The notes under the pieces are model-generated. The model did not search any database. It saw only the letters and a list, made by a program, of their open reading frames with translations, and was not told the origin of the DNA. Positions 1 to 64,000 of a stretch of DNA of 64,000 nucleotides are shown here, in pieces. The translations under genes and the position numbers were made by a program. How positions within the stretch are numbered: position 1 is the stretch's first letter; each line of letters starts with the position of its first letter. This DNA is from Candidatus Endonucleibacter sp. (ex Gigantidas childressi) (GTDB lineage: Bacteria > Pseudomonadota > Gammaproteobacteria > Pseudomonadales > Endozoicomonadaceae), in contig JASXSU010000003.1 of NCBI GenBank assembly GCA_030674875.1, positions 784,076 through 848,075 of the forward strand. Reading direction: 5' to 3'.

Positions 1-119
1 ATTTCTTAAAATGGCAATCCTTTGTGGCTGAGGTTGTACTTGGGGTGGGTGTTGTCGTTGTTATCTGGCAGGTGACACTAATCAGAGACTGCCGGAATTA
101 ACTATAGGAAAACCAGTTT

Positions 120-362
120 ATGGTAACAATTCGTCTGGCTCGTGGCGGTTCCAAAAAACGTCCATTTTATCGTCTGACTGTTGCCGACAGCCGAAAAGCT
201 AGAGGTGGTCGGTTTATTGAGCGTGTGGGTTTTTTTAACCCTGATGCTCGTGGTCAGGAAGAGCGGCTACGCATTGATACAGATCGCGTTACACATTGGG
301 TGGGTCTAGGTGCAAGCGTGTCTGAGCGAGTTGCTAAGCTTTTAAAAGAAGTGAAGGCTTAA
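120..362 (+). CDS. rpsP: 30S ribosomal protein S16
   Basis: Small-subunit assembly protein that binds 16S rRNA in the 30S body. The 80-residue length is normal for the family, and the N-terminus ([17 protein letters not shown]) is the S16 signature. The C-terminal half keeps the conserved [10 protein letters not shown] turn. A TAGGAAAA Shine-Dalgarno-like stretch precedes the ATG. It is the first gene of the rpsP-rimM-trmD-rplS cluster known across Gammaproteobacteria; rimM follows 25 bases after the stop, so co-transcription is likely. The first 119 bases of the window show no gene. Confidence 0.98.
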
Positions 363-387
363 AATTGATGGTTCAGTTGCTTTCTCA

Positions 388-942
388 ATGAAAAGTGAAG
401 TAGTTAAAAGCACGTTGAAATATATTTCTTTAGGTAGAATTGTTGCTGTTTACGGTATCAAGGGCTGGGTAAAAATATATTCTCATACCTGCCCAAAGGA
501 AAATATTCTTAACTATAAACGCTGGATTATTCATCGAAATGGTTTTTCAGAAGTGGTTGAAATAGATCAGGGTTGCCGGCATGGTAAAGGCGTTATTGCT
601 CATATTGTCGGCTGTAATGACCGTGAGCTAGCCACTAGTTATTGCAACAACGAAATCATGGTTAGTATCGATGAAATGCCTGCTGTAGCGGATGATGAAA
701 TTTACTGGCATCAGCTTGAAGAGTTAGATGTTTTTTCCCTCAGTGAAATAGGGGGTAGGTTGCTTCTTGGAAAAGTTAGCCACATGATGCAAACTGGAGC
801 GAATGCCGTTCTCGTTGTTAGTCCATCGAAAGGAAGTATTGATAGGCGCGAGCGTTTAATACCTTGGCTTATGGTGAGCGTTGTGCTGGAAGTTAATCCT
901 GAGAAGGGGTTTATTCAGGTGGACTGGGATCCGGACTTTTAA
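388..942 (+). CDS. rimM: 16S rRNA processing/maturation factor RimM
   Basis: Assists 30S head assembly together with S19 and is classically encoded beside S16 and TrmD. The 184 residues give the N-terminal RimM barrel ([14 protein letters not shown] near residue 16) and a C-terminal PRC-type barrel ending in [10 protein letters not shown], the usual RimM ending. One divergent patch is [11 protein letters not shown], where most homologs read PxVPGVVxxV. The ribosome-binding site before ATG 388 is weak, suggesting coupling to rpsP. The stop codon overlaps the trmD start (TAATG), a sign of translational coupling. Confidence 0.96.
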
Positions 943-1736
943 TGCTCATGGATTCATCAGCTGCGATAGAGGTAGATATAAACTCTGCATTATGGTTTGG
1001 TGTCATTAGTCTGTTTCCAGATATGTTTCAGGCCTTGACCGAGCATGGTATTACTGGTCGAGCTATTAAAAATGGGTTGGTTGGTTTGGATATATGGAAC
1101 CCCAGAGATTTTTCCTGTGATCGACACCGAACAGTAGATGAGAGGCCTTATGGCGGTGGGCCTGGAATGTTGATGAAAATTCAACCTTTACGTGATGCCA
1201 TTCGGACAGCTAAAGTCAGAGCTGGGACTGAAACCAAAGTTATTTATTTGTCACCACAGGGGCGGTTACTCAATCAGGCGGGGATAAAAGAGCTGGCTGC
1301 ATCTCGGCGTTTGATTTTGGTTGCTGGTCGTTATGAGGGGATTGACGAGCGGTTGATACAAGATGAAATCGACGAAGAGTGGTCTGTTGGGGATTATGTC
1401 TTATCCGGCGGAGAGCTGCCGGCCATGCTATTGATTGATGCTGTTTCACGTTTTGTGCCTGGTACATTGGGGAATAAAGATTCCGCTCAGGAAGACTCGT
1501 TTGAAGAAGGTCTTCTTGATTGCCCTCACTATACCCGACCGGCTGTATTCGAAGGACGAGTTGTGCCAGAGGTGTTGACTTCAGGCAATCATCGGCGTAT
1601 CAAAAGGTGGAGATTAAAAGAATCTTTGGGTAGAACTTGGTTGCGTCGGCCTGATCTGTTGACAAAAAGAGAGCTATCTGGTGAGGAGGAAATGCTGTTG
1701 TCAGAATTTATTTGTGAGTATATGCAAAGTGCTTGA
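942..1736 (+). CDS. trmD: tRNA (guanine-N1)-methyltransferase TrmD
   Basis: SAM-dependent enzyme making m1G37 in tRNAs next to the anticodon, which prevents +1 frameshifting. The SPOUT trefoil-knot motifs are present: [26 protein letters not shown] and [11 protein letters not shown]. At 264 residues it is slightly longer than usual because about 17 residues precede the typical start of the family ([12 protein letters not shown]). ATG 942 overlaps the rimM stop and ATG 948 is in the same frame; either could be used, and no start closer to the conserved domain is visible. Confidence 0.97.
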
Positions 1737-1969
1737 AGGTGCGGTTAGATGTATAGGGAGTAAGGTTGTAAGTTGCAGAGTTTAGGACGTGTTTGTAAAT
1801 TAACGGGTGTTTAGAGAAGGTGGAGCAGTAAGAGCAACTGAATTTTCAAGCATAGGCATATTTGTTATAGTGACGTTAAAGAAAGCTCTAATGATCGGCT
1901 TATTATAGGGTGCGGCATCCTGTAGTGCTGGGGTGGTGGGGCATAATTGATTGACTGGAAGTAAAAGCA

Positions 1970-2326
1970 ATGAGTAAACATAAGGTTATCCAACAGCTTG
2001 AAAATGAGCAAATGGGCGAGAAAGAGGTCCCATCTTTTAGACCTGGTGATACTGTTGTTGTTCAGGTGAAAGTAAAAGAAGGTAGTCGTGAGCGCTTGCA
2101 AGCGTTTGAAGGCGTAGTTATCGGTAAGCGTGCTCGTGGATTGAACTCTGCTTTTATTGTTCGTAAAGTCTCTAGTGGTGTTGGTGTTGAGCGTACTTTT
2201 CAAGCTTACAGCCCTATGATAGCTTCGATCTCTGTGAAGCGTCGTGGTGATGTGCGTAAAGCTAAAGTTTATTATTTACGTGATCGTAGTGGTAAAGCCG
2301 CTCGTATTAAGGAAAAGCTCAGCTAG
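1970..2326 (+). CDS. rplS: 50S ribosomal protein L19
   Basis: Large-subunit protein at the 30S-50S interface. The 118 residues carry the L19 core ([16 protein letters not shown], then the [19 protein letters not shown] region) and the usual length. It is the last gene of the rpsP-rimM-trmD-rplS cluster. The 233-base gap after trmD is longer than in most relatives and contains no other gene, so rplS may have an added promoter. No convincing terminator was seen just after the stop. Confidence 0.97.
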
Positions 2327-2543
2327 CAATTTTTTGATGGTGACATTAAAGTGGTTAAGGGTGTTGGTAGTGATTCAAGAGGATGGTGGGCGGTAAGCAA
2401 ACAAAGCCCTGTTGGGTTGAACTCTCATTAGTTGGAAGAGGGTTGAACATAGCACACAATCTTGTGTTTTTAGATGCGACAGGCATAAAGTGGATTAACC
2501 TTTATGCATATCATGCGTTGGTGCTATGAAGTTCTTTATGAAT

Positions 2544-3290
2544 TCAAGGCTGGGTTGCTGCTTTTTTCTTATAAAATATTTTTACTGTCTTGAGTTCTGT
2601 AGATGACTTGATGGTAGCCATTATCCTATCTTCCTGGATATCGAACCTGACTTGCTCTTGTTGATCTTGTGATTGCGGCAGGATGTTGCTCTGTTCGGTA
2701 TCGTTAGAGATGATTTGTTCTATCAAGCTTGAGGAAAATGGGGCTGCATTATCCTCAAAGGACCAGCGTCCTTTTATATCAAGAGGAGCATTGTTATAGA
2801 TCTCTAGATAGCCTGAGTGATCTGCAGTAAAGTTAATAACAGTGTTAGTGCTTGTGTTGGAATGGGTAATGAGTGTGTCTAGTTCATTTTTTATTTGAAA
2901 ATTAGTACCTGTAACGGTTAGGGTTGTTACTATATTGGTAGTTGGTGTGGTGTTATCAGATGGCGTCTCAGCGGGCGTCAACGCTATGAGGCTGCTTAGT
3001 TTATTTGCAGATGGTATTGTGTCGACTTGCACCCAACTCCCTTGGAGTAAGGCCAGCTTTTCTTTAGCTGATCGATTGTCCTTTGCTAGCGGGATGAGTG
3101 ATGTTTTTTCTTTATTGAGAGGACTTTCATCCACAAGATTTTTTTCTGGCTCTAAAAGGTTGTTTTCTGGATTGTCACTGTAGTGTTGTACACCTTGTTC
3201 ATCAACCCACTCAAATACCTCTGTCTGTTGGTAATCGGCTGGTACAGATAGCGTTATCAAAAAAAAGAAGCTGATAATAATGAGTTTCAT
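2544..3290 (-). CDS. DUF4124 domain-containing secreted protein
   Basis: 248 residues. An N-terminal signal peptide (MKLIIISFFFLITLSVPA) is followed by the DUF4124 motif FEWVDEQGVQHYSDNPE at residues 26-42, a short domain found in many gammaproteobacterial envelope proteins of unknown function. The rest is Thr/Ser-rich with a predicted beta-rich C-terminal part (LVTLTVTGTNF-like strands and an ending in KIFYKKKAATQP). It reads against its neighbours and is divergently arranged with asd across about 520 bases. The domain assignment is good; nothing in the sequence fixes a function. Confidence 0.8.
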   Translation of the reverse strand: MKLIIISFFFLITLSVPADYQQTEVFEWVDEQGVQHYSDNPENNLLEPEKNLVDESPLNKEKTSLIPLAKDNRSAKEKLALLQGSWVQVDTIPSANKLSSLIALTPAETPSDNTTPTTNIVTTLTVTGTNFQIKNELDTLITHSNTSTNTVINFTADHSGYLEIYNNAPLDIKGRWSFEDNAAPFSSSLIEQIISNDTEQSNILPQSQDQQEQVRFDIQEDRIMATIKSSTELKTVKIFYKKKAATQP

Positions 3291-3810
3291 TAGTTCATGT
3301 CCTTATTGTTTTTATTTATTTGTGTTATTTTGGGAGGATGTAAGCATCTAACTTTTCACATTATCTTCAGCGATAATTATCTAGGTGTATGCCCTATGAT
3401 TTTCGCTTCAGCTAACCTGTAGTGCATTAAAAATGTGGTACTTGGCTTCATTATCCTGACCATTTAGCCCGCTAAGTCCATTAGTATTTGGTCTCTTGCC
3501 ACATATTTACATCTCCGATTACTTTGAGTATAGATACTGCTTCTCAATTCAAGCAAGCCTATTCATCATTAGGTTGGAAAGTTTGGTGGTGGTAAGTTGG
3601 AGAAGCTTAATATTTACATCTATTGTAGTCAGTTGCTGCTCATGGTTTACATGAGATATATACCTATTGTATTTTGAAGTGTGGGTTATTGATAGTGCTC
3701 ACCCGGGAGGGCTTTATTTTCTGGGCTTATGTGTTGATCTATTGCCGGCTACGTGTATGTTTAATTACGATTGGATTAGATTATGCTGGGTTTATATGAG
3801 TGAGTGTTAG
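3291..3810. other. Gene-poor gap before asd
   Basis: About 520 bases between two divergent genes. No open frame with recognisable coding character, no tRNA and no clear copy of the dispersed repeat was found. It must hold the promoters of both flanking genes, but no confident sigma-70 pair was picked. Confidence 0.5.
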
Positions 3811-4917
3811 ATGAAAAAGATAGGCTTTGTGGGCTGGCGTGGCATGGTTGGGTCCGTGCTAATGGAGCGGATGAAGCAAGAAGGCGACTTCGTCAGTATT
3901 GATCCTGTTTTTTTTACGACATCCCAGTTAGGAAAAGAGGGTCCTGATATTGGTAAGCTGATCTCTAGTCTTCAGGATGCCTATAATATTGATTGCTTGA
4001 AAGAAATGGATATTATTGTTTCGTGTCAAGGAAGTGATTATACAAAGAGAGTATTTCCTAGTTTGCGAGAAAGTGACTGGGATGGTGTCTGGATTGACGC
4101 TGCATCTGAGTTACGTATGAGAGATGATAGCATTATCATTCTTGATCCTGTTAATAAAAATATTATTGATAAGGCTTTGGATCAAGGCGTAAGGAACTTT
4201 ATAGGTGGGAACTGTACTGTTAGTTTGATGCTTATGGCGATTGGCAGCTTGCTTCAGCAGAATTTGGTAGAGTGGGTGAGTGTAATGACTTATCAGGCTG
4301 CTAGTGGCGCTGGGGCAAGAAGTATGATCGAGTTAATTAATCAAATGGGGTGTATTAAGGCTGCTGCGAAAATAGGTCAAACTGATCCGGCCAGCACTAT
4401 TCTCGAAATAGATCAGAAAGTTACTGAAGCATTGCTAAGTCCTGAATTTCCACGATTGCAGTTTGGTGTGCCTTTAGCTGGAAGCGTTATTCCTTGGATT
4501 GGCAATGAACTTGACGGCGGTCAAAGTTGTGAGGAGTGGAAAGGGCAGGCTGAAGCAAACAGGATTATGGGTTATCAACAGGGGTATGTGGCTATTGACG
4601 GTATTTGTGTACGTATTGGTGCTATGCGCAGTCATTCTCAGGCTTTAACGCTTAAGTTGCGACGTGATATTCCTATTGATGACATTGAAGGTATGATCAC
4701 TGAGTCTTGCCGATGGGTATCGGTGGTGTCTAACCTGAGAGACGAGACCATGAGTAGGTTAACGCCAGCAGTGGTGTCTGGGACGCTTTCTATACCTGTA
4801 GGCCGCCTGAGAAAGATGAATATGGGGCCGGAGTATTTGTCAGCATTTATTGTTGGTGATCAGTTATTGTGGGGGGCTGCCGAGCCTTTGCGAAGAATGA
4901 TTTCTATGCTGATATAA
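3811..4917 (+). CDS. asd: Aspartate-semialdehyde dehydrogenase
   Basis: Reduces aspartyl phosphate to aspartate semialdehyde with NADPH, the branch point to lysine/diaminopimelate, threonine and methionine. The 368 residues match the E. coli-type (not the Pseudomonas/Gram-positive short-type) enzyme: GFVGWRGMVGSVL nucleotide-binding loop at the N-terminus and GGNCTVS with the catalytic Cys at residue 135, followed by the conserved QAASGAGARSM. It stands alone; leuB, a common upstream neighbour in Pseudomonas, is absent. fimV follows after a 550-base gap holding one dispersed repeat. Confidence 0.97.
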   Translation: MKKIGFVGWRGMVGSVLMERMKQEGDFVSIDPVFFTTSQLGKEGPDIGKLISSLQDAYNIDCLKEMDIIVSCQGSDYTKRVFPSLRESDWDGVWIDAASELRMRDDSIIILDPVNKNIIDKALDQGVRNFIGGNCTVSLMLMAIGSLLQQNLVEWVSVMTYQAASGAGARSMIELINQMGCIKAAAKIGQTDPASTILEIDQKVTEALLSPEFPRLQFGVPLAGSVIPWIGNELDGGQSCEEWKGQAEANRIMGYQQGYVAIDGICVRIGAMRSHSQALTLKLRRDIPIDDIEGMITESCRWVSVVSNLRDETMSRLTPAVVSGTLSIPVGRLRKMNMGPEYLSAFIVGDQLLWGAAEPLRRMISMLI

Positions 4918-5123
4918 TCGATTGTAGTCTGCATCTGCAAAGCTATACATTGCCCAGTGTATTGTTGCTTATTTCTGCTGTCTGTTGCTCCTAGATTGCA
5001 GTTATAAGTGACATATTCTTGCTTGATAAAAACTCAATTGGACTATGGTACTAAAACTTTTCGTAACCATATGTTGATTAAATGGCTTTTATAGTGGTAA
5101 GTTAAACTATAAGCTCTTAGATA

Positions 5124-5254
5124 TACCGGTTTCCACTGAAGGTGTATGTAGGGGTAGCGAGCGAAGCCCATGAGTCTGTGAGTAGTCGGTAATGGGTGGT
5201 AAGTGAGAGATGACAACAACTTCATATCTTCAATGCGAGCTGGTAGGTATGGTA
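5124..5254 (+). repeat. TA-element copy (asd-fimV gap)
   Basis: About 131 bp beginning TACCGG and ending GGTA, flanked on both sides by TA. It has the interior typical of the family (GCGAAGCCCATGAGTC, then TGAGTAGTCGG). It is non-coding and lies in the 552-base gap 4918-5469, which contains no gene. Confidence 0.75.
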
Positions 5255-5469
5255 TAAGGTTGTTCAGGTATCAGTTTGATGAGGGAATGTCTTATCAGCT
5301 GTCAATATAATGAATTCTGCTGTTAATTTACCGTGTTGTGGTGGTAAAAATAGAGTTTTCTCTGTAATTGGCGATGATAGAGTAAGTGTGAGCTGAAATC
5401 GCAACGCAGGGGTACGCGTGTGAGCAGCAAAAATAAAAATAGATTTTTGACGTTGGACAGGGATGCGCA

Positions 5470-8400
5470 ATGAGACTCTTTAAGCTCTTTATGGTGCTGA
5501 TATCAGTATGGGCCTTTGTCGGTTCTGGATATGTCAGTGCTCTTGGTCTGGGGGAAATCAGGCTTAAGTCAAAGCTGAATCAGCCACTTAATGCAGAGAT
5601 AGGGTTAACTCAAATTAAAGGTTTGAGAGGTGCTGATATCTTTTCCAACCTTGCTAGTCAGGCTGATTTTGAGATGGTTGGTGTTCAGCGTTTCCACGCT
5701 TTAACTGGCTTGCGGTTTGAAGTTTCGATAAGCGCGGATGCTTCCGGTGTTATTAAGGTGACCAGTAAAGATCCGGTTCAAGAACCTTTTCTTAACTTTC
5801 TGGTGGAGGTAAAGTGGCCTGGTGGTCGGTTGTTGCGAGAATATACTTTACTTCTGGACCCCCCAACTTTCGCTAATCATCTAGCAAATTCTTTTAATGC
5901 ACCTAGTAGTCGGCCTGATAGTAGTGTAATTGTGGATGAGTTGACAATCTCTGCAGTGATTGATGCATATTCTGTTGATGAGCCTAGTAGTTGGCCTGAT
6001 CGTAGTATATTTATGGATGGGTCAATAAACTCTGCAGTAATTGATGCATCTGCCCCTCAGTATCCCGATGCGGCAGAAGTGCTAAAGAAATTGGATGATA
6101 CGCATTATCAGGTAAAAAATAATGATTCGTTGTGGCAAATTGCTGAGGACATAAAGCCGGACAAGAGCGTGACTGTTGAGCAGGTTATGATAGCGATCTT
6201 GCGTCTGAACCCTAATGCGTTTATTGAACATAATATTAATCGGTTGAAAGAAGGGGTTGTTTTAATCACTCCTGATGCTCTAGCGGCAAAGGCATTATCT
6301 CATGAGCAGGCTGTTTGGCAAGTATCTATACAAGACAGGGCATGGAAGCAGGAAAGGAGTCTTCCTGAGTTTGACGCAAAGCGTAGAGATCATGTAGATG
6401 CTAATGAAAAGCTGTCAAAGCCAGCTTCTAGAGGTCGGCTAAGTATTGTTGCGCAGGAGCTTCCTAAGGAGAAAGCGAAAAAGGATATGGCTAATGCTGG
6501 CGGGGATAAGGTAATTCAGGACGAATTACTGACTTCACGAGAGAGTATGGATAATCTATCCCGTGAAAATGCCGAGCTTAAAAGTCTTTTGAGTGATTTA
6601 GACGAACAAGTCAAGCAGCTAACAAAGTTGGTAATGCTTAAGGATGACCAGATGGCAGCGATGCAAGTATCTGGGTCAGAAGGCACCACTTCCATGACTA
6701 AAAGTGTCATTGAAAATTTTGGTGGAAACAATGATTTAGTAGTACGGGAAAATGAAAAAGGTATTACCCAGGCAGAGGTAGTTGAACCTGGGAGTCAGAG
6801 AGAGTTAGAGGTAAAAAATGATTTGACGATGACTGAGCCTGAATCTGCATTTACATCTGTATCTGCACCTGCACCTGCACCTCTTGCACCTCTTGCACCT
6901 CTTGCACCTCCTGTACCTCTTGCACCTCTTGCACCTCTTGCACCTCTTGCACCTCCTGTACCTCTTGCACCTCTTGCACCTCTTGCACCTCTTGCACCTC
7001 TTGCACCTCCTGTACCTTTTGCACCTCTTGCACCTGAATTTGAATCTACACCTGAATCTACACCTGAATCTACATCTGAATCTATACCTGAATCTATACC
7101 TGAATCTATAGTTGAATCTACACCTGAATCTACACCTGAATCTACACCTGAATCTACACCTGAATCTACACCTGAATCTACACCTGAATCTACACCTGAA
7201 TCTACACCTGAATCTATACCTGAATCTATAGTTGAATCTACACCTGAATCTACACCTGAATCTACACCTGAATCTACATCTGCATTTGAATCTGCATTTG
7301 AATCAAGTTTTTTTGACAGTATGTTATTTTTATTTATTATGGGGCTGGTTCCTGTAGCCGGTGCTGTAGGATTTATTTATTATCGGCGACGAAAAAGTGA
7401 AGAGTTAGATGATGAGGACTTAGAAGATGAATTTGATCTGGAGGAAGACTTAGAGAGTGCTGGTGAGATTGCCGAGATTGATTCTGAGCTTTCAATTGAT
7501 GAAGGTATTGCTCTTGATACTAAAGATAATTTGCTAGGTGACCCTCTGAGTGATGCGGATGTACATATTGCGTACGGTCGCTTTGATGCAGCGATAGAGC
7601 TATTGAATGCTGCGATAGGTGAATATCCTGATCGTACTGATTTAAGAGTTAAAGTACTGGAGGTGTATTCTGAAAAAGGTGATGCTGATAATTTCAAGAT
7701 TGCATTTACCCAACTTGAAGGCACGGGTAATCTTGATGCCCTGAAGTCGGCTTCAGTATTGAAGGCTCGTTTTCCTGATGATACTTTTGCTACCAACCCA
7801 TCAAACAATAAAACAACCGATGATAGCGTAGATAATAATTTAAATGATTTGAGTCTTGATCTTGATGACCTAGACGATGATTTTGATGTCGGTGATATTG
7901 GCGTTTTAGATAGTCATGCGGAGCCATCTGATATTGGCCTAGAGCCTGAAGCTGATGAATTATCGCAGTCAGTGCAAGTGGAGCCACCTCAAGGTGATCT
8001 TTCGGAAGGGGTTGATTTTGACATAGGTAATGATGTTGATGAGGATGTTGCTCCTGTGGATGCATTGTCATCTACCAGTTCTGATGATAATCATTCTCTT
8101 GAGTTTGAAGGTAGTAGCTTGAATAAGTCAGTTTCCTCTGAATCTATTGCTCCAAAGGAAGCTGCCGGATTGGAGTTTCCGGATCTTGATGTCGATAGTT
8201 TTGATTTTGGTGAAGATGATTCGGGAGACTCGGCTGCAAGTAGCTCTATAGATCAATTTGACGTTGATGAATTGGAAGTTGAGCCGTTGGTTGAACCTGT
8301 GGCCTCGGGTGATTCAGAGGGGATTGAGTTTGACAATGATTTGGAGATGGGTGACGTTGACGATGATTTAGGCTTGTTGCCGGAAGAGGATGAAGGTTCT

Positions 8401-8535
8401 ACGAAACTTGATCTTGCTCGTGCATATATGGATATGGGGGATATGGTGGGAGCTTCTGATATTCTTGACGAGATTATGGAAAGTGGTAGCCAAGAGCAGC
8501 AAGCTGAAGCGAAGGAGCTATTTACCTTGCTTTAA
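5470..8535 (+). CDS. fimV: FimV-like peptidoglycan-binding polar hub protein
   Basis: FimV organises the cell pole and supports type IV pilus assembly and cAMP signalling in Pseudomonas-type bacteria; it sits between asd and truA as in those genomes. Order in the 1021 residues: signal peptide (1-25), FimV N-terminal domain starting LGLGEIRLKSKLNQPL, a LysM-like segment around 213-260 (QVKNNDSLWQIAEDI), a coiled coil near 355-395, a simple-repeat linker (about 470-610), a single membrane helix (about 616-637) followed by YYRRRK, TPR-like repeats (about 690-760), a very acidic cytoplasmic stretch, and the FimV C-terminal domain (KLDLARAYMDMGDMVGASDI, 978-997). The repeat linker is unusually long and degenerate. 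A stretch around residues 142-198 also contains an internal duplication. Confidence 0.93.
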   Translation: MRLFKLFMVLISVWAFVGSGYVSALGLGEIRLKSKLNQPLNAEIGLTQIKGLRGADIFSNLASQADFEMVGVQRFHALTGLRFEVSISADASGVIKVTSKDPVQEPFLNFLVEVKWPGGRLLREYTLLLDPPTFANHLANSFNAPSSRPDSSVIVDELTISAVIDAYSVDEPSSWPDRSIFMDGSINSAVIDASAPQYPDAAEVLKKLDDTHYQVKNNDSLWQIAEDIKPDKSVTVEQVMIAILRLNPNAFIEHNINRLKEGVVLITPDALAAKALSHEQAVWQVSIQDRAWKQERSLPEFDAKRRDHVDANEKLSKPASRGRLSIVAQELPKEKAKKDMANAGGDKVIQDELLTSRESMDNLSRENAELKSLLSDLDEQVKQLTKLVMLKDDQMAAMQVSGSEGTTSMTKSVIENFGGNNDLVVRENEKGITQAEVVEPGSQRELEVKNDLTMTEPESAFTSVSAPAPAPLAPLAPLAPPVPLAPLAPLAPLAPPVPLAPLAPLAPLAPLAPPVPFAPLAPEFESTPESTPESTSESIPESIPESIVESTPESTPESTPESTPESTPESTPESTPESTPESIPESIVESTPESTPESTPESTSAFESAFESSFFDSMLFLFIMGLVPVAGAVGFIYYRRRKSEELDDEDLEDEFDLEEDLESAGEIAEIDSELSIDEGIALDTKDNLLGDPLSDADVHIAYGRFDAAIELLNAAIGEYPDRTDLRVKVLEVYSEKGDADNFKIAFTQLEGTGNLDALKSASVLKARFPDDTFATNPSNNKTTDDSVDNNLNDLSLDLDDLDDDFDVGDIGVLDSHAEPSDIGLEPEADELSQSVQVEPPQGDLSEGVDFDIGNDVDEDVAPVDALSSTSSDDNHSLEFEGSSLNKSVSSESIAPKEAAGLEFPDLDVDSFDFGEDDSGDSAASSSIDQFDVDELEVEPLVEPVASGDSEGIEFDNDLEMGDVDDDLGLLPEEDEGSTKLDLARAYMDMGDMVGASDILDEIMESGSQEQQAEAKELFTLL
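6872..7295 (+). repeat. In-frame simple repeats inside fimV
   Basis: Two adjacent tandem arrays. First, a 9-bp unit (CTTGCACCT, variant CCTGTACCT) encoding Leu-Ala-Pro / Val-Pro runs to about 7035. Then a 12-bp unit (CCTGAATCTACA and variants) encoding Pro-Glu-Ser-Thr runs to about 7290. Both units are multiples of three, so slippage changes linker length without breaking the frame. The arrays create long artefactual open frames on both strands. Confidence 0.95.
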
Positions 8536-8962
8536 ATTTTCGTTTTTAAATGGCCGTCAAGGCAAAATACAACTAGAAAGTGTGGTAATAAAATACAGTT
8601 AGAGAAATTGTATAGGAACTTTATTATAATTGAGTTCCTTTCCAGTAATTAATGGTATCAATTTACTGCATACCTATTTTCCTTGAAGGTATGGGGCTAT
8701 TGTCTACTCTCTAGCCCCCAGATCGCTATTATCTCTTGATTATAACCATTCTTCTTGAGGGTTGGTATTGAAGCTTGCATTTTGAATGTCCTTTGGTATA
8801 TTTGTTGGGAATCCTAGCCGTCCTTTTCTTCTTCTGTTATAATTCGTGAAAAAACTAGTTACGCTTAACATTCCGTTAATTAGGCTCTACTTGAAGGTTG
8901 TGAGCGGGGTCAAAAAATTACGGGTACATTCTTTAGTTTTAATCTTGTTGATTTTATAATCC
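8536..8962. other. fimV-truA gap with TA-element fragments
   Basis: 427 bases with no recognisable gene. Near 8671 a fragment resembling the left end of the dispersed element (TACCTATTTTCCTTGAAGG) appears, and a second weaker one lies near 8740-8772. In related genomes truA follows fimV closely, so the gap looks stretched by decayed repeats. Confidence 0.5.
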
Positions 8963-9772
8963 ATGTTGCGTTATGCCGCCAGTATTCAGTATGACGGAGC
9001 CGGTTATCATGGCTGGCAGAGTTTGAAGTCCGGTTTGCCTGCAGTTCAGGCAGAGCTAGAGGCAGCGTTGTCAAAGGTTGCCAATAGTGCAACGAGAGTC
9101 GTTTGCGCAGGCAGAACAGATGCAGGTGTACATGGCTGCAGTCAGATTATTCACTTTGATACTGATGCCGAGAGAAGTGAGAGAAGCTGGGCATATGGTG
9201 CCAATGCTAATTTACCTGACTCTATTGCAGTGAATTGGATGCAATCGGTAAGTGATGATTTTCATGCCCGTTTTTCAGCTTTATGGCGTCGATACAGATA
9301 CATTATATACAATCATAATATCCGTCCTACTCACTTACCTAAAGGATTAACCTGGAATTACTGGCCTTTGGATGCAGCCAAAATGCAAGAGGCTGCGTGT
9401 TACTTGGTAGGTGAGCATAATTTTAATTCTTACCGGTCTGCTCGGTGTCAAGCGAAAAACCCAAAAAGAACCATTTACCATCTTAATGTAAGCAGGCATC
9501 GTCGGTTATTGGTTATTGATATTAAAGCTAATGCCTTTTTGCAGCACATGGTGCGAAATATTGCAGGGGTGTTGATGGAGATAGGATGTGGTAAGCGAGA
9601 GCCTAGTTGGGCTAAAGAAGTGCTGGATGGCAGAGATCGTAAGTTGGGTGGGGTAACCTCCGCGCCTTGTGGGCTGTACTTTGTTGATGTGGGTTACCCT
9701 GAAAAGTTTGGTTTACCTTATACGGTCTTGGGTCCGGAGTTTATAGCGCCTTTATTGTTTGCAGATACTTGA
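8963..9772 (+). CDS. truA: tRNA pseudouridine(38-40) synthase TruA
   Basis: Converts U38-U40 in the tRNA anticodon stem-loop to pseudouridine. 269 residues. The catalytic Asp is D53 in GRTDAGVHG; other family motifs are YDGAGYHGWQ near the start, YRYIIYN, and FLQHMVRNIAGVL late in the protein. It lies between fimV and trpF as in Pseudomonas-like genomes. No strong Shine-Dalgarno is visible before ATG 8963, but the start agrees with the family (xRYAxxIxYDG). Confidence 0.97.
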   Translation: MLRYAASIQYDGAGYHGWQSLKSGLPAVQAELEAALSKVANSATRVVCAGRTDAGVHGCSQIIHFDTDAERSERSWAYGANANLPDSIAVNWMQSVSDDFHARFSALWRRYRYIIYNHNIRPTHLPKGLTWNYWPLDAAKMQEAACYLVGEHNFNSYRSARCQAKNPKRTIYHLNVSRHRRLLVIDIKANAFLQHMVRNIAGVLMEIGCGKREPSWAKEVLDGRDRKLGGVTSAPCGLYFVDVGYPEKFGLPYTVLGPEFIAPLLFADT

Positions 9773-9848
9773 TCTATATGTAGTAGGATGCAAACGAGTG
9801 AAATCTAATTACTTGTTAGTACTGCCGGTGAGAGTATTCAATAAGTTC

Positions 9849-9989
9849 ATACCTTCAATGGAAGCTGGTATATACCCATTACCCTTGAAGGTGGGGGGCG
9901 GCTCTCGATCACCCCGCTCACCTACTATTCGTAAGGTAACTGGGCTTCGCTCGTTTGTCGCCTACCCCCGCCGTGAATGGAAACTGGTA
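9849..9989 (-). repeat. TA-element copy plus an end fragment (truA-trpF gap)
   Basis: Positions 9873-9989 form a full reverse-oriented element (TACCCATTACCCTTGAAGG ... TGGTA) flanked by TA. Just before it, 9849-9870 reads ACCTTCAATGGAAGCTGGTA, the end of a second, truncated copy. The 286-base gap between truA and trpF is mostly made of these. Confidence 0.8.
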
Positions 9990-10058
9990 TATAGCGGCAA
10001 TTATGCGAGAATATTGCTAGCACCCTGTTTGTAAAATCACTACTGTGGGATTAATAAA

Positions 10059-10676
10059 ATGATTTCACCTCGAATCAAGGTTTGTGGTATTTCAACTGTT
10101 CATGATGCGGTGGCTGCAACGGGCGTGGGTGTTGATATTTTGGGGCTTGTTTTTTATGGTAAAAGTCCTCGGTTTGTATCAATAGAACGGGCTTCTGACA
10201 TTGCCTGCAGCGTGCCGCCCTTCACTCTTTTAGTAGGGCTATTTGTTAATGCTTTGAAGTCGGATATTGCAGCGGTACTAGAACAATTGCCTTTGGGGTT
10301 ACTGCAATTTCATGGAGATGAGTCTGAAGCGGATTGTAGTCGATGGTCTATACCCTATATTAAAGCTCTTCGTGTTAGGTCTGGAGTTCCGGTATCTGAT
10401 ATGGCAAGAGCCTATGATTCAGCCAAAGGCTATCTTTTGGACACCTACCGGGCTGATGTGGCTGGAGGAACCGGTGAATCTTTTGATTGGGGGTTGATTC
10501 CTGGCGATCTGGGAAAGCCAGTTATTTTGGCTGGTGGTTTGAATCCGGAAAATATACGCGAAGCAATTGACACTGTGCAGCCCTATGGAGTGGATGTTAG
10601 CAGTGGTGTAGAGCTATCACCAGGCGTTAAGAGCATTGAAAAAATAAAAGCCTTTATTCGTGCAGCAGGTAGATAA
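10059..10676 (+). CDS. trpF: Phosphoribosylanthranilate isomerase
   Basis: Amadori rearrangement of phosphoribosylanthranilate in tryptophan synthesis. The 205 residues form a TIM barrel with the family motifs KVCGIS (catalytic Cys at residue 9), [20 protein letters not shown], and the C-terminal [11 protein letters not shown] and GVDVSSGVE. It is a stand-alone enzyme (not fused to TrpC). trpB begins two bases after the stop, and trpA follows, so trpF-trpB-trpA is one operon. Confidence 0.97.
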
Positions 10677-10678
10677 AA

Positions 10679-11899
10679 GTGGATCATAATAAGCTGCGGG
10701 AACCATTCTATAATATGCCCGATGCAACAGGTTACTTTGGCGATTATGGTGGGCGTTATGTTGCTGAAACCTTGATTAGTGCGCTTGAAGATTTGGAAGA
10801 AACCTATAAAAAGCTTTGGTATGATCCTACGTTTCAGGCGGATCTTGACTGGGAGTTGACTCATTACGTTGGGCGCCCATCACCACTTTACCATGCAGAG
10901 AGATGGTCAAGAGCTTTGGGAGGTGGGCAGGTTTATCTTAAGCGGGAAGACTTGAATCATACCGGAGCCCATAAAATTAATCATGCGGTGGGGCAAGCTT
11001 TGTTGGCCAAGCATATGGGAAAAAGTCGAATTATCGCAGAAACAGGGGCCGGACAACATGGCGTAGCAGTGGCAACTGTGGCTGCGCGACTGGGGCTTGA
11101 GTGTCATGTTTATATGGGTGCTAAAGATGTACAACGCCAAGCGCTGAATGTTTACCGGATGAAATTATTAGGGGCAGAAGTTATTTCGGTAAAAAGTGGA
11201 TCCCAGACTCTTAAAGATGCAATTAATGAGGCTCTTCGGGATTGGGTTAGCCATCCGGAAAGCACTTTTTACATTCTGGGTACCGTGTGTGGACCTCACC
11301 CTTATCCAGAAATGGTTCGTAATTTCCAAAGTATTATCGGGCGTGAGGCTCGTGCTCAATGCTTGCAGCAAGCTGGACGTTTGCCGGATGGATTGGTAGC
11401 GTGCGTTGGTGGTGGGTCTAACGCAATGGGTTTGTTTTATGAGTTTTTACAAGATAAAGATGTGAAAATGTATGGTGTAGAGGCTGGTGGTAAAGGTATA
11501 GATACGGGCAAGCATGCTGCCAGAATGGTTTCAGGTAAACCTGGAGTATTGCAAGGTAATCGTACGTATCTGATGGCTGATGAACATGGTCAGATTATTG
11601 AGAGTCATTCTGTTTCAGCAGGTCTTGATTATCCAGGGGTAGGTCCAGAACACAGTTACTTGAAAGATATTGGTCGAGCAAAATATGTTTATGCTACCGA
11701 TGATGAAGCGTTGTCAGCTTTTCGTGATTTAACTTTGTTCGAAGGTATTATTCCTGCTTTAGAAACTGCACACGCTTTGGCTTATACAAAAAAATTGGCA
11801 CCGAAGATGAGTAAGGATCAGATTCTTATTGTTAACCTTTCTGGCCGTGGTGATAAAGATATTCATACTGTTGCAGAAATTGATGGCATTGAAATATAA
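10679..11899 (+). CDS. trpB: Tryptophan synthase beta chain
   Basis: PLP enzyme joining indole and serine. 406 residues; the PLP lysine is in [10 protein letters not shown] (about residue 98), the phosphate-binding loop is GGGSNAMG, and the N-terminal [15 protein letters not shown] is diagnostic. GTG 10679 is chosen because it lies two bases after the trpF stop; an internal ATG near 10713 would shorten a non-conserved N-terminus. The alpha subunit follows after 17 bases with a GGAAGGAG ribosome-binding site. Confidence 0.98.
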
Positions 11900-11916
11900 G
11901 GAAGGAGCAAGACCTT

Positions 11917-12732
11917 ATGAGGATTAGGAGCTGTTTTAAAAAGCTTGAAACTGAACAGCGAAAGGCTCTGATTCCTTATATTACAGCGGGGGATCCTGAG
12001 CCCGGAGTAACTGTTCAAATCATGCATAAGTTGGTTGAGAATGGTGGTGATATTATTGAAGTGGGTTTTCCTTTTTCAGATCCCGTTGCAGATGGTCCAG
12101 TAATCGCTAGAGCCCACGAGCGAGCGATCTCTCACGGTGTTACGTTGAATGATGTTCTGTCAATGATAGGGCGTTTTAGGGAAAGAAACTCTGTTACTCC
12201 TGTTGTTTTGATGGGATATTTGAATCCCATTGAAAGTATGGGTTATGAGCAGTTTGCACAAAGAGCCTGTGATGTTGGTGTAGATGGAGTGCTAGTGGTT
12301 GATCTACCACTAGAAGCTCCGGGAAATTTGTCAGGGATATTGGAAAAGCGTGGTCTTAATGTTATTAATCTTATTGCGCCTACTACATCCGATGAGCGTA
12401 TTCGTAAAATTTGTAATGTTGCCAGTGGGTATCTTTATTATGTTTCTCTTAAAGGTGTCACCGGCTCTGCAATTTTGGATATTGCAGAAGCGGAGAGGCG
12501 AGTAACACATATTAAGAAATTTACTACGCTTCCTATAGGCGTTGGTTTTGGTATTCGTGATGGAGGCTCTGCAGCGGCAATAAGTAAGGTTGCAGATGGT
12601 GTTATTGTCGGATCTGTTTTGGTTTCAGCTCTGAAAAAAGAATTTGAGGTGAGCCATAATCGTATGTTGGAAGCAGTGGGAGAAATTTTGGCACAGATGC
12701 GGTCTGCAATGGACACCTCTCACTCTATTTGA
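11917..12732 (+). CDS. trpA: Tryptophan synthase alpha chain
   Basis: Cleaves indole-3-glycerol phosphate to indole, which is channelled to TrpB. The 271 residues show LIPYITAGDPEP, the catalytic Glu in IIEVGFPFSDPVADGP and Asp in VVDLPLE, and the C-terminal phosphate site VGFGIRD. A strong GGAAGGAG sits upstream of ATG 11917. It is the last trp gene here; accD follows after 139 bases, as in Pseudomonas relatives. Confidence 0.98.
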   Translation: MRIRSCFKKLETEQRKALIPYITAGDPEPGVTVQIMHKLVENGGDIIEVGFPFSDPVADGPVIARAHERAISHGVTLNDVLSMIGRFRERNSVTPVVLMGYLNPIESMGYEQFAQRACDVGVDGVLVVDLPLEAPGNLSGILEKRGLNVINLIAPTTSDERIRKICNVASGYLYYVSLKGVTGSAILDIAEAERRVTHIKKFTTLPIGVGFGIRDGGSAAAISKVADGVIVGSVLVSALKKEFEVSHNRMLEAVGEILAQMRSAMDTSHSI

Positions 12733-12871
12733 AAAGATGGTAAGGATGTTGGCAGTGCTTGCTTACCTTAATGATGAGGTTTTGCGAGATCATTGGAGTA
12801 TTTCCTTTGTAATCTGCTTGCATTTCCAATGACTTTGGGTATAGCGGTACCCTTGATAACGGGCAAAGCGG

Positions 12872-13810
12872 ATGAGTAATTGGTTAGTTGATAAACTTAT
12901 ACCTTCACTATCGCGTTCATCTGTTCAAGAGCACTCTAGCAATGTGCCTGAAGGGTTGTGGAGAAAATGTGTCAAGTGTGAAGCAGTGTTATATCGACCT
13001 GAATTGGAACGAAATCTGAATGTTTGTCCTAAATGTAATCATCACATGCGCATTGGTGCCCGTGTTCGTTTGGATTGTTTTCTAGATGGAGATGGTAGGG
13101 TGGAGCTGAATGCGGATATTGAACCAGTGGATATGCTTCGTTTCAAAGATAATAAGAAATATAAGGAGCGACTTTCCGATGCCCAAAAAAAATGTGATGA
13201 AAAAGATGCGCTACTGGTTATACAGGGGTTTCTTGCTGGAGATCCGATTATAGCCTGCGCTTTCGAATTTGAATTCATGGGTGGCTCGATGGGGTCGGTT
13301 GTCGGTGAGAAGTTTTCATTGGCCGCAGAGTTATGTCTTGAACGAAGGGTTCCATTGGTTTGTTTTTCTGCCAGTGGTGGGGCTCGTATGCAAGAAGCTC
13401 TTTTTTCGTTGATGCAAATGGCAAAAACTAGCGCATCTTTGGAGCAAATGAAGCAGGCTGGTATTCCTTATTTTTCGGTAATGACTGATCCTGTGTATGG
13501 AGGAGTATCTGCCAGTCTTGCTATGTTGGGGGATATCAATATTGCAGAGCCTTTTGCACTGATAGGATTTGCAGGACCTAGGGTGATAGAACAGACAGTA
13601 AGGGAAAAATTGCCAGAGGGGTTTCAGCGAAGTGAATTTCTTCTGGAGCATGGTGCTTTGGATATGATTGTTCATAGAAAAGAATTACGAAACACTATCT
13701 CTAGGCTTTATAGGAAATTGCAGGGACTTACTCAAGGGGATCATCAATTTGCAGAGGAAAAAGTGTTACCTGAAATAGCAACCTTGAGTGACGAAGGAGC
13801 GGTATTGTGA
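12872..13810 (+). CDS. accD: Acetyl-CoA carboxylase carboxyltransferase beta subunit
   Basis: Transfers the carboxyl group from biotin to acetyl-CoA, making malonyl-CoA, together with AccA. 312 residues with the N-terminal four-Cys zinc ribbon (Cys33, Cys36, Cys52, Cys55) and the carboxyltransferase core ([36 protein letters not shown]). ATG 12872 follows ACGGGCAAAGCGG. Its stop overlaps the folC start by four bases (GTGA), so the two are translationally coupled. Confidence 0.98.
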
Positions 13811-15093
13811 CTCAAACTGCGTCATTTGACTCTTTGCCTCAGTGGTTGGAGTGGCTGGAAACGACGCGGCAGGAGAGTGAAATTGATCTTGGTTTAGAGC
13901 GTATTCGCTCCGTTGCAGATTCTGTTGGTTTGCTTAATCCTGCACCATTTGTAATTACCGTAGCTGGTACTAATGGCAAGGGTTCTACCGTGGCGCTGCT
14001 TGAATCTGTTTTGCTGGCAGCTGGCTATAAAGTAGGGGTCACTACTTCACCTCATTTTCTTTGTTTCAATGAGAGGGTGCGTATTAATGGTTCTGTGTTA
14101 GATGATCCGACGTTGTGTTCTGCTTTTAGAGCTATAGAGAAAGGGCGTGGTGCTACTTGGCTGACTTACTTTGAATTTGGTACGCTGGTGGCCGCAAGTT
14201 GCTTTAAAAGCGCATTATTAGATTTTGTTATTTTGGAAGTTGGGTTAGGTGGTCGTCTGGATGCTATCAATGTGTTTGATAGTGACGTTGCAGTTATTAC
14301 AACAATAGGTTTTGATCATCAGGAGTGGTTGGGCTACAGTCTTGAGGCAATTGGAAGAGAGAAGGCAGGTATTATTCGTGAAGGAAAGCCTGTGGTATAT
14401 GGTGCTGAGACAATGCCATCTTCTATTGGTGAGTATTGCACTCGATTGAAAGCGCCACTTTTTCGTCGAGGCCATGCATTTGACTCTTTAGAGCAAGATG
14501 ATTTTTGGAGTTGGTCTGGGGTAACAGCTAAAGGTGAAAAAGTTACTGTTTGCAGGCTGCCTATACCGACACTGGAGTTAGATAATGCGGTGACCGTTTT
14601 GCAGGTTTTACAATTTTTGCCGCAGATAATAGGTAAACAAGATATTGTATCGGGAATTAAAAGAGCCTATCTTCCTGGGCGTGCTCAAAGAGTCCGTTGG
14701 CGTAATGAAAAAGGGTTGATGATTGACGTTATGTTAGATGTTTCTCATAATCCTCAGTCTATTGGAAGGTTGGTGGCAAATCTTGGGAAAGTGCCTGTAC
14801 TTGGTAACACTCGAGCAGTTTTTGCGATGTGTAGTGATAAGGATTATGTCAGCGTTATAGACTTGCTGTCGCTACGTGTGGATCGTTGGCTTGTCACAGA
14901 GTTTGATTCACCTAAGGCACTTTCTGTTGAGGTGTTAGCTAAAGCTTTGGAGAGGACGTCATCTTTAGTGGGGGTAAGCTCTAATGTTGTGAGTGGGTTT
15001 ATGGAAATGGTTAATGAGTCTGTTGCAGGTGATCTTGTTTTAGTGACAGGGTCCTTCATGACTGTTGCTCCTGTTCTAGCGTTATTACAGTAG
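13807..15093 (+). CDS. folC: Bifunctional folylpolyglutamate/dihydrofolate synthase
   Basis: Adds glutamate to dihydropteroate and to reduced folates. 428 residues with the Mur-ligase-type P-loop GTNGKGSTV (about 55-63), [30 protein letters not shown] and the later LDVSHNPQS motif. The GTG start at 13807 lies within the accD stop. The order accD-folC-SPOR protein is the one seen in E. coli and Pseudomonas. Confidence 0.96.
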
Positions 15094-15278
15094 CAATTGG
15101 CTGCCAATAAATTACGGCTGTTTCTAATGGTATGACATAATATTTAGTATTTTTTCTTTCTATGTATTAGAAAGGTAGAAGGGTACAGGTTAGCTTTTTG
15201 GGAAGATGATGATGCAGTTTAAACTGATTGAAGTGATGAATTATGATATATTCTCTGTTACTTTAGATACTGTTTGAG

Positions 15279-15794
15279 ATGCAGGAGCTCAAGGTGAGTA
15301 GAGAACTAAAGCAGCGTTTGTTGGGCGCAGTGGTTTTGGTTTTATGTTTGGTGATGTTGGCTCCGGCATTGTTTCGTGGTGGCAATAATCATCCTATAAT
15401 TATCGATGATACTGCAATACAGGAGAAGTCTCCGGATGTGCCAGAGTTTGTTGAAGTATTGGATAGCACACCGGAAGTGATGGATGTAAATGTAAAGGCT
15501 ACTCTTGTGGAGGATGAAAAAGGTCAAGCAGGGCTTGATGAAACCGGGCATTTAAAAGCTTGGTCTTTACAGGTGGCTTCATTTTTTGACGAACGTAATG
15601 CTGATAAGTTACAGGATAAACTTCGAAAAAAAGGTTATAGAGCCTATGTTGGCATGGTCGCGCATAAAAGTGGTCGTGATTTATATTGTGTTTATATTGG
15701 TCCTGAGGTACGTACCAGTGAGCTTAATGAGCTTAAAAGCGTGCTTGAAAAGGAAATGAAATTGTCCGGGATTATTGTCAAATTTAAGCCGTGA
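15279..15794 (+). CDS. dedD: SPOR-domain inner-membrane protein (DedD-like)
   Basis: 171 residues: a short cytoplasmic start, one membrane helix (about 12-32, LLGAVVLVLCLVMLAPAL), an acidic periplasmic linker and a C-terminal SPOR domain (from AWSLQVASFFDERNA to the end), which binds denuded septal peptidoglycan. DedD-type proteins support cell division, and the position after folC supports the name. In relatives cvpA and purF usually follow; here a KdsC-type gene follows instead. Confidence 0.88.
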   Translation: MQELKVSRELKQRLLGAVVLVLCLVMLAPALFRGGNNHPIIIDDTAIQEKSPDVPEFVEVLDSTPEVMDVNVKATLVEDEKGQAGLDETGHLKAWSLQVASFFDERNADKLQDKLRKKGYRAYVGMVAHKSGRDLYCVYIGPEVRTSELNELKSVLEKEMKLSGIIVKFKP

Positions 15795-15817
15795 TTAAAG
15801 TGTTAATACGACGTATA

Positions 15818-15943
15818 TAATCATTCATCTTGAAGGAGTAGGGTTGTTGATTGCTCTAACACACCTCAATACTTTGCTACTCGCAGGCTAATGAATCTTT
15901 GCTCATTTGCCACGTCTGCTCATGCCTTCAATGGTGATTGGTA
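15818..15943 (-). repeat. Degenerate TA-element copy
   Basis: Reverse-oriented, weakly conserved copy between the SPOR gene and the phosphatase: starts TAATCATTCATCTTGAAGG, contains CTACTCGCAGGCTAATG, and ends CCTTCAATGGTGATTGGTA. It reaches to within about 20 bases of the downstream ATG. Confidence 0.55.
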
Positions 15944-15964
15944 CAAAAAAGTACTGTGATACTT

Positions 15965-16498
15965 ATGACTCAAAACAAGACAAACCCTGAAGAAATCCGC
16001 TTGGTTATTTTCGATATTGACGGTGTTTTAACAGATGGTATGTTGTATTACAGTGAGGTGGGTGAGTGTATGAAGCCTTTTAATGTAAAAGACGGTGTTG
16101 GTTTTGATTTATTGAGAAGTAGCGGTATTGAAATAGCGGTTATTACAGCAAAAGATTCTGCCGCTCTTGCTTGTAGAATGAAAGACCTGAAGGTTCGCTA
16201 TTATTTTCCAGCCTGTCGTGATAAAAAAACAGCGTTTGATAGTCTGAAAGAGCAATTGGCTATCACAAGTGCGCAGGTGGCTTATGTGGGGGATGATGTG
16301 CTAGATTTGCCAGTTATGAAAGAAGTTGGTTTAGCTATTGCTCCAGCTGATGCTCATTTCCTAGCTCTGAAATATGCACATATTACAACGAGAGCAGCAA
16401 GCGGGCAAGGTGTTGCTCGTGAAGTTGCAGAGTTATTGGTAGGTGCAAGAACAAATCTTGAGGAGGCCTATGGTAGGCTTGTGGCTGTTGTACAGTAG
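15965..16498 (+). CDS. kdsC: KdsC-type HAD phosphatase (probable KDO-8-P phosphatase)
   Basis: A small C0-type HAD phosphatase; the closest named role is 3-deoxy-D-manno-octulosonate 8-phosphate phosphatase in LPS inner-core synthesis. From ATG 15965 it has 177 residues, with the nucleophile and acid in FDIDGVLTDG (Asp17, Asp19) and the late VGDDVLDLPVM. A TTG at 15938 would add nine residues but overlaps a decayed repeat. The loop usually reading ITGRxS is ITAKDS here, so substrate specificity is less certain. The usual lptC/lptA/kdsD neighbours are absent. Confidence 0.8.
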   Translation: MTQNKTNPEEIRLVIFDIDGVLTDGMLYYSEVGECMKPFNVKDGVGFDLLRSSGIEIAVITAKDSAALACRMKDLKVRYYFPACRDKKTAFDSLKEQLAITSAQVAYVGDDVLDLPVMKEVGLAIAPADAHFLALKYAHITTRAASGQGVAREVAELLVGARTNLEEAYGRLVAVVQ

Positions 16499-16548
16499 AT
16501 GTTTCGATTAAGCTGGATGTTGCCTGTATGTAATGATTTATTGGTATA

Positions 16549-16669
16549 TACTCGTTATCATTAGAGGAGTGGGTAGGCGACAAACTAACTAATTCCCATA
16601 GCTTACGAGTAGTAGGTGTTTAGTGAGTGAGAGCGGTCAACAACCTCACATCTTTAAGGATGATGGGTA
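16549..16669 (+). repeat. TA-element copy
   Basis: 121 bp from TACTCG to GGGTA, with TA on both sides. It has the complete interior (GTAGGCGACAAAC ... TACGAGTAGTAGG ... GAGAGCGG). It lies in the 1.3-kb gene-free stretch after kdsC. Confidence 0.85.
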
Positions 16670-16807
16670 TAAAGCAAAAAATAATGCTAGGTCATCTGAG
16701 CGAGGAGATTTTCGTTTACTTTAGTTATGCCAAGCTGCTCATATCTAAACGGGCAGTTACACAGTTTGTTTTACAGCCTCGCCGATAAAGTGCCTTTTCC
16801 GCCTATA

Positions 16808-16954
16808 TACCCGTAGCCTTTAAAGTTGCTACTTTATTGCCAGAGCTACTTCATCACAGTAGCTTCCTACTTTTAAGCTTCTGCGGCCTCTCTACTCTCT
16901 CTTCTCGCAGACATGTGGCTTCTCTTCTTCGGCCTTCAATGGTAACAGGGTGTA
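16808..16954 (-). repeat. Degenerate TA-element inside the IS3 remnant
   Basis: Starts TATATACCCGTAGCCTTTAAA and ends in the region GCCTTCAATGGTAACAGGG. The interior is diverged and somewhat longer than the norm. TA lies immediately before it. Confidence 0.55.
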
Positions 16955-17025
16955 AAGGGCTGATTTGCCGATTATCATCACTTGGCAATGCAACCTTATA
17001 GGGTAGCTTTGAGCGTGTTTTTTTA

Positions 17026-17165
17026 AGAGACCTTTGCACGAGCCGTAATTTTGTTAGTCGGTGAGGAAAACACGCACTAAAATAGATGATTTATGCTTGT
17101 AAATGATCGATTTAGTACGTTTTTAAAGAAGCCAACTGGCAAAAGAACAATCGTGCAAAGGTCTC
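17026..17165. mobile_element. IS5-type MITE with 4-bp target duplication
   Basis: 140 bp bounded by perfect inverted ends GAGACCTTTGCACG / CGTGCAAAGGTCTC, the same ends as the IS5-family element at 20190-21521. The flanks repeat TTTA (17022-17025 and 17166-17169). The interior has no coding potential, so it is a non-autonomous derivative that could be moved by the full element's transposase. Confidence 0.85.
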
Positions 17166-17290
17166 TTTAAATATCTTTCTCCATGCGCAACTGTTTGTTT
17201 TCTTTACGCCGGAGCTGAATCTCAATACGTTCATTTTCAGCTAGATTTATGCTTGCCGAGAACTGCTCTTGAGAATACTTTTAGTTATAA

Positions 17291-17736
17291 AGTGGATTAG
17301 TTGCAATACTTAGTGATTTAGCAGATTTAGCAGATTTAGCAGATTTAGCTGTCTAATATCCTTGATCTAGAGTCAAGGTCCTCGCATCGACTTTAAGTTC
17401 TTTTGGGTGTTGTTTGTAGCTATGCTTCTGTCCTATCATAACACTCTAATAATGTTTTTGATTAAAGTGACCGGTTCTTTTGACTAGAACATACTTTACT
17501 GGTAGTAATATGATAGGTGTTATATTTTTTGGCTGAGATACTTGAGTTTCTTTCGAGTATGGATTTTTTCTAGCAGCATTAGAGTGGTTCTTGCGGTAGG
17601 ATCAATCTTTATTTTGGGTGCTTTTAAGTGGTGCAATTAGTTTCTCTAGTGCCTTTTGAACTAGGGGTAATAGGTAGTTACTAAAAATAAGTGCCGTTAT
17701 GTGGTAGGCGCCAGCTAAGAATGATTCTAAAATAAA
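17291..17736. other. Gene-free stretch upstream of the first secreted paralog
   Basis: AT-rich, no recognisable gene. It contains a short tandem run of the 9-bp unit TTAGCAGAT at about 17318-17349. The left boundary of the tandem duplication falls near 17722. Confidence 0.5.
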
Positions 17737-17765
17737 TTGGACTTCACAAAATATTTTTATATAAT
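17737..17765 (+). promoter_or_regulatory. Predicted sigma-70 promoter of the first paralog
   Basis: TTGGAC (17737-17742), 17-base spacer, TATAAT (17760-17765), 39 bases before the ATG. The duplicate at 21540-21568 keeps the spacing and the perfect -10 but has TAGGAC at -35, a weaker match. Prediction from sequence only. Confidence 0.5.
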
Positions 17766-17804
17766 GCGTCCCACCAGTGATCTAAGCAATAAAGCGGTAG
17801 TCTT

Positions 17805-19004
17805 ATGTTGAATATTAAATTAGTTAAAGTGGTTGTTGCGTTCGTAATGATTTTTTTTACTATAGTAACTGTCGGTTCTGTCATGGCTGGGGGCTTAGAT
17901 GATTGTTGCCAGTGTGGCCTAATAATAAATGATGCAAATGAAGAAAGGCATATTTATATTTGTCAGTATAGTAAAGATTATGTAGAGCCTGACTTATCCG
18001 ACGATGCAGTGCAGCTGTCTGGTTTTTTAGATTATGTATCAGAATGCTCTACTCAGATTAAAAACACGGAGCGTGCAAATCAGGTTCTTAAATTGCATAA
18101 CAGTATAAAAGAGAAGGTGGAAAACTCTAAAGAATTTCCTAGAGAAAACATTGTAAATGAAATGTTTAAGGCGCGGGAGGTCGTCATGGAAGGTATGGAC
18201 TCGTTAATGCTATGTCCATTCACGACGAAAGAAATTTCCGAAATAGTACAGTATATAGATTGTGTAGTAGGCATTTTTTGCGACAAAGATGAAGGTTGCA
18301 GAAGACGTCCGTGGTTGCTTTGTAAAGATGGCGGGTTTCAAGTTGCTTTTAGCTCTGCGCTTTCTTGGTGGTATTGGCATTATGGAGAAAGATCTCCGAC
18401 AACAAAAGATGATCGTAAAATCTTCCATTCTATAATTATATATATTTTGCTAACTCAGTATATGGGCAGACGCGATGAGTTTATGGATAAATGTTGCGGT
18501 GAGAATGTTGATATAGCAAGCCTGCATAGTGACTATATGCTTTGTGTTATGGCTGTAATACGAATCAAGCAACATAGTTTTACGAAAGCATATGTTTCTC
18601 GCGATTATAAAGCAAATGTGTATAACCCAATCCGACTAGATAGCTACTCAGAGAAAGGCGAGATTTATGAGATTGGGCGACACCTGGTCAATGACTCTTG
18701 CTGTCCACTGTTGGCGTTGAGTAAATCTTGTGCGCTGACTTTGCAATTTGTCGTTATAAAAGGCATGAAGATGTTCGAAATAAAAAGTATAGTAATTCCT
18801 GGGTTTTATGAATTAACTAGCACTCAACGGAGTTTCGAAGATCACTTGAAAGCTCTATTCAATAAAACACAGTCATGCTCACCTCAACGCCCAAGCTTGG
18901 GGAGTGTTGTTAAAAATGGTGTGCAGGCAACAATTGACTATAGTTATAATTTATTACGCAGTTTTTTACTATGGCATATCGATACCGATACCGATCTCGG
19001 TTGA
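17805..19004 (+). CDS. Secreted Cys-rich protein of unknown function, paralog A
   Basis: 399 residues. Signal peptide 1-28 (hydrophobic core VVVAFVMIFFTIV, likely cleavage after VMA), then DDCCQCG and many further cysteines (DCVVGIFCDKDEGC, DKCCGEN, DSCCPLLALSKSC), suggesting disulfides after export. I recognise no family. It is about 82% identical to the protein at 21607-22809. The last residues and stop lie inside a dispersed TA-element (from 18989), so the element may have supplied the C-terminus. No clear Shine-Dalgarno precedes ATG 17805. A secreted host- or surface-directed role is possible but unproven. Confidence 0.8.
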   Translation: MLNIKLVKVVVAFVMIFFTIVTVGSVMAGGLDDCCQCGLIINDANEERHIYICQYSKDYVEPDLSDDAVQLSGFLDYVSECSTQIKNTERANQVLKLHNSIKEKVENSKEFPRENIVNEMFKAREVVMEGMDSLMLCPFTTKEISEIVQYIDCVVGIFCDKDEGCRRRPWLLCKDGGFQVAFSSALSWWYWHYGERSPTTKDDRKIFHSIIIYILLTQYMGRRDEFMDKCCGENVDIASLHSDYMLCVMAVIRIKQHSFTKAYVSRDYKANVYNPIRLDSYSEKGEIYEIGRHLVNDSCCPLLALSKSCALTLQFVVIKGMKMFEIKSIVIPGFYELTSTQRSFEDHLKALFNKTQSCSPQRPSLGSVVKNGVQATIDYSYNLLRSFLLWHIDTDTDLG

Positions 19005-19112
19005 ATTTGTGCGTAGGTGACAAACGAGCACAGTATCATGAACCTGCGAGTAGTAAGTGACTGGGGTGAGTGAGCGCAGCCAAAAATCCTATGCCTTCAG
19101 AGGGCATAGGTA
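18989..19112 (+). repeat. TA-element overlapping the 3' end of paralog A
   Basis: 124 bp, TACCGATCTCGGTTGAA to ATAGGTA. The first 16 bases are the final codons of the gene; TGA belongs to the element's conserved TTGAA motif. Interior GCGTAGGTGACAAACGAGC and GAGTGAGCGCAGCC match the family. Its twin is at 22794-22917. Confidence 0.8.
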
Positions 19113-19160
19113 TATGTGTTAAAAACAAATGATTTTTTATTTACTTCAGAATGATTCTAA

Positions 19161-19963
19161 GAGACCTCAGCATAACTCAACAAAGACGATTATATTCTGG
19201 TAAAATATCGGCATGCAAAAATCCTTCACAACACAGCCCAAACTCTTCGTTTAAGCCAGCGACCTAAATCATCCAATTCTTCGTAGTCTGGATGATACAA
19301 AAGCGCTGCTGAAATGGTAAGAGATTGAGAAGTTATTACCCTCAATCTACGCCTCTAACACCGGTCGCCCGAGCTATCCTCTGCTGACCTTGTTTCGAGC
19401 CTTATTGCTTGGAACATGGTATCGCTTATCCGATGTACAGTTGACTCAGTGCTTGTATATACTAGTCTCCTTTCAAGCTGCTACGTTGTTGGCTGCGTTC
19501 GCTCACCCCTATCACCTACTCGTAGGCTCATGGGGCTTAGCTTACTTGCTGCCTAGTAGCAATTTGAAATGCTTTGGGTATAGAGATCTTCTGTTTTGTA
19601 AATTTTGTCACCTTGAACTTGGTAGAGCAGTTCCTGAAGCTCCACCTTGGGACGCTTTCGAAAACGACTTGTCGCACATCGTCTGTGGGATCAATTATTG
19701 GCAGAGATTAATCGTAAGTTTGAAGCCAAAAACATCATAATGAGCGAAGGTCGCATTAATATCATTGATGCTACACCGATAGAGGCAGTGCGATCAGGTT
19801 CGGGCCACGACAAAAGCGGAAAACCGACAAAAGATCCTGAAGCGGGCTGGCACGTTAAAAATGACAGTCGTGGTAACAAAAAAAGCACCTATGGTTTTTC
19901 CGTTCATACCTGTGTCAATGAAGATGACTTTATTCATAGGCAAAGCGTAATGCCTGACAATGT
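19161..19963 (+). mobile_element. IS5-family remnant in unit 1
   Basis: Left inverted end GAGACCTCAGCATAAC, then a broken transposase (FRALLLGTWYRLSDVQLTQC, later RINIIDATPIEAVRSG and KSTYGFSVHT), an IS5-type DDE protein. It is frameshifted, interrupted by a TA-element at 19460-19580, and lost its right end in the 180-bp deletion near 19963. Non-functional. It belongs to a different IS from the 20190-21521 element but has similar GAGACCT ends. Confidence 0.85.
19460..19580 (-). repeat. TA-element inserted in the IS5 remnant (unit 1)
   Basis: 121 bp, TACTAG to GGGTA, flanked by TA (19458-19459 and 19581-19582). Deleting the element and one TA rejoins TTGTATAGAGATCTT, which reads LYRDLLF, the sequence expected of the transposase. 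This proves insertion at a TA. Confidence 0.92.
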
Positions 19964-20180
19964 TCCTGATTCATGGCATATCCGACGAATACAGGCCAGA
20001 TGATTAGGTGTAAATGTTCTATTTTTAATTTCACAAAAACTCACCCTTCTAGGTGAAATACTGAGAGGTGTGTATTTTATCTTAAAGGCCTTGCGCTGTT
20101 TTGGGTTAAGGACATTATTTCTGGTTTTGAGTCGCGAATTCAGGTCATGGATTCAGAGCTGAAGCCATTGATTCAGTAAA
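19963..20180 (+). repeat. 210-bp repeat, copy 1
   Basis: Starts TTCCTGATTCATGGCATA and ends near CGAATTCAGGTCATGG. Recurs at about 23942-24165 and, more diverged, at 35738-35960. It contains CTCACC...AGGTGAAA arms. Each copy adjoins transposon debris. Non-coding, origin unknown. Confidence 0.8.
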
Positions 20181-20318
20181 AATACAATGAGAGACCTTTG
20201 CATGATAACGCCATTTCACGCCCATTATTAATGAGTTACATTTTTTGACGATAAAAAGGTCAAAAATGACGTCATAGGGGCTAATTCTTTACGAATTGCG
20301 TCTTATTACCCCACATTT

Positions 20319-21434
20319 TCATTTTTTAGGCACGGCTTGCCTGCTGTATCGATAACCCTCGCTTGATGTTGCGCGTAACACACATCATCTCAAATCGCGT
20401 ACGGTTCCGATCAAGACCCAGATAACGTGCTTTCGCCATCTAGTAGTGTTGCTTCAAAACACCAAAGACGCGCTCAACGGTACATCGCACTCCCGAATGT
20501 AGCTGATTAAATTTCTTGGATTTTTCGTCTAGTGGCGTGTTGCGATAAGCTCGCTTTATCACTCTGTTATCAATGGACCGCTCAGCCAGCCACTGGTCAT
20601 GCGACTGGCTGCGGTAAGCACTATCCGCATAAGCCGCAGATTCGTCGCAGCTTAATAACTCGGTAAAACAATTGGAGTCGTGAACATTGCCTGCCGTGTA
20701 ATCCGTTGACTTGATGAAGCCATCTTCATCAACATTGATGTGCGCTTTGTAACCGTAGGTGCTTTTACGTTTCCCATCGGAACCAACTTTTACATTCCAA
20801 TCCGCTTCAGGGTCTTGAGTCGAATCACCATGCTTGTTTTTATTGGGGCGGCATTGCTTGGCCTCAATCACGCTGGCATCGACAATACTGACTTCTCCCG
20901 ATTTGATATATACCCAAAGCATTTCAAATTGCTACTAGGCAGCAAGTAAGCGAAGCCCGCGAGCCTACGAGTAGTAGGTGATCGGGGTGAGCGAACGCAG
21001 CCAACAACGTAGCAACTTGAAAGGCGACGGGTATAAAGCCATTGCTCACTAAGCTGGGCATTGATCTCGCTGAGCAATCCGTCCATTAAACATAGCGTGT
21101 CCAGTTTCTGTCTAAACCGCCAAAACGTCGAGTGATCCGGCACAGACTCAGAAATATCCAGCCCGGTAAAACGGCGAAATAACAAATCGCGCGCCAGCTG
21201 TTTTTCCAGTACCAGATCACTGAGCTTGTACCAGCTTTGCAGCAGAAGCGCTTTAAGCATCATTAGTGGAGGACAAGCCTTATCGCCACGCGCTTTGGAA
21301 TGAATTTGTGACAGCCGCTGCTCTAACCGTGACCAATCAATAAGTTCGTGCACGGCATCCAGCTCTTTGACTGCATCGTGCTCGATCAGCATGGCGTCGG
21401 CCAAGCTACGTTGTGTAAGATTTTTCCAGGCCAT
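20319..21434 (-). pseudogene. IS5-family transposase, disrupted
   Basis: N-terminal half (21434 to about 21040) reads MAWKNLTQRSLADAMLIEHD, then LIDWSRLEQRL and SVPDHSTFWRFRQKL, classic IS5 family. The C-terminal half (about 20905-20319) has VSIVDASVIEAKQ, KSTYGYKAHINVDEDGF and TVERVFGVLKQHY. A TA-element (20911-21033) splits the gene. In addition a GAG to TAG change after KQHY (compared with the copy at 48.8 kb) truncates the last 39 residues. It cannot be active as it stands. Confidence 0.9.
20911..21033 (+). repeat. TA-element inserted in the IS5 transposase
   Basis: 123 bp, TACCCAAAGC to CGGGTA, flanked by TA (20909-20910 and 21034-21035). Removing it with one TA restores EQWLYIKSGE in frame on the minus strand. 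Subfamily with AAATTGCTAC / GTAGCAACTT inner arms. Confidence 0.93.
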
Positions 21435-21539
21435 TGTCGTTTTAGTGGTTTCCGCGTTTTGCTTTCAATCTATTATTCCAGATTATCAACATGGTTTCCC
21501 TGTGTTTCGTGCAAAGGTCTCAATGATTCTAAAATAAAA

Positions 21540-21568
21540 TAGGACTTTACAAGATATTTTTATATAAT
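21540..21568 (+). promoter_or_regulatory. Predicted promoter of the second paralog
   Basis: TAGGAC (21540-21545), 17-base spacer, TATAAT (21563-21568). The IS5 element ends 18 bases upstream, so anything needed further upstream has been replaced by IS sequence. Confidence 0.45.
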
Positions 21569-21606
21569 GCGTCCCACTAGTGATCTAAGCAATAAAGGGT
21601 AGTCTT

Positions 21607-22809
21607 ATGTTGAATATTAAATTAATTAAAGTGGTTGTTGCGTTCGTAATGATTTTTTTTACTATAGTAACTGTAGGCCCTGTCATGGCTGGGGGCTTAG
21701 ATGATTGTTGTCAGTGTGGCCTAATAAAAAATGATGCAAATAAAGAAAGGCATATTTATATTTGTCAGTATAGTGAATATTATGTAGAGCCTGACTTACC
21801 CGACGATGTAGTGCAGCTGTCTAGTTTTTTAGATGATGTATCAGAATGCTTTACTCATCTTGGTAGGAAAGATCGTGCAAATCAGCTTCTTGAATTGCAT
21901 AACAGTATAAAAGATAAGGTGGAAAACTCTATAGAATTTCCTAGAGAAAACATTGTAAATGAAATGTTTAAGGCGCGGGAGGTCGTCATGGAAGGTATGG
22001 ACTCGTTAATGCTATGTCCATTCACGACGAAAGAAATTTCCGAAATAGTACAGTATATAGATTGTGTAGTAGGCATTTTTTGCGACAAAGATGAAGGTTG
22101 CAAAAGACGTCCGTGGTTGCTTGGTAAAGATGTCGGGTTTCAGATTGCTTTTAGCTCTGCGCTTTCTTGGTGGTATTGGCGTTATGGAGAAAGATCTCCG
22201 ACAACAAAAGATGATCGTAAAATCTTCCATTCTATAATTATATATATTTTGCTAACTCAGTATATGGGCAGATGCGATGAGTTTATGGATAAATGTTGCG
22301 ATGAGGGTGGTGATATAGCAAGCCTGCATAGTGACTATATGATTTGTGTTATGGCTGTAATACGAAACAATCATCCTAGTTTTGCGGATGCATATGTTTC
22401 TCGCGATTATAGAGGAAATATGCATAACCCAATCGAAATAGATAGCTACGCAGAGAAAGGCGATCTTGGTGTTGTTGGGCGATGCCTGGTCAGAGACCAC
22501 TCTTCCTGTCCACTGTTGGCGAAGAGTAAAGATTGTACGCTGAGTCTTCAATTTGTCGTTATAAAAGGCATGAATGAGTCAGAAATAAAAAGTATAGTAA
22601 TTCCTGGGTTTTATGAATTAACTAGCACTGAACTGAGTTTAGAAGATCACTTGAAAGCTCTATTCAATAAAACACAGTCATGCTCACCTCAACGCCCAAG
22701 CGTGGGGAGTGTTGTTAAAAATGGTGTGCAGGCAACAATTGGCTATGGTTATAGTTTATTACGCAGTTTTTTACTATGGAATATCTATACCGATACCGAT
22801 CGCGGTTGA
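21607..22809 (+). CDS. Secreted Cys-rich protein of unknown function, paralog B
   Basis: 400 residues, about 82% identical to the product of 17805-19004. Same signal peptide (1-28), same DDCCQCG opening and nearly the same cysteine pattern, though one Cys of paralog A (LLCKDG) is Gly here and a new Cys appears at MGRCDEF. Residues about 110-165 are identical between the two; differences cluster elsewhere and are mostly amino-acid changing. The C-terminal codons again lie within a TA-element (from 22794). Function unknown. Confidence 0.8.
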   Translation: MLNIKLIKVVVAFVMIFFTIVTVGPVMAGGLDDCCQCGLIKNDANKERHIYICQYSEYYVEPDLPDDVVQLSSFLDDVSECFTHLGRKDRANQLLELHNSIKDKVENSIEFPRENIVNEMFKAREVVMEGMDSLMLCPFTTKEISEIVQYIDCVVGIFCDKDEGCKRRPWLLGKDVGFQIAFSSALSWWYWRYGERSPTTKDDRKIFHSIIIYILLTQYMGRCDEFMDKCCDEGGDIASLHSDYMICVMAVIRNNHPSFADAYVSRDYRGNMHNPIEIDSYAEKGDLGVVGRCLVRDHSSCPLLAKSKDCTLSLQFVVIKGMNESEIKSIVIPGFYELTSTELSLEDHLKALFNKTQSCSPQRPSVGSVVKNGVQATIGYGYSLLRSFLLWNIYTDTDRG

Positions 22810-22917
22810 ATTTGTGCGTAGGTGACAAACGAGCACAGTATCATGAACCTGCGAGTGGTAAGTGACTGGGGTGAGTGAGCGCAGCCAAAAATCCTATGCC
22901 TTCAGAGGGCATAGGTA
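22794..22917 (+). repeat. TA-element overlapping the 3' end of paralog B
   Basis: Duplicate of 18989-19112, with only a few differences, mainly near its left end. It supplies the stop codon of the gene in the same way. Confidence 0.8.
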
Positions 22918-22965
22918 TATGTGTTAAAAACAAATGATTTTTTATTTACTTCAGAATGATTCTAA

Positions 22966-23919
22966 GAGACCTCAGCATAACTCAACAAAGACGATTATAT
23001 TCTGGTAAAATATCGGCATGCAAAAATCCTTCACAACACAGCCCAAACTCTTCGTTTAAGCCAGCGACCTAAATCATCCAATTCTTCGTAGTCTGGATGA
23101 TACAAAAGCGCTGCTGAAATGGTAAGAGATTGAGAAGTTATTATCCTCAATCTACGCCTCTAACACCTGTCGCCCGAGCTATCCTCTGCTAACCTTGTTT
23201 CGAGCCTTATTGCTTAGAACATGGTATCGCTTATCCGATGTACAGTTGACTCAGTGCTTGTATATACTAGTCTCCTTTCAAGTTGCTACGTTGTTGGCTG
23301 CGTTCGCTCACCCCGATCACCTACTACTCGTAGGTTCATGGAGCTTCGCTTACTTGCTGCCTAGTAGCAATTTGAAATGCTTTGGGTATAGAGATCTTCT
23401 GTTTTGTAAATTTTGTCACCTTGAACTTGGTAGAGCAGTTCCTGAAGCTCCACCTTGAGACGCTTTCGAACACGGCTTGTCGCACATCGTCTGTGGGATC
23501 AATTATTGGCAGAGATTAATCGTAAGCTTGAAGCCAAAAACATCATAATGAGCGAAGGCCGCATTAATATCATTGATGCTACACCGATAGAGGCAGTGCG
23601 ATCAGGTTCGGGCCACTACAAAAGCGGAAAACCGACAAAAGATCCTGAAGCGGGCTGGCACGTTAAGAATGAAAGTCGTGGTAACAAAAAAAGCACCTAT
23701 GGTTTTTCCGTTCATACCGGTGTCGATGAAGATGACTTTATTCATAGGCAAAGCGTAATGCCTGACAATGTTCATAATTCTCAGGAACGTGATACCTGCT
23801 GATGGGGGATGAAACGGCACTGTATGCGGATTCAACGCCTTAGAAGGCTTCGTAATGGCTGACAAAACTTCGAAAGTTCAATTACCGTGACCAAAGTCGT
23901 TGGTTATACTGAGGTCTCA
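22966..23919 (+). mobile_element. IS5-family remnant in unit 2, both ends present
   Basis: 954 bp from GAGACCTCAGCATAAC to the right end GTTATACTGAGGTCTC; about 830 bp without the inserted TA-element at 23265-23388. The transposase pieces are at 23195-23264, 23391-23457 and 23455-23802, with further decayed codons reaching MGDETALYAD near 23804-23835. It is frameshifted and has in-frame stops. Confidence 0.85.
23265..23388 (-). repeat. TA-element inserted in the IS5 remnant (unit 2)
   Basis: 124-bp duplicate of 19460-19580 (three bases longer in the CTACTACTCG part). It was inserted before the tandem duplication because both units carry it at the same site. Confidence 0.9.
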
Positions 23920-23941
23920 TAGTAAGGGTTTTCTTGATAGT

Positions 23942-24165
23942 TGTTTCCTGATTCATGGCATATCCGACGAATACAGGACCGATGATTAGGTGTAAATGTT
24001 CTATTTTTAATTTCACAAAACTCACCCTTTTAGGTGAAATACTGAGAGGTGTGTATTTTGTCTTAAAGGCCTTGCGCTGTTTTGGGTTAAGGACATTATT
24101 TCTGGTTTTGAGTCGCGAATTCAGGTCATGGATTCAGAGCTGAAGCCATTGATTCAGTAAAAATA
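23942..24165 (+). repeat. 210-bp repeat, copy 2
   Basis: Second copy of the segment at 19963-20180, directly after the right end of the IS5 remnant. Confidence 0.8.
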
Positions 24166-24239
24166 CAATGAAAACTATTTTTTGTTATCTGTACCAACTA
24201 TCCTGTTACTATTTTTCCATAAAAGGGCCATATACTCAA

Positions 24240-24330
24240 TAATAGAAGACCAAGGAAGTAGTTAGTTTATAAAGCACCGTAGGAGTGACTTTATGAATAA
24301 CTAATTTTGTCGCATTCAATCTTGATACTA
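24240..24330 (+). mobile_element. IS30-family right-end fragment
   Basis: Decayed version of the sequence at 29618-29705: ACCAAGGAAGTAGTTAG, then TTTATGAATAACTAATTTTG and CTTGATACTAAG. At 29.6 kb the same segment encodes the end of an IS30 transposase (RPRKRLAYKTPEQCFYE). It lies just upstream of the next gene, whose start begins about 25 bases later. Confidence 0.7.
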
Positions 24331-24354
24331 AGAAGTATATTAGGAGAAAAGGAT

Positions 24355-25194
24355 ATGGATATGTATACGGAAAGATCAGTAAGATGGTATGGTTGTGAAT
24401 CGTTTCCTAATAAAAGTATACAAGCCTTATATGCAACAGAGAACTTCGTCAAAAACAATGTTTGGAAAGGGGCTGCTGTAGCCAAAAATATTATAAATTA
24501 TAATAAAAAAATGGAAGTGACTGATATTATTGATAGCATTCCAGATACAAAAACACAGACTGTATGTAATGTATCCACAATACTGATTAACGCGCTGATA
24601 TCAATTAACAAGTACAACCCTGTAAAAATAATGGCCCAGAGTGACAATAGCTATGTGCGAAAGCCAACGCGCTTTATGCAACAGCAACTTAACGAAGCAA
24701 TTCTCTATATACTTAGGAAACCAAAATATTTTGCCAAATTAATGGAGGCATTGGGAGCTCCAGTTTCTATAAACGCTCATACTGCATTATCTCTTGAAGA
24801 AACAGTAGACGAATGTTTTTCCATGACAGTTGAGAGTGTGGATAAATACTTGACACTTGATATATTTATAGCTAAACCACCAGGCCAAGTAAGAGCAAAG
24901 TTACTACTTGCTATCTTAAACTCGTTAGAGAGAGGGTTTGATGAATCTGCATTAACATTTATTAAAAAAACTGTGGAAATTATTATGATAGATGCATACG
25001 GAAAAACAAAAAAATGCGTTATAAGTTTTTTGTCAAAACAAAAAAACAATATATCAGAAGTAGGCAATTGTTTTAAAAAATCTGTTAAAGATGATACTGC
25101 TCTAAAGCTTACGGAAGATACCTTGCCAAACAAAATAATTAATGATAAACAACCAATATCAAAACGAAGAAGACGACAGTATTACCGACCATGA
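24355..25194 (+). CDS. Hypothetical protein with basic C-terminal cluster
   Basis: 279 residues from ATG 24355, chosen because AGGAGAAAAGG precedes it closely; a TTG at 24307 would extend it into IS30 debris. The protein is Lys/Asn-rich, mostly helical in appearance, with no signal peptide or membrane segment and no family I recognise. It ends with a polybasic stretch KRRRR (residues 270-274) near the C-terminus, which resembles a eukaryotic nuclear localisation signal but could equally bind nucleic acid. Placed beside the secreted paralogs in an IS-rich island. Confidence 0.65.
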   Translation: MDMYTERSVRWYGCESFPNKSIQALYATENFVKNNVWKGAAVAKNIINYNKKMEVTDIIDSIPDTKTQTVCNVSTILINALISINKYNPVKIMAQSDNSYVRKPTRFMQQQLNEAILYILRKPKYFAKLMEALGAPVSINAHTALSLEETVDECFSMTVESVDKYLTLDIFIAKPPGQVRAKLLLAILNSLERGFDESALTFIKKTVEIIMIDAYGKTKKCVISFLSKQKNNISEVGNCFKKSVKDDTALKLTEDTLPNKIINDKQPISKRRRRQYYRP

Positions 25195-25880
25195 AAGACC
25201 TTGCTAGAAATTAGTAAGTTTATTCTGCGAAATGCAAAACTCTCTAGCTCTTGCTGTGCCTAACCTGCTGTCGTAGGTTGGTAAATGTTTTATATTGGCT
25301 GTGATGGCTTTGTAGTCATTCCATGGAGCGTATTGCAACGAGTTATACCACATCACATGAACAATACAAAGCTAACCTATCCTTCGGGTATGTTTCCTGA
25401 ATCGCACAGGGAGATCACTCAGAATAGTAACGTTTACTCTACTCCTTGATTTTTCATCTCGGTGTGCAAGTTCAACCTAAACGTGGCACATTTATGTTCA
25501 GGTATTCAAGTACTGGAAGGCCTTTCTGGCTAGCGATATTTATGTCTAGCGTCAGGTATAACAACTCCTTAGTGATTGGCTTTACATAGCGAATTTTAAT
25601 CGTGATACAATCCATGTAATCATGAAATGCAGAGGAATATAGCGGCCTCGTTTGCCACCCATTACTGGTCCATGACAACGCTTGTCGCTGTGGATATGAA
25701 GTTTAGCGAGATTTTATTATGAGCATGCTTTTTTGTAAATGCGTCAACGATAACGACTCGTAGGTTAATGCGGATCCTTTTGCTTATCGACTACTCTCAG
25801 TTGCAATGGTAATGGATATATTGATAGAACTGTTTATAGTAAAATAAATAGAAACAGTTACTCAAGTAATAAAAAAATTG
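25195..25880. other. Decayed accessory stretch before the DUF2062 gene
   Basis: 686 bases without an intact gene. It includes a probable IS256 fragment (next entry). At about 25755-25817 it holds a weak reverse TA-element end (GTTGCAATGGTAATGGATA). Confidence 0.5.
25472..25690 (-). pseudogene. Probable IS256-family transposase fragment
   Basis: The minus strand encodes GWQTRPLYSSAFHDYMDCITIK and then YLTLDINIASQKGLPVL. This follows the IS256/mutator pattern around the first catalytic Asp (WQxRPL ... DxIxxKxR ... xYLxLGxNxxGxKxLLG). Only about 65 residues survive. Confidence 0.5.
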
Positions 25881-26441
25881 TTATTTATTCTTGATTGAAG
25901 GTGGGAGTGGATTTTTTGATGAAAGAAATCGCTTATTTGAGCATCGTTTTCGCCAGTTGTATATAGTGTTCCATCGCCAGTATAAGCGTATAAAAAGATA
26001 GCAGAATGCACCTCCGACGATACCTGATATTATTGAGCCCAAATACAGAGGTTTCCAAATTCGAGCTAGCTCACTGCCGATACCGTTAAATGAAAAATCT
26101 AAGGAGCTTTCACAGACTGGAACTTGGAGAATGTAGCACCCTATTTTATAGGTGAAATAGAAGATGGCGGGCATGGTCACTGGGTTAGTAAGCCATACTA
26201 GGGAAACGGATACAGGTAGATTGCAACGAAAAAACATAGCCATGGAGGCTGCAACAATCATTTGAAATGGAATCGGTAAAAAAGCACAAAAAATACCAAC
26301 AAAAAAAGCTGAAGCAACTGATCGACGATTCAAATGCCATAGGTTTTGGTTGTATAAGGTAGATCCAAGAAATCTGAGATAATGATTATCTCTTATTGAT
26401 TCTGGGTCAGGTAAGTACCTTTGTATCAGTTTTTTTGCCAT
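25881..26441 (-). CDS. DUF2062 membrane protein
   Basis: 186 residues with the DUF2062 core: SVASAFFVGIFCAFLPIPFQ, then NLPVSVSLVWLTNPVTM and a C-terminal membrane helix (LGSIISGIVGGAFCYLFI). This small inner-membrane family has no settled function. In Pseudomonas relatives it lies beside comEC, as here, divergently arranged across about 360 bases that contain one TA-element. The start follows a region without a strong ribosome-binding site. Confidence 0.88.
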   Translation of the reverse strand: MAKKLIQRYLPDPESIRDNHYLRFLGSTLYNQNLWHLNRRSVASAFFVGIFCAFLPIPFQMIVAASMAMFFRCNLPVSVSLVWLTNPVTMPAIFYFTYKIGCYILQVPVCESSLDFSFNGIGSELARIWKPLYLGSIISGIVGGAFCYLFIRLYWRWNTIYNWRKRCSNKRFLSSKNPLPPSIKNK

Positions 26442-26471
26442 ATATTATCACCATATACGCTTAACATAATA

Positions 26472-26585
26472 TACCCATTTTCCTTGAAGGTGTGGGAGTA
26501 TTTCCTGCTATCATTCACCCCAACGACCTACAGCTCGTAGGCTCATGGGGTTCGCGCCTACCCATACCTACAATGATAATGGGTA
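26472..26585 (-). repeat. TA-element copy (DUF2062-comEC gap)
   Basis: 114 bp, TACCCATTTTCCTTGAAGG to GATAATGGGTA, flanked by TA both sides. It lies between two divergent genes and so within or near their promoters. Confidence 0.85.
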
Positions 26586-26798
26586 TAGGTGCAGTCGGTG
26601 CCAGTACAATTTTTAACTCTATTTCTTAATGCTTGGTAATACCAGTAGCCATTTGAATGACGTGAGCCCGCGACGCGAACAACCGATTTATAACAAAACA
26701 GTTGATCAGGAGCTATGCTATTTGTTATTACCCCATGCTCTCCTGAGTTTCAGGTCAGAGTTATCTCCGACTCCAAGTAGTATATATGCCTTGAAATT

Positions 26799-29084
26799 AT
26801 GCAGCAGATAATAAAACCCGTGGCAGGGATATTTACTTATGCATTAGGCATTAGTCTTATCGGTTTAATGCCGACTCTGCCTTCGACCCTCGTAATAGTT
26901 ATAATCGGCATATTGTCTTTTATTCTGACAATAATAACTTTATTTAGTTTACGAAACTTATGGCCAGTGGCAACAATATTGTTAGGAGCGTCCCTTGGTC
27001 TTTGTTATGGGAAGTGGTTGCAAGTGACAGCGTTGCCTGTTGAGTGTGAAGGTAGGTCATTGTTTATTGAGGGGAAAGTCGTTAGTTTGCCGGTAATGAC
27101 ACCAGAGCTTAGTCGTTTCGAGTTTAACGTTACCGATGGTGAATTTCGCAAGGTTGTTAGAAAAGTTCGTCTAAGCTGGTTTGCCGCACCGACCATGGAA
27201 GCTGGTCAGCATTGGCGCTTAAAGGTCAAGCTTCGTAAGCCCCATGGGTTTGCCAGCCTTGGAACGTTCGATTTTGAAGCTTGGGCTGCACGGGAAGGGA
27301 TTCAGGCCACAGGTTATGTTCTTAGCGGCGAGCTATTATCTCCTTCAGGAAACATGAAATCTCTGAGGCAGTGGCTTTACAATTGGCTTGAATCCTCTGC
27401 CCTTCCTCAGAGTAAGGGCGTTCTAAAAGCGCTACTGGTAGGTGAGAAGTCAGGCATTACAACTGAGCAATGGCAAAGGCTGAATGCTACTGGTACGACG
27501 CACTTGGTGGTTATTTCCGGTTTACATATAGGACTTATGGCATTAATTGGTTATTGGCTAACTTTATTGTTCGGACGATTGGGCGTTCTGCCTTTGCAAA
27601 GTGTACCTTTGCCGCGAATTGCTGCTTGTTTTTCGTTGTTGCTGGCGGTTCTTTATGGGAGTTTGGCAGGTTTTGGTGTTCCGGTTCAACGAGCGTTGGT
27701 GATGACAATCGTTGCCATAGTTGGGCCACTTGTGGGTATGAGACCATCTCCCTTGACGTTATTAGTGGTAGCTCTTGCCGTTGTACTTACCATTGATCCT
27801 CTGGCTATGACAGGCAGTGGTTTTTGGTATTCTTTTATGGCCGTTGCCGCACTAATCTATGGAATGTCTGGTCGCTATGGATCCGCGTCCAAGTTGAAAA
27901 AATTACTCAAGCCTCAATGGATCGTTTTTTGTATATTGACTCCATTGTTGTTTTTTAATGATCAGCCTGTATCGCTATTTTCTGTGCTAATCAATTTGTT
28001 TGCTATCCCGTTCATTGGTTTGATGATTGTACCTTTGCTGTTGATATCAGCAGGGTTTGCTGGGCTATCTTCTTATATTTCATCTGCTGGGTTGGCTATT
28101 CTTGACCAATTGTTGCGTGTATTTTTTCAGGTGTTGGAATATTTCTCTGACTTTTTAATGATATTACCAGCGAGCAGCTGCCCAACGGTCTTAACTGTTT
28201 TGCTTGCAGTGATTGGTGGTTTTTTACTGATATCTCCTTTGCCACTTTCTCTGAAAATGCTATCTCCTTGTTTTATACTGCCTTGGTTATTTCCTGCGGC
28301 GAATAATCCCGATTATGGACAAGCTCATGTAACGATTCTAGATGTAGGTCAGGGGCTTGCGGTATTGGTTAGAACCCATAATCATACATTGGTCTATGAT
28401 ACTGGAGATGCCTTTTCAAAAACATTTAATGCGGCAGAGCGAGTCATTATGCCTTACTTGAGACAGTCCGGTGTTAGTGTTTTGGATAGAATAATGATTT
28501 CCCACGGAGATAAAGATCATTCTGGCGGCCTTGGACCGTTATTAAATCGTTACGATTGCTCACTCATATCCTGTGGTACTCGCATCCCTGGTATAAAATC
28601 GCCTATTTCGCAGTGTGCTAGAGGCCAAAGATGGCAATGGGATGCTGTTGATTTTCAAGTTCTGGCAGGGGGAGGGTGCTGGAAAAAATCTAATGATCGT
28701 TCCTGTGTTTTAAAAGTGACTGCGGGGAATGAAAGCATTCTATTAACTGGTGATATTAGTCACCGAGTTGAGGCCCAGTTGATTGCTTCTGGTCAGCCCT
28801 TACAGGCTACGGTCTTATTGGCCCCTCACCATGGAAGCCACTATTCAAGTTCTACGGAGTTTTTGCGTGCTGTTAATCCTAAAGAAGTCCTGTTTTCTTC
28901 AGGGTACAATAATAAATTTGGTCATCCAGCCAAGAAAACGGTAGAAAGAGTATCATACCAAGGGGCTAATAGCTGGAATACAGCCTTGCATGGAAGCCTG
29001 TCAGTTTTGTTGGGAAGCGGCAGTTGTAATATTTCAGCTTATCGCTACAATCATCGAAGATACTGGTGGTCTGAAGTGCTTTGA
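26799..29084 (+). CDS. comEC: DNA internalization-related competence protein ComEC/Rec2
   Basis: Forms the inner-membrane channel for single-stranded DNA in natural transformation. 761 residues: N-terminal membrane helices and DUF4131 OB-like region (1-190), the Competence domain with many helices (about 200-490, including ATGTTHLVVISGLHIGL), and a C-terminal metallo-beta-lactamase-like domain (ILDVGQGLAVLV, YDTGDAF, SHGDKDHSGGL, APHHGSHYSSS). It is apparently intact. The exbB/exbD/lpxK genes that often follow are absent; a TA-element and IS30 debris follow instead. Confidence 0.95.
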   Translation: MQQIIKPVAGIFTYALGISLIGLMPTLPSTLVIVIIGILSFILTIITLFSLRNLWPVATILLGASLGLCYGKWLQVTALPVECEGRSLFIEGKVVSLPVMTPELSRFEFNVTDGEFRKVVRKVRLSWFAAPTMEAGQHWRLKVKLRKPHGFASLGTFDFEAWAAREGIQATGYVLSGELLSPSGNMKSLRQWLYNWLESSALPQSKGVLKALLVGEKSGITTEQWQRLNATGTTHLVVISGLHIGLMALIGYWLTLLFGRLGVLPLQSVPLPRIAACFSLLLAVLYGSLAGFGVPVQRALVMTIVAIVGPLVGMRPSPLTLLVVALAVVLTIDPLAMTGSGFWYSFMAVAALIYGMSGRYGSASKLKKLLKPQWIVFCILTPLLFFNDQPVSLFSVLINLFAIPFIGLMIVPLLLISAGFAGLSSYISSAGLAILDQLLRVFFQVLEYFSDFLMILPASSCPTVLTVLLAVIGGFLLISPLPLSLKMLSPCFILPWLFPAANNPDYGQAHVTILDVGQGLAVLVRTHNHTLVYDTGDAFSKTFNAAERVIMPYLRQSGVSVLDRIMISHGDKDHSGGLGPLLNRYDCSLISCGTRIPGIKSPISQCARGQRWQWDAVDFQVLAGGGCWKKSNDRSCVLKVTAGNESILLTGDISHRVEAQLIASGQPLQATVLLAPHHGSHYSSSTEFLRAVNPKEVLFSSGYNNKFGHPAKKTVERVSYQGANSWNTALHGSLSVLLGSGSCNISAYRYNHRRYWWSEVL

Positions 29085-29087
29085 GCT

Positions 29088-29212
29088 GTAATGCCAGACT
29101 TTGTTGATGGTGTAAGTAGGCGACAAACTAGCAAAGGCTCATTCATCACGAGAAGAAGTGATGAGGTGAGTGAGAGCAGCCAACAAACTCACTCCATAAA
29201 AAGGAGTGAGTA
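29088..29212 (+). repeat. TA-element copy (after comEC)
   Basis: Interior GTAGGCGACAAACTAGC and GTGAGTGAGAGCAGCCAAC, right end AGGAGTGAGTA followed by TA. The left end is diverged and starts just after the comEC stop. Confidence 0.75.
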
Positions 29213-29284
29213 TACTATACTTCATGATTGTTTTAACTCACAAGGTGGCGTCTGCCGCTCAGTAGACTGCATTAATGAATATGC

Positions 29285-29705
29285 CGAATTCATATACTAA
29301 GTGCGACACCCAATTTAATAAAAACGATGAACTGCGATACCCTTAGTTTTTTGCTCCAACAGGCGAACGATAAAATTAATGAGTAAAATGCCTGAGCAAT
29401 TTAAAACCATTACATCAGATAAAGGCACCGAGTTTCACCAATATAAGAAAGTTGAAGAAGTGACTAATTGCCCTTATTACTTTGCCAACCCACATCACTC
29501 ATGGGGACGTGGTACGAATGAAAAGACCAATGGTTTGATCAGACAATACTTAGTTAAGGGAGCATCAGTGGCAGGACTAACTCAGCAACGATGTAATATC
29601 ATCGCGGCCAAATTAAATACAAGACCAAGGAAGCGGTTAGCTTATAAAACACCGGAGCAATGCTTTTATGAATAACTCCTTTTGTCGCACTTCAAACTTG
29701 ATACT
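29285..29705 (+). mobile_element. IS30-family element, internally deleted
   Basis: The left end (about 29285-29370: GAATTCATATACTAAGTGCG ... TTAGTTTTTTGCTCC) matches the fragments at 35580 and 49560-49630. It then jumps to the last ~98 codons of an IS30 transposase (29379-29675: SDKGTEFHQYKKVEE, HHSWGRGTNEKTNGLIRQYL, RPRKRLAYKTPEQCF). The right end reaches CTTGATACTAAG at about 29705. The N-terminal HTH part is gone, so it is inactive. Confidence 0.85.
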
Positions 29706-30609
29706 AAGTATTGACAAGGCAACACATTTGAAACCTTCTGATGCCAAGCCATCAGGAGAAAAACTTCAGAAAATCTTAGCTGGGGTAGGAATAGGATCTC
29801 GGCGAGAAATGGAACGCTGGATCACGGCTGGTCGTGTGTCTATTAATGGCAAAAAAGCCACTATTGGCGATCGAGCTTGCAGTAGAGATACTATTTCAGT
29901 GGACGGTAGGCCTGTCAAGCTAGATACGTATAACTCCAATATTCGTAGAGTTATTGCCTATAACAAGCCAGAAGGGGAAATTTGTAGCCGTTCTGACAAG
30001 GCAGGGAGGCCCTGTATTTTCGATAAGCTACCCCGCCTTAAGGGAGAACGCTGGATAGCCATAGGTCGACTGGATTTGAATACATCGGGTCTACTACTTT
30101 TGACCACTGATGGCGAGCTAGCCAATCGACTGATGCATCCTTCCAATACCATTGAGCGTGAGTATGCTGTGCGTGTTATGGGAAATATCCTCCCTCAAAA
30201 TATAAAGAAATTGTACGATGGCGTAGAGTTAGACGATGGTCCTGCTCGCTTTACTGATATAGTTAGCTCCGGTGGTACGGGCATAAATCGCTGGTTTCAT
30301 GTCTGCCTTGCGGAGGGTCGAAACCGTGAAGTGCGACGTCTTTGGGAGTCTCAGGGACTTACAGTAAGCCGCTTGAAAAGAGTGCGCTTTGGAAGCACAA
30401 TTATACCTGATGGTCTACGGGTCGGTAGGTGGCAAGAGCTGGAAAGAAAACAAATAGACCTGCTATCGGCTCAGGTTGATCTGGAACCGGCAAAATCTTA
30501 TGAAAAAAAGAAAACCGAGCTCGTCGGCAAGCAAGTTCCTCGCGTAAAACAACAACGTAAACAACCAGCTCACAGTAGAGTCCATTCCGATCGACGCCGA
30601 ATAAAATAA
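29668..30609 (+). CDS. rluB: 23S rRNA pseudouridine synthase RluB
   Basis: Makes pseudouridine 2605 of 23S rRNA. 313 residues in this frame: S4-like RNA-binding domain (EKLQKILAGVGIGSRREMER, from about 31), the catalytic GRLDLNTSGLLLLT (Asp136), and EGRNREVRRLWESQG, followed by a basic tail. The only ATG upstream of the conserved domain (29668) lies inside the IS30 element, overlapping the transposase stop (ATGAATAA), and encodes about 30 non-family residues. The native start appears to have been replaced by the insertion; a TTG near 29728 is an alternative. scpA/scpB, the usual neighbours, are absent. Confidence 0.9.
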   Translation: MNNSFCRTSNLILSIDKATHLKPSDAKPSGEKLQKILAGVGIGSRREMERWITAGRVSINGKKATIGDRACSRDTISVDGRPVKLDTYNSNIRRVIAYNKPEGEICSRSDKAGRPCIFDKLPRLKGERWIAIGRLDLNTSGLLLLTTDGELANRLMHPSNTIEREYAVRVMGNILPQNIKKLYDGVELDDGPARFTDIVSSGGTGINRWFHVCLAEGRNREVRRLWESQGLTVSRLKRVRFGSTIIPDGLRVGRWQELERKQIDLLSAQVDLEPAKSYEKKKTELVGKQVPRVKQQRKQPAHSRVHSDRRRIK

Positions 30610-30751
30610 AGAAGGATAAGGCCAAAAACCCAAGGAAAAGACTATTGATTTAAACCTCTCAGCCAGTTCATATAACAAGGCTCCTTGGAGGCTTTGAGGC
30701 TCTTGATTACTCTCACTAATCTAGTTAGCTTCAATGGCGTTTACTCATACC

Positions 30752-32125
30752 TTAAGTGGTAACTGGTATAGAAGACATTTTCCGATAACTTTTCATGATT
30801 TCGGAAATCAAAAATGCCAATTCAAGGGCTTGATCTGCATTAAGCCGAGGATCACAATGTGTATTATAACGATGACCAAGAGTATCGACAGTTACCTCAT
30901 AGGATCCACCAATGCATTCTGTAACATTTTGACCAGTCATTTCAAAGTGAACACCCCCTGCATAAGTCCCCTCCGCTTGGTGCACGGAAAAAAACTGTTT
31001 GACCTCCTGTAGAATTCGAGAAACTTCACGGGTTTTAAATCCGGTACTGGCTTGAAAAGTATTGCCATGCATCGGGTCGCAACACCAAAGTACCGCCCGA
31101 CCTTCCCGCTCAACTGCCTTAATAAGGGCTGGTAATCCATCTTCTACTTTATCTGCCCCCATCCTAACAATAACGGTTACACGACCTGCATTATTTGTTG
31201 GATTCAAAATATCAAGTAATCGTAGCAAATCGTCTGGTAATAAGCTTGGCCCTGCTTTCAGTCCAATAGGGTTCTGTATCCCTCGAATAAACTCTATATG
31301 TGCACTGTCTATCTGACGAGTTCTATCGCCTATCCATAACATATGCCCGGAACAGTCATACCAAAGATGACTATTACTGTCCTTTCTAGTCATAGCTTGT
31401 TCGTAAGGTAGCAAAAGAGCTTCGTGAGAAGTATAGAAATTCGTTTCATTAATAGTTTTGGAGTGTTCGGATCTAATGCCACAGGCTTTCATAAAATTAA
31501 GCGATTCATCGATGCGATCGGCCACGAGACTGTATCGTTCAGCTTGAGGGCTATTGGCAACAAAATCTAAATTCCAGGCTTGCACCTGTTCAAGGGATGC
31601 CAGCCCCCCCTGTGAGAAAGACTTAAGTAAACTCAAGGTTGAAGACGCCTGATTGTAAGCTCGCACCATCCGCTCAGGATCAGGGATGCGTGACTCTGGT
31701 GAAAAGTCTGCACCATTAACAATATCGCCCCGATAAATCGGTAAATCAACACCATTTCGAGTTTCCATATTCGATGTTCTTGGCTTGGCAAATTGTCCTG
31801 CTATTCGGCCTACTTTTACAACTGGTACACTTGCGCCAAAAGTTAAAACTATAGCCATTTGCATTAGTACTTTAAAAGTATCCTTGATATTATCGACGCT
31901 AAATTCAGCAAAGCTCTCAGCACAATCACCTCCTTGAAGCAAAAATGCTTTACCGTTTACTGCCTCTGCCAAGCTCTTACGAAGTTCTTCGATTTCTTTA
32001 GTTGGAACCAGTGAAGGCCTAATGGCCAGATCTTTCTCTACTTGGTCAAGTTTATCTAAATCAGGGTACTCTGGCTGCTGGCAGATAGGCATACCTCTCC
32101 AGCTATTTGTGCGCCACGTTTTCAT
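30752..32125 (-). CDS. Class II 3-deoxy-7-phosphoheptulonate synthase
   Basis: Condenses phosphoenolpyruvate and erythrose 4-phosphate at the entry of the shikimate pathway. 457 residues, typical of the plant-like class II enzyme (not AroF/G/H): start [19 protein letters not shown], metal ligand Cys68 in [11 protein letters not shown], then [21 protein letters not shown], and late [18 protein letters not shown]. It is transcribed alone on the minus strand, convergent with rluB. With the trp genes at 10-12.7 kb it indicates aromatic amino acid synthesis. Confidence 0.95.
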
Positions 32126-32246
32126 CTACGTCTCTCGAAATATCCAGCAAAAAACAAAGTAATCTGTGCAGCAGTTTACTTGACTCGGCTCATGTATTTT
32201 ATTTGCAGTACTAAAAAGAGCATAGCTAACACAAATTTCCTAACTA

Positions 32247-32282
32247 TACCCGTTATCATTGAATGTGTGAGTATACATCTTC
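32247..32282 (+). repeat. Solo TA-element end
   Basis: TACCCGTTATCATTGAATG with GTGAGTATA soon after, flanked by TA: the consensus left arm without the rest. Probably a deletion derivative. Confidence 0.55.
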
Positions 32283-32339
32283 GCATACTTTGGGTTCAGG
32301 CTTTAATTACAAAGCCTGCCTATTTCTATAAAAAGTAGC

Positions 32340-32687
32340 TCATTTTTCAGAGGGATTAACACCTTTAATAGCTTTAACTTCTTCATCGATGATAACTTTT
32401 TCCAATAATATCTCTTGAATATCATCACCTCCACCCTGACTGTCATCAACAATGATGATGCGGGTAATATCTTTTTCTATGGGTATTTTATAATAACCAT
32501 CCTCATCCTCATCCTCATCCTCATCCTCATCATCCTGACCCTCATCAAAAGAATCTAGTGTTTGCTCAAAAATAGCCGGTATCGTAACGGGAGGTTGGGT
32601 TGGCTCGTCTGTCGTCCAGAGTATTACACCTGCTACGATAGCTAATGCCCCTGCAATAACAAGAGCAATCGTTATTTCTTTTGTCAT
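32340..32687 (-). CDS. Small membrane-anchored acidic protein
   Basis: 115 residues. N-terminal membrane helix (ITIALVIAGALAIVAGVILW, residues 5-24), then a Pro/Thr linker and a run of alternating Asp/Glu encoded by a CATCCT-type tandem repeat (minus strand, about 32500-32535), then a mixed C-terminus. No family recognised. It stands between the DAHP synthase and a divergent glycosyltransferase. The acidic tract may bind cations or basic partners; that is a guess. Confidence 0.6.
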   Translation of the reverse strand: MTKEITIALVIAGALAIVAGVILWTTDEPTQPPVTIPAIFEQTLDSFDEGQDDEDEDEDEDEDGYYKIPIEKDITRIIIVDDSQGGGDDIQEILLEKVIIDEEVKAIKGVNPSEK

Positions 32688-32750
32688 ATAGATGCCTCAT
32701 AATCTATCCTATGCTTATCTTCCAGTACGATGGAAATAAGTTAACCCTTA

Positions 32751-33731
32751 ATGGTAGTAATAATGCAGAGAAATAAAGCGCCTTTTTTAAGCTGTGTGGT
32801 GCCAGTATTCAACGAAGGAGCAGTAATATCTTCCTTTATACTAGCACTAGCTGAGCAGCTATCCATACTTACCAGTCAGTTTGAAATAATCGTGGTTGAT
32901 GATGGCAGTAGTGATAATACTGTAAGCTTAATAGAACCATTTTACGCAGACTTTCCAGTAAAGCTGATTACCTTATCACGAAACTTTGGTAAGGAGGCGG
33001 CTCTTACAGCAGGTATTGATGCCTGCATAGGTGACGTAGCACTTCTTATTGACGCAGACTTTCAGCATCCGCTTGCTATGATCCCAGTATTTCTCAATTA
33101 CTGGGAAAAAGGGTACGACATGGTTTATGGTATTCGCAAAGATCGTAGAGATGAATCATTTTTGAAAAAAAAAGGCGCTCACTTTTTTTATAAAATCATG
33201 AGTTTCAGCACCGGCGTTGAAGTACCGGCTAATGCCGGTGACTTTCGCTTGATGAGTCGCAATGTTATTGAAGCCTTGAAAGCCCTACCTGAGCGGGGGA
33301 GGTTTATGAAGGGCATATATGCTTGGGTTGGTTTCAAAAGTATAGGTATACCATTCGATGTACAAGAAAGAGCGGCTGGTGAGACTGCTTGGAATTATCG
33401 AAAGCTAACCGGTCTAGCTCTATCTGGCATCACTTCATTCACAAGCATACCATTACGAGTGGTTGGTATTATAGGCTTGGTTATATCCCTAGTATCAGTG
33501 CTCTATGCGCTAGTGACCATATTTCAGACGCTGTTTTTAGGCACTGATCTGGCGGGATGGCCCACCATCGTCACGGCGATCACGTTTATTGGCGGCATTC
33601 AGCTTCTTTCCCTGGGAGTACTCGGTGAGTATATAGCAGGTATTTTTAATGAGGTTAAAAAGCGCCCAACGTATCTTATTAACAAGCAGCGAGGCTTTGA
33701 AAAAGAACAAGATAATGCACCAACTCATTAA
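32751..33731 (+). CDS. GtrB/DPM1-like family 2 glycosyltransferase
   Basis: Probably transfers a sugar from a nucleotide donor to polyprenyl phosphate at the inner membrane. 326 residues: GT-A domain (CVVPVFNEGAVISSF, IIVVDDGSSDNT, metal motif in LLIDADFQHP) and two C-terminal membrane helices (about 230-290). ATG 32751 or ATG 32763 could start it; neither has a good Shine-Dalgarno. It overlaps the next gene by 17 bases, giving a three-gene operon with a GtrA-like flippase candidate and a ChbG-type deacetylase. Confidence 0.9.
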   Translation: MVVIMQRNKAPFLSCVVPVFNEGAVISSFILALAEQLSILTSQFEIIVVDDGSSDNTVSLIEPFYADFPVKLITLSRNFGKEAALTAGIDACIGDVALLIDADFQHPLAMIPVFLNYWEKGYDMVYGIRKDRRDESFLKKKGAHFFYKIMSFSTGVEVPANAGDFRLMSRNVIEALKALPERGRFMKGIYAWVGFKSIGIPFDVQERAAGETAWNYRKLTGLALSGITSFTSIPLRVVGIIGLVISLVSVLYALVTIFQTLFLGTDLAGWPTIVTAITFIGGIQLLSLGVLGEYIAGIFNEVKKRPTYLINKQRGFEKEQDNAPTH

Positions 33732-34086
33732 GTTCGTGGTTGTTGGCTCTATTGCTGCTGTTATACACCTTGGTATTCTTCGATGGACTGTTGAATACTT
33801 TGCAATACCTCCCTTGTTTGGTAATGCCGTTGCGTTTGTTGTTGCTTTTATTGTTAGCTATACAGGTCAAAGTCTCTGGACTTTTAGTCATAAGAAGCAT
33901 GAGCATACCGGAACCCTAGCTCGCTTTCTAATTACCCAGTTATTATGTAGTTTTGCCCTTAATCAGAGCCTTTTCGCAGCGTTCCTTGCATTTTCAGGCC
34001 TTAACTATATGGTGATCAGCTTTATCGTTTTGATTACCGTTCCGCTGGTGACCTATACCGTGAGTAAGTACTGGGTGTTTAAATGA
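33715..34086 (+). CDS. GtrA-like four-helix membrane protein
   Basis: 123 residues from ATG 33715 (HQLIKFVVVGSIAAVIHLGI), four predicted membrane helices, and the typical GtrA ending YTVSKYWVFK. GtrA-like proteins are thought to move polyprenyl-linked sugars across the inner membrane. A longer frame begins at 33649, inside the glycosyltransferase gene, but the family starts at the internal Met. Its stop overlaps the next ATG (ATGA at 34083). Confidence 0.88.
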   Translation: MHQLIKFVVVGSIAAVIHLGILRWTVEYFAIPPLFGNAVAFVVAFIVSYTGQSLWTFSHKKHEHTGTLARFLITQLLCSFALNQSLFAAFLAFSGLNYMVISFIVLITVPLVTYTVSKYWVFK

Positions 34087-34943
34087 AACAGATCTCATTG
34101 TGTGCTGATGACTTCGCTATCGCACCAACTGTGTCTAAGGCGATTTTATCTTTAGTTAATAAAAATTCTATCCAAGCCGTCAGTTGCATGGTGACGACGC
34201 CTGGCTGGAAAGTTGAAGCACTAGGCTTGCAAGAATATTCTGATCAAATTGATATTGGCCTGCACCTGAACTTCACTGAAAATACAGGGCTGACATCAAA
34301 CTACAAAAAAGGCTTTCCAAATCTGGCTAAAATACTGATTATGAGCCACCTTAGGGCCCTGAATTACAATCAGCTGTTTGAAGAAATTCATGCCCAGGTC
34401 AATTGTTTTATTAATACCTTAGGCAGAGCTCCAGATTTTATTGATGGTCATCAGCATGTTCATCATTTACCTCAAATCAGAAACGCACTTCTAGCCGTTA
34501 TGAAAGAAAAGCTCCCCCCTGACTCAACCTGGGTTCGGAGCGTTTCTCCTATTGTTTGTCAAAAGAAGAATCTGAAAAATCTCATTATCGAAGGTAGTGG
34601 TGCCCAGACTCTTCGGGGTGCATTAGCAAGAATGGCATATAATACAAACAAATCTTTTGCCGGTGTTTATTCTCTTTCGCCCAAAGAAGCCTTTAGGCCT
34701 TTGATGCAATTATGGTTGAGGCGCTTATCCGATGGGGGGCTTATTATGTGCCATCCTGGGCAGATAGATAGAAATAACGGTTGTTCAGAAAAGATAGATC
34801 ATGCTGAAGCTAGGCAAATTGAATTTGACTACCTTGGCAGTACTAAATTCACAGATGACTGTAAAAATGCCAAGGTTCAGCTTATAAAGCCTAGTGCCAC
34901 TTTCAAAAAAATCAGACCTATTACTTATGGTGAAAATCATTGA
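34083..34943 (+). CDS. ChbG/HpnK (YdjC-like) carbohydrate deacetylase
   Basis: 286 residues. Metal-site motifs of the YdjC family: ADDFAIAPTVSKAI at the N-terminus, LHLNFTE, and DGHQHVHHLPQIR in the middle; CHPGQID near the end. Such enzymes remove N-acetyl groups from sugars (ChbG on chitooligosaccharides, HpnK on hopanoid intermediates). Being coupled to GtrB- and GtrA-like genes suggests the substrate is a lipid-linked or envelope amino sugar rather than a free nutrient. Confidence 0.88.
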   Translation: MKQISLCADDFAIAPTVSKAILSLVNKNSIQAVSCMVTTPGWKVEALGLQEYSDQIDIGLHLNFTENTGLTSNYKKGFPNLAKILIMSHLRALNYNQLFEEIHAQVNCFINTLGRAPDFIDGHQHVHHLPQIRNALLAVMKEKLPPDSTWVRSVSPIVCQKKNLKNLIIEGSGAQTLRGALARMAYNTNKSFAGVYSLSPKEAFRPLMQLWLRRLSDGGLIMCHPGQIDRNNGCSEKIDHAEARQIEFDYLGSTKFTDDCKNAKVQLIKPSATFKKIRPITYGENH

Positions 34944-35147
34944 GCTTGCATGATTAACACTAAGTACCAGAGCTAAGGGGGGGGCTACGAATAATGACAT
35001 TACTGTTATTGTACAGATTGATAAGTCGAGTTTGAAGAATATTGTATACCCTATCTTTTACTATGTTTCTTTGGCTTTTCCATTGAAGGTTGTAAATTTT
35101 TAAAATCATGGTTAGCTCATTGTTTTGAAAGCATCTAAAATACCACT

Positions 35148-35552
35148 ATGAATATACTTTTTTTGTTAACTATAGGCAGTGGTGCCTTTATCTACTGGTT
35201 TTATACTTCAAAAGCTAAAGAAGCGGCTATTGCTTTTTGTGTAAAAACCTGCAATGAAATGAACTGTTTATTCCTTGATGATTCTGTGGTTTGTTATCGT
35301 ACTAGAATAAGGCGTGCGCCTACTGGGCAGCTTTCTCTGCTGAGAAGCTATCGCTTCGAATATACTCCCGCTGGGTATGATCGGAGGCAAGGTGAAATGG
35401 AGTTATTAGGCAGTCGACTTTTGTTTATGGCGATTGATGACCCAAGCCAAATAGAACCCAGTCTCAAGCACTCATTAATATTGTCAGCTTCCTTCACCAA
35501 GAATTCTGATATTGTCACTAATGCATCAAACAAGTCAGATTATCTCGATTGA
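35148..35552 (+). CDS. DUF3301 domain-containing membrane protein
   Basis: 134 residues. One N-terminal membrane helix (ILFLLTIGSGAFIYWFY), then the DUF3301 pattern AIAFCVKTCNEMNCLFLDDSV and SYRFEYTPAGYDRRQGEMELLG. Short gammaproteobacterial family of unknown function. It follows a TA-rich gap containing a weak repeat fragment (about 35042-35098) and precedes IS30 debris. Confidence 0.85.
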   Translation: MNILFLLTIGSGAFIYWFYTSKAKEAAIAFCVKTCNEMNCLFLDDSVVCYRTRIRRAPTGQLSLLRSYRFEYTPAGYDRRQGEMELLGSRLLFMAIDDPSQIEPSLKHSLILSASFTKNSDIVTNASNKSDYLD

Positions 35553-35579
35553 GAATTGTTACTATGTTATTAGCAAGGT

Positions 35580-35750
35580 CGAATTCATATACTAAGCGAC
35601 ACCCAATTTAATAAAAACGATGAACTGCGATATCCTTAGTTTTTTGCTCCAATCACGAAGTAAAAACCTATGAAGTATCAACAGCTCACCGAGGGTGATA
35701 GATATATGATAGTCGCGCTAAAATGACAAGGATTAAGTTTTCTTGAGGGG
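35580..35750 (+). mobile_element. IS30-family left-end fragment
   Basis: GAATTCATATACTAAGCGAC, then TTTTTTGCTCCAATCACGAAG and the first transposase codons MKYQQLTEGDRYMIVALK followed by an in-frame TGA (Trp in the copy at 49.5 kb). Truncated after about 30 codons where the 210-bp repeat begins. Confidence 0.8.
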
Positions 35751-35960
35751 GGTTATTTCCTGATTTATGGCATAGCCGACGAAATACAGGCCTGCTGTTA
35801 GGGTATAAAATTCAGTGTTTAGCTGTCTTATTTTCAATTTAACAAAAACTCACCATGTAGGTGAAATTCTGAGAGGTGTGTATTTTATCTTACAGGCCTT
35901 GCACTGTCGTATGGTAATGGTCTTGTTTCTGGTTTTAAATCACGAATTCAGGTGAAATAT
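35738..35960 (+). repeat. 210-bp repeat, copy 3 (diverged)
   Basis: Matches 19963-20180 and 23942-24165 over its length (TTTCCTGATTTATGGCATA, AAAACTCACCATGTAGGTGA, GAGAGGTGTGTATTTT, CACGAATTCAGG). About 15-20% different by eye. Confidence 0.75.
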
Positions 35961-36237
35961 ACTCTGAGTTTGCCTTTGTCGCACGGTATAAGTTGGTGGA
36001 ACTACTACGCAGTACGCACAGTACAAGCTGTGTTATGAAGGTGATTCGGACTTGATGTGTGGTCAGATAAACCTTAATATCCGTGGTTGAGTTAATTTCT
36101 TTCATGTTCAACATCGTAATCTGTCTAGTGGGTAAAAAGACCGTGCAGATTACCTTATGGAGGGGAGTCGGCTCATGCTAACTTTCCTTTGAACATTACT
36201 GTTTGCAAGTTTTTTTCCTCGTACATAGGGTGGTGAT

Positions 36238-38037
36238 ATGAAGTGTTGCATGCTGATTCGTTATATTTATTTGTTATTTATTGTTGTTTTTTTTCATAGT
36301 GCTGGGGTGCTTGCAGCTACTGATACAGGGATTGCAGGCTGTGTTGATGTGGGTGTGGATGATACGATAGTATATCTTCCGAGTAATGTGGATCCTACAT
36401 ATGAAAAGGATATTATAGCTAGGGCGTTAAAAAAAGGAGTTTTTCAACAAACAAAAATCTCTAATGACAAAATGTTACCTCTTAAAGTGATGGGGCATAT
36501 TGTTTGGGTGTCTATTATCTCTTTTGGGATGGGGATGAACTTGCTCGTTATTCATCTAGAAGGCGGGGGGTGTTCAAATATTTTAACAAGTGATAGTGCT
36601 TATAAAAAAATTGGGGCTGTCATTGGGGGTGCGCCTCTTGCGGCTAGTGCAGTAAAGGATTTATTTTTCCATATGAAGGGGATGATAACAGGGAAACGCC
36701 AAACTTTTATGTCTTTTCTGCCTTGCTGTAAGGGTGATGAAGGCAATGATGTAACGCTTGATGTCGAGAGTTTGAATAGAGATGAGGTGGCTGTGAACTG
36801 TAATAAAAGTAGGAAGGCTACAGCTATAAATACTCTGTCTGTTGTGTTAAAGGTGGCGCTTGCTTTTGTAGATGTTTCTTATGATGCTTATGCTGCTGGA
36901 ATCTCAGGGGGGTGCTTAATGGGGCGTCCTTTCGGTTTTATAATTGGTTTGTTTTGGAATGGAATTCCTTCATTTGCAACCGCATTGCTGGGCTCAACGC
37001 AGTTTGTTGAACTTTTAGTTGCTCCTTTTAAAGGTGGTTCACCGCAAAACAGGCGCACTCGGGATCTTGTTACTGAATTTCGTGCATGTAGGCCTAGGCC
37101 TCTTGTGTCAAGCGAGGAAAGTGTCACGATATCCATGCTTCCTGAAAAAGATAGAGATGAATGGGTCGAGAGAGTTAGAGAAAAGTTGTTAGTTCAAAAA
37201 GTTGGTTTGTTGGAGGGGCTTGTGGCCAGAGATCAGTTAGAGAGTGATTTCACAGTTAGTAAAAGGAACGAGGTTATGAAGCTGTTTGGTGTCATGGCTC
37301 TGTCGCTTGTTGGTGGGTTTTCCATGGCGTCTATTTTTGCTTCGCAAACTATTCTGAGTCAAGTAGCTGAGAGTGGATTTAGTGTTAATGGCTCTCAAGT
37401 CACTTTTTCTGATCCGTCTTTGGGATTTTCTTTTGTTAATGAAACTTGCAACGCTATGGCGAATAATATAACGTTGATTAAGCAGCCGTTATCAGATCTA
37501 TCTACGTTTGCTATCTGGAGTTATCTTGCCTACGTGATCCAAGGAATAAATGTTACGTTTGTTTTTAGAAAAACTTGTATTGATCTGTATGACATGACGG
37601 GAATTGTGCTAGACAAAGAAAAGAGAGCTATATTTTCAAGCCAGTCAAAGTCTTATAAATTTGGAAAGTGTATGGGGTTGGCGTTGGGAGTGTCTTTAGT
37701 GGGTCTCTATAGTTGGAATGCATTGGGAGCTGTGATACCAGCGCTTCAACAACAATATCTTTTTCGATGTGTCGGTAATATTATGGGAAATATTCCAGCA
37801 CCGATTTTCGTTGCATATGGTGTAGCTGCTTTGTCAGGGTTGTTTCTTCAGGGGCATAATATTATAGGGAATACATTAGAGGGCGTGTTCAATGCGGTTG
37901 GGCGTGCTTGTTGCTTTAAAAGTGCTAAAAGTGCGAATAAATATGAGTTGGAGGGAGGTGAGGATGATAGGGCAGGGTGTGAGCTTCTGTCTTTAGAAGG
38001 TGTTAAGGATGAGTTAGAACATAATAAGGATGAGTAG
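36238..38037 (+). CDS. Polytopic membrane protein of unknown function
   Basis: 599 residues with an AGGGTGGTG ribosome-binding site before ATG 36238. Signal peptide or first helix (IYLLFIVVFFHSAGVLA), then about seven further hydrophobic helices, for instance VWVSIISFGMGMNLLVIHL, LFGVMALSLVGGFSMASIF, GLALGVSLVGLYSWNALGA and FVAYGVAALSGLFLQG. A charged cytoplasmic-type loop (about 275-345) and an acidic C-terminal tail (ELEGGEDDRAGCELL) flank the helices. No transporter signature or family was recognised. It lies alone between IS30/210-bp repeat debris and an IS4 remnant, suggesting acquisition. Confidence 0.75.
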   Translation: MKCCMLIRYIYLLFIVVFFHSAGVLAATDTGIAGCVDVGVDDTIVYLPSNVDPTYEKDIIARALKKGVFQQTKISNDKMLPLKVMGHIVWVSIISFGMGMNLLVIHLEGGGCSNILTSDSAYKKIGAVIGGAPLAASAVKDLFFHMKGMITGKRQTFMSFLPCCKGDEGNDVTLDVESLNRDEVAVNCNKSRKATAINTLSVVLKVALAFVDVSYDAYAAGISGGCLMGRPFGFIIGLFWNGIPSFATALLGSTQFVELLVAPFKGGSPQNRRTRDLVTEFRACRPRPLVSSEESVTISMLPEKDRDEWVERVREKLLVQKVGLLEGLVARDQLESDFTVSKRNEVMKLFGVMALSLVGGFSMASIFASQTILSQVAESGFSVNGSQVTFSDPSLGFSFVNETCNAMANNITLIKQPLSDLSTFAIWSYLAYVIQGINVTFVFRKTCIDLYDMTGIVLDKEKRAIFSSQSKSYKFGKCMGLALGVSLVGLYSWNALGAVIPALQQQYLFRCVGNIMGNIPAPIFVAYGVAALSGLFLQGHNIIGNTLEGVFNAVGRACCFKSAKSANKYELEGGEDDRAGCELLSLEGVKDELEHNKDE

Positions 38038-38711
38038 GTAGGCCTGTGCTTAAGTTTTTAACTTGAATCCATGACTTCCTGATTGCAGCCACAATTTTCG
38101 TGCTTAAGAGTACCTAGTTAGGGGGAGTAATTCCTAGTTATCTGGCCAAAAAATGCTATAGCTTTTGGTGAAAAGATTTTGCCAGCCCTGTTGATTCATG
38201 GCATCACGCCATCAACACAGGGCATATTCTGGTAGTAATACTTATGGATATGAACTTAAGTGCCTTTTGCTCCATGCAGCGTAGAATATTATAGATTTAC
38301 GCTTCTAGGCTCATGACTTGGGTATTGGTGGAAAACTGTCTTGATGGTAAGCGTTCCGAATCAAGATCCGTTTTGAGCTCACTGTGAAATCGGTGGCTGG
38401 TGGTATGATCTTTTTGCGGAGCAATAATTTCATCATCACCGTCAAGATCTTTATCCAGTGTCGTCCACCGACCTTCTAGTTTATAATTCGTCCGTCTCTG
38501 TTTGGGTGCCATGTGACACCAGTATTTTCAAAGCATGGTAGCCACTTTTCTACCGTATAAGTTCTGCTGGTTTTTAATTTTATTATGTGATTCATCTATG
38601 TACGGGACAAAACATTCAGCAGATCTAAAAAAGAGGTTTGATCATTTTTTGCACATCTGTTTTTGAGTACCACTCTAAGCCTATCCAAGCCTATCCAAGC
38701 CTAATCGTAGA
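38038..38711. other. Gap between the polytopic protein and the IS4 remnant
   Basis: No intact gene. A minus-strand frame at 38297-38512 (including RTNYKLEGRWTTLDKDLDGD) may be a further decayed transposase piece, but I cannot place it. The motif TATGTACGGGACAAAA at about 38598 recurs near 48390 and (as TATGTGCGGGACAAAA) near 49282. Confidence 0.4.
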
Positions 38712-39420
38712 CTAATGCTTGTTCAGCGGCAATTGATTTGCATTCCCATAACACCAGTGCTCTATTAGTACGCACCACACAGCAATCGTCAGTAGTCCCA
38801 TAAGTTTATCCATCCGGTCAAGGTTCGTCATATGTGTGGACTCCAAATCAAAGCCCAGACTTTTTAGATTGCCAAACATGATTTCAATACTCCAGCGCTT
38901 ACTATAGTCATCTATTATGCTGTCTGGATTTTTAGTGGTTACGACGATCAATAATCTTTTCAGAGTTCGACGGGATGCAATGTAGAGCGGTGCTCTAGAT
39001 ACTTTCTTTTTGCTATGCCACGTTATTGTTTGATTATACTAACGCCTCTGGATAGCTTGCTAATGGCAATCTTTTTGCTTCGATGTTCCACCACATTGTT
39101 GCTTTTAACCCGAATTCTGCATGACAGTTTGTTTTGACGTAATCAGTCTAACCATTTGTGGCCTATATACTCAAAGGATTTCAAGTTGCTACTAGGCGGC
39201 AAGTAAGCGAAGCCCCATGAGTCTACGAGTAGTAGGTGATCTGGGTGCAGCCAGCAACGTAGAAGATTGAAAGGCGACGGGTATAAACTCACGATCTGCC
39301 AGAAGGTTATCAACTCTTTTTATGGGAATGAGATTTAGTACACGCTCCATTACCGCTATGGGTTCATCGGTATTGGAGTTTCCTCCTTTTTTGTCAAGAC
39401 ACTCTCAAACAATCAGGAAT
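38712..39420 (-). pseudogene. IS4-family transposase remnant
   Basis: Minus strand. The upstream part reads ERVLNLIPIKRVDNLLADRE then FIGHKWLDWLRQNK, the IS4 motif around the second catalytic Asp. The end (38951-38712) reads SKRWSIEIMFGNLKSLGFDL, the YREK-like region before the C-terminus. Frameshifts and stops separate the parts, and a TA-element (39168-39283) sits between DREF and IGHKW. Confidence 0.8.
39168..39283 (+). repeat. TA-element inserted in the IS4 transposase
   Basis: 116 bp, TACTCAAAGGATTTCAAG to GACGGGTA, TA on both sides. Removing it plus one TA gives GAGTTTATAGGCCAC on the minus strand, reading EFIGH: an exact in-frame repair. It lacks about 9 bases in the GAGCGAACGCAG part compared with sister copies. 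Confidence 0.93.
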
Positions 39421-39454
39421 ATTTAGAAGCAATTAGATAGAACTGAAGTAAACT

Positions 39455-39494
39455 AAAAAGCCCCATGCTCAGTTGACCTGAAGTGGGCTTTTTC
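39455..39494. terminator. Hairpin with A/T flanks, terminator-like
   Basis: AAAAAGCCC, 20-base loop, GGGCTTTTT. Symmetric, so it could work in both directions. Lies upstream of the IS4 remnant. Confidence 0.45.
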
Positions 39495-39510
39495 CGTTTA
39501 GCGCATTATA

Positions 39511-39604
39511 TACCCACTACCTTTTTAAGATGCAGGATTGTTGACCGCTTTCGCTCACCTCAATCACCCACTACTATTCGTTACCCTGTTTCTATCGGTG
39601 ACAT
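39511..39604 (-). repeat. Partial TA-element
   Basis: TACCCACTACCTTTTTAAG, then GTTGACCGCTTTCGCTCACC and ACTACTATTCG; the far end has decayed or been lost. Confidence 0.6.
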
Positions 39605-39949
39605 ACTAACCCACGTTTACCCATGATTTTAAAGGATTTTTCTCTCTTAACACCTCAAAAGTACTGTTATTGCTTGCCTTGGTATTTATGGCATGGAGTA
39701 TGCTTTATATTAAATATAAATCAAGCAACACACTCTATGGATGGAGTGCTACAAGGAAGTAAAAAAATAAAAAAATAAAAAAAATAAAAAAGGAAAAGGA
39801 AGATCTTGATTTAGTTTTATGGATAACGTCCTGCAAGGATGCAGGAATAATAAGGCGGATTCAAATCTGAAGTGCATCATTGGACTAGGTAGAAGAAAGG
39901 GCCAGCTGAAGATAAGCACCTACCATTTTCTCCGGCAAGAGATGAAGTG

Positions 39950-40237
39950 ATGACGATAATTTACCAACAACTGGCTTACGAACAACGATGCCAGATTTCC
40001 GCACTAAAGAAAAGCGGTTGCAGGCAAAGGGAGATAGAGGAGATCATTAGCACCAGCCAGTCCATGGTGAGTCGTGAGTTGGCAAGGAATACTGGCGAAC
40101 GTGGATATAGACATAGGCAAGCACAAGGACGAACAGATAGGCGGCGTACAGAGTCGGCTCGGGCGAGTAGAATGACGCCAAAAATGATCGAGGTGATTAA
40201 ATCAAAGTTGCGTGTAGAGTGGAGGCCAGAGCAGACA
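39950..40237 (+). pseudogene. IS30-family transposase, N-terminal fragment
   Basis: About 95 residues of the HTH part (YQQLAYEQRCQISALKKSG, then QREIEEIISTSQSMVSRELA) ending at WRPEQ, where the IS30 motif WSPEQI normally continues. Distinct from the IS30 at 29 and 49 kb. An A-rich tract at 39757-39800 lies upstream. It is cut off directly in front of the next gene. Confidence 0.8.
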
Positions 40238-40260
40238 ATACCTGTAAGGAGAGTCTGAAA

Positions 40261-40587
40261 ATGAAATTTCTATTTCTGCTTTGGGCGTTGGGATTGCTGA
40301 TGGCTCGTTCTAGCCGCACTAACCCTGATTTCAGAAAAAAACTGGAAGACAAAGATCTAGTCTTCCAGCTGAATAGTGATGATGGGGTTGCCCGCCACTA
40401 TATCGTGAAGAATGAGCGGGTTAAGGCGCGAAGCGGTGTTGCAGAATCACCAGCATTTAGCATTAATTTCAGCTCTGCCGAAAAAGGGGCTAAGGCACTG
40501 GCTGCCAAGAATGCTCAATTGGCATTCATGCAAGGGATTCAGGGCGGGGATATTGTTATTCAAGGAAATCCAGTGCTGGTGATGTGA
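40261..40587 (+). pseudogene. SCP2-like sterol-carrier domain protein with premature stop
   Basis: 108 residues from ATG 40261 (TAAGGAG lies upstream). An N-terminal hydrophobic segment FLFLLWALGLLMA, then an SCP2-like small domain (LVFQLNSDDGVARHYIVKN, PAFSINFSSAEKGAKALAAK, IQGGDIVIQGNPVLVM). Homologs continue after VM with Trp-Phe-x-Gly-Leu; here the codon after Met is TGA and the following codons read FQSLIKYL, so a TGG to TGA change probably ended the gene early. SCP2 domains bind lipids; the role here is unknown. It might still fold, hence pseudogene with caution. Confidence 0.6.
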
Positions 40588-40782
40588 TTTCAGTCCTTGA
40601 TAAAATATCTAGAGCCTTGAAGAAAGAAAAAAGCAAAGGAGTCCAAATCGGAAAAGGTCGTTTGATATTTTTCTGACGACAGCGGTAAGAACAGACGTGA
40701 CGAGTGATAATACTGTTAGATACAAAAGTAGCAAAATGGAAGTTTTCACCATATTAAAAACATATAAGAAAGGAACTAATCA

Positions 40783-41520
40783 ATGAAAAACAAATTATTA
40801 TCTATTTTGCTAATATCCGGTAGTCTTTTTTTAACACCATGCAGTGGTGGGTATAATAACTCAAATAAAAGTAATAAGTCAAATAAAGGTAACAGCACAT
40901 TACTACCTGGTAAGGTACAAAAAGCTATAGATGGTGAAAAATCGACTATGACCCAAGAATTGAAAAATACACTGTCTTTTATGGGGAATGAAGAAAGGTT
41001 AGCTTATGATCTCTATAATGCTCTATATCAACAGTTTCCAAATATAAAACAACTCTATAACATCCCAACTAAATCGGAATACAAACATATTACCGCAGTT
41101 CAGTTATTAGTTAAGAAGTATATTCATGATGAAAATGATTTCACAAACATAGATGCATCACCTTTAGGTTATAAAAACACCAATATTTTAGATATGAAAG
41201 CTGGGGTCTATGATATACAGGCAATTCAGTCTTTATATGATAAATTATATGCAAAAGGGATAGTTTCAGAAAAAGATGCTTTAGAAGTAGGATGTATAGT
41301 TGAGGTAACAGATATAAATGATTTGAATGAAAAAGTTGAAATAGCTAAAAATAGTAACGCAAAAGATATAGAAACCGTTTTCAACTTTCTGCGTGATGGA
41401 AGTTACAAACACTATTGGGCCTTTGATAAGGGTTTGAAAAATAAAGGAATTGGAAATGGTTGTTGCTCTTTAGGCATAATAGATGGTGTCAATTATTGTC
41501 ATGATGAATATCCTAAGTAA
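40783..41520 (+). CDS. DUF2202 ferritin-like lipoprotein
   Basis: 245 residues. Lipoprotein-type start (LLSILLISGSLFLTPCSGG, lipid Cys about residue 20), an Asn/Lys/Ser linker, then the DUF2202 helical domain (LSFMGNEERLAYDLYNALY with the Glu pair typical of ferritin-like folds, SEYKHITAVQLLVKKY). Codon use is markedly AT-rich and Lys/Asn-rich compared with core genes nearby, which suggests horizontal transfer. AAGGAAC lies before the ATG. Metal or oxidant chemistry is possible from the fold; no substrate is known. Confidence 0.85.
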   Translation: MKNKLLSILLISGSLFLTPCSGGYNNSNKSNKSNKGNSTLLPGKVQKAIDGEKSTMTQELKNTLSFMGNEERLAYDLYNALYQQFPNIKQLYNIPTKSEYKHITAVQLLVKKYIHDENDFTNIDASPLGYKNTNILDMKAGVYDIQAIQSLYDKLYAKGIVSEKDALEVGCIVEVTDINDLNEKVEIAKNSNAKDIETVFNFLRDGSYKHYWAFDKGLKNKGIGNGCCSLGIIDGVNYCHDEYPK

Positions 41521-41526
41521 ATTTAT

Positions 41527-41637
41527 CTTGTTCCCACGCTTTTGCGTGGGAATGCATACAGAGCAAGACGGTTGCTGGAGGCGTGTGAGCAATGGAAACT
41601 ATAGATATGCATTCCCACGCAAAAGCGTGGGAATGAG
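41527..41637. repeat. Palindromic REP-like element, copy 1
   Basis: About 111 bp. The left arm holds the hairpin CCCACGCTTTTGCGTGGG, the right arm CCCACGCAAAAGCGTGGG, each followed or preceded by GAATGCAT. The interior has GCAAGACGGTTGCTGGAGG. The two hairpin loops (TTTT and AAAA) are complementary. Confidence 0.9.
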
Positions 41638-42050
41638 TAAAAATGTCCTTTCGGATGCCAAGTATCGTCCCTCATCCGCCAGAGTAGGTACAATTTGGCT
41701 GAGAGCAAGGCTCTTAAAATGATCACTATTCCTGATGTCAATAATCACCTGACGTTCCGCTTCAGGAAGCTTGCTGGTGAGTTCTTGCCTGTAGGCATTT
41801 TTGCGTTTGTCTGGTAATACATTACCAGACTGCACCCAGCGTTGTAGCGTTCTTTGTCTTGTTCCCACGCTCCTGCGTGGGAATGCATACAGAGCAAGAC
41901 AGTTGCTGGGGGCGTGTGAGCAATAGAAACTATAGAGATGCATTCCCACGCAGGAGCGTGGGAACGAGTAAAGATAGAGGTGAAGCGAGCATTGATGCGG
42001 CTTAATTCTCGGCTAAGAAAAGATTTGAATTTCAAAATACCAGCCCTCAT
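41638..42050 (-). pseudogene. Transposase remnant between two palindromic elements
   Basis: Minus strand between the palindromes: RWVQSGNVLPDKRKNAYRQE, then EAERQVIIDIRNSDHFKSLA and QIVPTLADEGRYLASERTF, a pattern of IS3-type long transposases (IVPxLADEGxYxASExTFYRVL). Both ends of this frame are cut by the palindromic elements at 41527 and 41858. The stretch beyond copy 2 (to 42050, RAGILKFKSFLSRELSRINARF) may be further debris. Confidence 0.65.
41858..41968. repeat. Palindromic REP-like element, copy 2
   Basis: Same 111-bp plan as copy 1, with hairpin loops TCCT (left) and AGGA (right). Both loops changed relative to copy 1 and remain complementary. Confidence 0.9.
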
Positions 42051-42221
42051 AATGGGTGAACACAGGGTTGCGTTAGCAGCTTAAGCTGTGATGCGCTTGG
42101 AGCTTGAATCCGCGTTACTTGTTCGTACAAAGTTTATTTTTAATCTATGAATAGTATGGTTTTATACCAAAGCCATATTTCATGGTAAAATATTTTTTAA
42201 ATGCCTTGGAGTAGGTTCTAA

Positions 42222-43058
42222 ATGGGGAATTCAGAAGGTCGGTCTGAAGATAGTAAGCCTGTTGTTGATGGACTCTTTCCTGTAGACGAGCACGTGGAGG
42301 AAGTTGATGAAGATGGTCATACAGTAAGAAAAAAAGGTATATACTTACTTCCGAATTTATTGACAACCGGAAATCTATTTTGTGGCTTTTACGCCATTAT
42401 TTCCGCACAGGCTGGATTATTTCCTTCTGCATGTATTGCTGTTTTTATAGCAATGTTATTAGATGGGCTTGATGGGCGTGTTGCCAGAATAACAAATACC
42501 CAGAGTAAGTTTGGTGAACAATATGACAGTCTAGCCGATATGGTTACCTTTGGTGTTGCTCCGGCAATGGTATCCTATAATTGGGCTTTGTATGATCTTG
42601 GTAAGGTGGGCTGGGTTGTGGCGTTTATTTATACGGCCTGCGGAGCTCTCAGATTAGCCCGCTTTAATGCTCAAATTGAAGTCACAGATAGTCGCTATTT
42701 TACAGGTCTTCCAAGCCCTGCTGCTGCAGCACTAGTTGCTGGTATGATTTGGGCATTGAGTGATTATGGCATTGATGGCAAATCAGTATTGGTACCTCTT
42801 ATGGCTGCGGTGGTTGTGACGCTAGCAGGCATTTTAATGTGTAGCAATGTCCGTTATTATAGCTTTAAAAAAATCGACCTTAGAGGTCGGGTACATTTTG
42901 TTTTCATGCTAGCTATTATTCTAATATTCGCTGTGATATTTACGGATCCTCCAAGAGTCTTGATGTTGGTTTTTCTTGCCCATGCCTGCTCTGGCCCAGT
43001 AATGGTGGTATATATCTTTTTTAGTACAGACAAAAAAGTTGATAGCCCCATCGATTAA
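42222..43058 (+). CDS. pssA: CDP-diacylglycerol--serine O-phosphatidyltransferase
   Basis: Makes phosphatidylserine, the precursor of phosphatidylethanolamine. 278 residues; the CDP-alcohol phosphotransferase signature is complete (LDGLDGRVARITNTQS, then GEQYDSLADMVTFG, residues about 81-113). A polar N-terminus of about 45 residues precedes the first helix, as in Pseudomonas-type membrane-bound PssA, and about eight helices follow. ilvC, a common neighbour, is not here; transposon debris lies upstream. Confidence 0.95.
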   Translation: MGNSEGRSEDSKPVVDGLFPVDEHVEEVDEDGHTVRKKGIYLLPNLLTTGNLFCGFYAIISAQAGLFPSACIAVFIAMLLDGLDGRVARITNTQSKFGEQYDSLADMVTFGVAPAMVSYNWALYDLGKVGWVVAFIYTACGALRLARFNAQIEVTDSRYFTGLPSPAAAALVAGMIWALSDYGIDGKSVLVPLMAAVVVTLAGILMCSNVRYYSFKKIDLRGRVHFVFMLAIILIFAVIFTDPPRVLMLVFLAHACSGPVMVVYIFFSTDKKVDSPID

Positions 43059-43950
43059 ACGATACCAGCTGGTTTCACTTCCTTGCTTTTTTCCAGCATT
43101 TCCAGTCACTGTGATCAAGATCATAAAGAAGTGGGTCTTATCTGGCTCGCTGGGTAATCTTCCAAAAAAAGAACTCAGGGCAAAAGTAGAATTTCTCGTA
43201 ACCTACCCACAGGAAATTCCGCATAATAAGTTTACATTACCAGATAGTCAGATAATGGCTACCATAAAACAAACAGGGGAAAGAGCCACAGCGTTACACG
43301 GATCTCTCTGTAACACTTGCCATCATCCCTCAGAAGCAAGTTGATATATTCGTCTAGTCGCCCAGGAGAAGGGATTGCCAATCGCTCCAGCTCATCAGTC
43401 AGTTGAGTCTGATGTTTTTAATTATCTGAGGCTCATCTTTTCCATCGTGATATAATTCTTTTGTGTTCCAAAAAAATTATGATATATGCTGTGAATGCGT
43501 ATAATTAAATCACTATATTGGTGTCTTTTTTTTGGTTTAAGATAAAGAAAGTCATACCATTCCGGTTTATGCTTTACTCTTTTCTTTCTGAAGTTGGTTT
43601 GTGTTCTATAAAAATAACATGGAATAACTGTGATCTTTTAAGGTGGTTGATCAGTTACTTGTTTTTTATATGATGAGATTGTATGTGTTTTCGTTTAAAT
43701 GATCATAGATTTGCTTTAGAGCTGAAATCTATGGTCGGTTTGGGGTAAGGCATTATTCGTACTGCGCGGTTATGCAACCCTATATTAAATGCAGTTTGAT
43801 AAGGAGAATAATTTACCATGATAATTATTTTGGTACCAGTATTAAAGAAGGTATTTGCCTTTTTGTAATGTTAGGCATAGTAGCATTAATAATTTTAATA
43901 TTAAACATGTGTGGTTACTCAGTATTGTCTCTTTGCAGTAATACTTTTTA
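43059..43950. other. Gene-poor stretch between pssA and the giant coiled-coil gene
   Basis: About 890 AT-rich bases. An open frame at 43069-43344 shows no family and may be decayed. A short hydrophobic frame at 43772-44023 overlaps the end of the next gene on the other strand; I would not call it. No repeats of the TA family here. Confidence 0.45.
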
Positions 43951-46900
43951 TTATGACAAAGGGTATGTATCCCAGTCTGCACCACCATTAAACTTGTACA
44001 CTATATTTTCAATAGATATTTGATCTCCTTTTTTTAGGTGATGTTCAGTGCCATCCAATAATTTAAGCACACCAATTGTTGCAGTGTTATCGTTCTTGCG
44101 CATAACCACTTTATCAATATCACTAAAAAACTCAAACTTCTGACTAGCATCCATATTTGCAATAAAAAAAGAACTGGGGTCAAAATTATCAAAAAAGGTG
44201 CTAACTCTCATTTTAAGATGGTGCATAACTCCCCATGTATGTAGCTTGCACTCTATAAATTTATTGTCGCCTACACCGGTAACATGAAATTTTTCGATAA
44301 CGACAGCATGATTAATTTGCTCTTCAGATTTAAATTCTTTGAATGCTGCTTCAATATTTACAGGACCGGATACGTTTTTTCGGTTAAAACCTTTTTGTAG
44401 TTCATGTAAAAAAAAGATATTTATGGCGCCATGCGCAGTGGCACATATGGACCCCTTTCCTCTTGAGACAAGAGTTAATTCTTGTAGAAACCTTGTTTGC
44501 ATGTCTTGTTTTTTAAAGCTGTCAGATTTAGAGTCTGGGTAGTTACATTTTTTAACAGGAACTCCTAGGTATGTAGCATTCATTGCATCTTCTTGCGCTA
44601 AAGAGCTAGCTTTCTTTAAATTATAATGAATTGATATAAGCAATGAGTCAGCATATGCTTCATCATAATCACGCCATTTAAAATAATCAGGGGTGCTAAG
44701 TTTTTTTACACAACCTACCACCATTGTATCAGTAGTGGTTTCGCCTTTTTCCAATAAATCTAACGCTATATGAACCATTTTACATGGATTTATTCCCCAA
44801 GCTTCTTGCAGCATAGCAAATCCACCGCAATAAGGTATGGCTTTCTGGGTAACTAAGCTACGCTCCCGTACGCGACCTGATAATTGAATAGCGCATCGGC
44901 ACTTTTCATTTAGCTTGGGGTCGTTATTGTTGATGTTCTCTATGAAGTCTTTTATTTCAGAGATAGCCTTAAGTCTCTCGTTTTTTTTCTTATCCTGCTC
45001 TGCCTTAATTTCTTTGTCTTCTTTTTCTTCTTTTATTTCTAGTTCGATTGCTTTTTTATAACAAACAATAAAATCAAGTGTTTTTTTCTTGTCAATAGCA
45101 TAATGGTTATTTTGTGTGAGAGTTTTTCCACTTACTGAGTTAAAAAATTTTGTCAATACATCCCGTGCTTCTGCTGGAGTGGCAACTCTTCTAATGCGAT
45201 CAATGCTTCTCTCTAAGGCCTCATGTTGCTCGATAGGCATACGGTGTGTGTTGTTGTTTTTAATGTAATATGCGTGGTCAAAAAAACCACTAGTCACTTC
45301 GCCAATAATAATCTCTCTTACTCTACCATCTATGCAGGCAATAAACTTCTTATTGCCAATTTCAATATATTGTTCTCCACGAGTTTTGTCGATAGAGAAA
45401 TGTTTTCCATCAATAAACACAGGAATGGTTCTCTTATCAGAAGTAGAGTAATTACCGGAACCTGAATATGAATAATATAAACTAGAAAAGCCACGGATTG
45501 CTTCTCCTTTGAAAATCTGTATGTAGTCACCATTCCTGTTTGCTATGACTGGAATTGACTCAGTCTCATTCTTAAGCAGAATGAGCATCTCATTTTTATC
45601 ATCTGGAAACGTGACTGCCGCTACTGGGCCGTTTTTCTGGCCTATGCATATATTGTCAGCAGAAGCTAATATATATTTCGTATCACTAATGATATAGCAT
45701 CGTTCTCCATTTAACATCTCTGTCGTTATGTTTGTTTTCTTAAGTCGGCTATTTTTTATGTCTAATTGCTTTTTTTCCTCTGCCTTTATTAAATTATTTA
45801 TTTGTGCTTCTTTGTCTGACTCATCCCAAGGTAGTAGGTTTTCTTCATTTAAATATTCTTTTGTCGCCACCCCATATACTATTTCTTCCTCCTTGTTTTT
45901 TTTCTTGGTTTCTTTTGCAGGCTGAGTTTCTATATTATCAAAATTTTTCTTCTCTGTTTCTGTGTTGTCATATGTCACCTTATCAGCTTTCTTGCTCTCA
46001 ATCACCTTTTTCTCATTATCAACCTTCGTCTTCGCAGCATTAACTTCATCAAGCTTTGCCTTCGTCTTCGCAGCATTAACTTCATCAAGCTTTGCCTGCG
46101 TCTTCGCAGCATTAACTTCATCAAGCTTTGCCTTCGTCTTCGCAGCATTAACTTCATCAAGCTTTGCCTTCGTCTTCGCAGCATTAACTTCATCAAGCTT
46201 TGCCTTCGTCTTCGCAGCATTAACTTCATCAAGCTTTGCCTGCGTCTTCGCAGCATTAACTTCATCAAGCTTTGCCTTCTCCTTCTCTGCATTTGCCTTA
46301 TCAAGCTTTGCCTTCTCCTTCTCTGCATTTGCCTTATCAAGCTTTGCCTTCTCCTTCTCTGCATTTGCCTTATCAAGCTTTGCCTTCTCCTTCTCTGCAT
46401 TTGCCTTATCAAGCTTTGCCTTCTCCTTCTCTGCATTTGCCTTATCAAGCTTTGCCTTCTCCTTCTCTGCATTTGCCTTATCAAGCTTTGCCTTCTCCTT
46501 CTCTGCATTTGCCTTATCAAGCTTTGCCTTCTCCTTCTCTGCATTTATCTTCTCAAGCTTTACCTTCTCCTTCTCTGCATTTGCCTTATCAAGATTTGCC
46601 TTATCAAGATTTGCCTTCTCCTTCTCTGCATTTATCTTCTCAAACTTTACCTTCTCCTTCTCTGCATTTATCTTCTCAAGCTTTACCTTCTCCTTCTCTG
46701 CATTTATCTTCTCAAGCTTTACCTTATCCTTCTTAGCGTTTTTCTCATCAAGCTTTGCCTTCTCCTCCCCATTGTACACTTTCTTAAACTTTTCCTTTTC
46801 CTTACAATCCTTAAACTTATTAAGTTTTTCCGTCTCAACCTCCTCCTTCTTTAATATATTATTTCCGATTATCTCTTTCTTAGGCAGGTTTTTCGTTGCT

Positions 46901-47934
46901 TTTTCTTTCTTTACATCATGTTTGGTTACTTTCTGATAACCTTTTGATTTAGATTTACTCACCATACTGTTAATATGGGTGTGCTGAATGCTTGAGTATA
47001 AGTTCTTTGAGGATAATTTCTGTTTTGGTTTAAGATTATGTTGATATTCTCCTTGAAGTGACTTCACTCTTGGTGGCACATGGTGCTGAAATCGTTGGTA
47101 ATAATTTAGAAATAGTTGCTCACTACCATGCACAGGAAAAGAGTTATTACAGGGCTCTATATGGTCATTATTAGGAAGTAAATAGAATCCAGGGCCAGCG
47201 TTTTTTTCTATGAACTGATTAGTTGTATAAGCTGCTGAGTTTAAATTCCCGCTACATTTGGTCGCTTTCAATCTGGCTATATCGCTTAAAGGGTATGCTA
47301 TAGGGTTTGGTTTACTTATTCTAGGCGGCGGATAGCCATTAAAGGTTAAATGCTGTTCATTTAACATTAAATCACTTTGTAAGGATTCTGCATGCTTTTT
47401 AGCTGAGGGCAATAAGTTGTGAAGTTCTGGAGTCCCTGATGATAACGGTCGTGATAACTTATTTAAATGATGTGGTAACTCGTTAGTAGCGTTCCTAGGT
47501 AAAGCCCCAAAGTTTTGAAAAAATGATATGGGTTGAGATCCAGTAGGTCCTTGGTAAAGTAGGTCAAAACCAGATGGAACAGAACATGGTTTCTGATATT
47601 TCAGCTGCTGTTGTAATACTGGCAAATGCTGATAAAATGCCATGACTGCTTGCATATAGTTGGTCAAGGCTACCGTCTTCTGCAACTGATAATCAAGTAA
47701 TGCTCGTTGCTGGAGAAGATTTGCCACACTCTGACTATGGTGAGTATATAACAGAGGTTGCATAATCTGAATATTACGTTTATATAAATCGTTATAGGAC
47801 AGTGGTTTTTCTACTGCCATTCTTGTCGTATAATTTACTGCAGGCATCCTTTGAACGCCATCGGGCAATATAGTATTGTCAATGGGGGGGCAGAATAAAA
47901 AGCCTGGGTATAGACCCATCCTGATATTATTCAT
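43951..47934 (-). CDS. Giant coiled-coil protein with possible papain-like C-terminus
   Basis: 1327 residues, unknown. Three parts: (1) residues 1-330, Gln/Tyr/Pro-rich, no signal peptide; (2) about 331-700, highly charged helical repeats, including seven copies of KLDKANAEKEKA and seven of KLDEVNAAKTKA (12 residues each), giving a long coiled coil; (3) about 700-1327, a globular region. In part 3, YCGGFAML (Cys about 1036), NHAVVIE (His about 1209) and LHTWGV (about 1229) are spaced like the Cys-His-Asx/Trp of papain- or transglutaminase-like folds. This is pattern resemblance only. Size, repeats and location among mobile debris suggest a host-interaction protein; a type-specific secretion signal cannot be seen. 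Confidence 0.7.
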   Translation of the reverse strand: MNNIRMGLYPGFLFCPPIDNTILPDGVQRMPAVNYTTRMAVEKPLSYNDLYKRNIQIMQPLLYTHHSQSVANLLQQRALLDYQLQKTVALTNYMQAVMAFYQHLPVLQQQLKYQKPCSVPSGFDLLYQGPTGSQPISFFQNFGALPRNATNELPHHLNKLSRPLSSGTPELHNLLPSAKKHAESLQSDLMLNEQHLTFNGYPPPRISKPNPIAYPLSDIARLKATKCSGNLNSAAYTTNQFIEKNAGPGFYLLPNNDHIEPCNNSFPVHGSEQLFLNYYQRFQHHVPPRVKSLQGEYQHNLKPKQKLSSKNLYSSIQHTHINSMVSKSKSKGYQKVTKHDVKKEKATKNLPKKEIIGNNILKKEEVETEKLNKFKDCKEKEKFKKVYNGEEKAKLDEKNAKKDKVKLEKINAEKEKVKLEKINAEKEKVKFEKINAEKEKANLDKANLDKANAEKEKVKLEKINAEKEKAKLDKANAEKEKAKLDKANAEKEKAKLDKANAEKEKAKLDKANAEKEKAKLDKANAEKEKAKLDKANAEKEKAKLDKANAEKEKAKLDEVNAAKTQAKLDEVNAAKTKAKLDEVNAAKTKAKLDEVNAAKTKAKLDEVNAAKTQAKLDEVNAAKTKAKLDEVNAAKTKVDNEKKVIESKKADKVTYDNTETEKKNFDNIETQPAKETKKKNKEEEIVYGVATKEYLNEENLLPWDESDKEAQINNLIKAEEKKQLDIKNSRLKKTNITTEMLNGERCYIISDTKYILASADNICIGQKNGPVAAVTFPDDKNEMLILLKNETESIPVIANRNGDYIQIFKGEAIRGFSSLYYSYSGSGNYSTSDKRTIPVFIDGKHFSIDKTRGEQYIEIGNKKFIACIDGRVREIIIGEVTSGFFDHAYYIKNNNTHRMPIEQHEALERSIDRIRRVATPAEARDVLTKFFNSVSGKTLTQNNHYAIDKKKTLDFIVCYKKAIELEIKEEKEDKEIKAEQDKKKNERLKAISEIKDFIENINNNDPKLNEKCRCAIQLSGRVRERSLVTQKAIPYCGGFAMLQEAWGINPCKMVHIALDLLEKGETTTDTMVVGCVKKLSTPDYFKWRDYDEAYADSLLISIHYNLKKASSLAQEDAMNATYLGVPVKKCNYPDSKSDSFKKQDMQTRFLQELTLVSRGKGSICATAHGAINIFFLHELQKGFNRKNVSGPVNIEAAFKEFKSEEQINHAVVIEKFHVTGVGDNKFIECKLHTWGVMHHLKMRVSTFFDNFDPSSFFIANMDASQKFEFFSDIDKVVMRKNDNTATIGVLKLLDGTEHHLKKGDQISIENIVYKFNGGADWDTYPLS
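46030..46740 (-). repeat. 36-bp coding repeats within the coiled-coil gene
   Basis: Tandem 36-bp units in two blocks (about 46030-46270 and 46272-46535), with a third, more variable block to 46740. Units within a block are nearly identical, indicating recent expansion by slippage or unequal exchange. They generate long meaningless frames on the plus strand. Confidence 0.95.
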
Positions 47935-48509
47935 TATATGGTTTCCATTATAGGTTCAGCCAGTAATTATGATTGTTATTATTTCCTAATATATTGATGT
48001 TATTACTGTTTTTTATAGTGTTTGCTTTTTATCGATGAAATATTAAAAAACAAATTACTCTCAGATGTTACTAGTGCTAGTCATTTCTCCGCCTTATTTT
48101 GATGCGTAACAATTTGGTTGCTAATAGCAAGACTGAACCGCATACATGCTGCGCTATGCGTTTAATTTAATCGTAGAATATTGAACAAACAGTTCAAAAC
48201 AGGACTACATGTTGTTTTGACATTCCGCCAAGGATTACGGATACAAACTTCAGATAATGCCTTGCCAACTGTTGATCCTAGATCATCGGTATAGATATAA
48301 ATATATTTAAAACAGACTGTTCCTGCTCTTACTAATGTTGTTGTTATTCTATCGGCAAACGTACCAAATAATACAGGGTAAATAATCTATGTACGGGACA
48401 AAAAACCTGAAGACCATGATTTTCAAGGCATAATTTAGTATGACGTGACTCTCAGACAAGGTAACCTGCACGGTCTTTTACCCCAGAATAGGTTATGGTT
48501 GTTGAGCAT
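47935..48509. other. Upstream region of the coiled-coil gene
   Basis: No gene recognised. CCTATAATGG near 47954 on the minus strand could be a -10 element. TATGTACGGGACAAAA occurs at about 48390; AAGGTAACCTGCACGGTCTTTT near 48459 partly repeats the minus-strand sequence near 36150. Confidence 0.4.
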
Positions 48510-49108
48510 GAAAGCTGGTTCGGATGGGAAACGTAAAAGTACCTACGGTTACAAAGCGCACATCAATGTTGATGAAGATGGCTTCATCAAGTCAACGGAT
48601 TACACTGCAGGCAATGTTCACGACTCCAATTGTTTTACCGAGTTATTAGGCGGCGACGAATCTGGGCTTATGCGGATAATGCTTACCGCAGCCAGTCGCA
48701 TGACCAGTGGCTGGCTGAGCGGTCCATTGATAACAGAGTGATAAAGCGAGCTTATCGCAACACGCCGCTAGACGAAAAATCCAAGAAATTTAATCGGCTA
48801 CATTCGGGAGTGCGATGTACCGTTGAGCGCGTCTTTGGTGTTTTGAAGCAACACTACGAGATGGCGAAAGCACGTTATCTGGGTCTTGATCGGAACCGTA
48901 CGCGATTTGAGATGATGTGTGTTGCGCACAACATCAAGCGAGGGTTATCGATACAGCGGCAAGCTGTGCCTAAAAAATGAAAATGTGGGGTAATAAGACG
49001 CAATTCGTAAAGAATTCGCCCCTATGGCGTCATTTTTGACCTTTTTATCGTAAAAAAATGTAAGCCATTAATAACTGGCGTCAAATGGCGTTATCATGCA
49101 AAGGTCTC
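48510..49108 (+). mobile_element. 3' fragment of the 20190-type IS5 element
   Basis: Transposase codons GSDGKRKSTYGYKAHINVDE to IQRQAVPKK, then the right inverted end TGCAAAGGTCTC at 49108. A single-base deletion (TCTGGGCTT instead of TCTGCGGCTT, about 48660) breaks the frame into 48445-48741 and 48630-48980. Here the codon after KQHY is GAG, whereas the copy at 20.4 kb has TAG. The left half is missing. Confidence 0.9.
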
Positions 49109-49289
49109 ACATAGATAAATAATATAAAAATGTCCCGTGACTAGGTAGATCAATCATAAACTATTTGTACTGAATAGTTACTGTCAATATCCGGCCCTGC
49201 GTTATTATGCTTGCGTACCAACATAGAGACGTGACTCAATAGATGTGACCAATCCAGTTAAAAAGAATACTATAAGATGGAGCTATGTG

Positions 49290-49632
49290 CGGGACAAAAA
49301 ATATGAATATCTTTATTTTTAGTTCTCTATGATTGCAGCTTTGAGCAGTTAAGTGAGCTAATTCTGAGCTGCCTAGATATGAGCCATCCTTATGCCAACA
49401 AGTATTGCGTTGAAATTCTTGATATATGGTACTCCGATGTTTTCCGGTAGCTGTGGCAATGTCCGTAAAACTTAATCCTTGCCATTTTAGCGCGACTATC
49501 ATATATCTATCACCCTCGGTGAGCTGTTGATACGTCATAGGTTTTTACTTCGTGATTGGAGCAAAAAACTAAGGGTATCGCAGTTCATCGTTTTTATTAA
49601 ATTGGCTGTCGCACTTAGTGTATGAATTCGGC
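49290..49632 (-). mobile_element. IS30-family left-end fragment, reversed
   Basis: From GCCGAATTCATACACTAAGTG at the right border to the first ~70 transposase codons (MTYQQLTEGDRYMIVALKWQ, then FTDIATATGKHRSTIYQEF) and a breakpoint near 49320, after which the frame continues in foreign sequence. Same IS30 as at 29.3 and 35.6 kb. Confidence 0.8.
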
Positions 49633-49750
49633 AAACATAATATCAGCTCAGCTAGGGAGTCATAAGTTCAAACTATACTCGTTAGGGTGTGTGTCCATAT
49701 TCCAATTGATGGTGATAGTCGGAGATAAGCGACGAAGGCTATTGACTCTA

Positions 49751-49878
49751 TACCTGTTACTAGTAAAGATGTGGGTAGGCAGCAAGCAAGCGAAATCCTC
49801 TGGGCCTATGAGTAGTGGTTGGTTGGTTGGAGGTGATGAAAATAGTTAGCAGCTACGCACTTTCAAAGAGGATGGGTG
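49751..49878 (+). repeat. TA-element copy, diverged
   Basis: TACCTGTTACTAGTAAAG, GTGGGTAGGCAGCAAGC, GAGTAGTGG and a weak end GAGGATGGGTG. TA precedes it. Confidence 0.65.
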
Positions 49879-50295
49879 TGAGTGACTGTGGTGAGGGACT
49901 GTGGTGAGGGAATGCTGACAACAAAATAGCAATTTCAAAGGCACGGGGTTTATGAGTGGAAGGTGATTGTAGTGTGGGAAATCTGCTCACAGCCTGAGGC
50001 CTAGAAGTGAAATTGGAATAATGGATGTTGTTGAATTTTCGGTTTTGCTTTAGATGATTTTATCGTTTTTTAACTGTTTTGCTGTTTTTGAGGCCTATTA
50101 CCGTAGATGTAAGAAGCAACGGATGGGTTTTTATGGTGACAAGTGCTTAATCTTTTGGTAGATTGATCTCTGACCATAGAGATCGTAGGATGATTTTAAT
50201 AAACTAGAAAACAATGAGTTGACGCGGTGTGTTGTTAAGAGTATTATGCTGATTCTTTCTTATTTGTATTTATGACGAAGGGTTAAATAGTATAT

Positions 50296-50372
50296 CGGGG
50301 TATAGCGCAGTCTGGTAGCGCGCCTGCTTTGGGAGCAGGATGTCGGGAGTTCGAATCTCTCTACCCCGACCA
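50296..50372 (+). tRNA. tRNA-Pro (TGG)
   Basis: Full cloverleaf: acceptor CGGGGTA / TACCCCG, anticodon stem CCTGC/GCAGG around TTTGGGA, T-arm GGGAGTTCGAATCTC, encoded CCA. First of four tRNAs upstream of tig, an arrangement shared with Pseudomonas. Confidence 0.97.
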
Positions 50373-50383
50373 GTTTGTGTTGA

Positions 50384-50460
50384 GCGCCCGTAGCTCAGCT
50401 GGATAGAGCAACGGCCTTCTAAGCCGTAGGTCGCAGGTTCGAATCCTGCCGGGCGCGCCA
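50384..50460 (+). tRNA. tRNA-Arg (TCT)
   Basis: Acceptor GCGCCCG / CGGGCGC, anticodon loop CTTCTAA between ACGGC and GCCGT, T-arm GCAGGTTCGAATCCTGC, encoded CCA. Eleven bases after tRNA-Pro, hence one transcript. Confidence 0.97.
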
Positions 50461-50597
50461 TTAGCGGCGTTTGATTTTTTAATGGTGATGAAGAGAGTTT
50501 TTAGTAGTTTTGAATGTATTCGTTCCTATAGGTTGGATATGAATTTGTAAAAACAATAAATTTTGATGTTGCGTAGTAGAGATGGGCGAGTGTAAGT

Positions 50598-50674
50598 GGT
50601 GGGCGTAGCTCAGTTGGTAGAGCTCCGGATTGTGATTCCGGCGGTCGAGGGTTCAAGCCCCTTCGTCCACCCCA
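50598..50674 (+). tRNA. tRNA-His (GTG)
   Basis: Acceptor GTGGGCG / CGTCCAC with an extra 5' G (50598) facing discriminator C, the His identity pair; anticodon loop ATTGTGATT; T-arm GAGGGTTCAAGCCCC; encoded CCA. Confidence 0.96.
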
Positions 50675-50720
50675 ATTGCCCTTGGTATATTGCTTCTTTG
50701 TGTGAGTATTGGTTTGTTAG

Positions 50721-50805
50721 GCGGGAGTGGTGGAATTGGTAGACACGCTGGATTTAGGTTCCAGTGCCGCAAGGTGTGAGAGTTCGAGTCTCTCCTTCCG
50801 CACCA
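50721..50805 (+). tRNA. tRNA-Leu (TAG)
   Basis: 85 bases with the long variable arm (TGCCGCAAGGTG) of class II tRNAs, anticodon loop TTTAGGT between CTGGA and TCCAG, acceptor GCGGGAG / CTTCCGC, encoded CCA. Confidence 0.97.
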
Positions 50806-50825
50806 TTTTGTTGGTCATTATTACC

Positions 50826-50853
50826 GGGGATAAGAGAGCTTATCCCCTTTTTT
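50826..50853 (+). terminator. Rho-independent terminator of the tRNA cluster
   Basis: GGGGATAAG, loop AGAG, CTTATCCCC followed by six T. Perfect 9-bp stem, 20 bases after the tRNA-Leu gene. Confidence 0.93.
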
Positions 50854-50875
50854 GTATGGCATTTGCTGAGAGTTA

Positions 50876-50997
50876 TACCAGTCACCATTGAATATGTGGA
50901 TAGGTGAAAAGCGAACGAACTCTCATGAGTTTTAATGGTAGCAAGTGGTTGAGGTAAGAGCGAGCGGCAACTCCACGCCTTCAAGTGATTGCTTGTA
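50876..50997 (+). repeat. TA-element copy (tRNA-tig gap)
   Basis: TACCAGTCACCATTGAA to CCTTCAAGTGATTGCTTGTA. Occupies a third of the 408-base gap before tig; the remaining part shows no gene. Confidence 0.7.
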
Positions 50998-51213
50998 TGC
51001 CAAAAGTAATTTGAGGTGCAGGTAGGCTCCTGGGGTAGGCTAGATTGGGTAGCTAATTGATTGGGGTGAAGAGTGTGGCCAACTCTTGCGCCTTTGGAAG
51101 TTGTGGTGACTGTGCCATGGAAGAAGTGAAAGTGGACGTGTTGATAAGAGTATTTGCTAGTTTGTGAGCTTTTCTAGATATCATATCGGTAACTCATGTA
51201 TTGAGGAACAAAA

Positions 51214-52581
51214 ATGCGAGTCGAACTTGAAGCGGCTTCTGGACTGGAACGTCGCCTGAATATTACTATTCCCCATGATGAAATTGAAGGCGAGGTTTAT
51301 AAGCGACTTCGGGATCTATCAAAACGGGTTCGTTTGGATGGGTTTCGTCCTGGAAAGGTTCCTATGAAGGTTGTAAAGAGTCGTTATGGTTCTGAAACTC
51401 GTAAGGAAGTTTTGAATGAGATGATGAGGTCTTCTTTGGTTGAGGCTGTCGCTCAGGAGAAGTTAAACCCTGTTGCCACTCCTGTTATAGATATTAAGGC
51501 AGACGAGGAGGGCAAGGATTTTCAGTTTATGGCCACTTTTGAAGTATACCCTGAAATACAGCTGTCTGATTTCTCTGATATTGTTGTTGAGAATCCGGTA
51601 GTGAGTGTTGTTAGTAAGGATATCGATGAAATGATTGATGTTCTGAAAAAGCAGAGCTGTACGTTTGAGGTGGTGAAGCGTCCAGCAGAAAAAGGCGATC
51701 AGGTGAGCTTTGATTATAAAGGAAGCCTGGATGGTGATATTTTTGAGGGTGGTTCTGCTGACGAAGCCCGTATTGAAATTGGTTCGGGGCGAATGATTCC
51801 TGGATTTGAAGATGGTTTGATAGGGTTGTCTGCTGAAGATGAAAAAGTATTAAAATTGACTTTCCCTGAGGAATATAATTCCAAAGAATTAGCTGGTAAA
51901 GATGTTGAGTTTGCCTGCAAGATTAGAGAGGTGTTTGGTTCTGTGATGCCTGAAATGAGCGACAGTTTCTTTGCGCAATTTGGTGTTACTTCCGGAGGAT
52001 TTGATAAGTTTCGAGACGAAGTAGGCAAAAATATGGAGCGAGAGCTTCGTAAGGCGGTGAGGGGAAAGGTAAAGAATCAAATAATGGATGGATTGCTAGC
52101 AGGCTGTGATATTGACGTGCCAAAGGCTTTAGTTTCCCAAGAAGTAGATAATATGCGTGAACAGGCGGCTAATAATATGGGGAGCCGTGGTGACTTTGAT
52201 GTTAAATTGTTGCCTGCTAGTATGTTTGAAGCTGATGCGAAAAAGCGTGTTATTCTTGGATTATTGATAGGTAAAATAGTCGAAGATCTAGATGTGAAAG
52301 TTGATGATGGGCGTGTGCGTAGTAAAATTGAGGATATGGCTTCTGCTTACCAAGAACCTCAGGAGGTTATTGATTGGTATTACAGTAATAATGAACAACT
52401 TTCCCAGGTAAAGTATGTTGTTCTTGAAGAGCAGGTGGTAGATACTATTTTCGAATTAGCTCAAGTCACTGAGAAAGTGTGTGGTTATCAAGATATTATC
52501 AAGCCAGGACAAAACACTGAGCAGGCTGTAGTCTCAGGTGATACTGACGACGTAGATGAAGGGTCTGTTGAGCAAGTATAA
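51214..52581 (+). CDS. tig: Trigger factor
   Basis: Ribosome-bound chaperone with peptidyl-prolyl isomerase activity. 455 residues: ribosome-binding tail with the GFRPGKVPM signature (about 44-52), FKBP-type PPIase domain (GDQVSFDYKGSLDGD, then GSGRMIPGFEDGLIG, about 160-240) and the helical C-terminal chaperone arms. The last ~25 residues are acidic and family-poor, making it slightly longer than usual. GAGGAAC precedes ATG 51214. First of tig-clpP-clpX. Confidence 0.97.
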   Translation: MRVELEAASGLERRLNITIPHDEIEGEVYKRLRDLSKRVRLDGFRPGKVPMKVVKSRYGSETRKEVLNEMMRSSLVEAVAQEKLNPVATPVIDIKADEEGKDFQFMATFEVYPEIQLSDFSDIVVENPVVSVVSKDIDEMIDVLKKQSCTFEVVKRPAEKGDQVSFDYKGSLDGDIFEGGSADEARIEIGSGRMIPGFEDGLIGLSAEDEKVLKLTFPEEYNSKELAGKDVEFACKIREVFGSVMPEMSDSFFAQFGVTSGGFDKFRDEVGKNMERELRKAVRGKVKNQIMDGLLAGCDIDVPKALVSQEVDNMREQAANNMGSRGDFDVKLLPASMFEADAKKRVILGLLIGKIVEDLDVKVDDGRVRSKIEDMASAYQEPQEVIDWYYSNNEQLSQVKYVVLEEQVVDTIFELAQVTEKVCGYQDIIKPGQNTEQAVVSGDTDDVDEGSVEQV

Positions 52582-52799
52582 TTATATAAAAAAATGCTTT
52601 AAAGGTGATCTATATCAGTTGCCGTTGAAAGTGATATAAGTTAATAATGTCGCGCCTTTATTGGAGTATGTGCCTAAAGGGCGATGAGCGTAAGTAGCTT
52701 GCTATTCAAGCTTCAGTGCTGTGATTGTTGTAAAGTTCGGTGCAAGGTAGTCTTAAGGCTACTTCATCTTCTTCGACTTGACAGGAGTTAAAACAGGTT

Positions 52800-53471
52800 A
52801 TGTCTAAACAGACATGTGCGCAAGGTGCAGAGCTCACCAGTTCCATGTTGGTGCCTATGGTGGTTGAGCAGTCGGCTCGGGGTGAGCGCTCCTATGATAT
52901 TTATTCTCGTCTTTTAAAAGAGAGAGTGATTTTCATGGTAGGTCAGGTTGAAGATCATATGGCTAACCTGGTTGTGGCTCAATTACTTTTTCTTGAGTCT
53001 GATAATCCAGATAAGGATATTCATCTTTATATCAACTCTCCTGGAGGAGTTGTAACGGCTGGTATGTCAGTCTATGATACCATGCAATTTATTAAGCCTG
53101 ATGTCTCAACGATGTGTATCGGTCAGGCTGCGAGCATGGGCTCTCTTTTGCTTGCTGGTGGTGCTGCAGGAAAGCGATATATTTTACCTCATTCTCGAGT
53201 TATGATTCATCAGCCGTTGGGTGGCTTTCAGGGACAGGCATCAGATATAGAAATTCATGCTAAAGAAATAATGTCTATTAAGGCTAAGCTTAACATGGTT
53301 CTTGCCCAGCATACTGGTCAGTCTATTGATGTCATTGAACGTGATACTGATCGGGATAATTTTATGAATGCTGAAGCGGCATTGGCTTATGGGCTTGTTG
53401 ATAAAATTATGATTAATAGACAGACTGAGCCATCAGGTAGTTCAGATAAAACAGGTAAATCGGAAAAATAG
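52800..53471 (+). CDS. clpP: ATP-dependent Clp protease proteolytic subunit
   Basis: Serine protease of the ClpXP/ClpAP complex. 223 residues; catalytic Ser in GQAASMGS (about 112), His in MIHQPLGG (about 137), Asp in TDRDNFM region; substrate-binding [10 protein letters not shown] short propeptide is expected from the family. ACAGGAG lies upstream. clpX follows after 385 bases, an unusually wide gap filled partly by a TA-element, so the two may be less tightly coupled than in relatives. Confidence 0.97.
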
Positions 53472-53630
53472 CTATGATTTTGTTTGTTGTATGCCTAAAA
53501 TCGTTGGATGTATGGGTGGCAATGTGTTAAGTCATTGAGAGTTGTAGTAGTAAGTGGTTGAGAAACTGCCGAAATGAATGCATTTTTAAGGTAGCGAGTC
53601 TTTTGGAGTAGTTAATGCTTCAATTGCACA

Positions 53631-53746
53631 CGTTACCATTGAGGATAGGTTGGCAATAGGCGAGCCAAGACCCATGATCCTATGAATAGCAAGTGATTGG
53701 TGAGTGAGGTGAGTTAACTGCCTCACACCTTTAATAGTGTTGGGTA
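53631..53746 (+). repeat. TA-element copy (clpP-clpX gap)
   Basis: CGTTACCATTGAGGATAGG to AATAGTGTTGGGTA followed by TA; interior AATAGGCGAGCC, CCTATGAATAGCAAG. It widens the clpP-clpX spacing. The rest of 53472-53856 has no gene. Confidence 0.7.
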
Positions 53747-53856
53747 TATTGGAGTTAAGGTGGTTTTAACTTTGCTAGATAACGCACTTGAAGAGGAGCA
53801 TCAATCCTTGCATTTTGATCGATGCGGGTGTTGTTTTTGATAACTAGGGTAATCGA

Positions 53857-55146
53857 ATGGCCGACGAAGTAAGCGGTAAGGGTGAGGATGACGGTAAGTT
53901 GTTGTACTGCTCTTTTTGTGGAAAAAGTCAGCACGAGGTTAGCAAACTGATTGCAGGTCCATCCGTTTTTGTCTGTAATGAATGTGTTGACTTGTGTAAC
54001 GACATAATACAAGAGGAGAGTCACGACGCTGATGGGGAAGAGGTTTCTAGTAAACTGCCTGTACCCAGAGAGATTAAGGATATTCTTGATGAGTATGTGA
54101 TTGGGCAGTCTCAGGCTAAAAAGGTTCTTGCTGTTGCTGTTTATAATCATTATAAGCGTCTTCGCTATGGAGACAAAAACAAAAGTGACGTGGAGCTAGG
54201 TAAAAGTAATATTCTGATCATTGGTCCTACTGGTAGTGGGAAGACTTTGCTGGCGGAAACGCTGGCAAGGTTGCTGGATGTGCCGTTTACTATTGCTGAC
54301 GCAACTACGTTAACAGAAGCTGGTTACGTAGGTGAAGATGTTGAAAATATTATTCAAAAGTTGTTACAAAAGTGTGATTATGATGTAGATAAGGCTCAGA
54401 TGGGCATTGTTTATATTGATGAGATTGATAAGATTTCAAGAAAATCAGATAATCCTTCCATTACGCGTGATGTTTCTGGAGAGGGGGTGCAACAGGCGCT
54501 TTTGAAATTGATCGAAGGTACTGTGGCTTCTGTTCCTCCTCAAGGGGGGCGAAAGCATCCTCAGCAAGAATTTTTGCAGGTAAATACGTCTACTATATTG
54601 TTTATCTGTGGCGGCGCTTTTGCCGGACTTGATAAGGTGGTTAGAGATCGTACGGATAAGTCTAGTATTGGTTTCTCTGCAGAAGTGAAGAGTAAGGAAA
54701 GCGGTAAGGACTTGGGTGAAACTTTTAAGGAGGTTGAGCCGGAAGATTTGGTTAAGTTTGGTTTGATTCCGGAATTTGTTGGACGACTGCCTGTATTGGC
54801 CACCTTGGAAGAGCTTAATGAAAATGCGTTGGTTAGAATTCTTACTGAGCCAAAAAATGCATTGACGAAGCAATATAATAAGTTGTTTGAAATGGAAGGT
54901 GTAGATGTAGATTTCCGAAGCGATGCTCTTGAAGCTGTGGCCAAAAAAGCGATGAAACGTAAGACTGGTGCGCGTGGGTTGAGATCTATTCTTGAGTCTG
55001 TCTTGTTAAATTCTATGTATGATATCCCTTCACTGGAATCTGTCTCTAAAATTGTTGTTGATAAGGGAGTTATCAATGGTGAGTCTGAGCCGTTGTTGAT
55101 TTATGCAAATAGGGATGCTCAGAAGGCTTTGTCGGATAAAGGGTGA
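53857..55146 (+). CDS. clpX: ATP-dependent Clp protease ATP-binding subunit ClpX
   Basis: AAA+ unfoldase feeding ClpP. 429 residues: N-terminal zinc-binding domain (Cys18, Cys21, Cys40, Cys43), Walker A GPTGSGKT (about 123-130), Walker [11 protein letters not shown], and the ClpX pore and C-terminal motifs ([10 protein letters not shown]). Length and motifs are normal. The gene that usually follows, lon, is displaced here: fabI comes next and lon lies 4.5 kb further on, reversed. Confidence 0.98.
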
Positions 55147-55555
55147 TGTCTTCTTTTTTATGCTGTGCAGGTAAGGTCTGATAAGAGATTGTGGCGTGGT
55201 GTTCGTGTATGCTCGTGCCCATTGAGTCTGAGGGTTCATTGGGTCACTATCGCGTACATATATCGCCGCTGTCTATAGGATTTGTAGGCTTTCGTTAGTG
55301 TGTGTCGACGACTAATGCATTCAGTGGAAAACGTGTATAGCATCCTACAATAATAAGGATTCTTCGGCTAGTCGCCTATTATCTCTTCGGTTATTTTAGG
55401 CGTAAGCTGAGCCCTTCGGTAAAACGTGAATATTTCTTGCCGCGAAAAACAATCAACACCTATAAATAAAGAAGTATTTCTCTGGTCTATCTAGTTTTAG
55501 CGCACCATTAAGTATATTTCTCCATTAATTATTACACAATTAAGGAACAAGCCCC
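55147..55555. other. clpX-fabI gap (possible rearrangement border)
   Basis: About 400 bases, no gene and no clear TA-element recognised; GGAACAAGCC precedes the fabI start. This is one candidate border of the fabI-ppiD-hupB-lon inversion. Confidence 0.45.
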
Positions 55556-56353
55556 ATGGGATTTATGAGCGGAAAACGAGTCCTTATCGTTGGTGTCGCG
55601 AGCAAGCACTCGATTGCTGCTGGTATTGCTGAGGCCATGTATAATGAAGGAGCAGACTTGGCTTTTACCTATCAGTCTGAACGCCTGAAGTCTCGGGTTG
55701 AGAAGTTTGCTGAAGGCTGGGGTTCGTCTTCTGACCTTTGCTTTCCTTGCGATGTAACAAGCGATGACGAAGTGGAGGAAGTTTTTACTAGCCTTAACCG
55801 TAGTTGGGATGGCTTAGATGTAATTATTCATTCGGTGGGATTTGCTCCAGGAGATCAATTAACTGGTGAATTCCATCAGGTTACTACCCGTGAAGGCTTT
55901 CGGATTTCTCATGATATTAGCGCTTATAGTTTCATTGCTTTTGCCAAAGCAGGTGAGGCAATGATGGATGGACGCTCAGGCTCTTTACTGACGCTATCTT
56001 ACTTGGGGGCAGAGCGCACCATACCAAATTACAACGTTATGGGGCTTGCCAAAGCTAGTTTGGAGGCAAGTGTCCGCTACCTTGCCAGCAGCATGGGGCC
56101 TAAGGGTATTCGTGTGAATGGTATTTCTGCTGGCCCTATTAAAACATTAGCCGCTTCAGGAATTGCTAACTTCAGAAAGATGCTTTCTCACAACGAAAAG
56201 AGAGCTCCCCTTCGGAGAAATGTAAGCCAGCGCGAAGTGGGTAATGTTGCTGCTTTTCTTAGCTCGGATCTAGCATCAGCCATAACCGGCGAGATTATCC
56301 ATGTTGACTGCGGTTTCAATATTACATGTATGAGCTCACTGGACTCTGAGTAG
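55556..56353 (+). CDS. fabI: Enoyl-[acyl-carrier-protein] reductase (NADH) FabI
   Basis: Last step of each fatty acid elongation cycle. 265 residues of the short-chain dehydrogenase fold: [20 protein letters not shown] (cofactor loop typical of FabI), HSVGFAP, and the Tyr-x6-Lys catalytic pair in [12 protein letters not shown] few residues precede the usual start; ATG 55571 (MSGKRV) is an alternative to ATG 55556. Convergent with ppiD across a bidirectional hairpin. Confidence 0.97.
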
Positions 56354-56390
56354 CTCTCTCGCTAGCAAGGTTGAGATACTACGAAGCATT

Positions 56391-56437
56391 GATGGGTGCT
56401 CCTTAGCCCCCATCAAAAAAACCTATTAGGCTTTTTG
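56391..56437. terminator. Bidirectional terminator between fabI and ppiD
   Basis: GATGGG...CCCCATC hairpin followed by a second compact palindrome AAAAAACCTATTAGGCTTTTT at 56415-56435, giving a T-run on both strands. Placed between convergent genes. Confidence 0.75.
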
Positions 56438-56478
56438 CCTTCTATCTTCGCTACAAAATATAAGGGTCTACAGGAATA

Positions 56479-58395
56479 TTAGTCACCCTTTTCCGTTTTA
56501 TCTTTTAATAGAATATTCACGTTACCATCATCCTTAAGGCCTTTTAAGTATTCAATGTAAATGTTTCTTCCATTATTTTTTGCAATGTACTTCTCTCTAG
56601 CTGCCATTATTTTTTCATCAGCTTCTTTGTGCTCTCCGGGATAAACAGCCGATAGTAAAATTATCGCTATATCTCCATTCAGTAACGCGGTATATGTCAC
56701 CTCTGGTTTGTCAGTGACCGGATAAGGCATCTTAAACGCCTTGGATAGTATTTGGTGATTAATAGATGGTTGTCTTCGATTAACTCTTTTTGTTTCGCTC
56801 CAGCTTAATCCTGCTGTTTCTGCTGCTTTCTGGGCATCACCAGATTTTATATTGGCTATTAACTGTTCGGCTTTTTCCTGAAGTTGTTTCTGTGTTTTTT
56901 CACTTGTAATTGAGGTGATAATAGAGCTCGTGACATTATCCAGAGGAGTTAATTGTGACTCATAATACTCCTTTACTCTTAGAACCAGAGATATTTGTGG
57001 CGATAACTCAATAACCTCGCTATTTATCCTGTCTACTAGCACATCATTGCTAAAGGATGCCGTGATTATTTTTTGGTTGGCTGTAATGCCGGAGCCACCA
57101 TTACGGTCAAAGGCTTTTGTTGTTTTAATCGTCAAGCCTAGCTGCTCAGAAGGTTGGCTCAGGTCCATGGCTTCAAAGCTTATATCTGCTAACTGTCGAT
57201 TTTTTTCAAAAAACAGATTCTCTACCTCGCGATCTTTCAAAGAATTGATAATATTGTCGCGTAACTCTTTAACGGAGGGTAATTCTTGCTGCGCTCTTTC
57301 TGTCAGTTTTATAATATGCAGGCCGTAAGATGTTTCAATTATTCCAGACGTCTGGCCTACTTTAAGGTTGGCTACAGCCTGGTCAAAAGCATCACCGTAA
57401 AATCCTTTTTGAATAAACCCCATGTTGCCGCCTTTTTCTGCGGTAACTAGGTCATCTGAGTACTCTTTTGCCAGCTTCTCGAAGTCAGCCTCTTTTTTTA
57501 GCTTTTGGATTACCTCATTGGCTCTTTTCTGAGCTTCTTCAGGTTTGCGTTTGCTTCCTGCTTCAATCAATATTGATGAAACCTTCTGTTTATCTACGAA
57601 TCCAGCCTTTATATCTGCAATATGAGCTTGATATTCACGATCAATATCTTCATCACTTATATTAATAGTCTCTGCTAGTTCAGCTTTATTTATCTCAATG
57701 TAGCTGACGACAACTTTTTCAGGCACTACAAATTGATTCTGGTTTGCGTTGTAGAATGATAAAATCTCATCATTAGAAATTTCAACAGCTTTTCTTACAG
57801 GGTCGGACGCCAGCTCCAACCAAGAAACATCTCGAGTTTGATTTTCAAGAGAGTCTAAACGCATCATTTCAGTAGTAGTGATAAATTCTGACGCAGAAAG
57901 TCCTTCACGTAGCTGAATTAGTAGCTTTTCTTCCCGCATCATGTCTTTAAACTGTGTTGGAGTCATGCCGATATTACGAATTAGCATTTTAAATTGATTT
58001 TGATCAAAACGCCCTTTATTTTGAAACTCAGGCATGCTGATAATGATGCTATCCAGAGCCTTTAGATCAATACTCATGTTTTGTTGTTTAGCGTCTTGCA
58101 GCTGCAGGGTACGATCAACCAATGACCGTAAAACAGCCTCGGTGAATACTTTGTCATCTATCATGGAGGGATCAAACTGATCACCCATTTGACCCATCAG
58201 CATCCGTTTCTGTTGATCTAAAAACCTATATAGTTGTTCCTGAGTAATATCTTGACCATTAACCGAAGCAATATTAGGGTTGCTAGGATTTGGACCTAAT
58301 GTTTCTAGTCCTGTAATAGCCATCATAAAGGCAATAACAGCAATAATAACAATAGTTACCCAGCTTTTTGCTTTATCTCTCATCAATTGCAGCAT
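56479..58395 (-). CDS. ppiD: Periplasmic folding chaperone PpiD
   Basis: SurA-like chaperone anchored in the inner membrane near the Sec translocon. 638 residues from ATG 58395 (MLQLMRDKAKSWVTIVIIA), preferred over 58461 because TGAGG precedes it and the family starts at MLQxMRD. One membrane helix (about 15-35), SurA_N-type domain, and a parvulin rotamase domain (about 240-360: EKGGNMGFIQKGFYGDAFD, GIIETSYGLHIIKL). Downstream of hupB as in Pseudomonas and E. coli. Confidence 0.95.
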   Translation of the reverse strand: MLQLMRDKAKSWVTIVIIAVIAFMMAITGLETLGPNPSNPNIASVNGQDITQEQLYRFLDQQKRMLMGQMGDQFDPSMIDDKVFTEAVLRSLVDRTLQLQDAKQQNMSIDLKALDSIIISMPEFQNKGRFDQNQFKMLIRNIGMTPTQFKDMMREEKLLIQLREGLSASEFITTTEMMRLDSLENQTRDVSWLELASDPVRKAVEISNDEILSFYNANQNQFVVPEKVVVSYIEINKAELAETINISDEDIDREYQAHIADIKAGFVDKQKVSSILIEAGSKRKPEEAQKRANEVIQKLKKEADFEKLAKEYSDDLVTAEKGGNMGFIQKGFYGDAFDQAVANLKVGQTSGIIETSYGLHIIKLTERAQQELPSVKELRDNIINSLKDREVENLFFEKNRQLADISFEAMDLSQPSEQLGLTIKTTKAFDRNGGSGITANQKIITASFSNDVLVDRINSEVIELSPQISLVLRVKEYYESQLTPLDNVTSSIITSITSEKTQKQLQEKAEQLIANIKSGDAQKAAETAGLSWSETKRVNRRQPSINHQILSKAFKMPYPVTDKPEVTYTALLNGDIAIILLSAVYPGEHKEADEKIMAAREKYIAKNNGRNIYIEYLKGLKDDGNVNILLKDKTEKGD

Positions 58396-58603
58396 ACAAA
58401 CCTCAATACAGGCTTGCTGTCCAGGTGAGCTCTGGTTTATCAAGCAGGCCTTATTGCTCACAGTAAAAGAGCTACTTCGCTATCATGTCGCAAAACGGCA
58501 GTGCAACAAAGAAGCTCTAGCTCTAACAAAAAAGCGCACCTATTGATGCGCCAGGATAGAAAGAAATCAAGGATAAGAACAATACCCAGTCGTTATCTTT
58601 CCT

Positions 58604-58628
58604 ATACCTTTATAGCAAAAGGGTATAC
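58604..58628. repeat. Miniature TATACC/GGGTATA palindrome
   Basis: TATACCTTTATAGCAAAAG then GGTATA: the terminal arms of the TA-element with almost no interior, 26 bases after the hupB stop. It could be a collapsed copy and may act as a hairpin for hupB mRNA. Confidence 0.5.
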
Positions 58629-58653
58629 TTCTACCCCGCTTTACGGCACAAAA

Positions 58654-58926
58654 TCAGTTAACTGAATCTTTTAGTGCTTTGCCAGCCTTGAAGCTGGGGA
58701 TTTTAGCAGCAGCAATCTGAATAGGAGCGCCAGTTTGCGGATTCCGACCGGTACGCGCGGCACGCTCTTTTACAGAAAATGTTCCAAAACCAACCAAAAC
58801 TACTTGTTCGCCAGACTGTAACGCATTAGTAACAGAAGCTATTACGGCATCCAGTGCACGTCCAGCACCTGCTTTTGGAATGTCCGCATGTACCGCAATG
58901 GCGTCAATCAATTCAGATTTATTCAC
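58654..58926 (-). CDS. hupB: DNA-binding protein HU-beta
   Basis: Nucleoid protein that bends DNA. 90 residues with the HU signature [21 protein letters not shown]. The start is GTG (58926) with AAGGGGAAAAG just upstream; no ATG fits the family start [10 protein letters not shown]. It lies between lon and ppiD, the canonical order, but the 750-base spacer from lon is unusually wide. Confidence 0.97.
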
Positions 58927-59291
58927 TCTTTTCCCCTTCTTTGTAGGATGTTCTTCTTAGCTAAAATAGCTAAAATAGCTAAACAGATGTATCAACAATA
59001 AGAAAACGCCTCAACACCAGCGCCTAAACGGACCCGTATGCTATGCTGCTAGATTTTAACTGAAAATACAAGCAACAGTAACAGGCTTATCATTATTTTC
59101 GGTGCTCAACTAGTAAAGTCGTAGACGCACAATTCGTCCAAAGACGGAAATTATTTCTACTAGGCAGCGCCTAGCTATAAGAGTATTTCATTTCTAGCTC
59201 ATGTACTAGCAGTGCTTGACTCTAACTTTAAGCAACTTCTTCATAAGGCTCTAGAAGCTTTGCTACCTTCAGATTGAACAGGGTGGCATTA

Positions 59292-59396
59292 TATCAGTTT
59301 CAATTGAAGATATGGCGAAGCCTGTGATCTTGCAAGTAGTAGGTGTGTGGTTGCTGAGAGCAGTTAGCAACCACACACCTTTAATGGCAACGGGTA
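59292..59396 (+). repeat. TA-element copy (hupB-lon gap)
   Basis: TATCAGTTTCAATTGAAG to CAACGGGTA, TA on both sides; interior GGCGAAGCCTGTGATC, GTAGTAGG. Lies in the 749-base spacer 58927-59675, otherwise gene-free, inside what is normally one lon-hupB unit. Confidence 0.8.
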
Positions 59397-59625
59397 TATA
59401 TTCCAGCATTATTTTAAGGATTTACCATCACAACCTTAATAAAATCCATCAATCATCAATTATTACAAGCTAGTCTACACTACTTGCACCAAAAAATGGA
59501 TAATTATTAGCAGTTTTTACTTGTTTTGATCACGAAGAGTAGTCTTAATAATCATGCTAAGACTACGGTATGGTAAGCAAAGCTTTACTCTTGAGTGGGA
59601 GTAGGAGGGTTGGAAAGCTGGGGTT

Positions 59626-59654
59626 GGGGGGCACGCTTATAATAAAAGCCCCCG
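59626..59654 (-). terminator. GC-rich hairpin after lon
   Basis: On the minus strand GGGGGC, about 16-base loop, GCCCCC, starting about 20 bases after the lon stop. No T-run follows, so termination is uncertain. Confidence 0.35.
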
Positions 59655-59675
59655 TCACCAAGATTATTTTAATGC

Positions 59676-62090
59676 TTAATGGGTGTTAACTCTTTCTGGG
59701 GGCTTTTTCTTGGTCTTTTTCACTTCAACAGTAACAGGTTCTTCTGTTAAAGCCTTCGGACTGTACTGTAGGGCTACATCAAGTACCTGATCAATCCATT
59801 TTACCGGAATAATATCAAGATCTTCTTTGATGTTTTCAGGAATTTCCTTCAAGTCTTTTCGGTTGTCTTCTGGGATGATTACCGATTTTATTCCGCCTCG
59901 GTGTGCCGCCAACAGCTTCTCTTTCAAGCCGCCAATAGCTAAAACTTGTCCTCTCAAGGTTATTTCCCCAGTCATGGCAACGTCGGCCTTGACTGGTACG
60001 TTGATTAACACTGAAACAAGTGCCGTACACATACCTATACCTGCACTGGGCCCGTCTTTAGGTGTTGCGCCTTCAGGAACATGGATATGCAAATCATACT
60101 TCTCATGAAAATCATTAGGAATGCCCAATACGGCAGCTCGACTTCTTACCACTGTTAATGCAGCCTGAATTGATTCCTGCATCACATCACCTAACGATCC
60201 AGTTTTGGTAACTTTACCCTTGCCAGGTACGGCCGCAGATTCAATGGTTAATAGTTCGCCACCTACCTGCGTCCAGGCAAGCCCTGTTACCTGCCCAACG
60301 CGATCATTCTTCTCTGCACAGCCATAACTATACTTTCTAACGCCGAGAAAATATTCAAGATTACTCTCAGTAACTTGAACTTTCTTCGTATCATCCGATA
60401 AAACGTGATCTTTTACCGTTTTGCGGCAGATCTTGGCTATTTGTCGCTCCAAGCTACGAACACCAGCTTCCCTAGAGTAATAACGTATCACATCACGGAT
60501 AGACTCTTTTTCAAAGGTAAGCTCGCCAGATTTTAGCCCATTGTTTTTTATTTGTTTGGGTATTAAGTAACGAGTTGCAATATTCACTTTCTCGTCTTCT
60601 GTATATCCAGGGATTCGGATTACTTCCATTCTATCCAATAACGGTGCAGGAATATCCATTGAATTAGAAGTGCAAACAAACATGACATCAGAAAGGTCAT
60701 AATCAACTTCAAGATAGTGATCATTAAAACTACTATTCTGCTCGGGGTCGAGGACTTCTAAAAGTGCAGAGGCTGGATCGCCACGCATATCAGAACCCAT
60801 TTTGTCAATTTCGTCCAATAGGAATAGTGGGTTACGTACCTTAGCTTTTGCCATTTTCTGAATCAACTTACCAGGCATTGAGCCAATATAAGTTCTGCGA
60901 TGTCCTCTGATCTCCGCTTCATCGCGGACACCACCCAAAGCCATTCTGATAAACTGTCTATTGGTTGCTCTAGCAATGGATTCGCCCAGAGAGGTCTTAC
61001 CTACACCAGGAGGTCCTACTAAGCAAAGAACAGGGCCTTTCAGTTTTTTAACTCGCTTTTGCACAGCGAGGTACTCTAAAATCCGCTCCTTTACTTCGTC
61101 CAAACCATAGTGGTCTGCTTCTAGAATATCCTGAGACCCTTTCATATCATGACGTAATTTGCTACGACCTTTCCAGGGGACACTTACCATCCAGTCGATA
61201 TAGCTTCTAACAACTGTTGCCTCAGCAGACATTGGAGACATCATCTTAAGCTTATTTAGCTCAGATATGACTTTCTCCTTTCCTTCTTTCGGCATTCCGG
61301 CAGCTTCTATCTTTTCCGTAAGTTTTTCCAGTTCATTAGGCGCTCCGCCCATATCACCTAGTTCTTTCTGGATAACTTTCATTTGTTCATTTAAGTAGTA
61401 TTCTCGCTGACTTTTTTCCATCTGCATCTTAACGCGACTGCGAATTTTCTTTTCTACCTGCAAAAAGTCCATTTCACCTTGCATAACGCCGATCAAATAC
61501 TCTAATCGATCACCAAAATTAGCAATTTCAAGTACCATCTGCTTGTCTTCAATCTTCATCGGCATATGGGCCGCAATAGTATCAACCAGTTTATCTTGAT
61601 TAGAAATAGCTGATAATGAGGATAGAACCTCATTAGGTACCTTTTTACTCAGTTTGACATATTGTTCAAACTGAGACATCAGGGATCGCACTAGCGCTCT
61701 TGACTCATTCTCGCTCAGAGATTCGCTTTCCTCACTATAAACTGAAGCAAAAATATCATCGCCACGGGTAACCAATGACTTAATAATCACTCTACTTTCG
61801 CCTTCAACCAGCACTTTAACAGTGCCATCTGGCAGCTTAAGTAGCTGTAGGATCGTGGCAACGGTTCCTACATGAAATAGATCTGACTCTTCTGGCTCAT
61901 CAACCTGTGCATTTTTCTGTGCAACTAACAAGATCTTTTTATTTTCAGACATTGCAACATCAAGGGCGCGAATAGACTTTTTTCTTCCCACAAACAAAGG
62001 AATAACCATATACGGATAAACAACAACATCACGCAACGGTAGCAAAGGCAGCACAGAGGCATTGGACGAATTTAAGGTTTTATTATCCAT
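59676..62090 (-). CDS. lon: ATP-dependent protease Lon
   Basis: AAA+ serine protease degrading damaged and regulatory proteins. 804 residues: N-terminal LonSB domain (LPLLPLRDVVVYPYMVIPLF), Walker A GPPGVGKTSLG (about 357-367), Walker B FLLDEIDKM, and the Ser-Lys protease domain (PKDGPSAGIGM, Ser about 681; TGEITLRGQVLAIGGLKEK with the Lys). The extra Lys/Pro-rich C-terminus of about 20 residues is common in the family. In relatives it directly follows clpX on the same strand; here it is reversed. Confidence 0.98.
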   Translation of the reverse strand: MDNKTLNSSNASVLPLLPLRDVVVYPYMVIPLFVGRKKSIRALDVAMSENKKILLVAQKNAQVDEPEESDLFHVGTVATILQLLKLPDGTVKVLVEGESRVIIKSLVTRGDDIFASVYSEESESLSENESRALVRSLMSQFEQYVKLSKKVPNEVLSSLSAISNQDKLVDTIAAHMPMKIEDKQMVLEIANFGDRLEYLIGVMQGEMDFLQVEKKIRSRVKMQMEKSQREYYLNEQMKVIQKELGDMGGAPNELEKLTEKIEAAGMPKEGKEKVISELNKLKMMSPMSAEATVVRSYIDWMVSVPWKGRSKLRHDMKGSQDILEADHYGLDEVKERILEYLAVQKRVKKLKGPVLCLVGPPGVGKTSLGESIARATNRQFIRMALGGVRDEAEIRGHRRTYIGSMPGKLIQKMAKAKVRNPLFLLDEIDKMGSDMRGDPASALLEVLDPEQNSSFNDHYLEVDYDLSDVMFVCTSNSMDIPAPLLDRMEVIRIPGYTEDEKVNIATRYLIPKQIKNNGLKSGELTFEKESIRDVIRYYSREAGVRSLERQIAKICRKTVKDHVLSDDTKKVQVTESNLEYFLGVRKYSYGCAEKNDRVGQVTGLAWTQVGGELLTIESAAVPGKGKVTKTGSLGDVMQESIQAALTVVRSRAAVLGIPNDFHEKYDLHIHVPEGATPKDGPSAGIGMCTALVSVLINVPVKADVAMTGEITLRGQVLAIGGLKEKLLAAHRGGIKSVIIPEDNRKDLKEIPENIKEDLDIIPVKWIDQVLDVALQYSPKALTEEPVTVEVKKTKKKPPERVNTH

Positions 62091-62461
62091 AGCTAAAGCC
62101 TCTTCTCATAATATTATATACAGGCCAAAATCGGCCAAATTATTAAACTGAGCATTTATCTACTTAGGCTCAGCAACCATCAATACAAACAGGTATTATC
62201 TCCACTCTATCAAGACTGGATCACACTCAAGTAGCGCTCCGCAATAAACGGAATCCCATAACTATAAGATGCGTGTATTCACAAAAAAACACAAGTGTGG
62301 TGACAATAATTGGGGTACTCTTTTGTTGGAACATTTTTTGACTATTTAGTTCCTGGCTATAAAAACAAAATCTTATTTTTAATACAGGCGTTAAAATCAG
62401 AACGATTTCAAAAAACAAAGTAAGGCCTGATTCAAAAGGTACGTGCAACCGACACTTAGTA

Positions 62462-62582
62462 TATGCCGCTGCCATTGCGTAGTGGTAGGCGACAACCCGG
62501 CGAAGCTCCATGAGGCTAGTAACTTAGGTTATTAGAAAGGTGAGGGCAGTCAGTAGCCTCATATCGTCAAGGACAATAAGTA
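62462..62582 (+). repeat. TA-element copy (lon-rsmJ gap)
   Basis: 121 bp; interior GTAGGCGACAACCCGGCGAAG, end AGGACAATAAGTA, TA at both sides. In the 526-base gap 62091-62616, which holds no gene. Confidence 0.8.
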
Positions 62583-62616
62583 TATAGAAAGCGTAGTTAG
62601 AATGGTTTGCAGAATG

Positions 62617-63420
62617 TTAACTTGACTTTGGGATAGATTGTTTAACATAAACGTCAAAGCGGTTATTTTTCATTTTGATACATGTCGTGGGCTTTGTGTT
62701 GTTTAGTGGTGATGCATAAGCTGGTCTTTTGACAACCACTCTATATTTTGCTACTTTTAATGCTGGTGCTAACAAATTATCAGCATCGTTATCTTCACCA
62801 ACAAGCGATTGAAATATTCTCATTTCTTTTTTTACAGCAGCCAGTTTCTCTCTATGCGGATACATAGGGTCAAGATACACAACATCAACCGCGTTAACTA
62901 AGGTCATATCACTAATACTTGATGCGTGCATAAGCTGCATGTTGCATACTATATCTTTAATATCCTCATTGAGTTTAGCGAACATCAAGCCTTCATAAAG
63001 TAAAGCAGCCACTATGGGCATTCGCTCCATTAAGGTAACTTTGCAGCCAAGACATGCCAGTACAAATGCATCGCGTCCAAGTCCTGCGGTAGCATCAAGC
63101 ACGTGAGGAGTAAAACCGTGTTTTAAGCCAACCGCTTTGGCAATACTTTGTCTGCGACCACCTCCAAATTTTCGTCTGTGAGCAGAAGTACCATTAACTA
63201 AGTCAACTTTAATACCAGTGAGTCTGGGTTCATCTAATTTTCGCAATTCAAGAATTTGCTGATTTAAAACAAGTAAAAACGTAAGATGTGAGTGTTTATT
63301 GCTAGCAGAAACATCACCAATATAGGTAAGTTTCCATTTCTGTGCGATTTTTATTGCGCGCTCTTTATCGATGGAGTCTACATAGGCAACAGCAATATGC
63401 GATAAGCAATCATTATTCAT
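62617..63420 (-). CDS. rsmJ: 16S rRNA (guanine1516-N2)-methyltransferase RsmJ
   Basis: Methylates G1516 of 16S rRNA. 267 residues with the RsmJ motifs: [20 protein letters not shown]-binding [16 protein letters not shown], catalytic-type [14 protein letters not shown] 63420 overlaps the stop of the small upstream frame (ATGA). It is the last recognised gene of the window. Confidence 0.95.
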
Positions 63421-63548
63421 TTGTAGTGCCGTTTGGGAGGTTCATCGTGATATGAGAGCACTGAATTTACAAATTCAAGCTGCGGTGGTGTAGGCACCAT
63501 AACACTTAGTAACCTTTTTGTGACTGAATGCCAAGACTCATTTTTCAT
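63417..63548 (-). CDS. Small hypothetical protein upstream of rsmJ
   Basis: 43 residues from ATG 63548 ([18 protein letters not shown], then [20 protein letters not shown]). The stop overlaps the rsmJ start by four bases, which supports a real, coupled gene. A longer frame starts at 63632 but its added residues look non-coding. No family recognised. Confidence 0.4.
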
Positions 63549-63635
63549 AATAATTTTGTGTAAGTGGGCTGTGTAGATGCAATATAATTTAACGAGCAAT
63601 AAAGAGAAGCTTTTTCGTTCAAAGGTGGGCATATA

Positions 63636-63759
63636 TACTCGTTATCATTGAATGTGCGGGTAGCCGACAAGTAAGCTGGTTTTTAGTGTCTACGAATAGT
63701 CGGTGACTGGGGTGAGTCAGAGTGGTCAGCAGCTCCGCTCTTTCAAGGGAAAATGAGTA
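63636..63759 (+). repeat. TA-element copy
   Basis: 124 bp, TACTCGTTATCATTGAATG to GAAAATGAGTA, TA on both sides; interior GTAGCCGACAAGTAAGC, TACGAATAGTCGG. In the gene-free end of the window. Confidence 0.85.
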
Positions 63760-63863
63760 TAGTAAGAAGATATACAAAAGTCTTCTAATGCTGAGTACTG
63801 CGACCAACTTTTATTTGATAGTATGGCATGTTGAGACAAGTAATTTGAAATCCTTTAGGTATA

Positions 63864-63986
63864 TACCCAAAGGATTTGGAATTGTTAGGCGGTGGCAGCT
63901 GAGCGAGTCCGTATAAGCGTAGAGTGCTAAGCTACTGTAGTGAGCGAACGCTGACAACAAAGTGGCAGTTTTAAAGGCGACGGCTA
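63864..63986 (+). repeat. TA-element copy, AAGTTGCTAC-type subfamily
   Basis: TACCCAAAGGATTTGGAATTG to AAAGGCGACGGCTA; interior TGAGCGAACGCTGACAAC. The left flank is TA, the right flank is TT, so the right border has mutated. Confidence 0.75.
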
Positions 63987-64000
63987 TTGCAGTTGATTAA

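Follow-up and report, generated by a model that had tools for sequence, protein, structure and literature searches.

The stretch of DNA analysed here (64 kb, called the window below) is dotted with a repeat of about 120 bp, and the question it raises is what this family is and what could have brought it to such a density. We consider it very probable that the repeats are a TA-duplicating miniature inverted-repeat transposable element (MITE), ERIC, that has expanded in this genome, most likely moved by an IS630 transposase, that became nested in insertion sequences and was carried along with them, and whose old copies are relics. The element, about 124 bp long, is of a known kind; new are the host lineage, the density and the nesting.

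Identity, copies and host of the repeat

A profile built from the window copies alone matched both of the E. coli ERICs tested over columns 1–128 (E = 1.2e-15 and 3.2e-15; 57.1 and 55.7 bits), and therefore the family, judged by its sequence, is the already known ERIC (IRU, RU-1, MITEEc1, MITEPlu5) and not a new one. With the same profile, 80 loci from other named genomes gave no matches. The best blastn place had 72.5% identity over 98% of the query, and 4,890 of 5,426 E. coli genomes had a match at E ≤ 0.01. The homology claim is based on the window-only profile; our second model, R1, contains two E. coli rows, so its matches are not independent of the E. coli ERIC. The likeness spans the whole unit of about 127 bp, the end consensus of ERIC in the window's genome has inverted ends of the TATACCC type, and 54 of the 74 young copies are 128 nt long, including the TA at both sides. 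The first-pass annotation had proposed a non-autonomous mobile family that targets TA, which holds, but had not recognised in it ERIC, a repeat widely used for typing.

With this profile, nhmmer (E ≤ 1e-3) places 28 non-overlapping loci in the window, and in 21 the match spans 110 or more of the 128 profile columns. The high density noticed before stands, but the actual figures are higher, one locus per 2.3 kb instead of some twenty copies at roughly one per 3 kb. All 14 copies listed then are real: 12 of the coordinates fall inside profile loci, and the other two are just ahead of a locus boundary (29088 by 6 bases, 62462 by 5). Likewise, the TA borders and TACCC...GGGTA ends are found in the better preserved copies, and both orientations among the profile loci. 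Only 5.7% of the family bases lie in ORFs of at least 120 aa, against 66% under random placement, with none of 5000 permutations reaching so low a value (38 of 45 ORFs used, 7 overlapping shadow ORFs being dropped), in agreement with the placement in gaps described earlier.

The first loci (strand and profile columns in brackets) are a diverged copy at 2368..2487 (+, 9–128, E = 6e-9), a copy in the asd-fimV gap at 5122..5245 (+, 1–126, E = 4e-23), a fragment in the fimV-truA gap at 8670..8727 (−, 70–127) and, in the truA-trpF gap, a copy at 9871..9991 (−, 1–128, E = 4e-26) abutted by a fragment at 9782..9872 (+, 26–128). The trpA-accD gap holds a diverged copy at 12723..12843 (−, 1–120). Further copies are located at 15816..15943 (−, 3–128), 16547..16671 (+, 1–128), 26470..26587 (−, 1–128), 29094..29214 (+, 5–128), 39166..39285 (+, 1–128, with a small internal deletion), 49749..49877 (+, 1–125), 50874..50987 (+, 1–117), 53628..53748 (+, 4–128), 59290..59398 (+, 1–128, with an internal deletion), 62467..62584 (+, 7–128), 63634..63761 (+, 1–128) and 63862..63987 (+, 1–127). 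Fragments are found at 16806..16894 (−, 40–128), 25752..25820 (−, 1–69), 39509..39576 (−, 62–128) and, in a cluster, at 49888..49949 (+, 64–125) and 49948..50019 (+, 56–127). A segmental duplication contains the copy at 18988..19114 (+, 2–128), whose twin is at 22793..22919 (+, 2–128).

The host is unusual for ERIC, since the genome is of the family that holds Endozoicomonas, to which TrpF and the gene order of the window point. An enterobacterial host, the obvious assumption for ERIC, was rejected on these grounds. The further copies sought elsewhere in this genome were found genome-wide: a 400-kb sample made up of 20 stretches contained 152 loci, and the same sample reversed (not complemented) none. 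Scaled up from this sample, the genome of this Endozoicomonas relative would carry about 1,400 loci, an extrapolation and not an exact count.

Insertion at TA and copies inside insertion sequences

In this genome, outside the textbook hosts of ERIC, the scars of insertion can be read directly. Of 19 repeated flank pairs, 7 also occur without ERIC: these empty copies have a single TA, the occupied ones TA-ERIC-TA. Because the same genome holds empty and occupied versions of these sites, ERIC inserts at TA and duplicates it, and the earlier view of a mobile element with TA as its target is well supported.

Many young ERICs are inside several families of insertion sequences. In the window, a young copy at 19458..19582 (−) lies inside a DUF772 transposase gene, at site (3,1), and has a twin at 23263..23390 (−); another at 20909..21035 (+), site (6,7), interrupts an insertion sequence with a DDE_Tnp_1 transposase ORF (20440..20922, −; Pfam PF01609, E = 2e-18). 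Taking sample and window together, both flanks were repeated in 18 of 30 young versus 4 of 47 old full-length copies, rough figures, since a duplicate between the sample and the loci chosen for ERIC or IS630 was assigned to a single source, and a flank needed a second copy in the pool to count as repeated. The 18 young copies are what would be expected if the recent burst were mostly passive, i.e., if insertion sequences carrying ERIC had multiplied and ERIC itself had hardly transposed in this genome. We regard this as unlikely: at least 7 insertion sites with empty copies of their own are needed at the start, and the flanks of 10 of the 30 young and 40 of the 47 old copies are unique in the pool. 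ERIC identity within sites (95.6%) hardly differed from that between sites (95.1%; 93 of 2000 permutations), and the six sites with at least three copies yielded a single diagnostic base, at one of them; neither test separates co-amplification of one insertion from repeated insertion or gene conversion. ERIC copies apparently serve as common stretches of homology for insertion sequences that are otherwise unrelated. The copy patterns show young ERICs that moved into various unrelated insertion sequences, travelled with them as these multiplied and recombined among themselves; the order of these events is the one that we consider likely. The old intergenic copies are decaying relics.

The earlier remark that no copy codes for a protein is correct in the usual sense. 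Even so, 59 of the 74 young copies have one reverse-strand frame that stays open from end to end of the element. By our own reading, this frame differs from the 42-aa RU-1 frame as given in PMC2759123; going by the descriptions there, its counterpart may be the shifted frame RU-1f. The frame resembling the RU-1 peptide (YTR...) has stops in the copies of the window's genome. Judged by eye, the transposase frame coincides with the open ERIC frame at four of eight sites, (2,0), (3,1), (10,4) and (8,9), and not at (6,7), (18,19), (15,11) and (5,17). These eight are the seven flank pairs that have empty copies, together with (6,7), a set chosen after the empty-site result; the chance of four or more in-frame sites at 1/6 is 0.03, but it was their multiple copies that brought these sites to notice. 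An open frame was not significantly more frequent in the young copies of in-frame sites (22/26 versus 34/48, p = 0.26), and selection for the open frame is only a suggestion. Sites (2,0), (5,17) and (8,9) we take to be IS30, partly on motifs typical of that family; in Pfam, pieces gave HTH_38 above the cut-off and HTH_32 and rve below it, and three other pieces gave nothing.

A candidate transposase and the hairpin

The mover of ERIC is most likely a CCC-type IS630 acting in trans, as the ends of both elements suggest; its transposase would recognise ends of the form TATACCC...TT(C/G)AAG(A/T)TG, which ERIC and IS630 have in common. Longer elements with similar ends that enclose a transposase exist: this IS630 is decayed in the window's genome and intact in another genome of the family (G070), where it coexists with ERIC. 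There a 346-codon frame is present in three copies, and four copies are 98.8–99.7% identical. The closest agreement of ends comes from two separate genomes of the same genus: counted by eye, the G070 IS630 ends share 22 of 23 bases with an ERIC arm from G071 (23 of 27 in the computed comparison). Against the arms of one ERIC from G070 itself the agreement is 21/27 and 20/27, and against an E. coli ERIC arm 22/27. In the window's genome, 65 and 115 of 274 ERIC arms agree with one and the other IS630 end in at least 17 of 23 bases, versus 6 and 18 of 861,690 masked background positions; the best arms reach 19/23 and 20/23, and at most 3 background positions reach 20. Over the 16 bases that follow TATACC, the mean matches to the two ends were 8.2 and 8.9 in 192 ERIC arms and 4.4 and 4.4 at 254 other TATACC sites.

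The IS630 copies of the window's genome are decayed, several being split by ERIC within LPPYSPNLNPIE. None of the matches listed there has an uninterrupted, ERIC-free IS630 frame, the longest frames among them being those of ERIC-interrupted copies, so the present mover is probably absent or lost. Also against this IS630 as the mover, several ERIC-rich genomes of the genus that holds the named Endozoicomonas lack it at E ≤ 1e-20, among them G013 with 68 ERIC matches, and co-occurrence across the family was not significant (ERIC in 5 of 7 IS630-positive versus 10 of 30 negative genomes, p = 0.095). The earlier proposal of an IS630/Tc1-mariner mover has thus gained an IS630 with similar ends, but mobilisation in trans is still something that we infer. 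The portions of the ERIC literature cited here report no tested mover. The intact, near-identical copies with ERIC-like ends in a genome of the same family provide a concrete candidate enzyme for the movement of ERIC.

It is quite unlikely, in our judgement, that another TA-targeting transposase family moves ERIC and that the end likeness to IS630 merely comes from the common use of TA. Such a mover would fit the presence of ERIC inside several IS families and the Endozoicomonas genomes rich in ERIC without this IS630. However, the likeness extends well past TATACC, ISY100, an IS630-family element, uses TA targets with duplication in vitro (PMC2170065), and the resemblance of MITEPlu5 to IS630 has been noted independently (PMC6267812).

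Relatives of this IS630 occur on 250 plasmid records from Enterobacterales and Vibrio, 172 of them conjugative; in the six records inspected, TATACC was at both ends in three and at one end in three. A wider scenario, which we put forward tentatively and consider rather doubtful, would make ERIC the MITE of a single IS630 lineage, itself spread by conjugative plasmids between Enterobacterales, Vibrio and relatives of Endozoicomonas. The open reverse frame and the net 42-codon insert would allow it to sit in frame in transposase genes, the catalytic motif of its own mover included, and so to be carried and copied by insertion sequences that it should have killed.

Folding gave similar long hairpins for E. 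coli (z = −5.7) and for window copies (three copies, four foldings: z = −6.3, −6.7, −4.2 and −1.3). With the structure taken from one copy, which favours the hairpin, 80.2% of the alignment cells paired, versus 73.1% already in shuffles and 32–37% when slid; 27 of 42 pairs had changes on both sides, and the RNAalifold consensus contained 6 pairs only. At gathering scores, the Rfam matches in the window were four tRNAs, none for ERIC. By the R1 model ERIC is in 15 of 37 genomes of the family, the window's included, and in at least 4 of 368 others (class survey, nine candidates per genome scored). Copies at orthologous positions were also looked for: the truA-accD stretch is free of ERIC in all eight named relatives with conserved gene order, and no ERIC was found near trpF in a set of six genomes, at least two of them the same as named ones (one search took in 15 of the 72 named loci outside L061–L068). 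That the copies are an old structured RNA or a regulatory element, conserved at fixed positions and merely transposon-like, is highly improbable and largely refuted: the strong hairpin with compensatory changes and the reported effect of Yersinia ERIC on mRNA stability (PMC2229807, PMC10969869) speak for it, and against it are the absence from the relatives that keep the gene order, the empty and occupied sites within one genome, the lack of an Rfam match and the patchy presence in the family.

Comparison with known systems

In the parts of the reports drawn on here, the ERIC/IRU/RU-1/MITEEc1 elements of E. coli, Salmonella and Yersinia are like the present family in their homology over the whole unit, length, TATACCC ends, TA duplication, long hairpin and mostly intergenic location (PMC2229807, PMC2759123). 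Unlike them, many young copies here are inside insertion sequences, and the host is outside the textbook ones, Enterobacterales and Vibrio. The projected number of about 1,400 loci compares with 711 copies reported in P. luminescens (PMC10969869).

MITEPlu5 of Photorhabdus luminescens is described as an ERIC-related MITE with 552 complete copies, of which 47 are indels when two genomes are compared, and as resembling the CCC-type IS630 elements ISPlu3, ISPlu8 and ISPlu19 (PMC6267812). By description, our case differs in the intact IS630 from a genome of the same family, which shares 22 of 23 end bases with an ERIC arm, in the empty sites of the same genome and in the Endozoicomonas-like host. 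RUP of Streptococcus pneumoniae is a MITE whose proposed mover is an IS630 (IS630-Spn1), and it is often found within IS elements; compared by description, it reportedly has stops in all six frames (PMC2229807), whereas one frame is open in most young copies of the present family.

ERIC copies of the window and their fold

An iterated nhmmer profile, seeded with four copies from the window, detected 28 window loci that belong to one family. The first-pass annotation had listed 14 coordinates for such a family with inverted ends and copies in both orientations, and 12 of them fall inside these loci, the remaining two within 6 bases of one; TATACCC-type ends in both orientations were recovered as well. 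The location of the copies in the gaps also held, since only 5.7% of ERIC bases lie in ORFs against 66% expected.

The ends, size and interior of the family were, to our eye, reminiscent of ERIC. A profile made from window copies only aligned with two E. coli ERIC copies over their full length, scoring 57.1 and 55.7 bits, and gave no match in 80 loci of other named genomes (1.04 Mb in total including the E. coli copies), while blastn matches at E<=0.01 were found in 4,890 of 5,426 E. coli genomes. Judged by sequence, the window family is ERIC, the tests bearing out the likeness of ends, size and interior. Folding gave similar hairpins for the window and E. coli copies, with an outer stem, an inner stem and an apical hairpin; the fold of one of three window copies was no better than that of 22 of 200 shuffles. 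In a 21-row alignment 80.2% of the cells pair, versus 73.1% in shuffles and 32–37% with partners slid. Two-sided changes are seen in 27 of the 42 pairs. The test is biased towards this structure, which was taken from one alignment row.

Among other features of the window are four clustered tRNA genes (Rfam; 50296–50802) between ERICs at 49749–50019 and 50874, a 36-bp repeat array (45879–46877) within a 1,327-aa ORF on the minus strand (43951–47934), and 9-bp and 12-bp repeats (6829–7340) in a fimV-like ORF, where the 9-bp units read as Leu-Ala-Pro.

Abundance and host range

Copies are also frequent beyond the window, as had been proposed for checking: twenty even 20-kb stretches contained 152 ERIC loci, of which 102 span 110 or more of the 128 profile columns, and the reversed control of this 400-kb sample contained none. 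Scaled to the 3.68-Mb genome, the sample gives about 1,400 loci (95% interval about 1,070–1,730). Available accounts give 711 ERIC copies for P. luminescens (PMC10969869) and 552 complete copies for MITEPlu5 (PMC6267812).

The TrpF of the window had its best matches in Endozoicomonas (57–60% across the eight best hits, one of them labelled Salinisphaera sp. G21_0), and the order truA-trpF-trpB-trpA-accD was conserved in all eight loci. Match coordinates are common to named-locus genomes and to genomes of the window's family (G038 with G013, G040 with G020), so this family includes Endozoicomonas, the named genomes belonging to genus g7 and the window to genus g1. Within the family, a profile that included the two E. 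coli rows matched in 15 of 37 genomes, the window's own among them, and this patchiness extended to members of one genus (no matches in G001, five in G002). With up to 150 candidates scored per genome, we counted 37 ERICs in E. elysicola, 45 in E. ascidiicola, 27 in E. cretensis, 68 in isolate 4-162, two in YOMI1, one in Salinisphaera sp. G21_0, and none in ONNA2, SESOKO1 or 15 other hand-chosen named gammaproteobacteria. BLAST gave no match in 13 genomes from other families of the order, and a class-wide draw, with few candidates scored per genome, gave matches in at least 4 of 368 other genomes. One genome of the class, from a different family (G393, loci L210 and L215), has at least nine ERIC-like matches, with ends less close to the IS630 ends than those of the window. 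Among the papers listed in a limited literature search, none dealt with ERIC in the Endozoicomonas group, judged by title and abstract opening.

Empty and occupied insertion sites

We took 137 unique full-length copies with their flanks from the pool of loci and clustered the flanks; some flank pairs were repeated because the ERIC sits within a multicopy insertion sequence. Nineteen pairs (numbered by flank cluster) with both arms repeated were checked for empty copies within the pool, which were found for seven: (2,0), (3,1), (10,4), (8,9), (18,19), (15,11) and (5,17). At these sites the junction has one TA when empty and TA-[TACCC...GGGTA]-TA when occupied, with base changes at the junction in a few empty copies, in agreement with the TA noted at both borders. 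At the IS630 site, for instance, ...GGAC-TA-TACGG... becomes ...GGAC-TA-ERIC-TA-TACGG...

The pool held no empty copies for the other 12 pairs. They include (6,7), with six copies (window 20909–21035 among them), (12,14), where the ERIC adjoins an IS630 end, (23,24), which is the window's own duplication, and (25,13) and (22,21). The arms of (5,0), (5,11), (5,4), (16,11), (8,21), (15,9) and (1,16), nine copies in total, are known from other pairs, and these combinations would have arisen when ERIC copies recombined or a deletion joined two of them; this division into sites and mixtures was made after the empty-copy result was known. Two ORFs, each about 400 aa long, lie within the tandem segmental duplication of the window (17729–24171, offset about 3.8–4.0 kb, pieces 91–97% identical); the first has no Pfam match. 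Elsewhere, at L191:68–447, three head-to-tail ERIC copies share their junctions and one reverse frame is open all through.

The carriers of the young copies are diverse: an IS630 (DDE_3), a DUF772 transposase gene at (3,1), DDE_Tnp_1 elements at (6,7) and (15,11), a rve element at (18,19), and probable IS30-like genes at (2,0), (5,17) and (8,9). Both flanks were repeated in 18 of 30 young full-length ERICs (score >90) versus 4 of 47 older ones (sample plus window), rough figures, as duplicates are credited to one source and a flank counts as repeated only if the pool has a second copy. Other insertion sequences thus enclose, and probably carried, a large part of the recent gain in copies. In the window, 20187–20790, overlapping an insertion sequence with a DDE_Tnp_1 transposase, forms an inverted pair with 48511–49112 (94–98% identical).

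IS630 as candidate mover

A longer element with similar ends enclosing a transposase, which the first-pass annotation had suggested looking for, does exist: a CCC-type IS630, decayed here in the copies listed and intact in G070, a genome of the same family with 20 ERIC matches. Its ends in the window's genome are TATACCCAAGTGAATTCAAGATGC and TATACCCAAGTGTATTGAAGATGC; only 10 and 22 of 860,530 masked positions score as high with an ERIC-end matrix, and when just the bases after TATACCC are scored, the tail fractions are 0.0017 and 0.006.

G070 has four copies of the element, 98.8–99.7% identical, three of them with a 346-codon frame, and its ends are TATACCCAAGTGAATTCAAGATGCAGG and TATACCCGTGACCATTGAAGATGCTTG. 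The ERIC arm TATACCCGTTACCATTGAAGATG of G071, from the same genus as G070, matches TATACCCGTGACCATTGAAGATGCTTG at 22 of 23 positions; the arms of one of G070's own ERICs match at 21 and 20 of 27, and an E. coli ERIC arm matches TATACCCAAGTGAATTCAAGATGCAGG at 22 of 27. In the window's genome, at least 17 of 23 positions match the two IS630 ends in 65 and 115 of 274 ERIC arms, a level reached by 6 and 18 of 861,690 background positions (a few reach 20). After TATACC both ends are nearer to ERIC arms than to 254 other TATACC sites, a conservative comparison because some of these could belong to ERIC or IS630 pieces that escaped recognition. Relatives of the transposase were found on 250 plasmid records (172 conjugative; hosts including Salmonella 145, Vibrio 27 and Klebsiella 22), the best place falling below 60% identity in 248; of six inspected, three carry TATACC at each end and the other three at a single end. 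In flank clusters 12 and 13, several ERICs lie directly against the outer end of an IS630 copy, as though the TA bordering one element attracted insertion of the other.

Across the family the co-occurrence of IS630 and ERIC was not significant (p=0.095). Several ERIC-rich genomes of genus g7 are without this IS630, and their ERICs may be relics or be served by another IS630. In G062, a member of this genus, the ERIC matches number 93 or more, and the search for an IS630 of the studied type gave nothing at E<=1e-20.

The IS630 gene of the window's genome is itself split by an ERIC, between Y and S of LPPYSPNLNPIE, a motif that presumably holds the third catalytic residue and is unbroken in G070. 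A 128-nt copy makes a net insert of 126 bp, or 42 codons, and the frame can remain open: among 14 IS630 copies inspected, an ERIC interrupts each of the two longest frames (394 and 401 codons), with a further small loss in the second. Four of eight insertion sites read in the open ERIC frame (p=0.03, for sites picked post hoc as multicopy). Most carrier genes are decayed, and proteins with an in-frame ERIC are only putative.

For ERIC fused to genes, a reverse frame of 42 aa and a shifted one have been described, and no such repeat was found within conserved domains (PMC2759123); here, ERIC lies within conserved domains and in a frame other than that of the RU-1 peptide. Nor is IS630 as the mover a new idea, since the likeness of MITEPlu5 to CCC-type IS630 had already been pointed out in Photorhabdus (PMC6267812); what is added is the close match of the ends and an intact IS630 partner in a second lineage. 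The insertion scars are unusually clear and this IS630 is a good candidate for the ERIC transposase. The family is a known kind of element, very abundant in a new host lineage.
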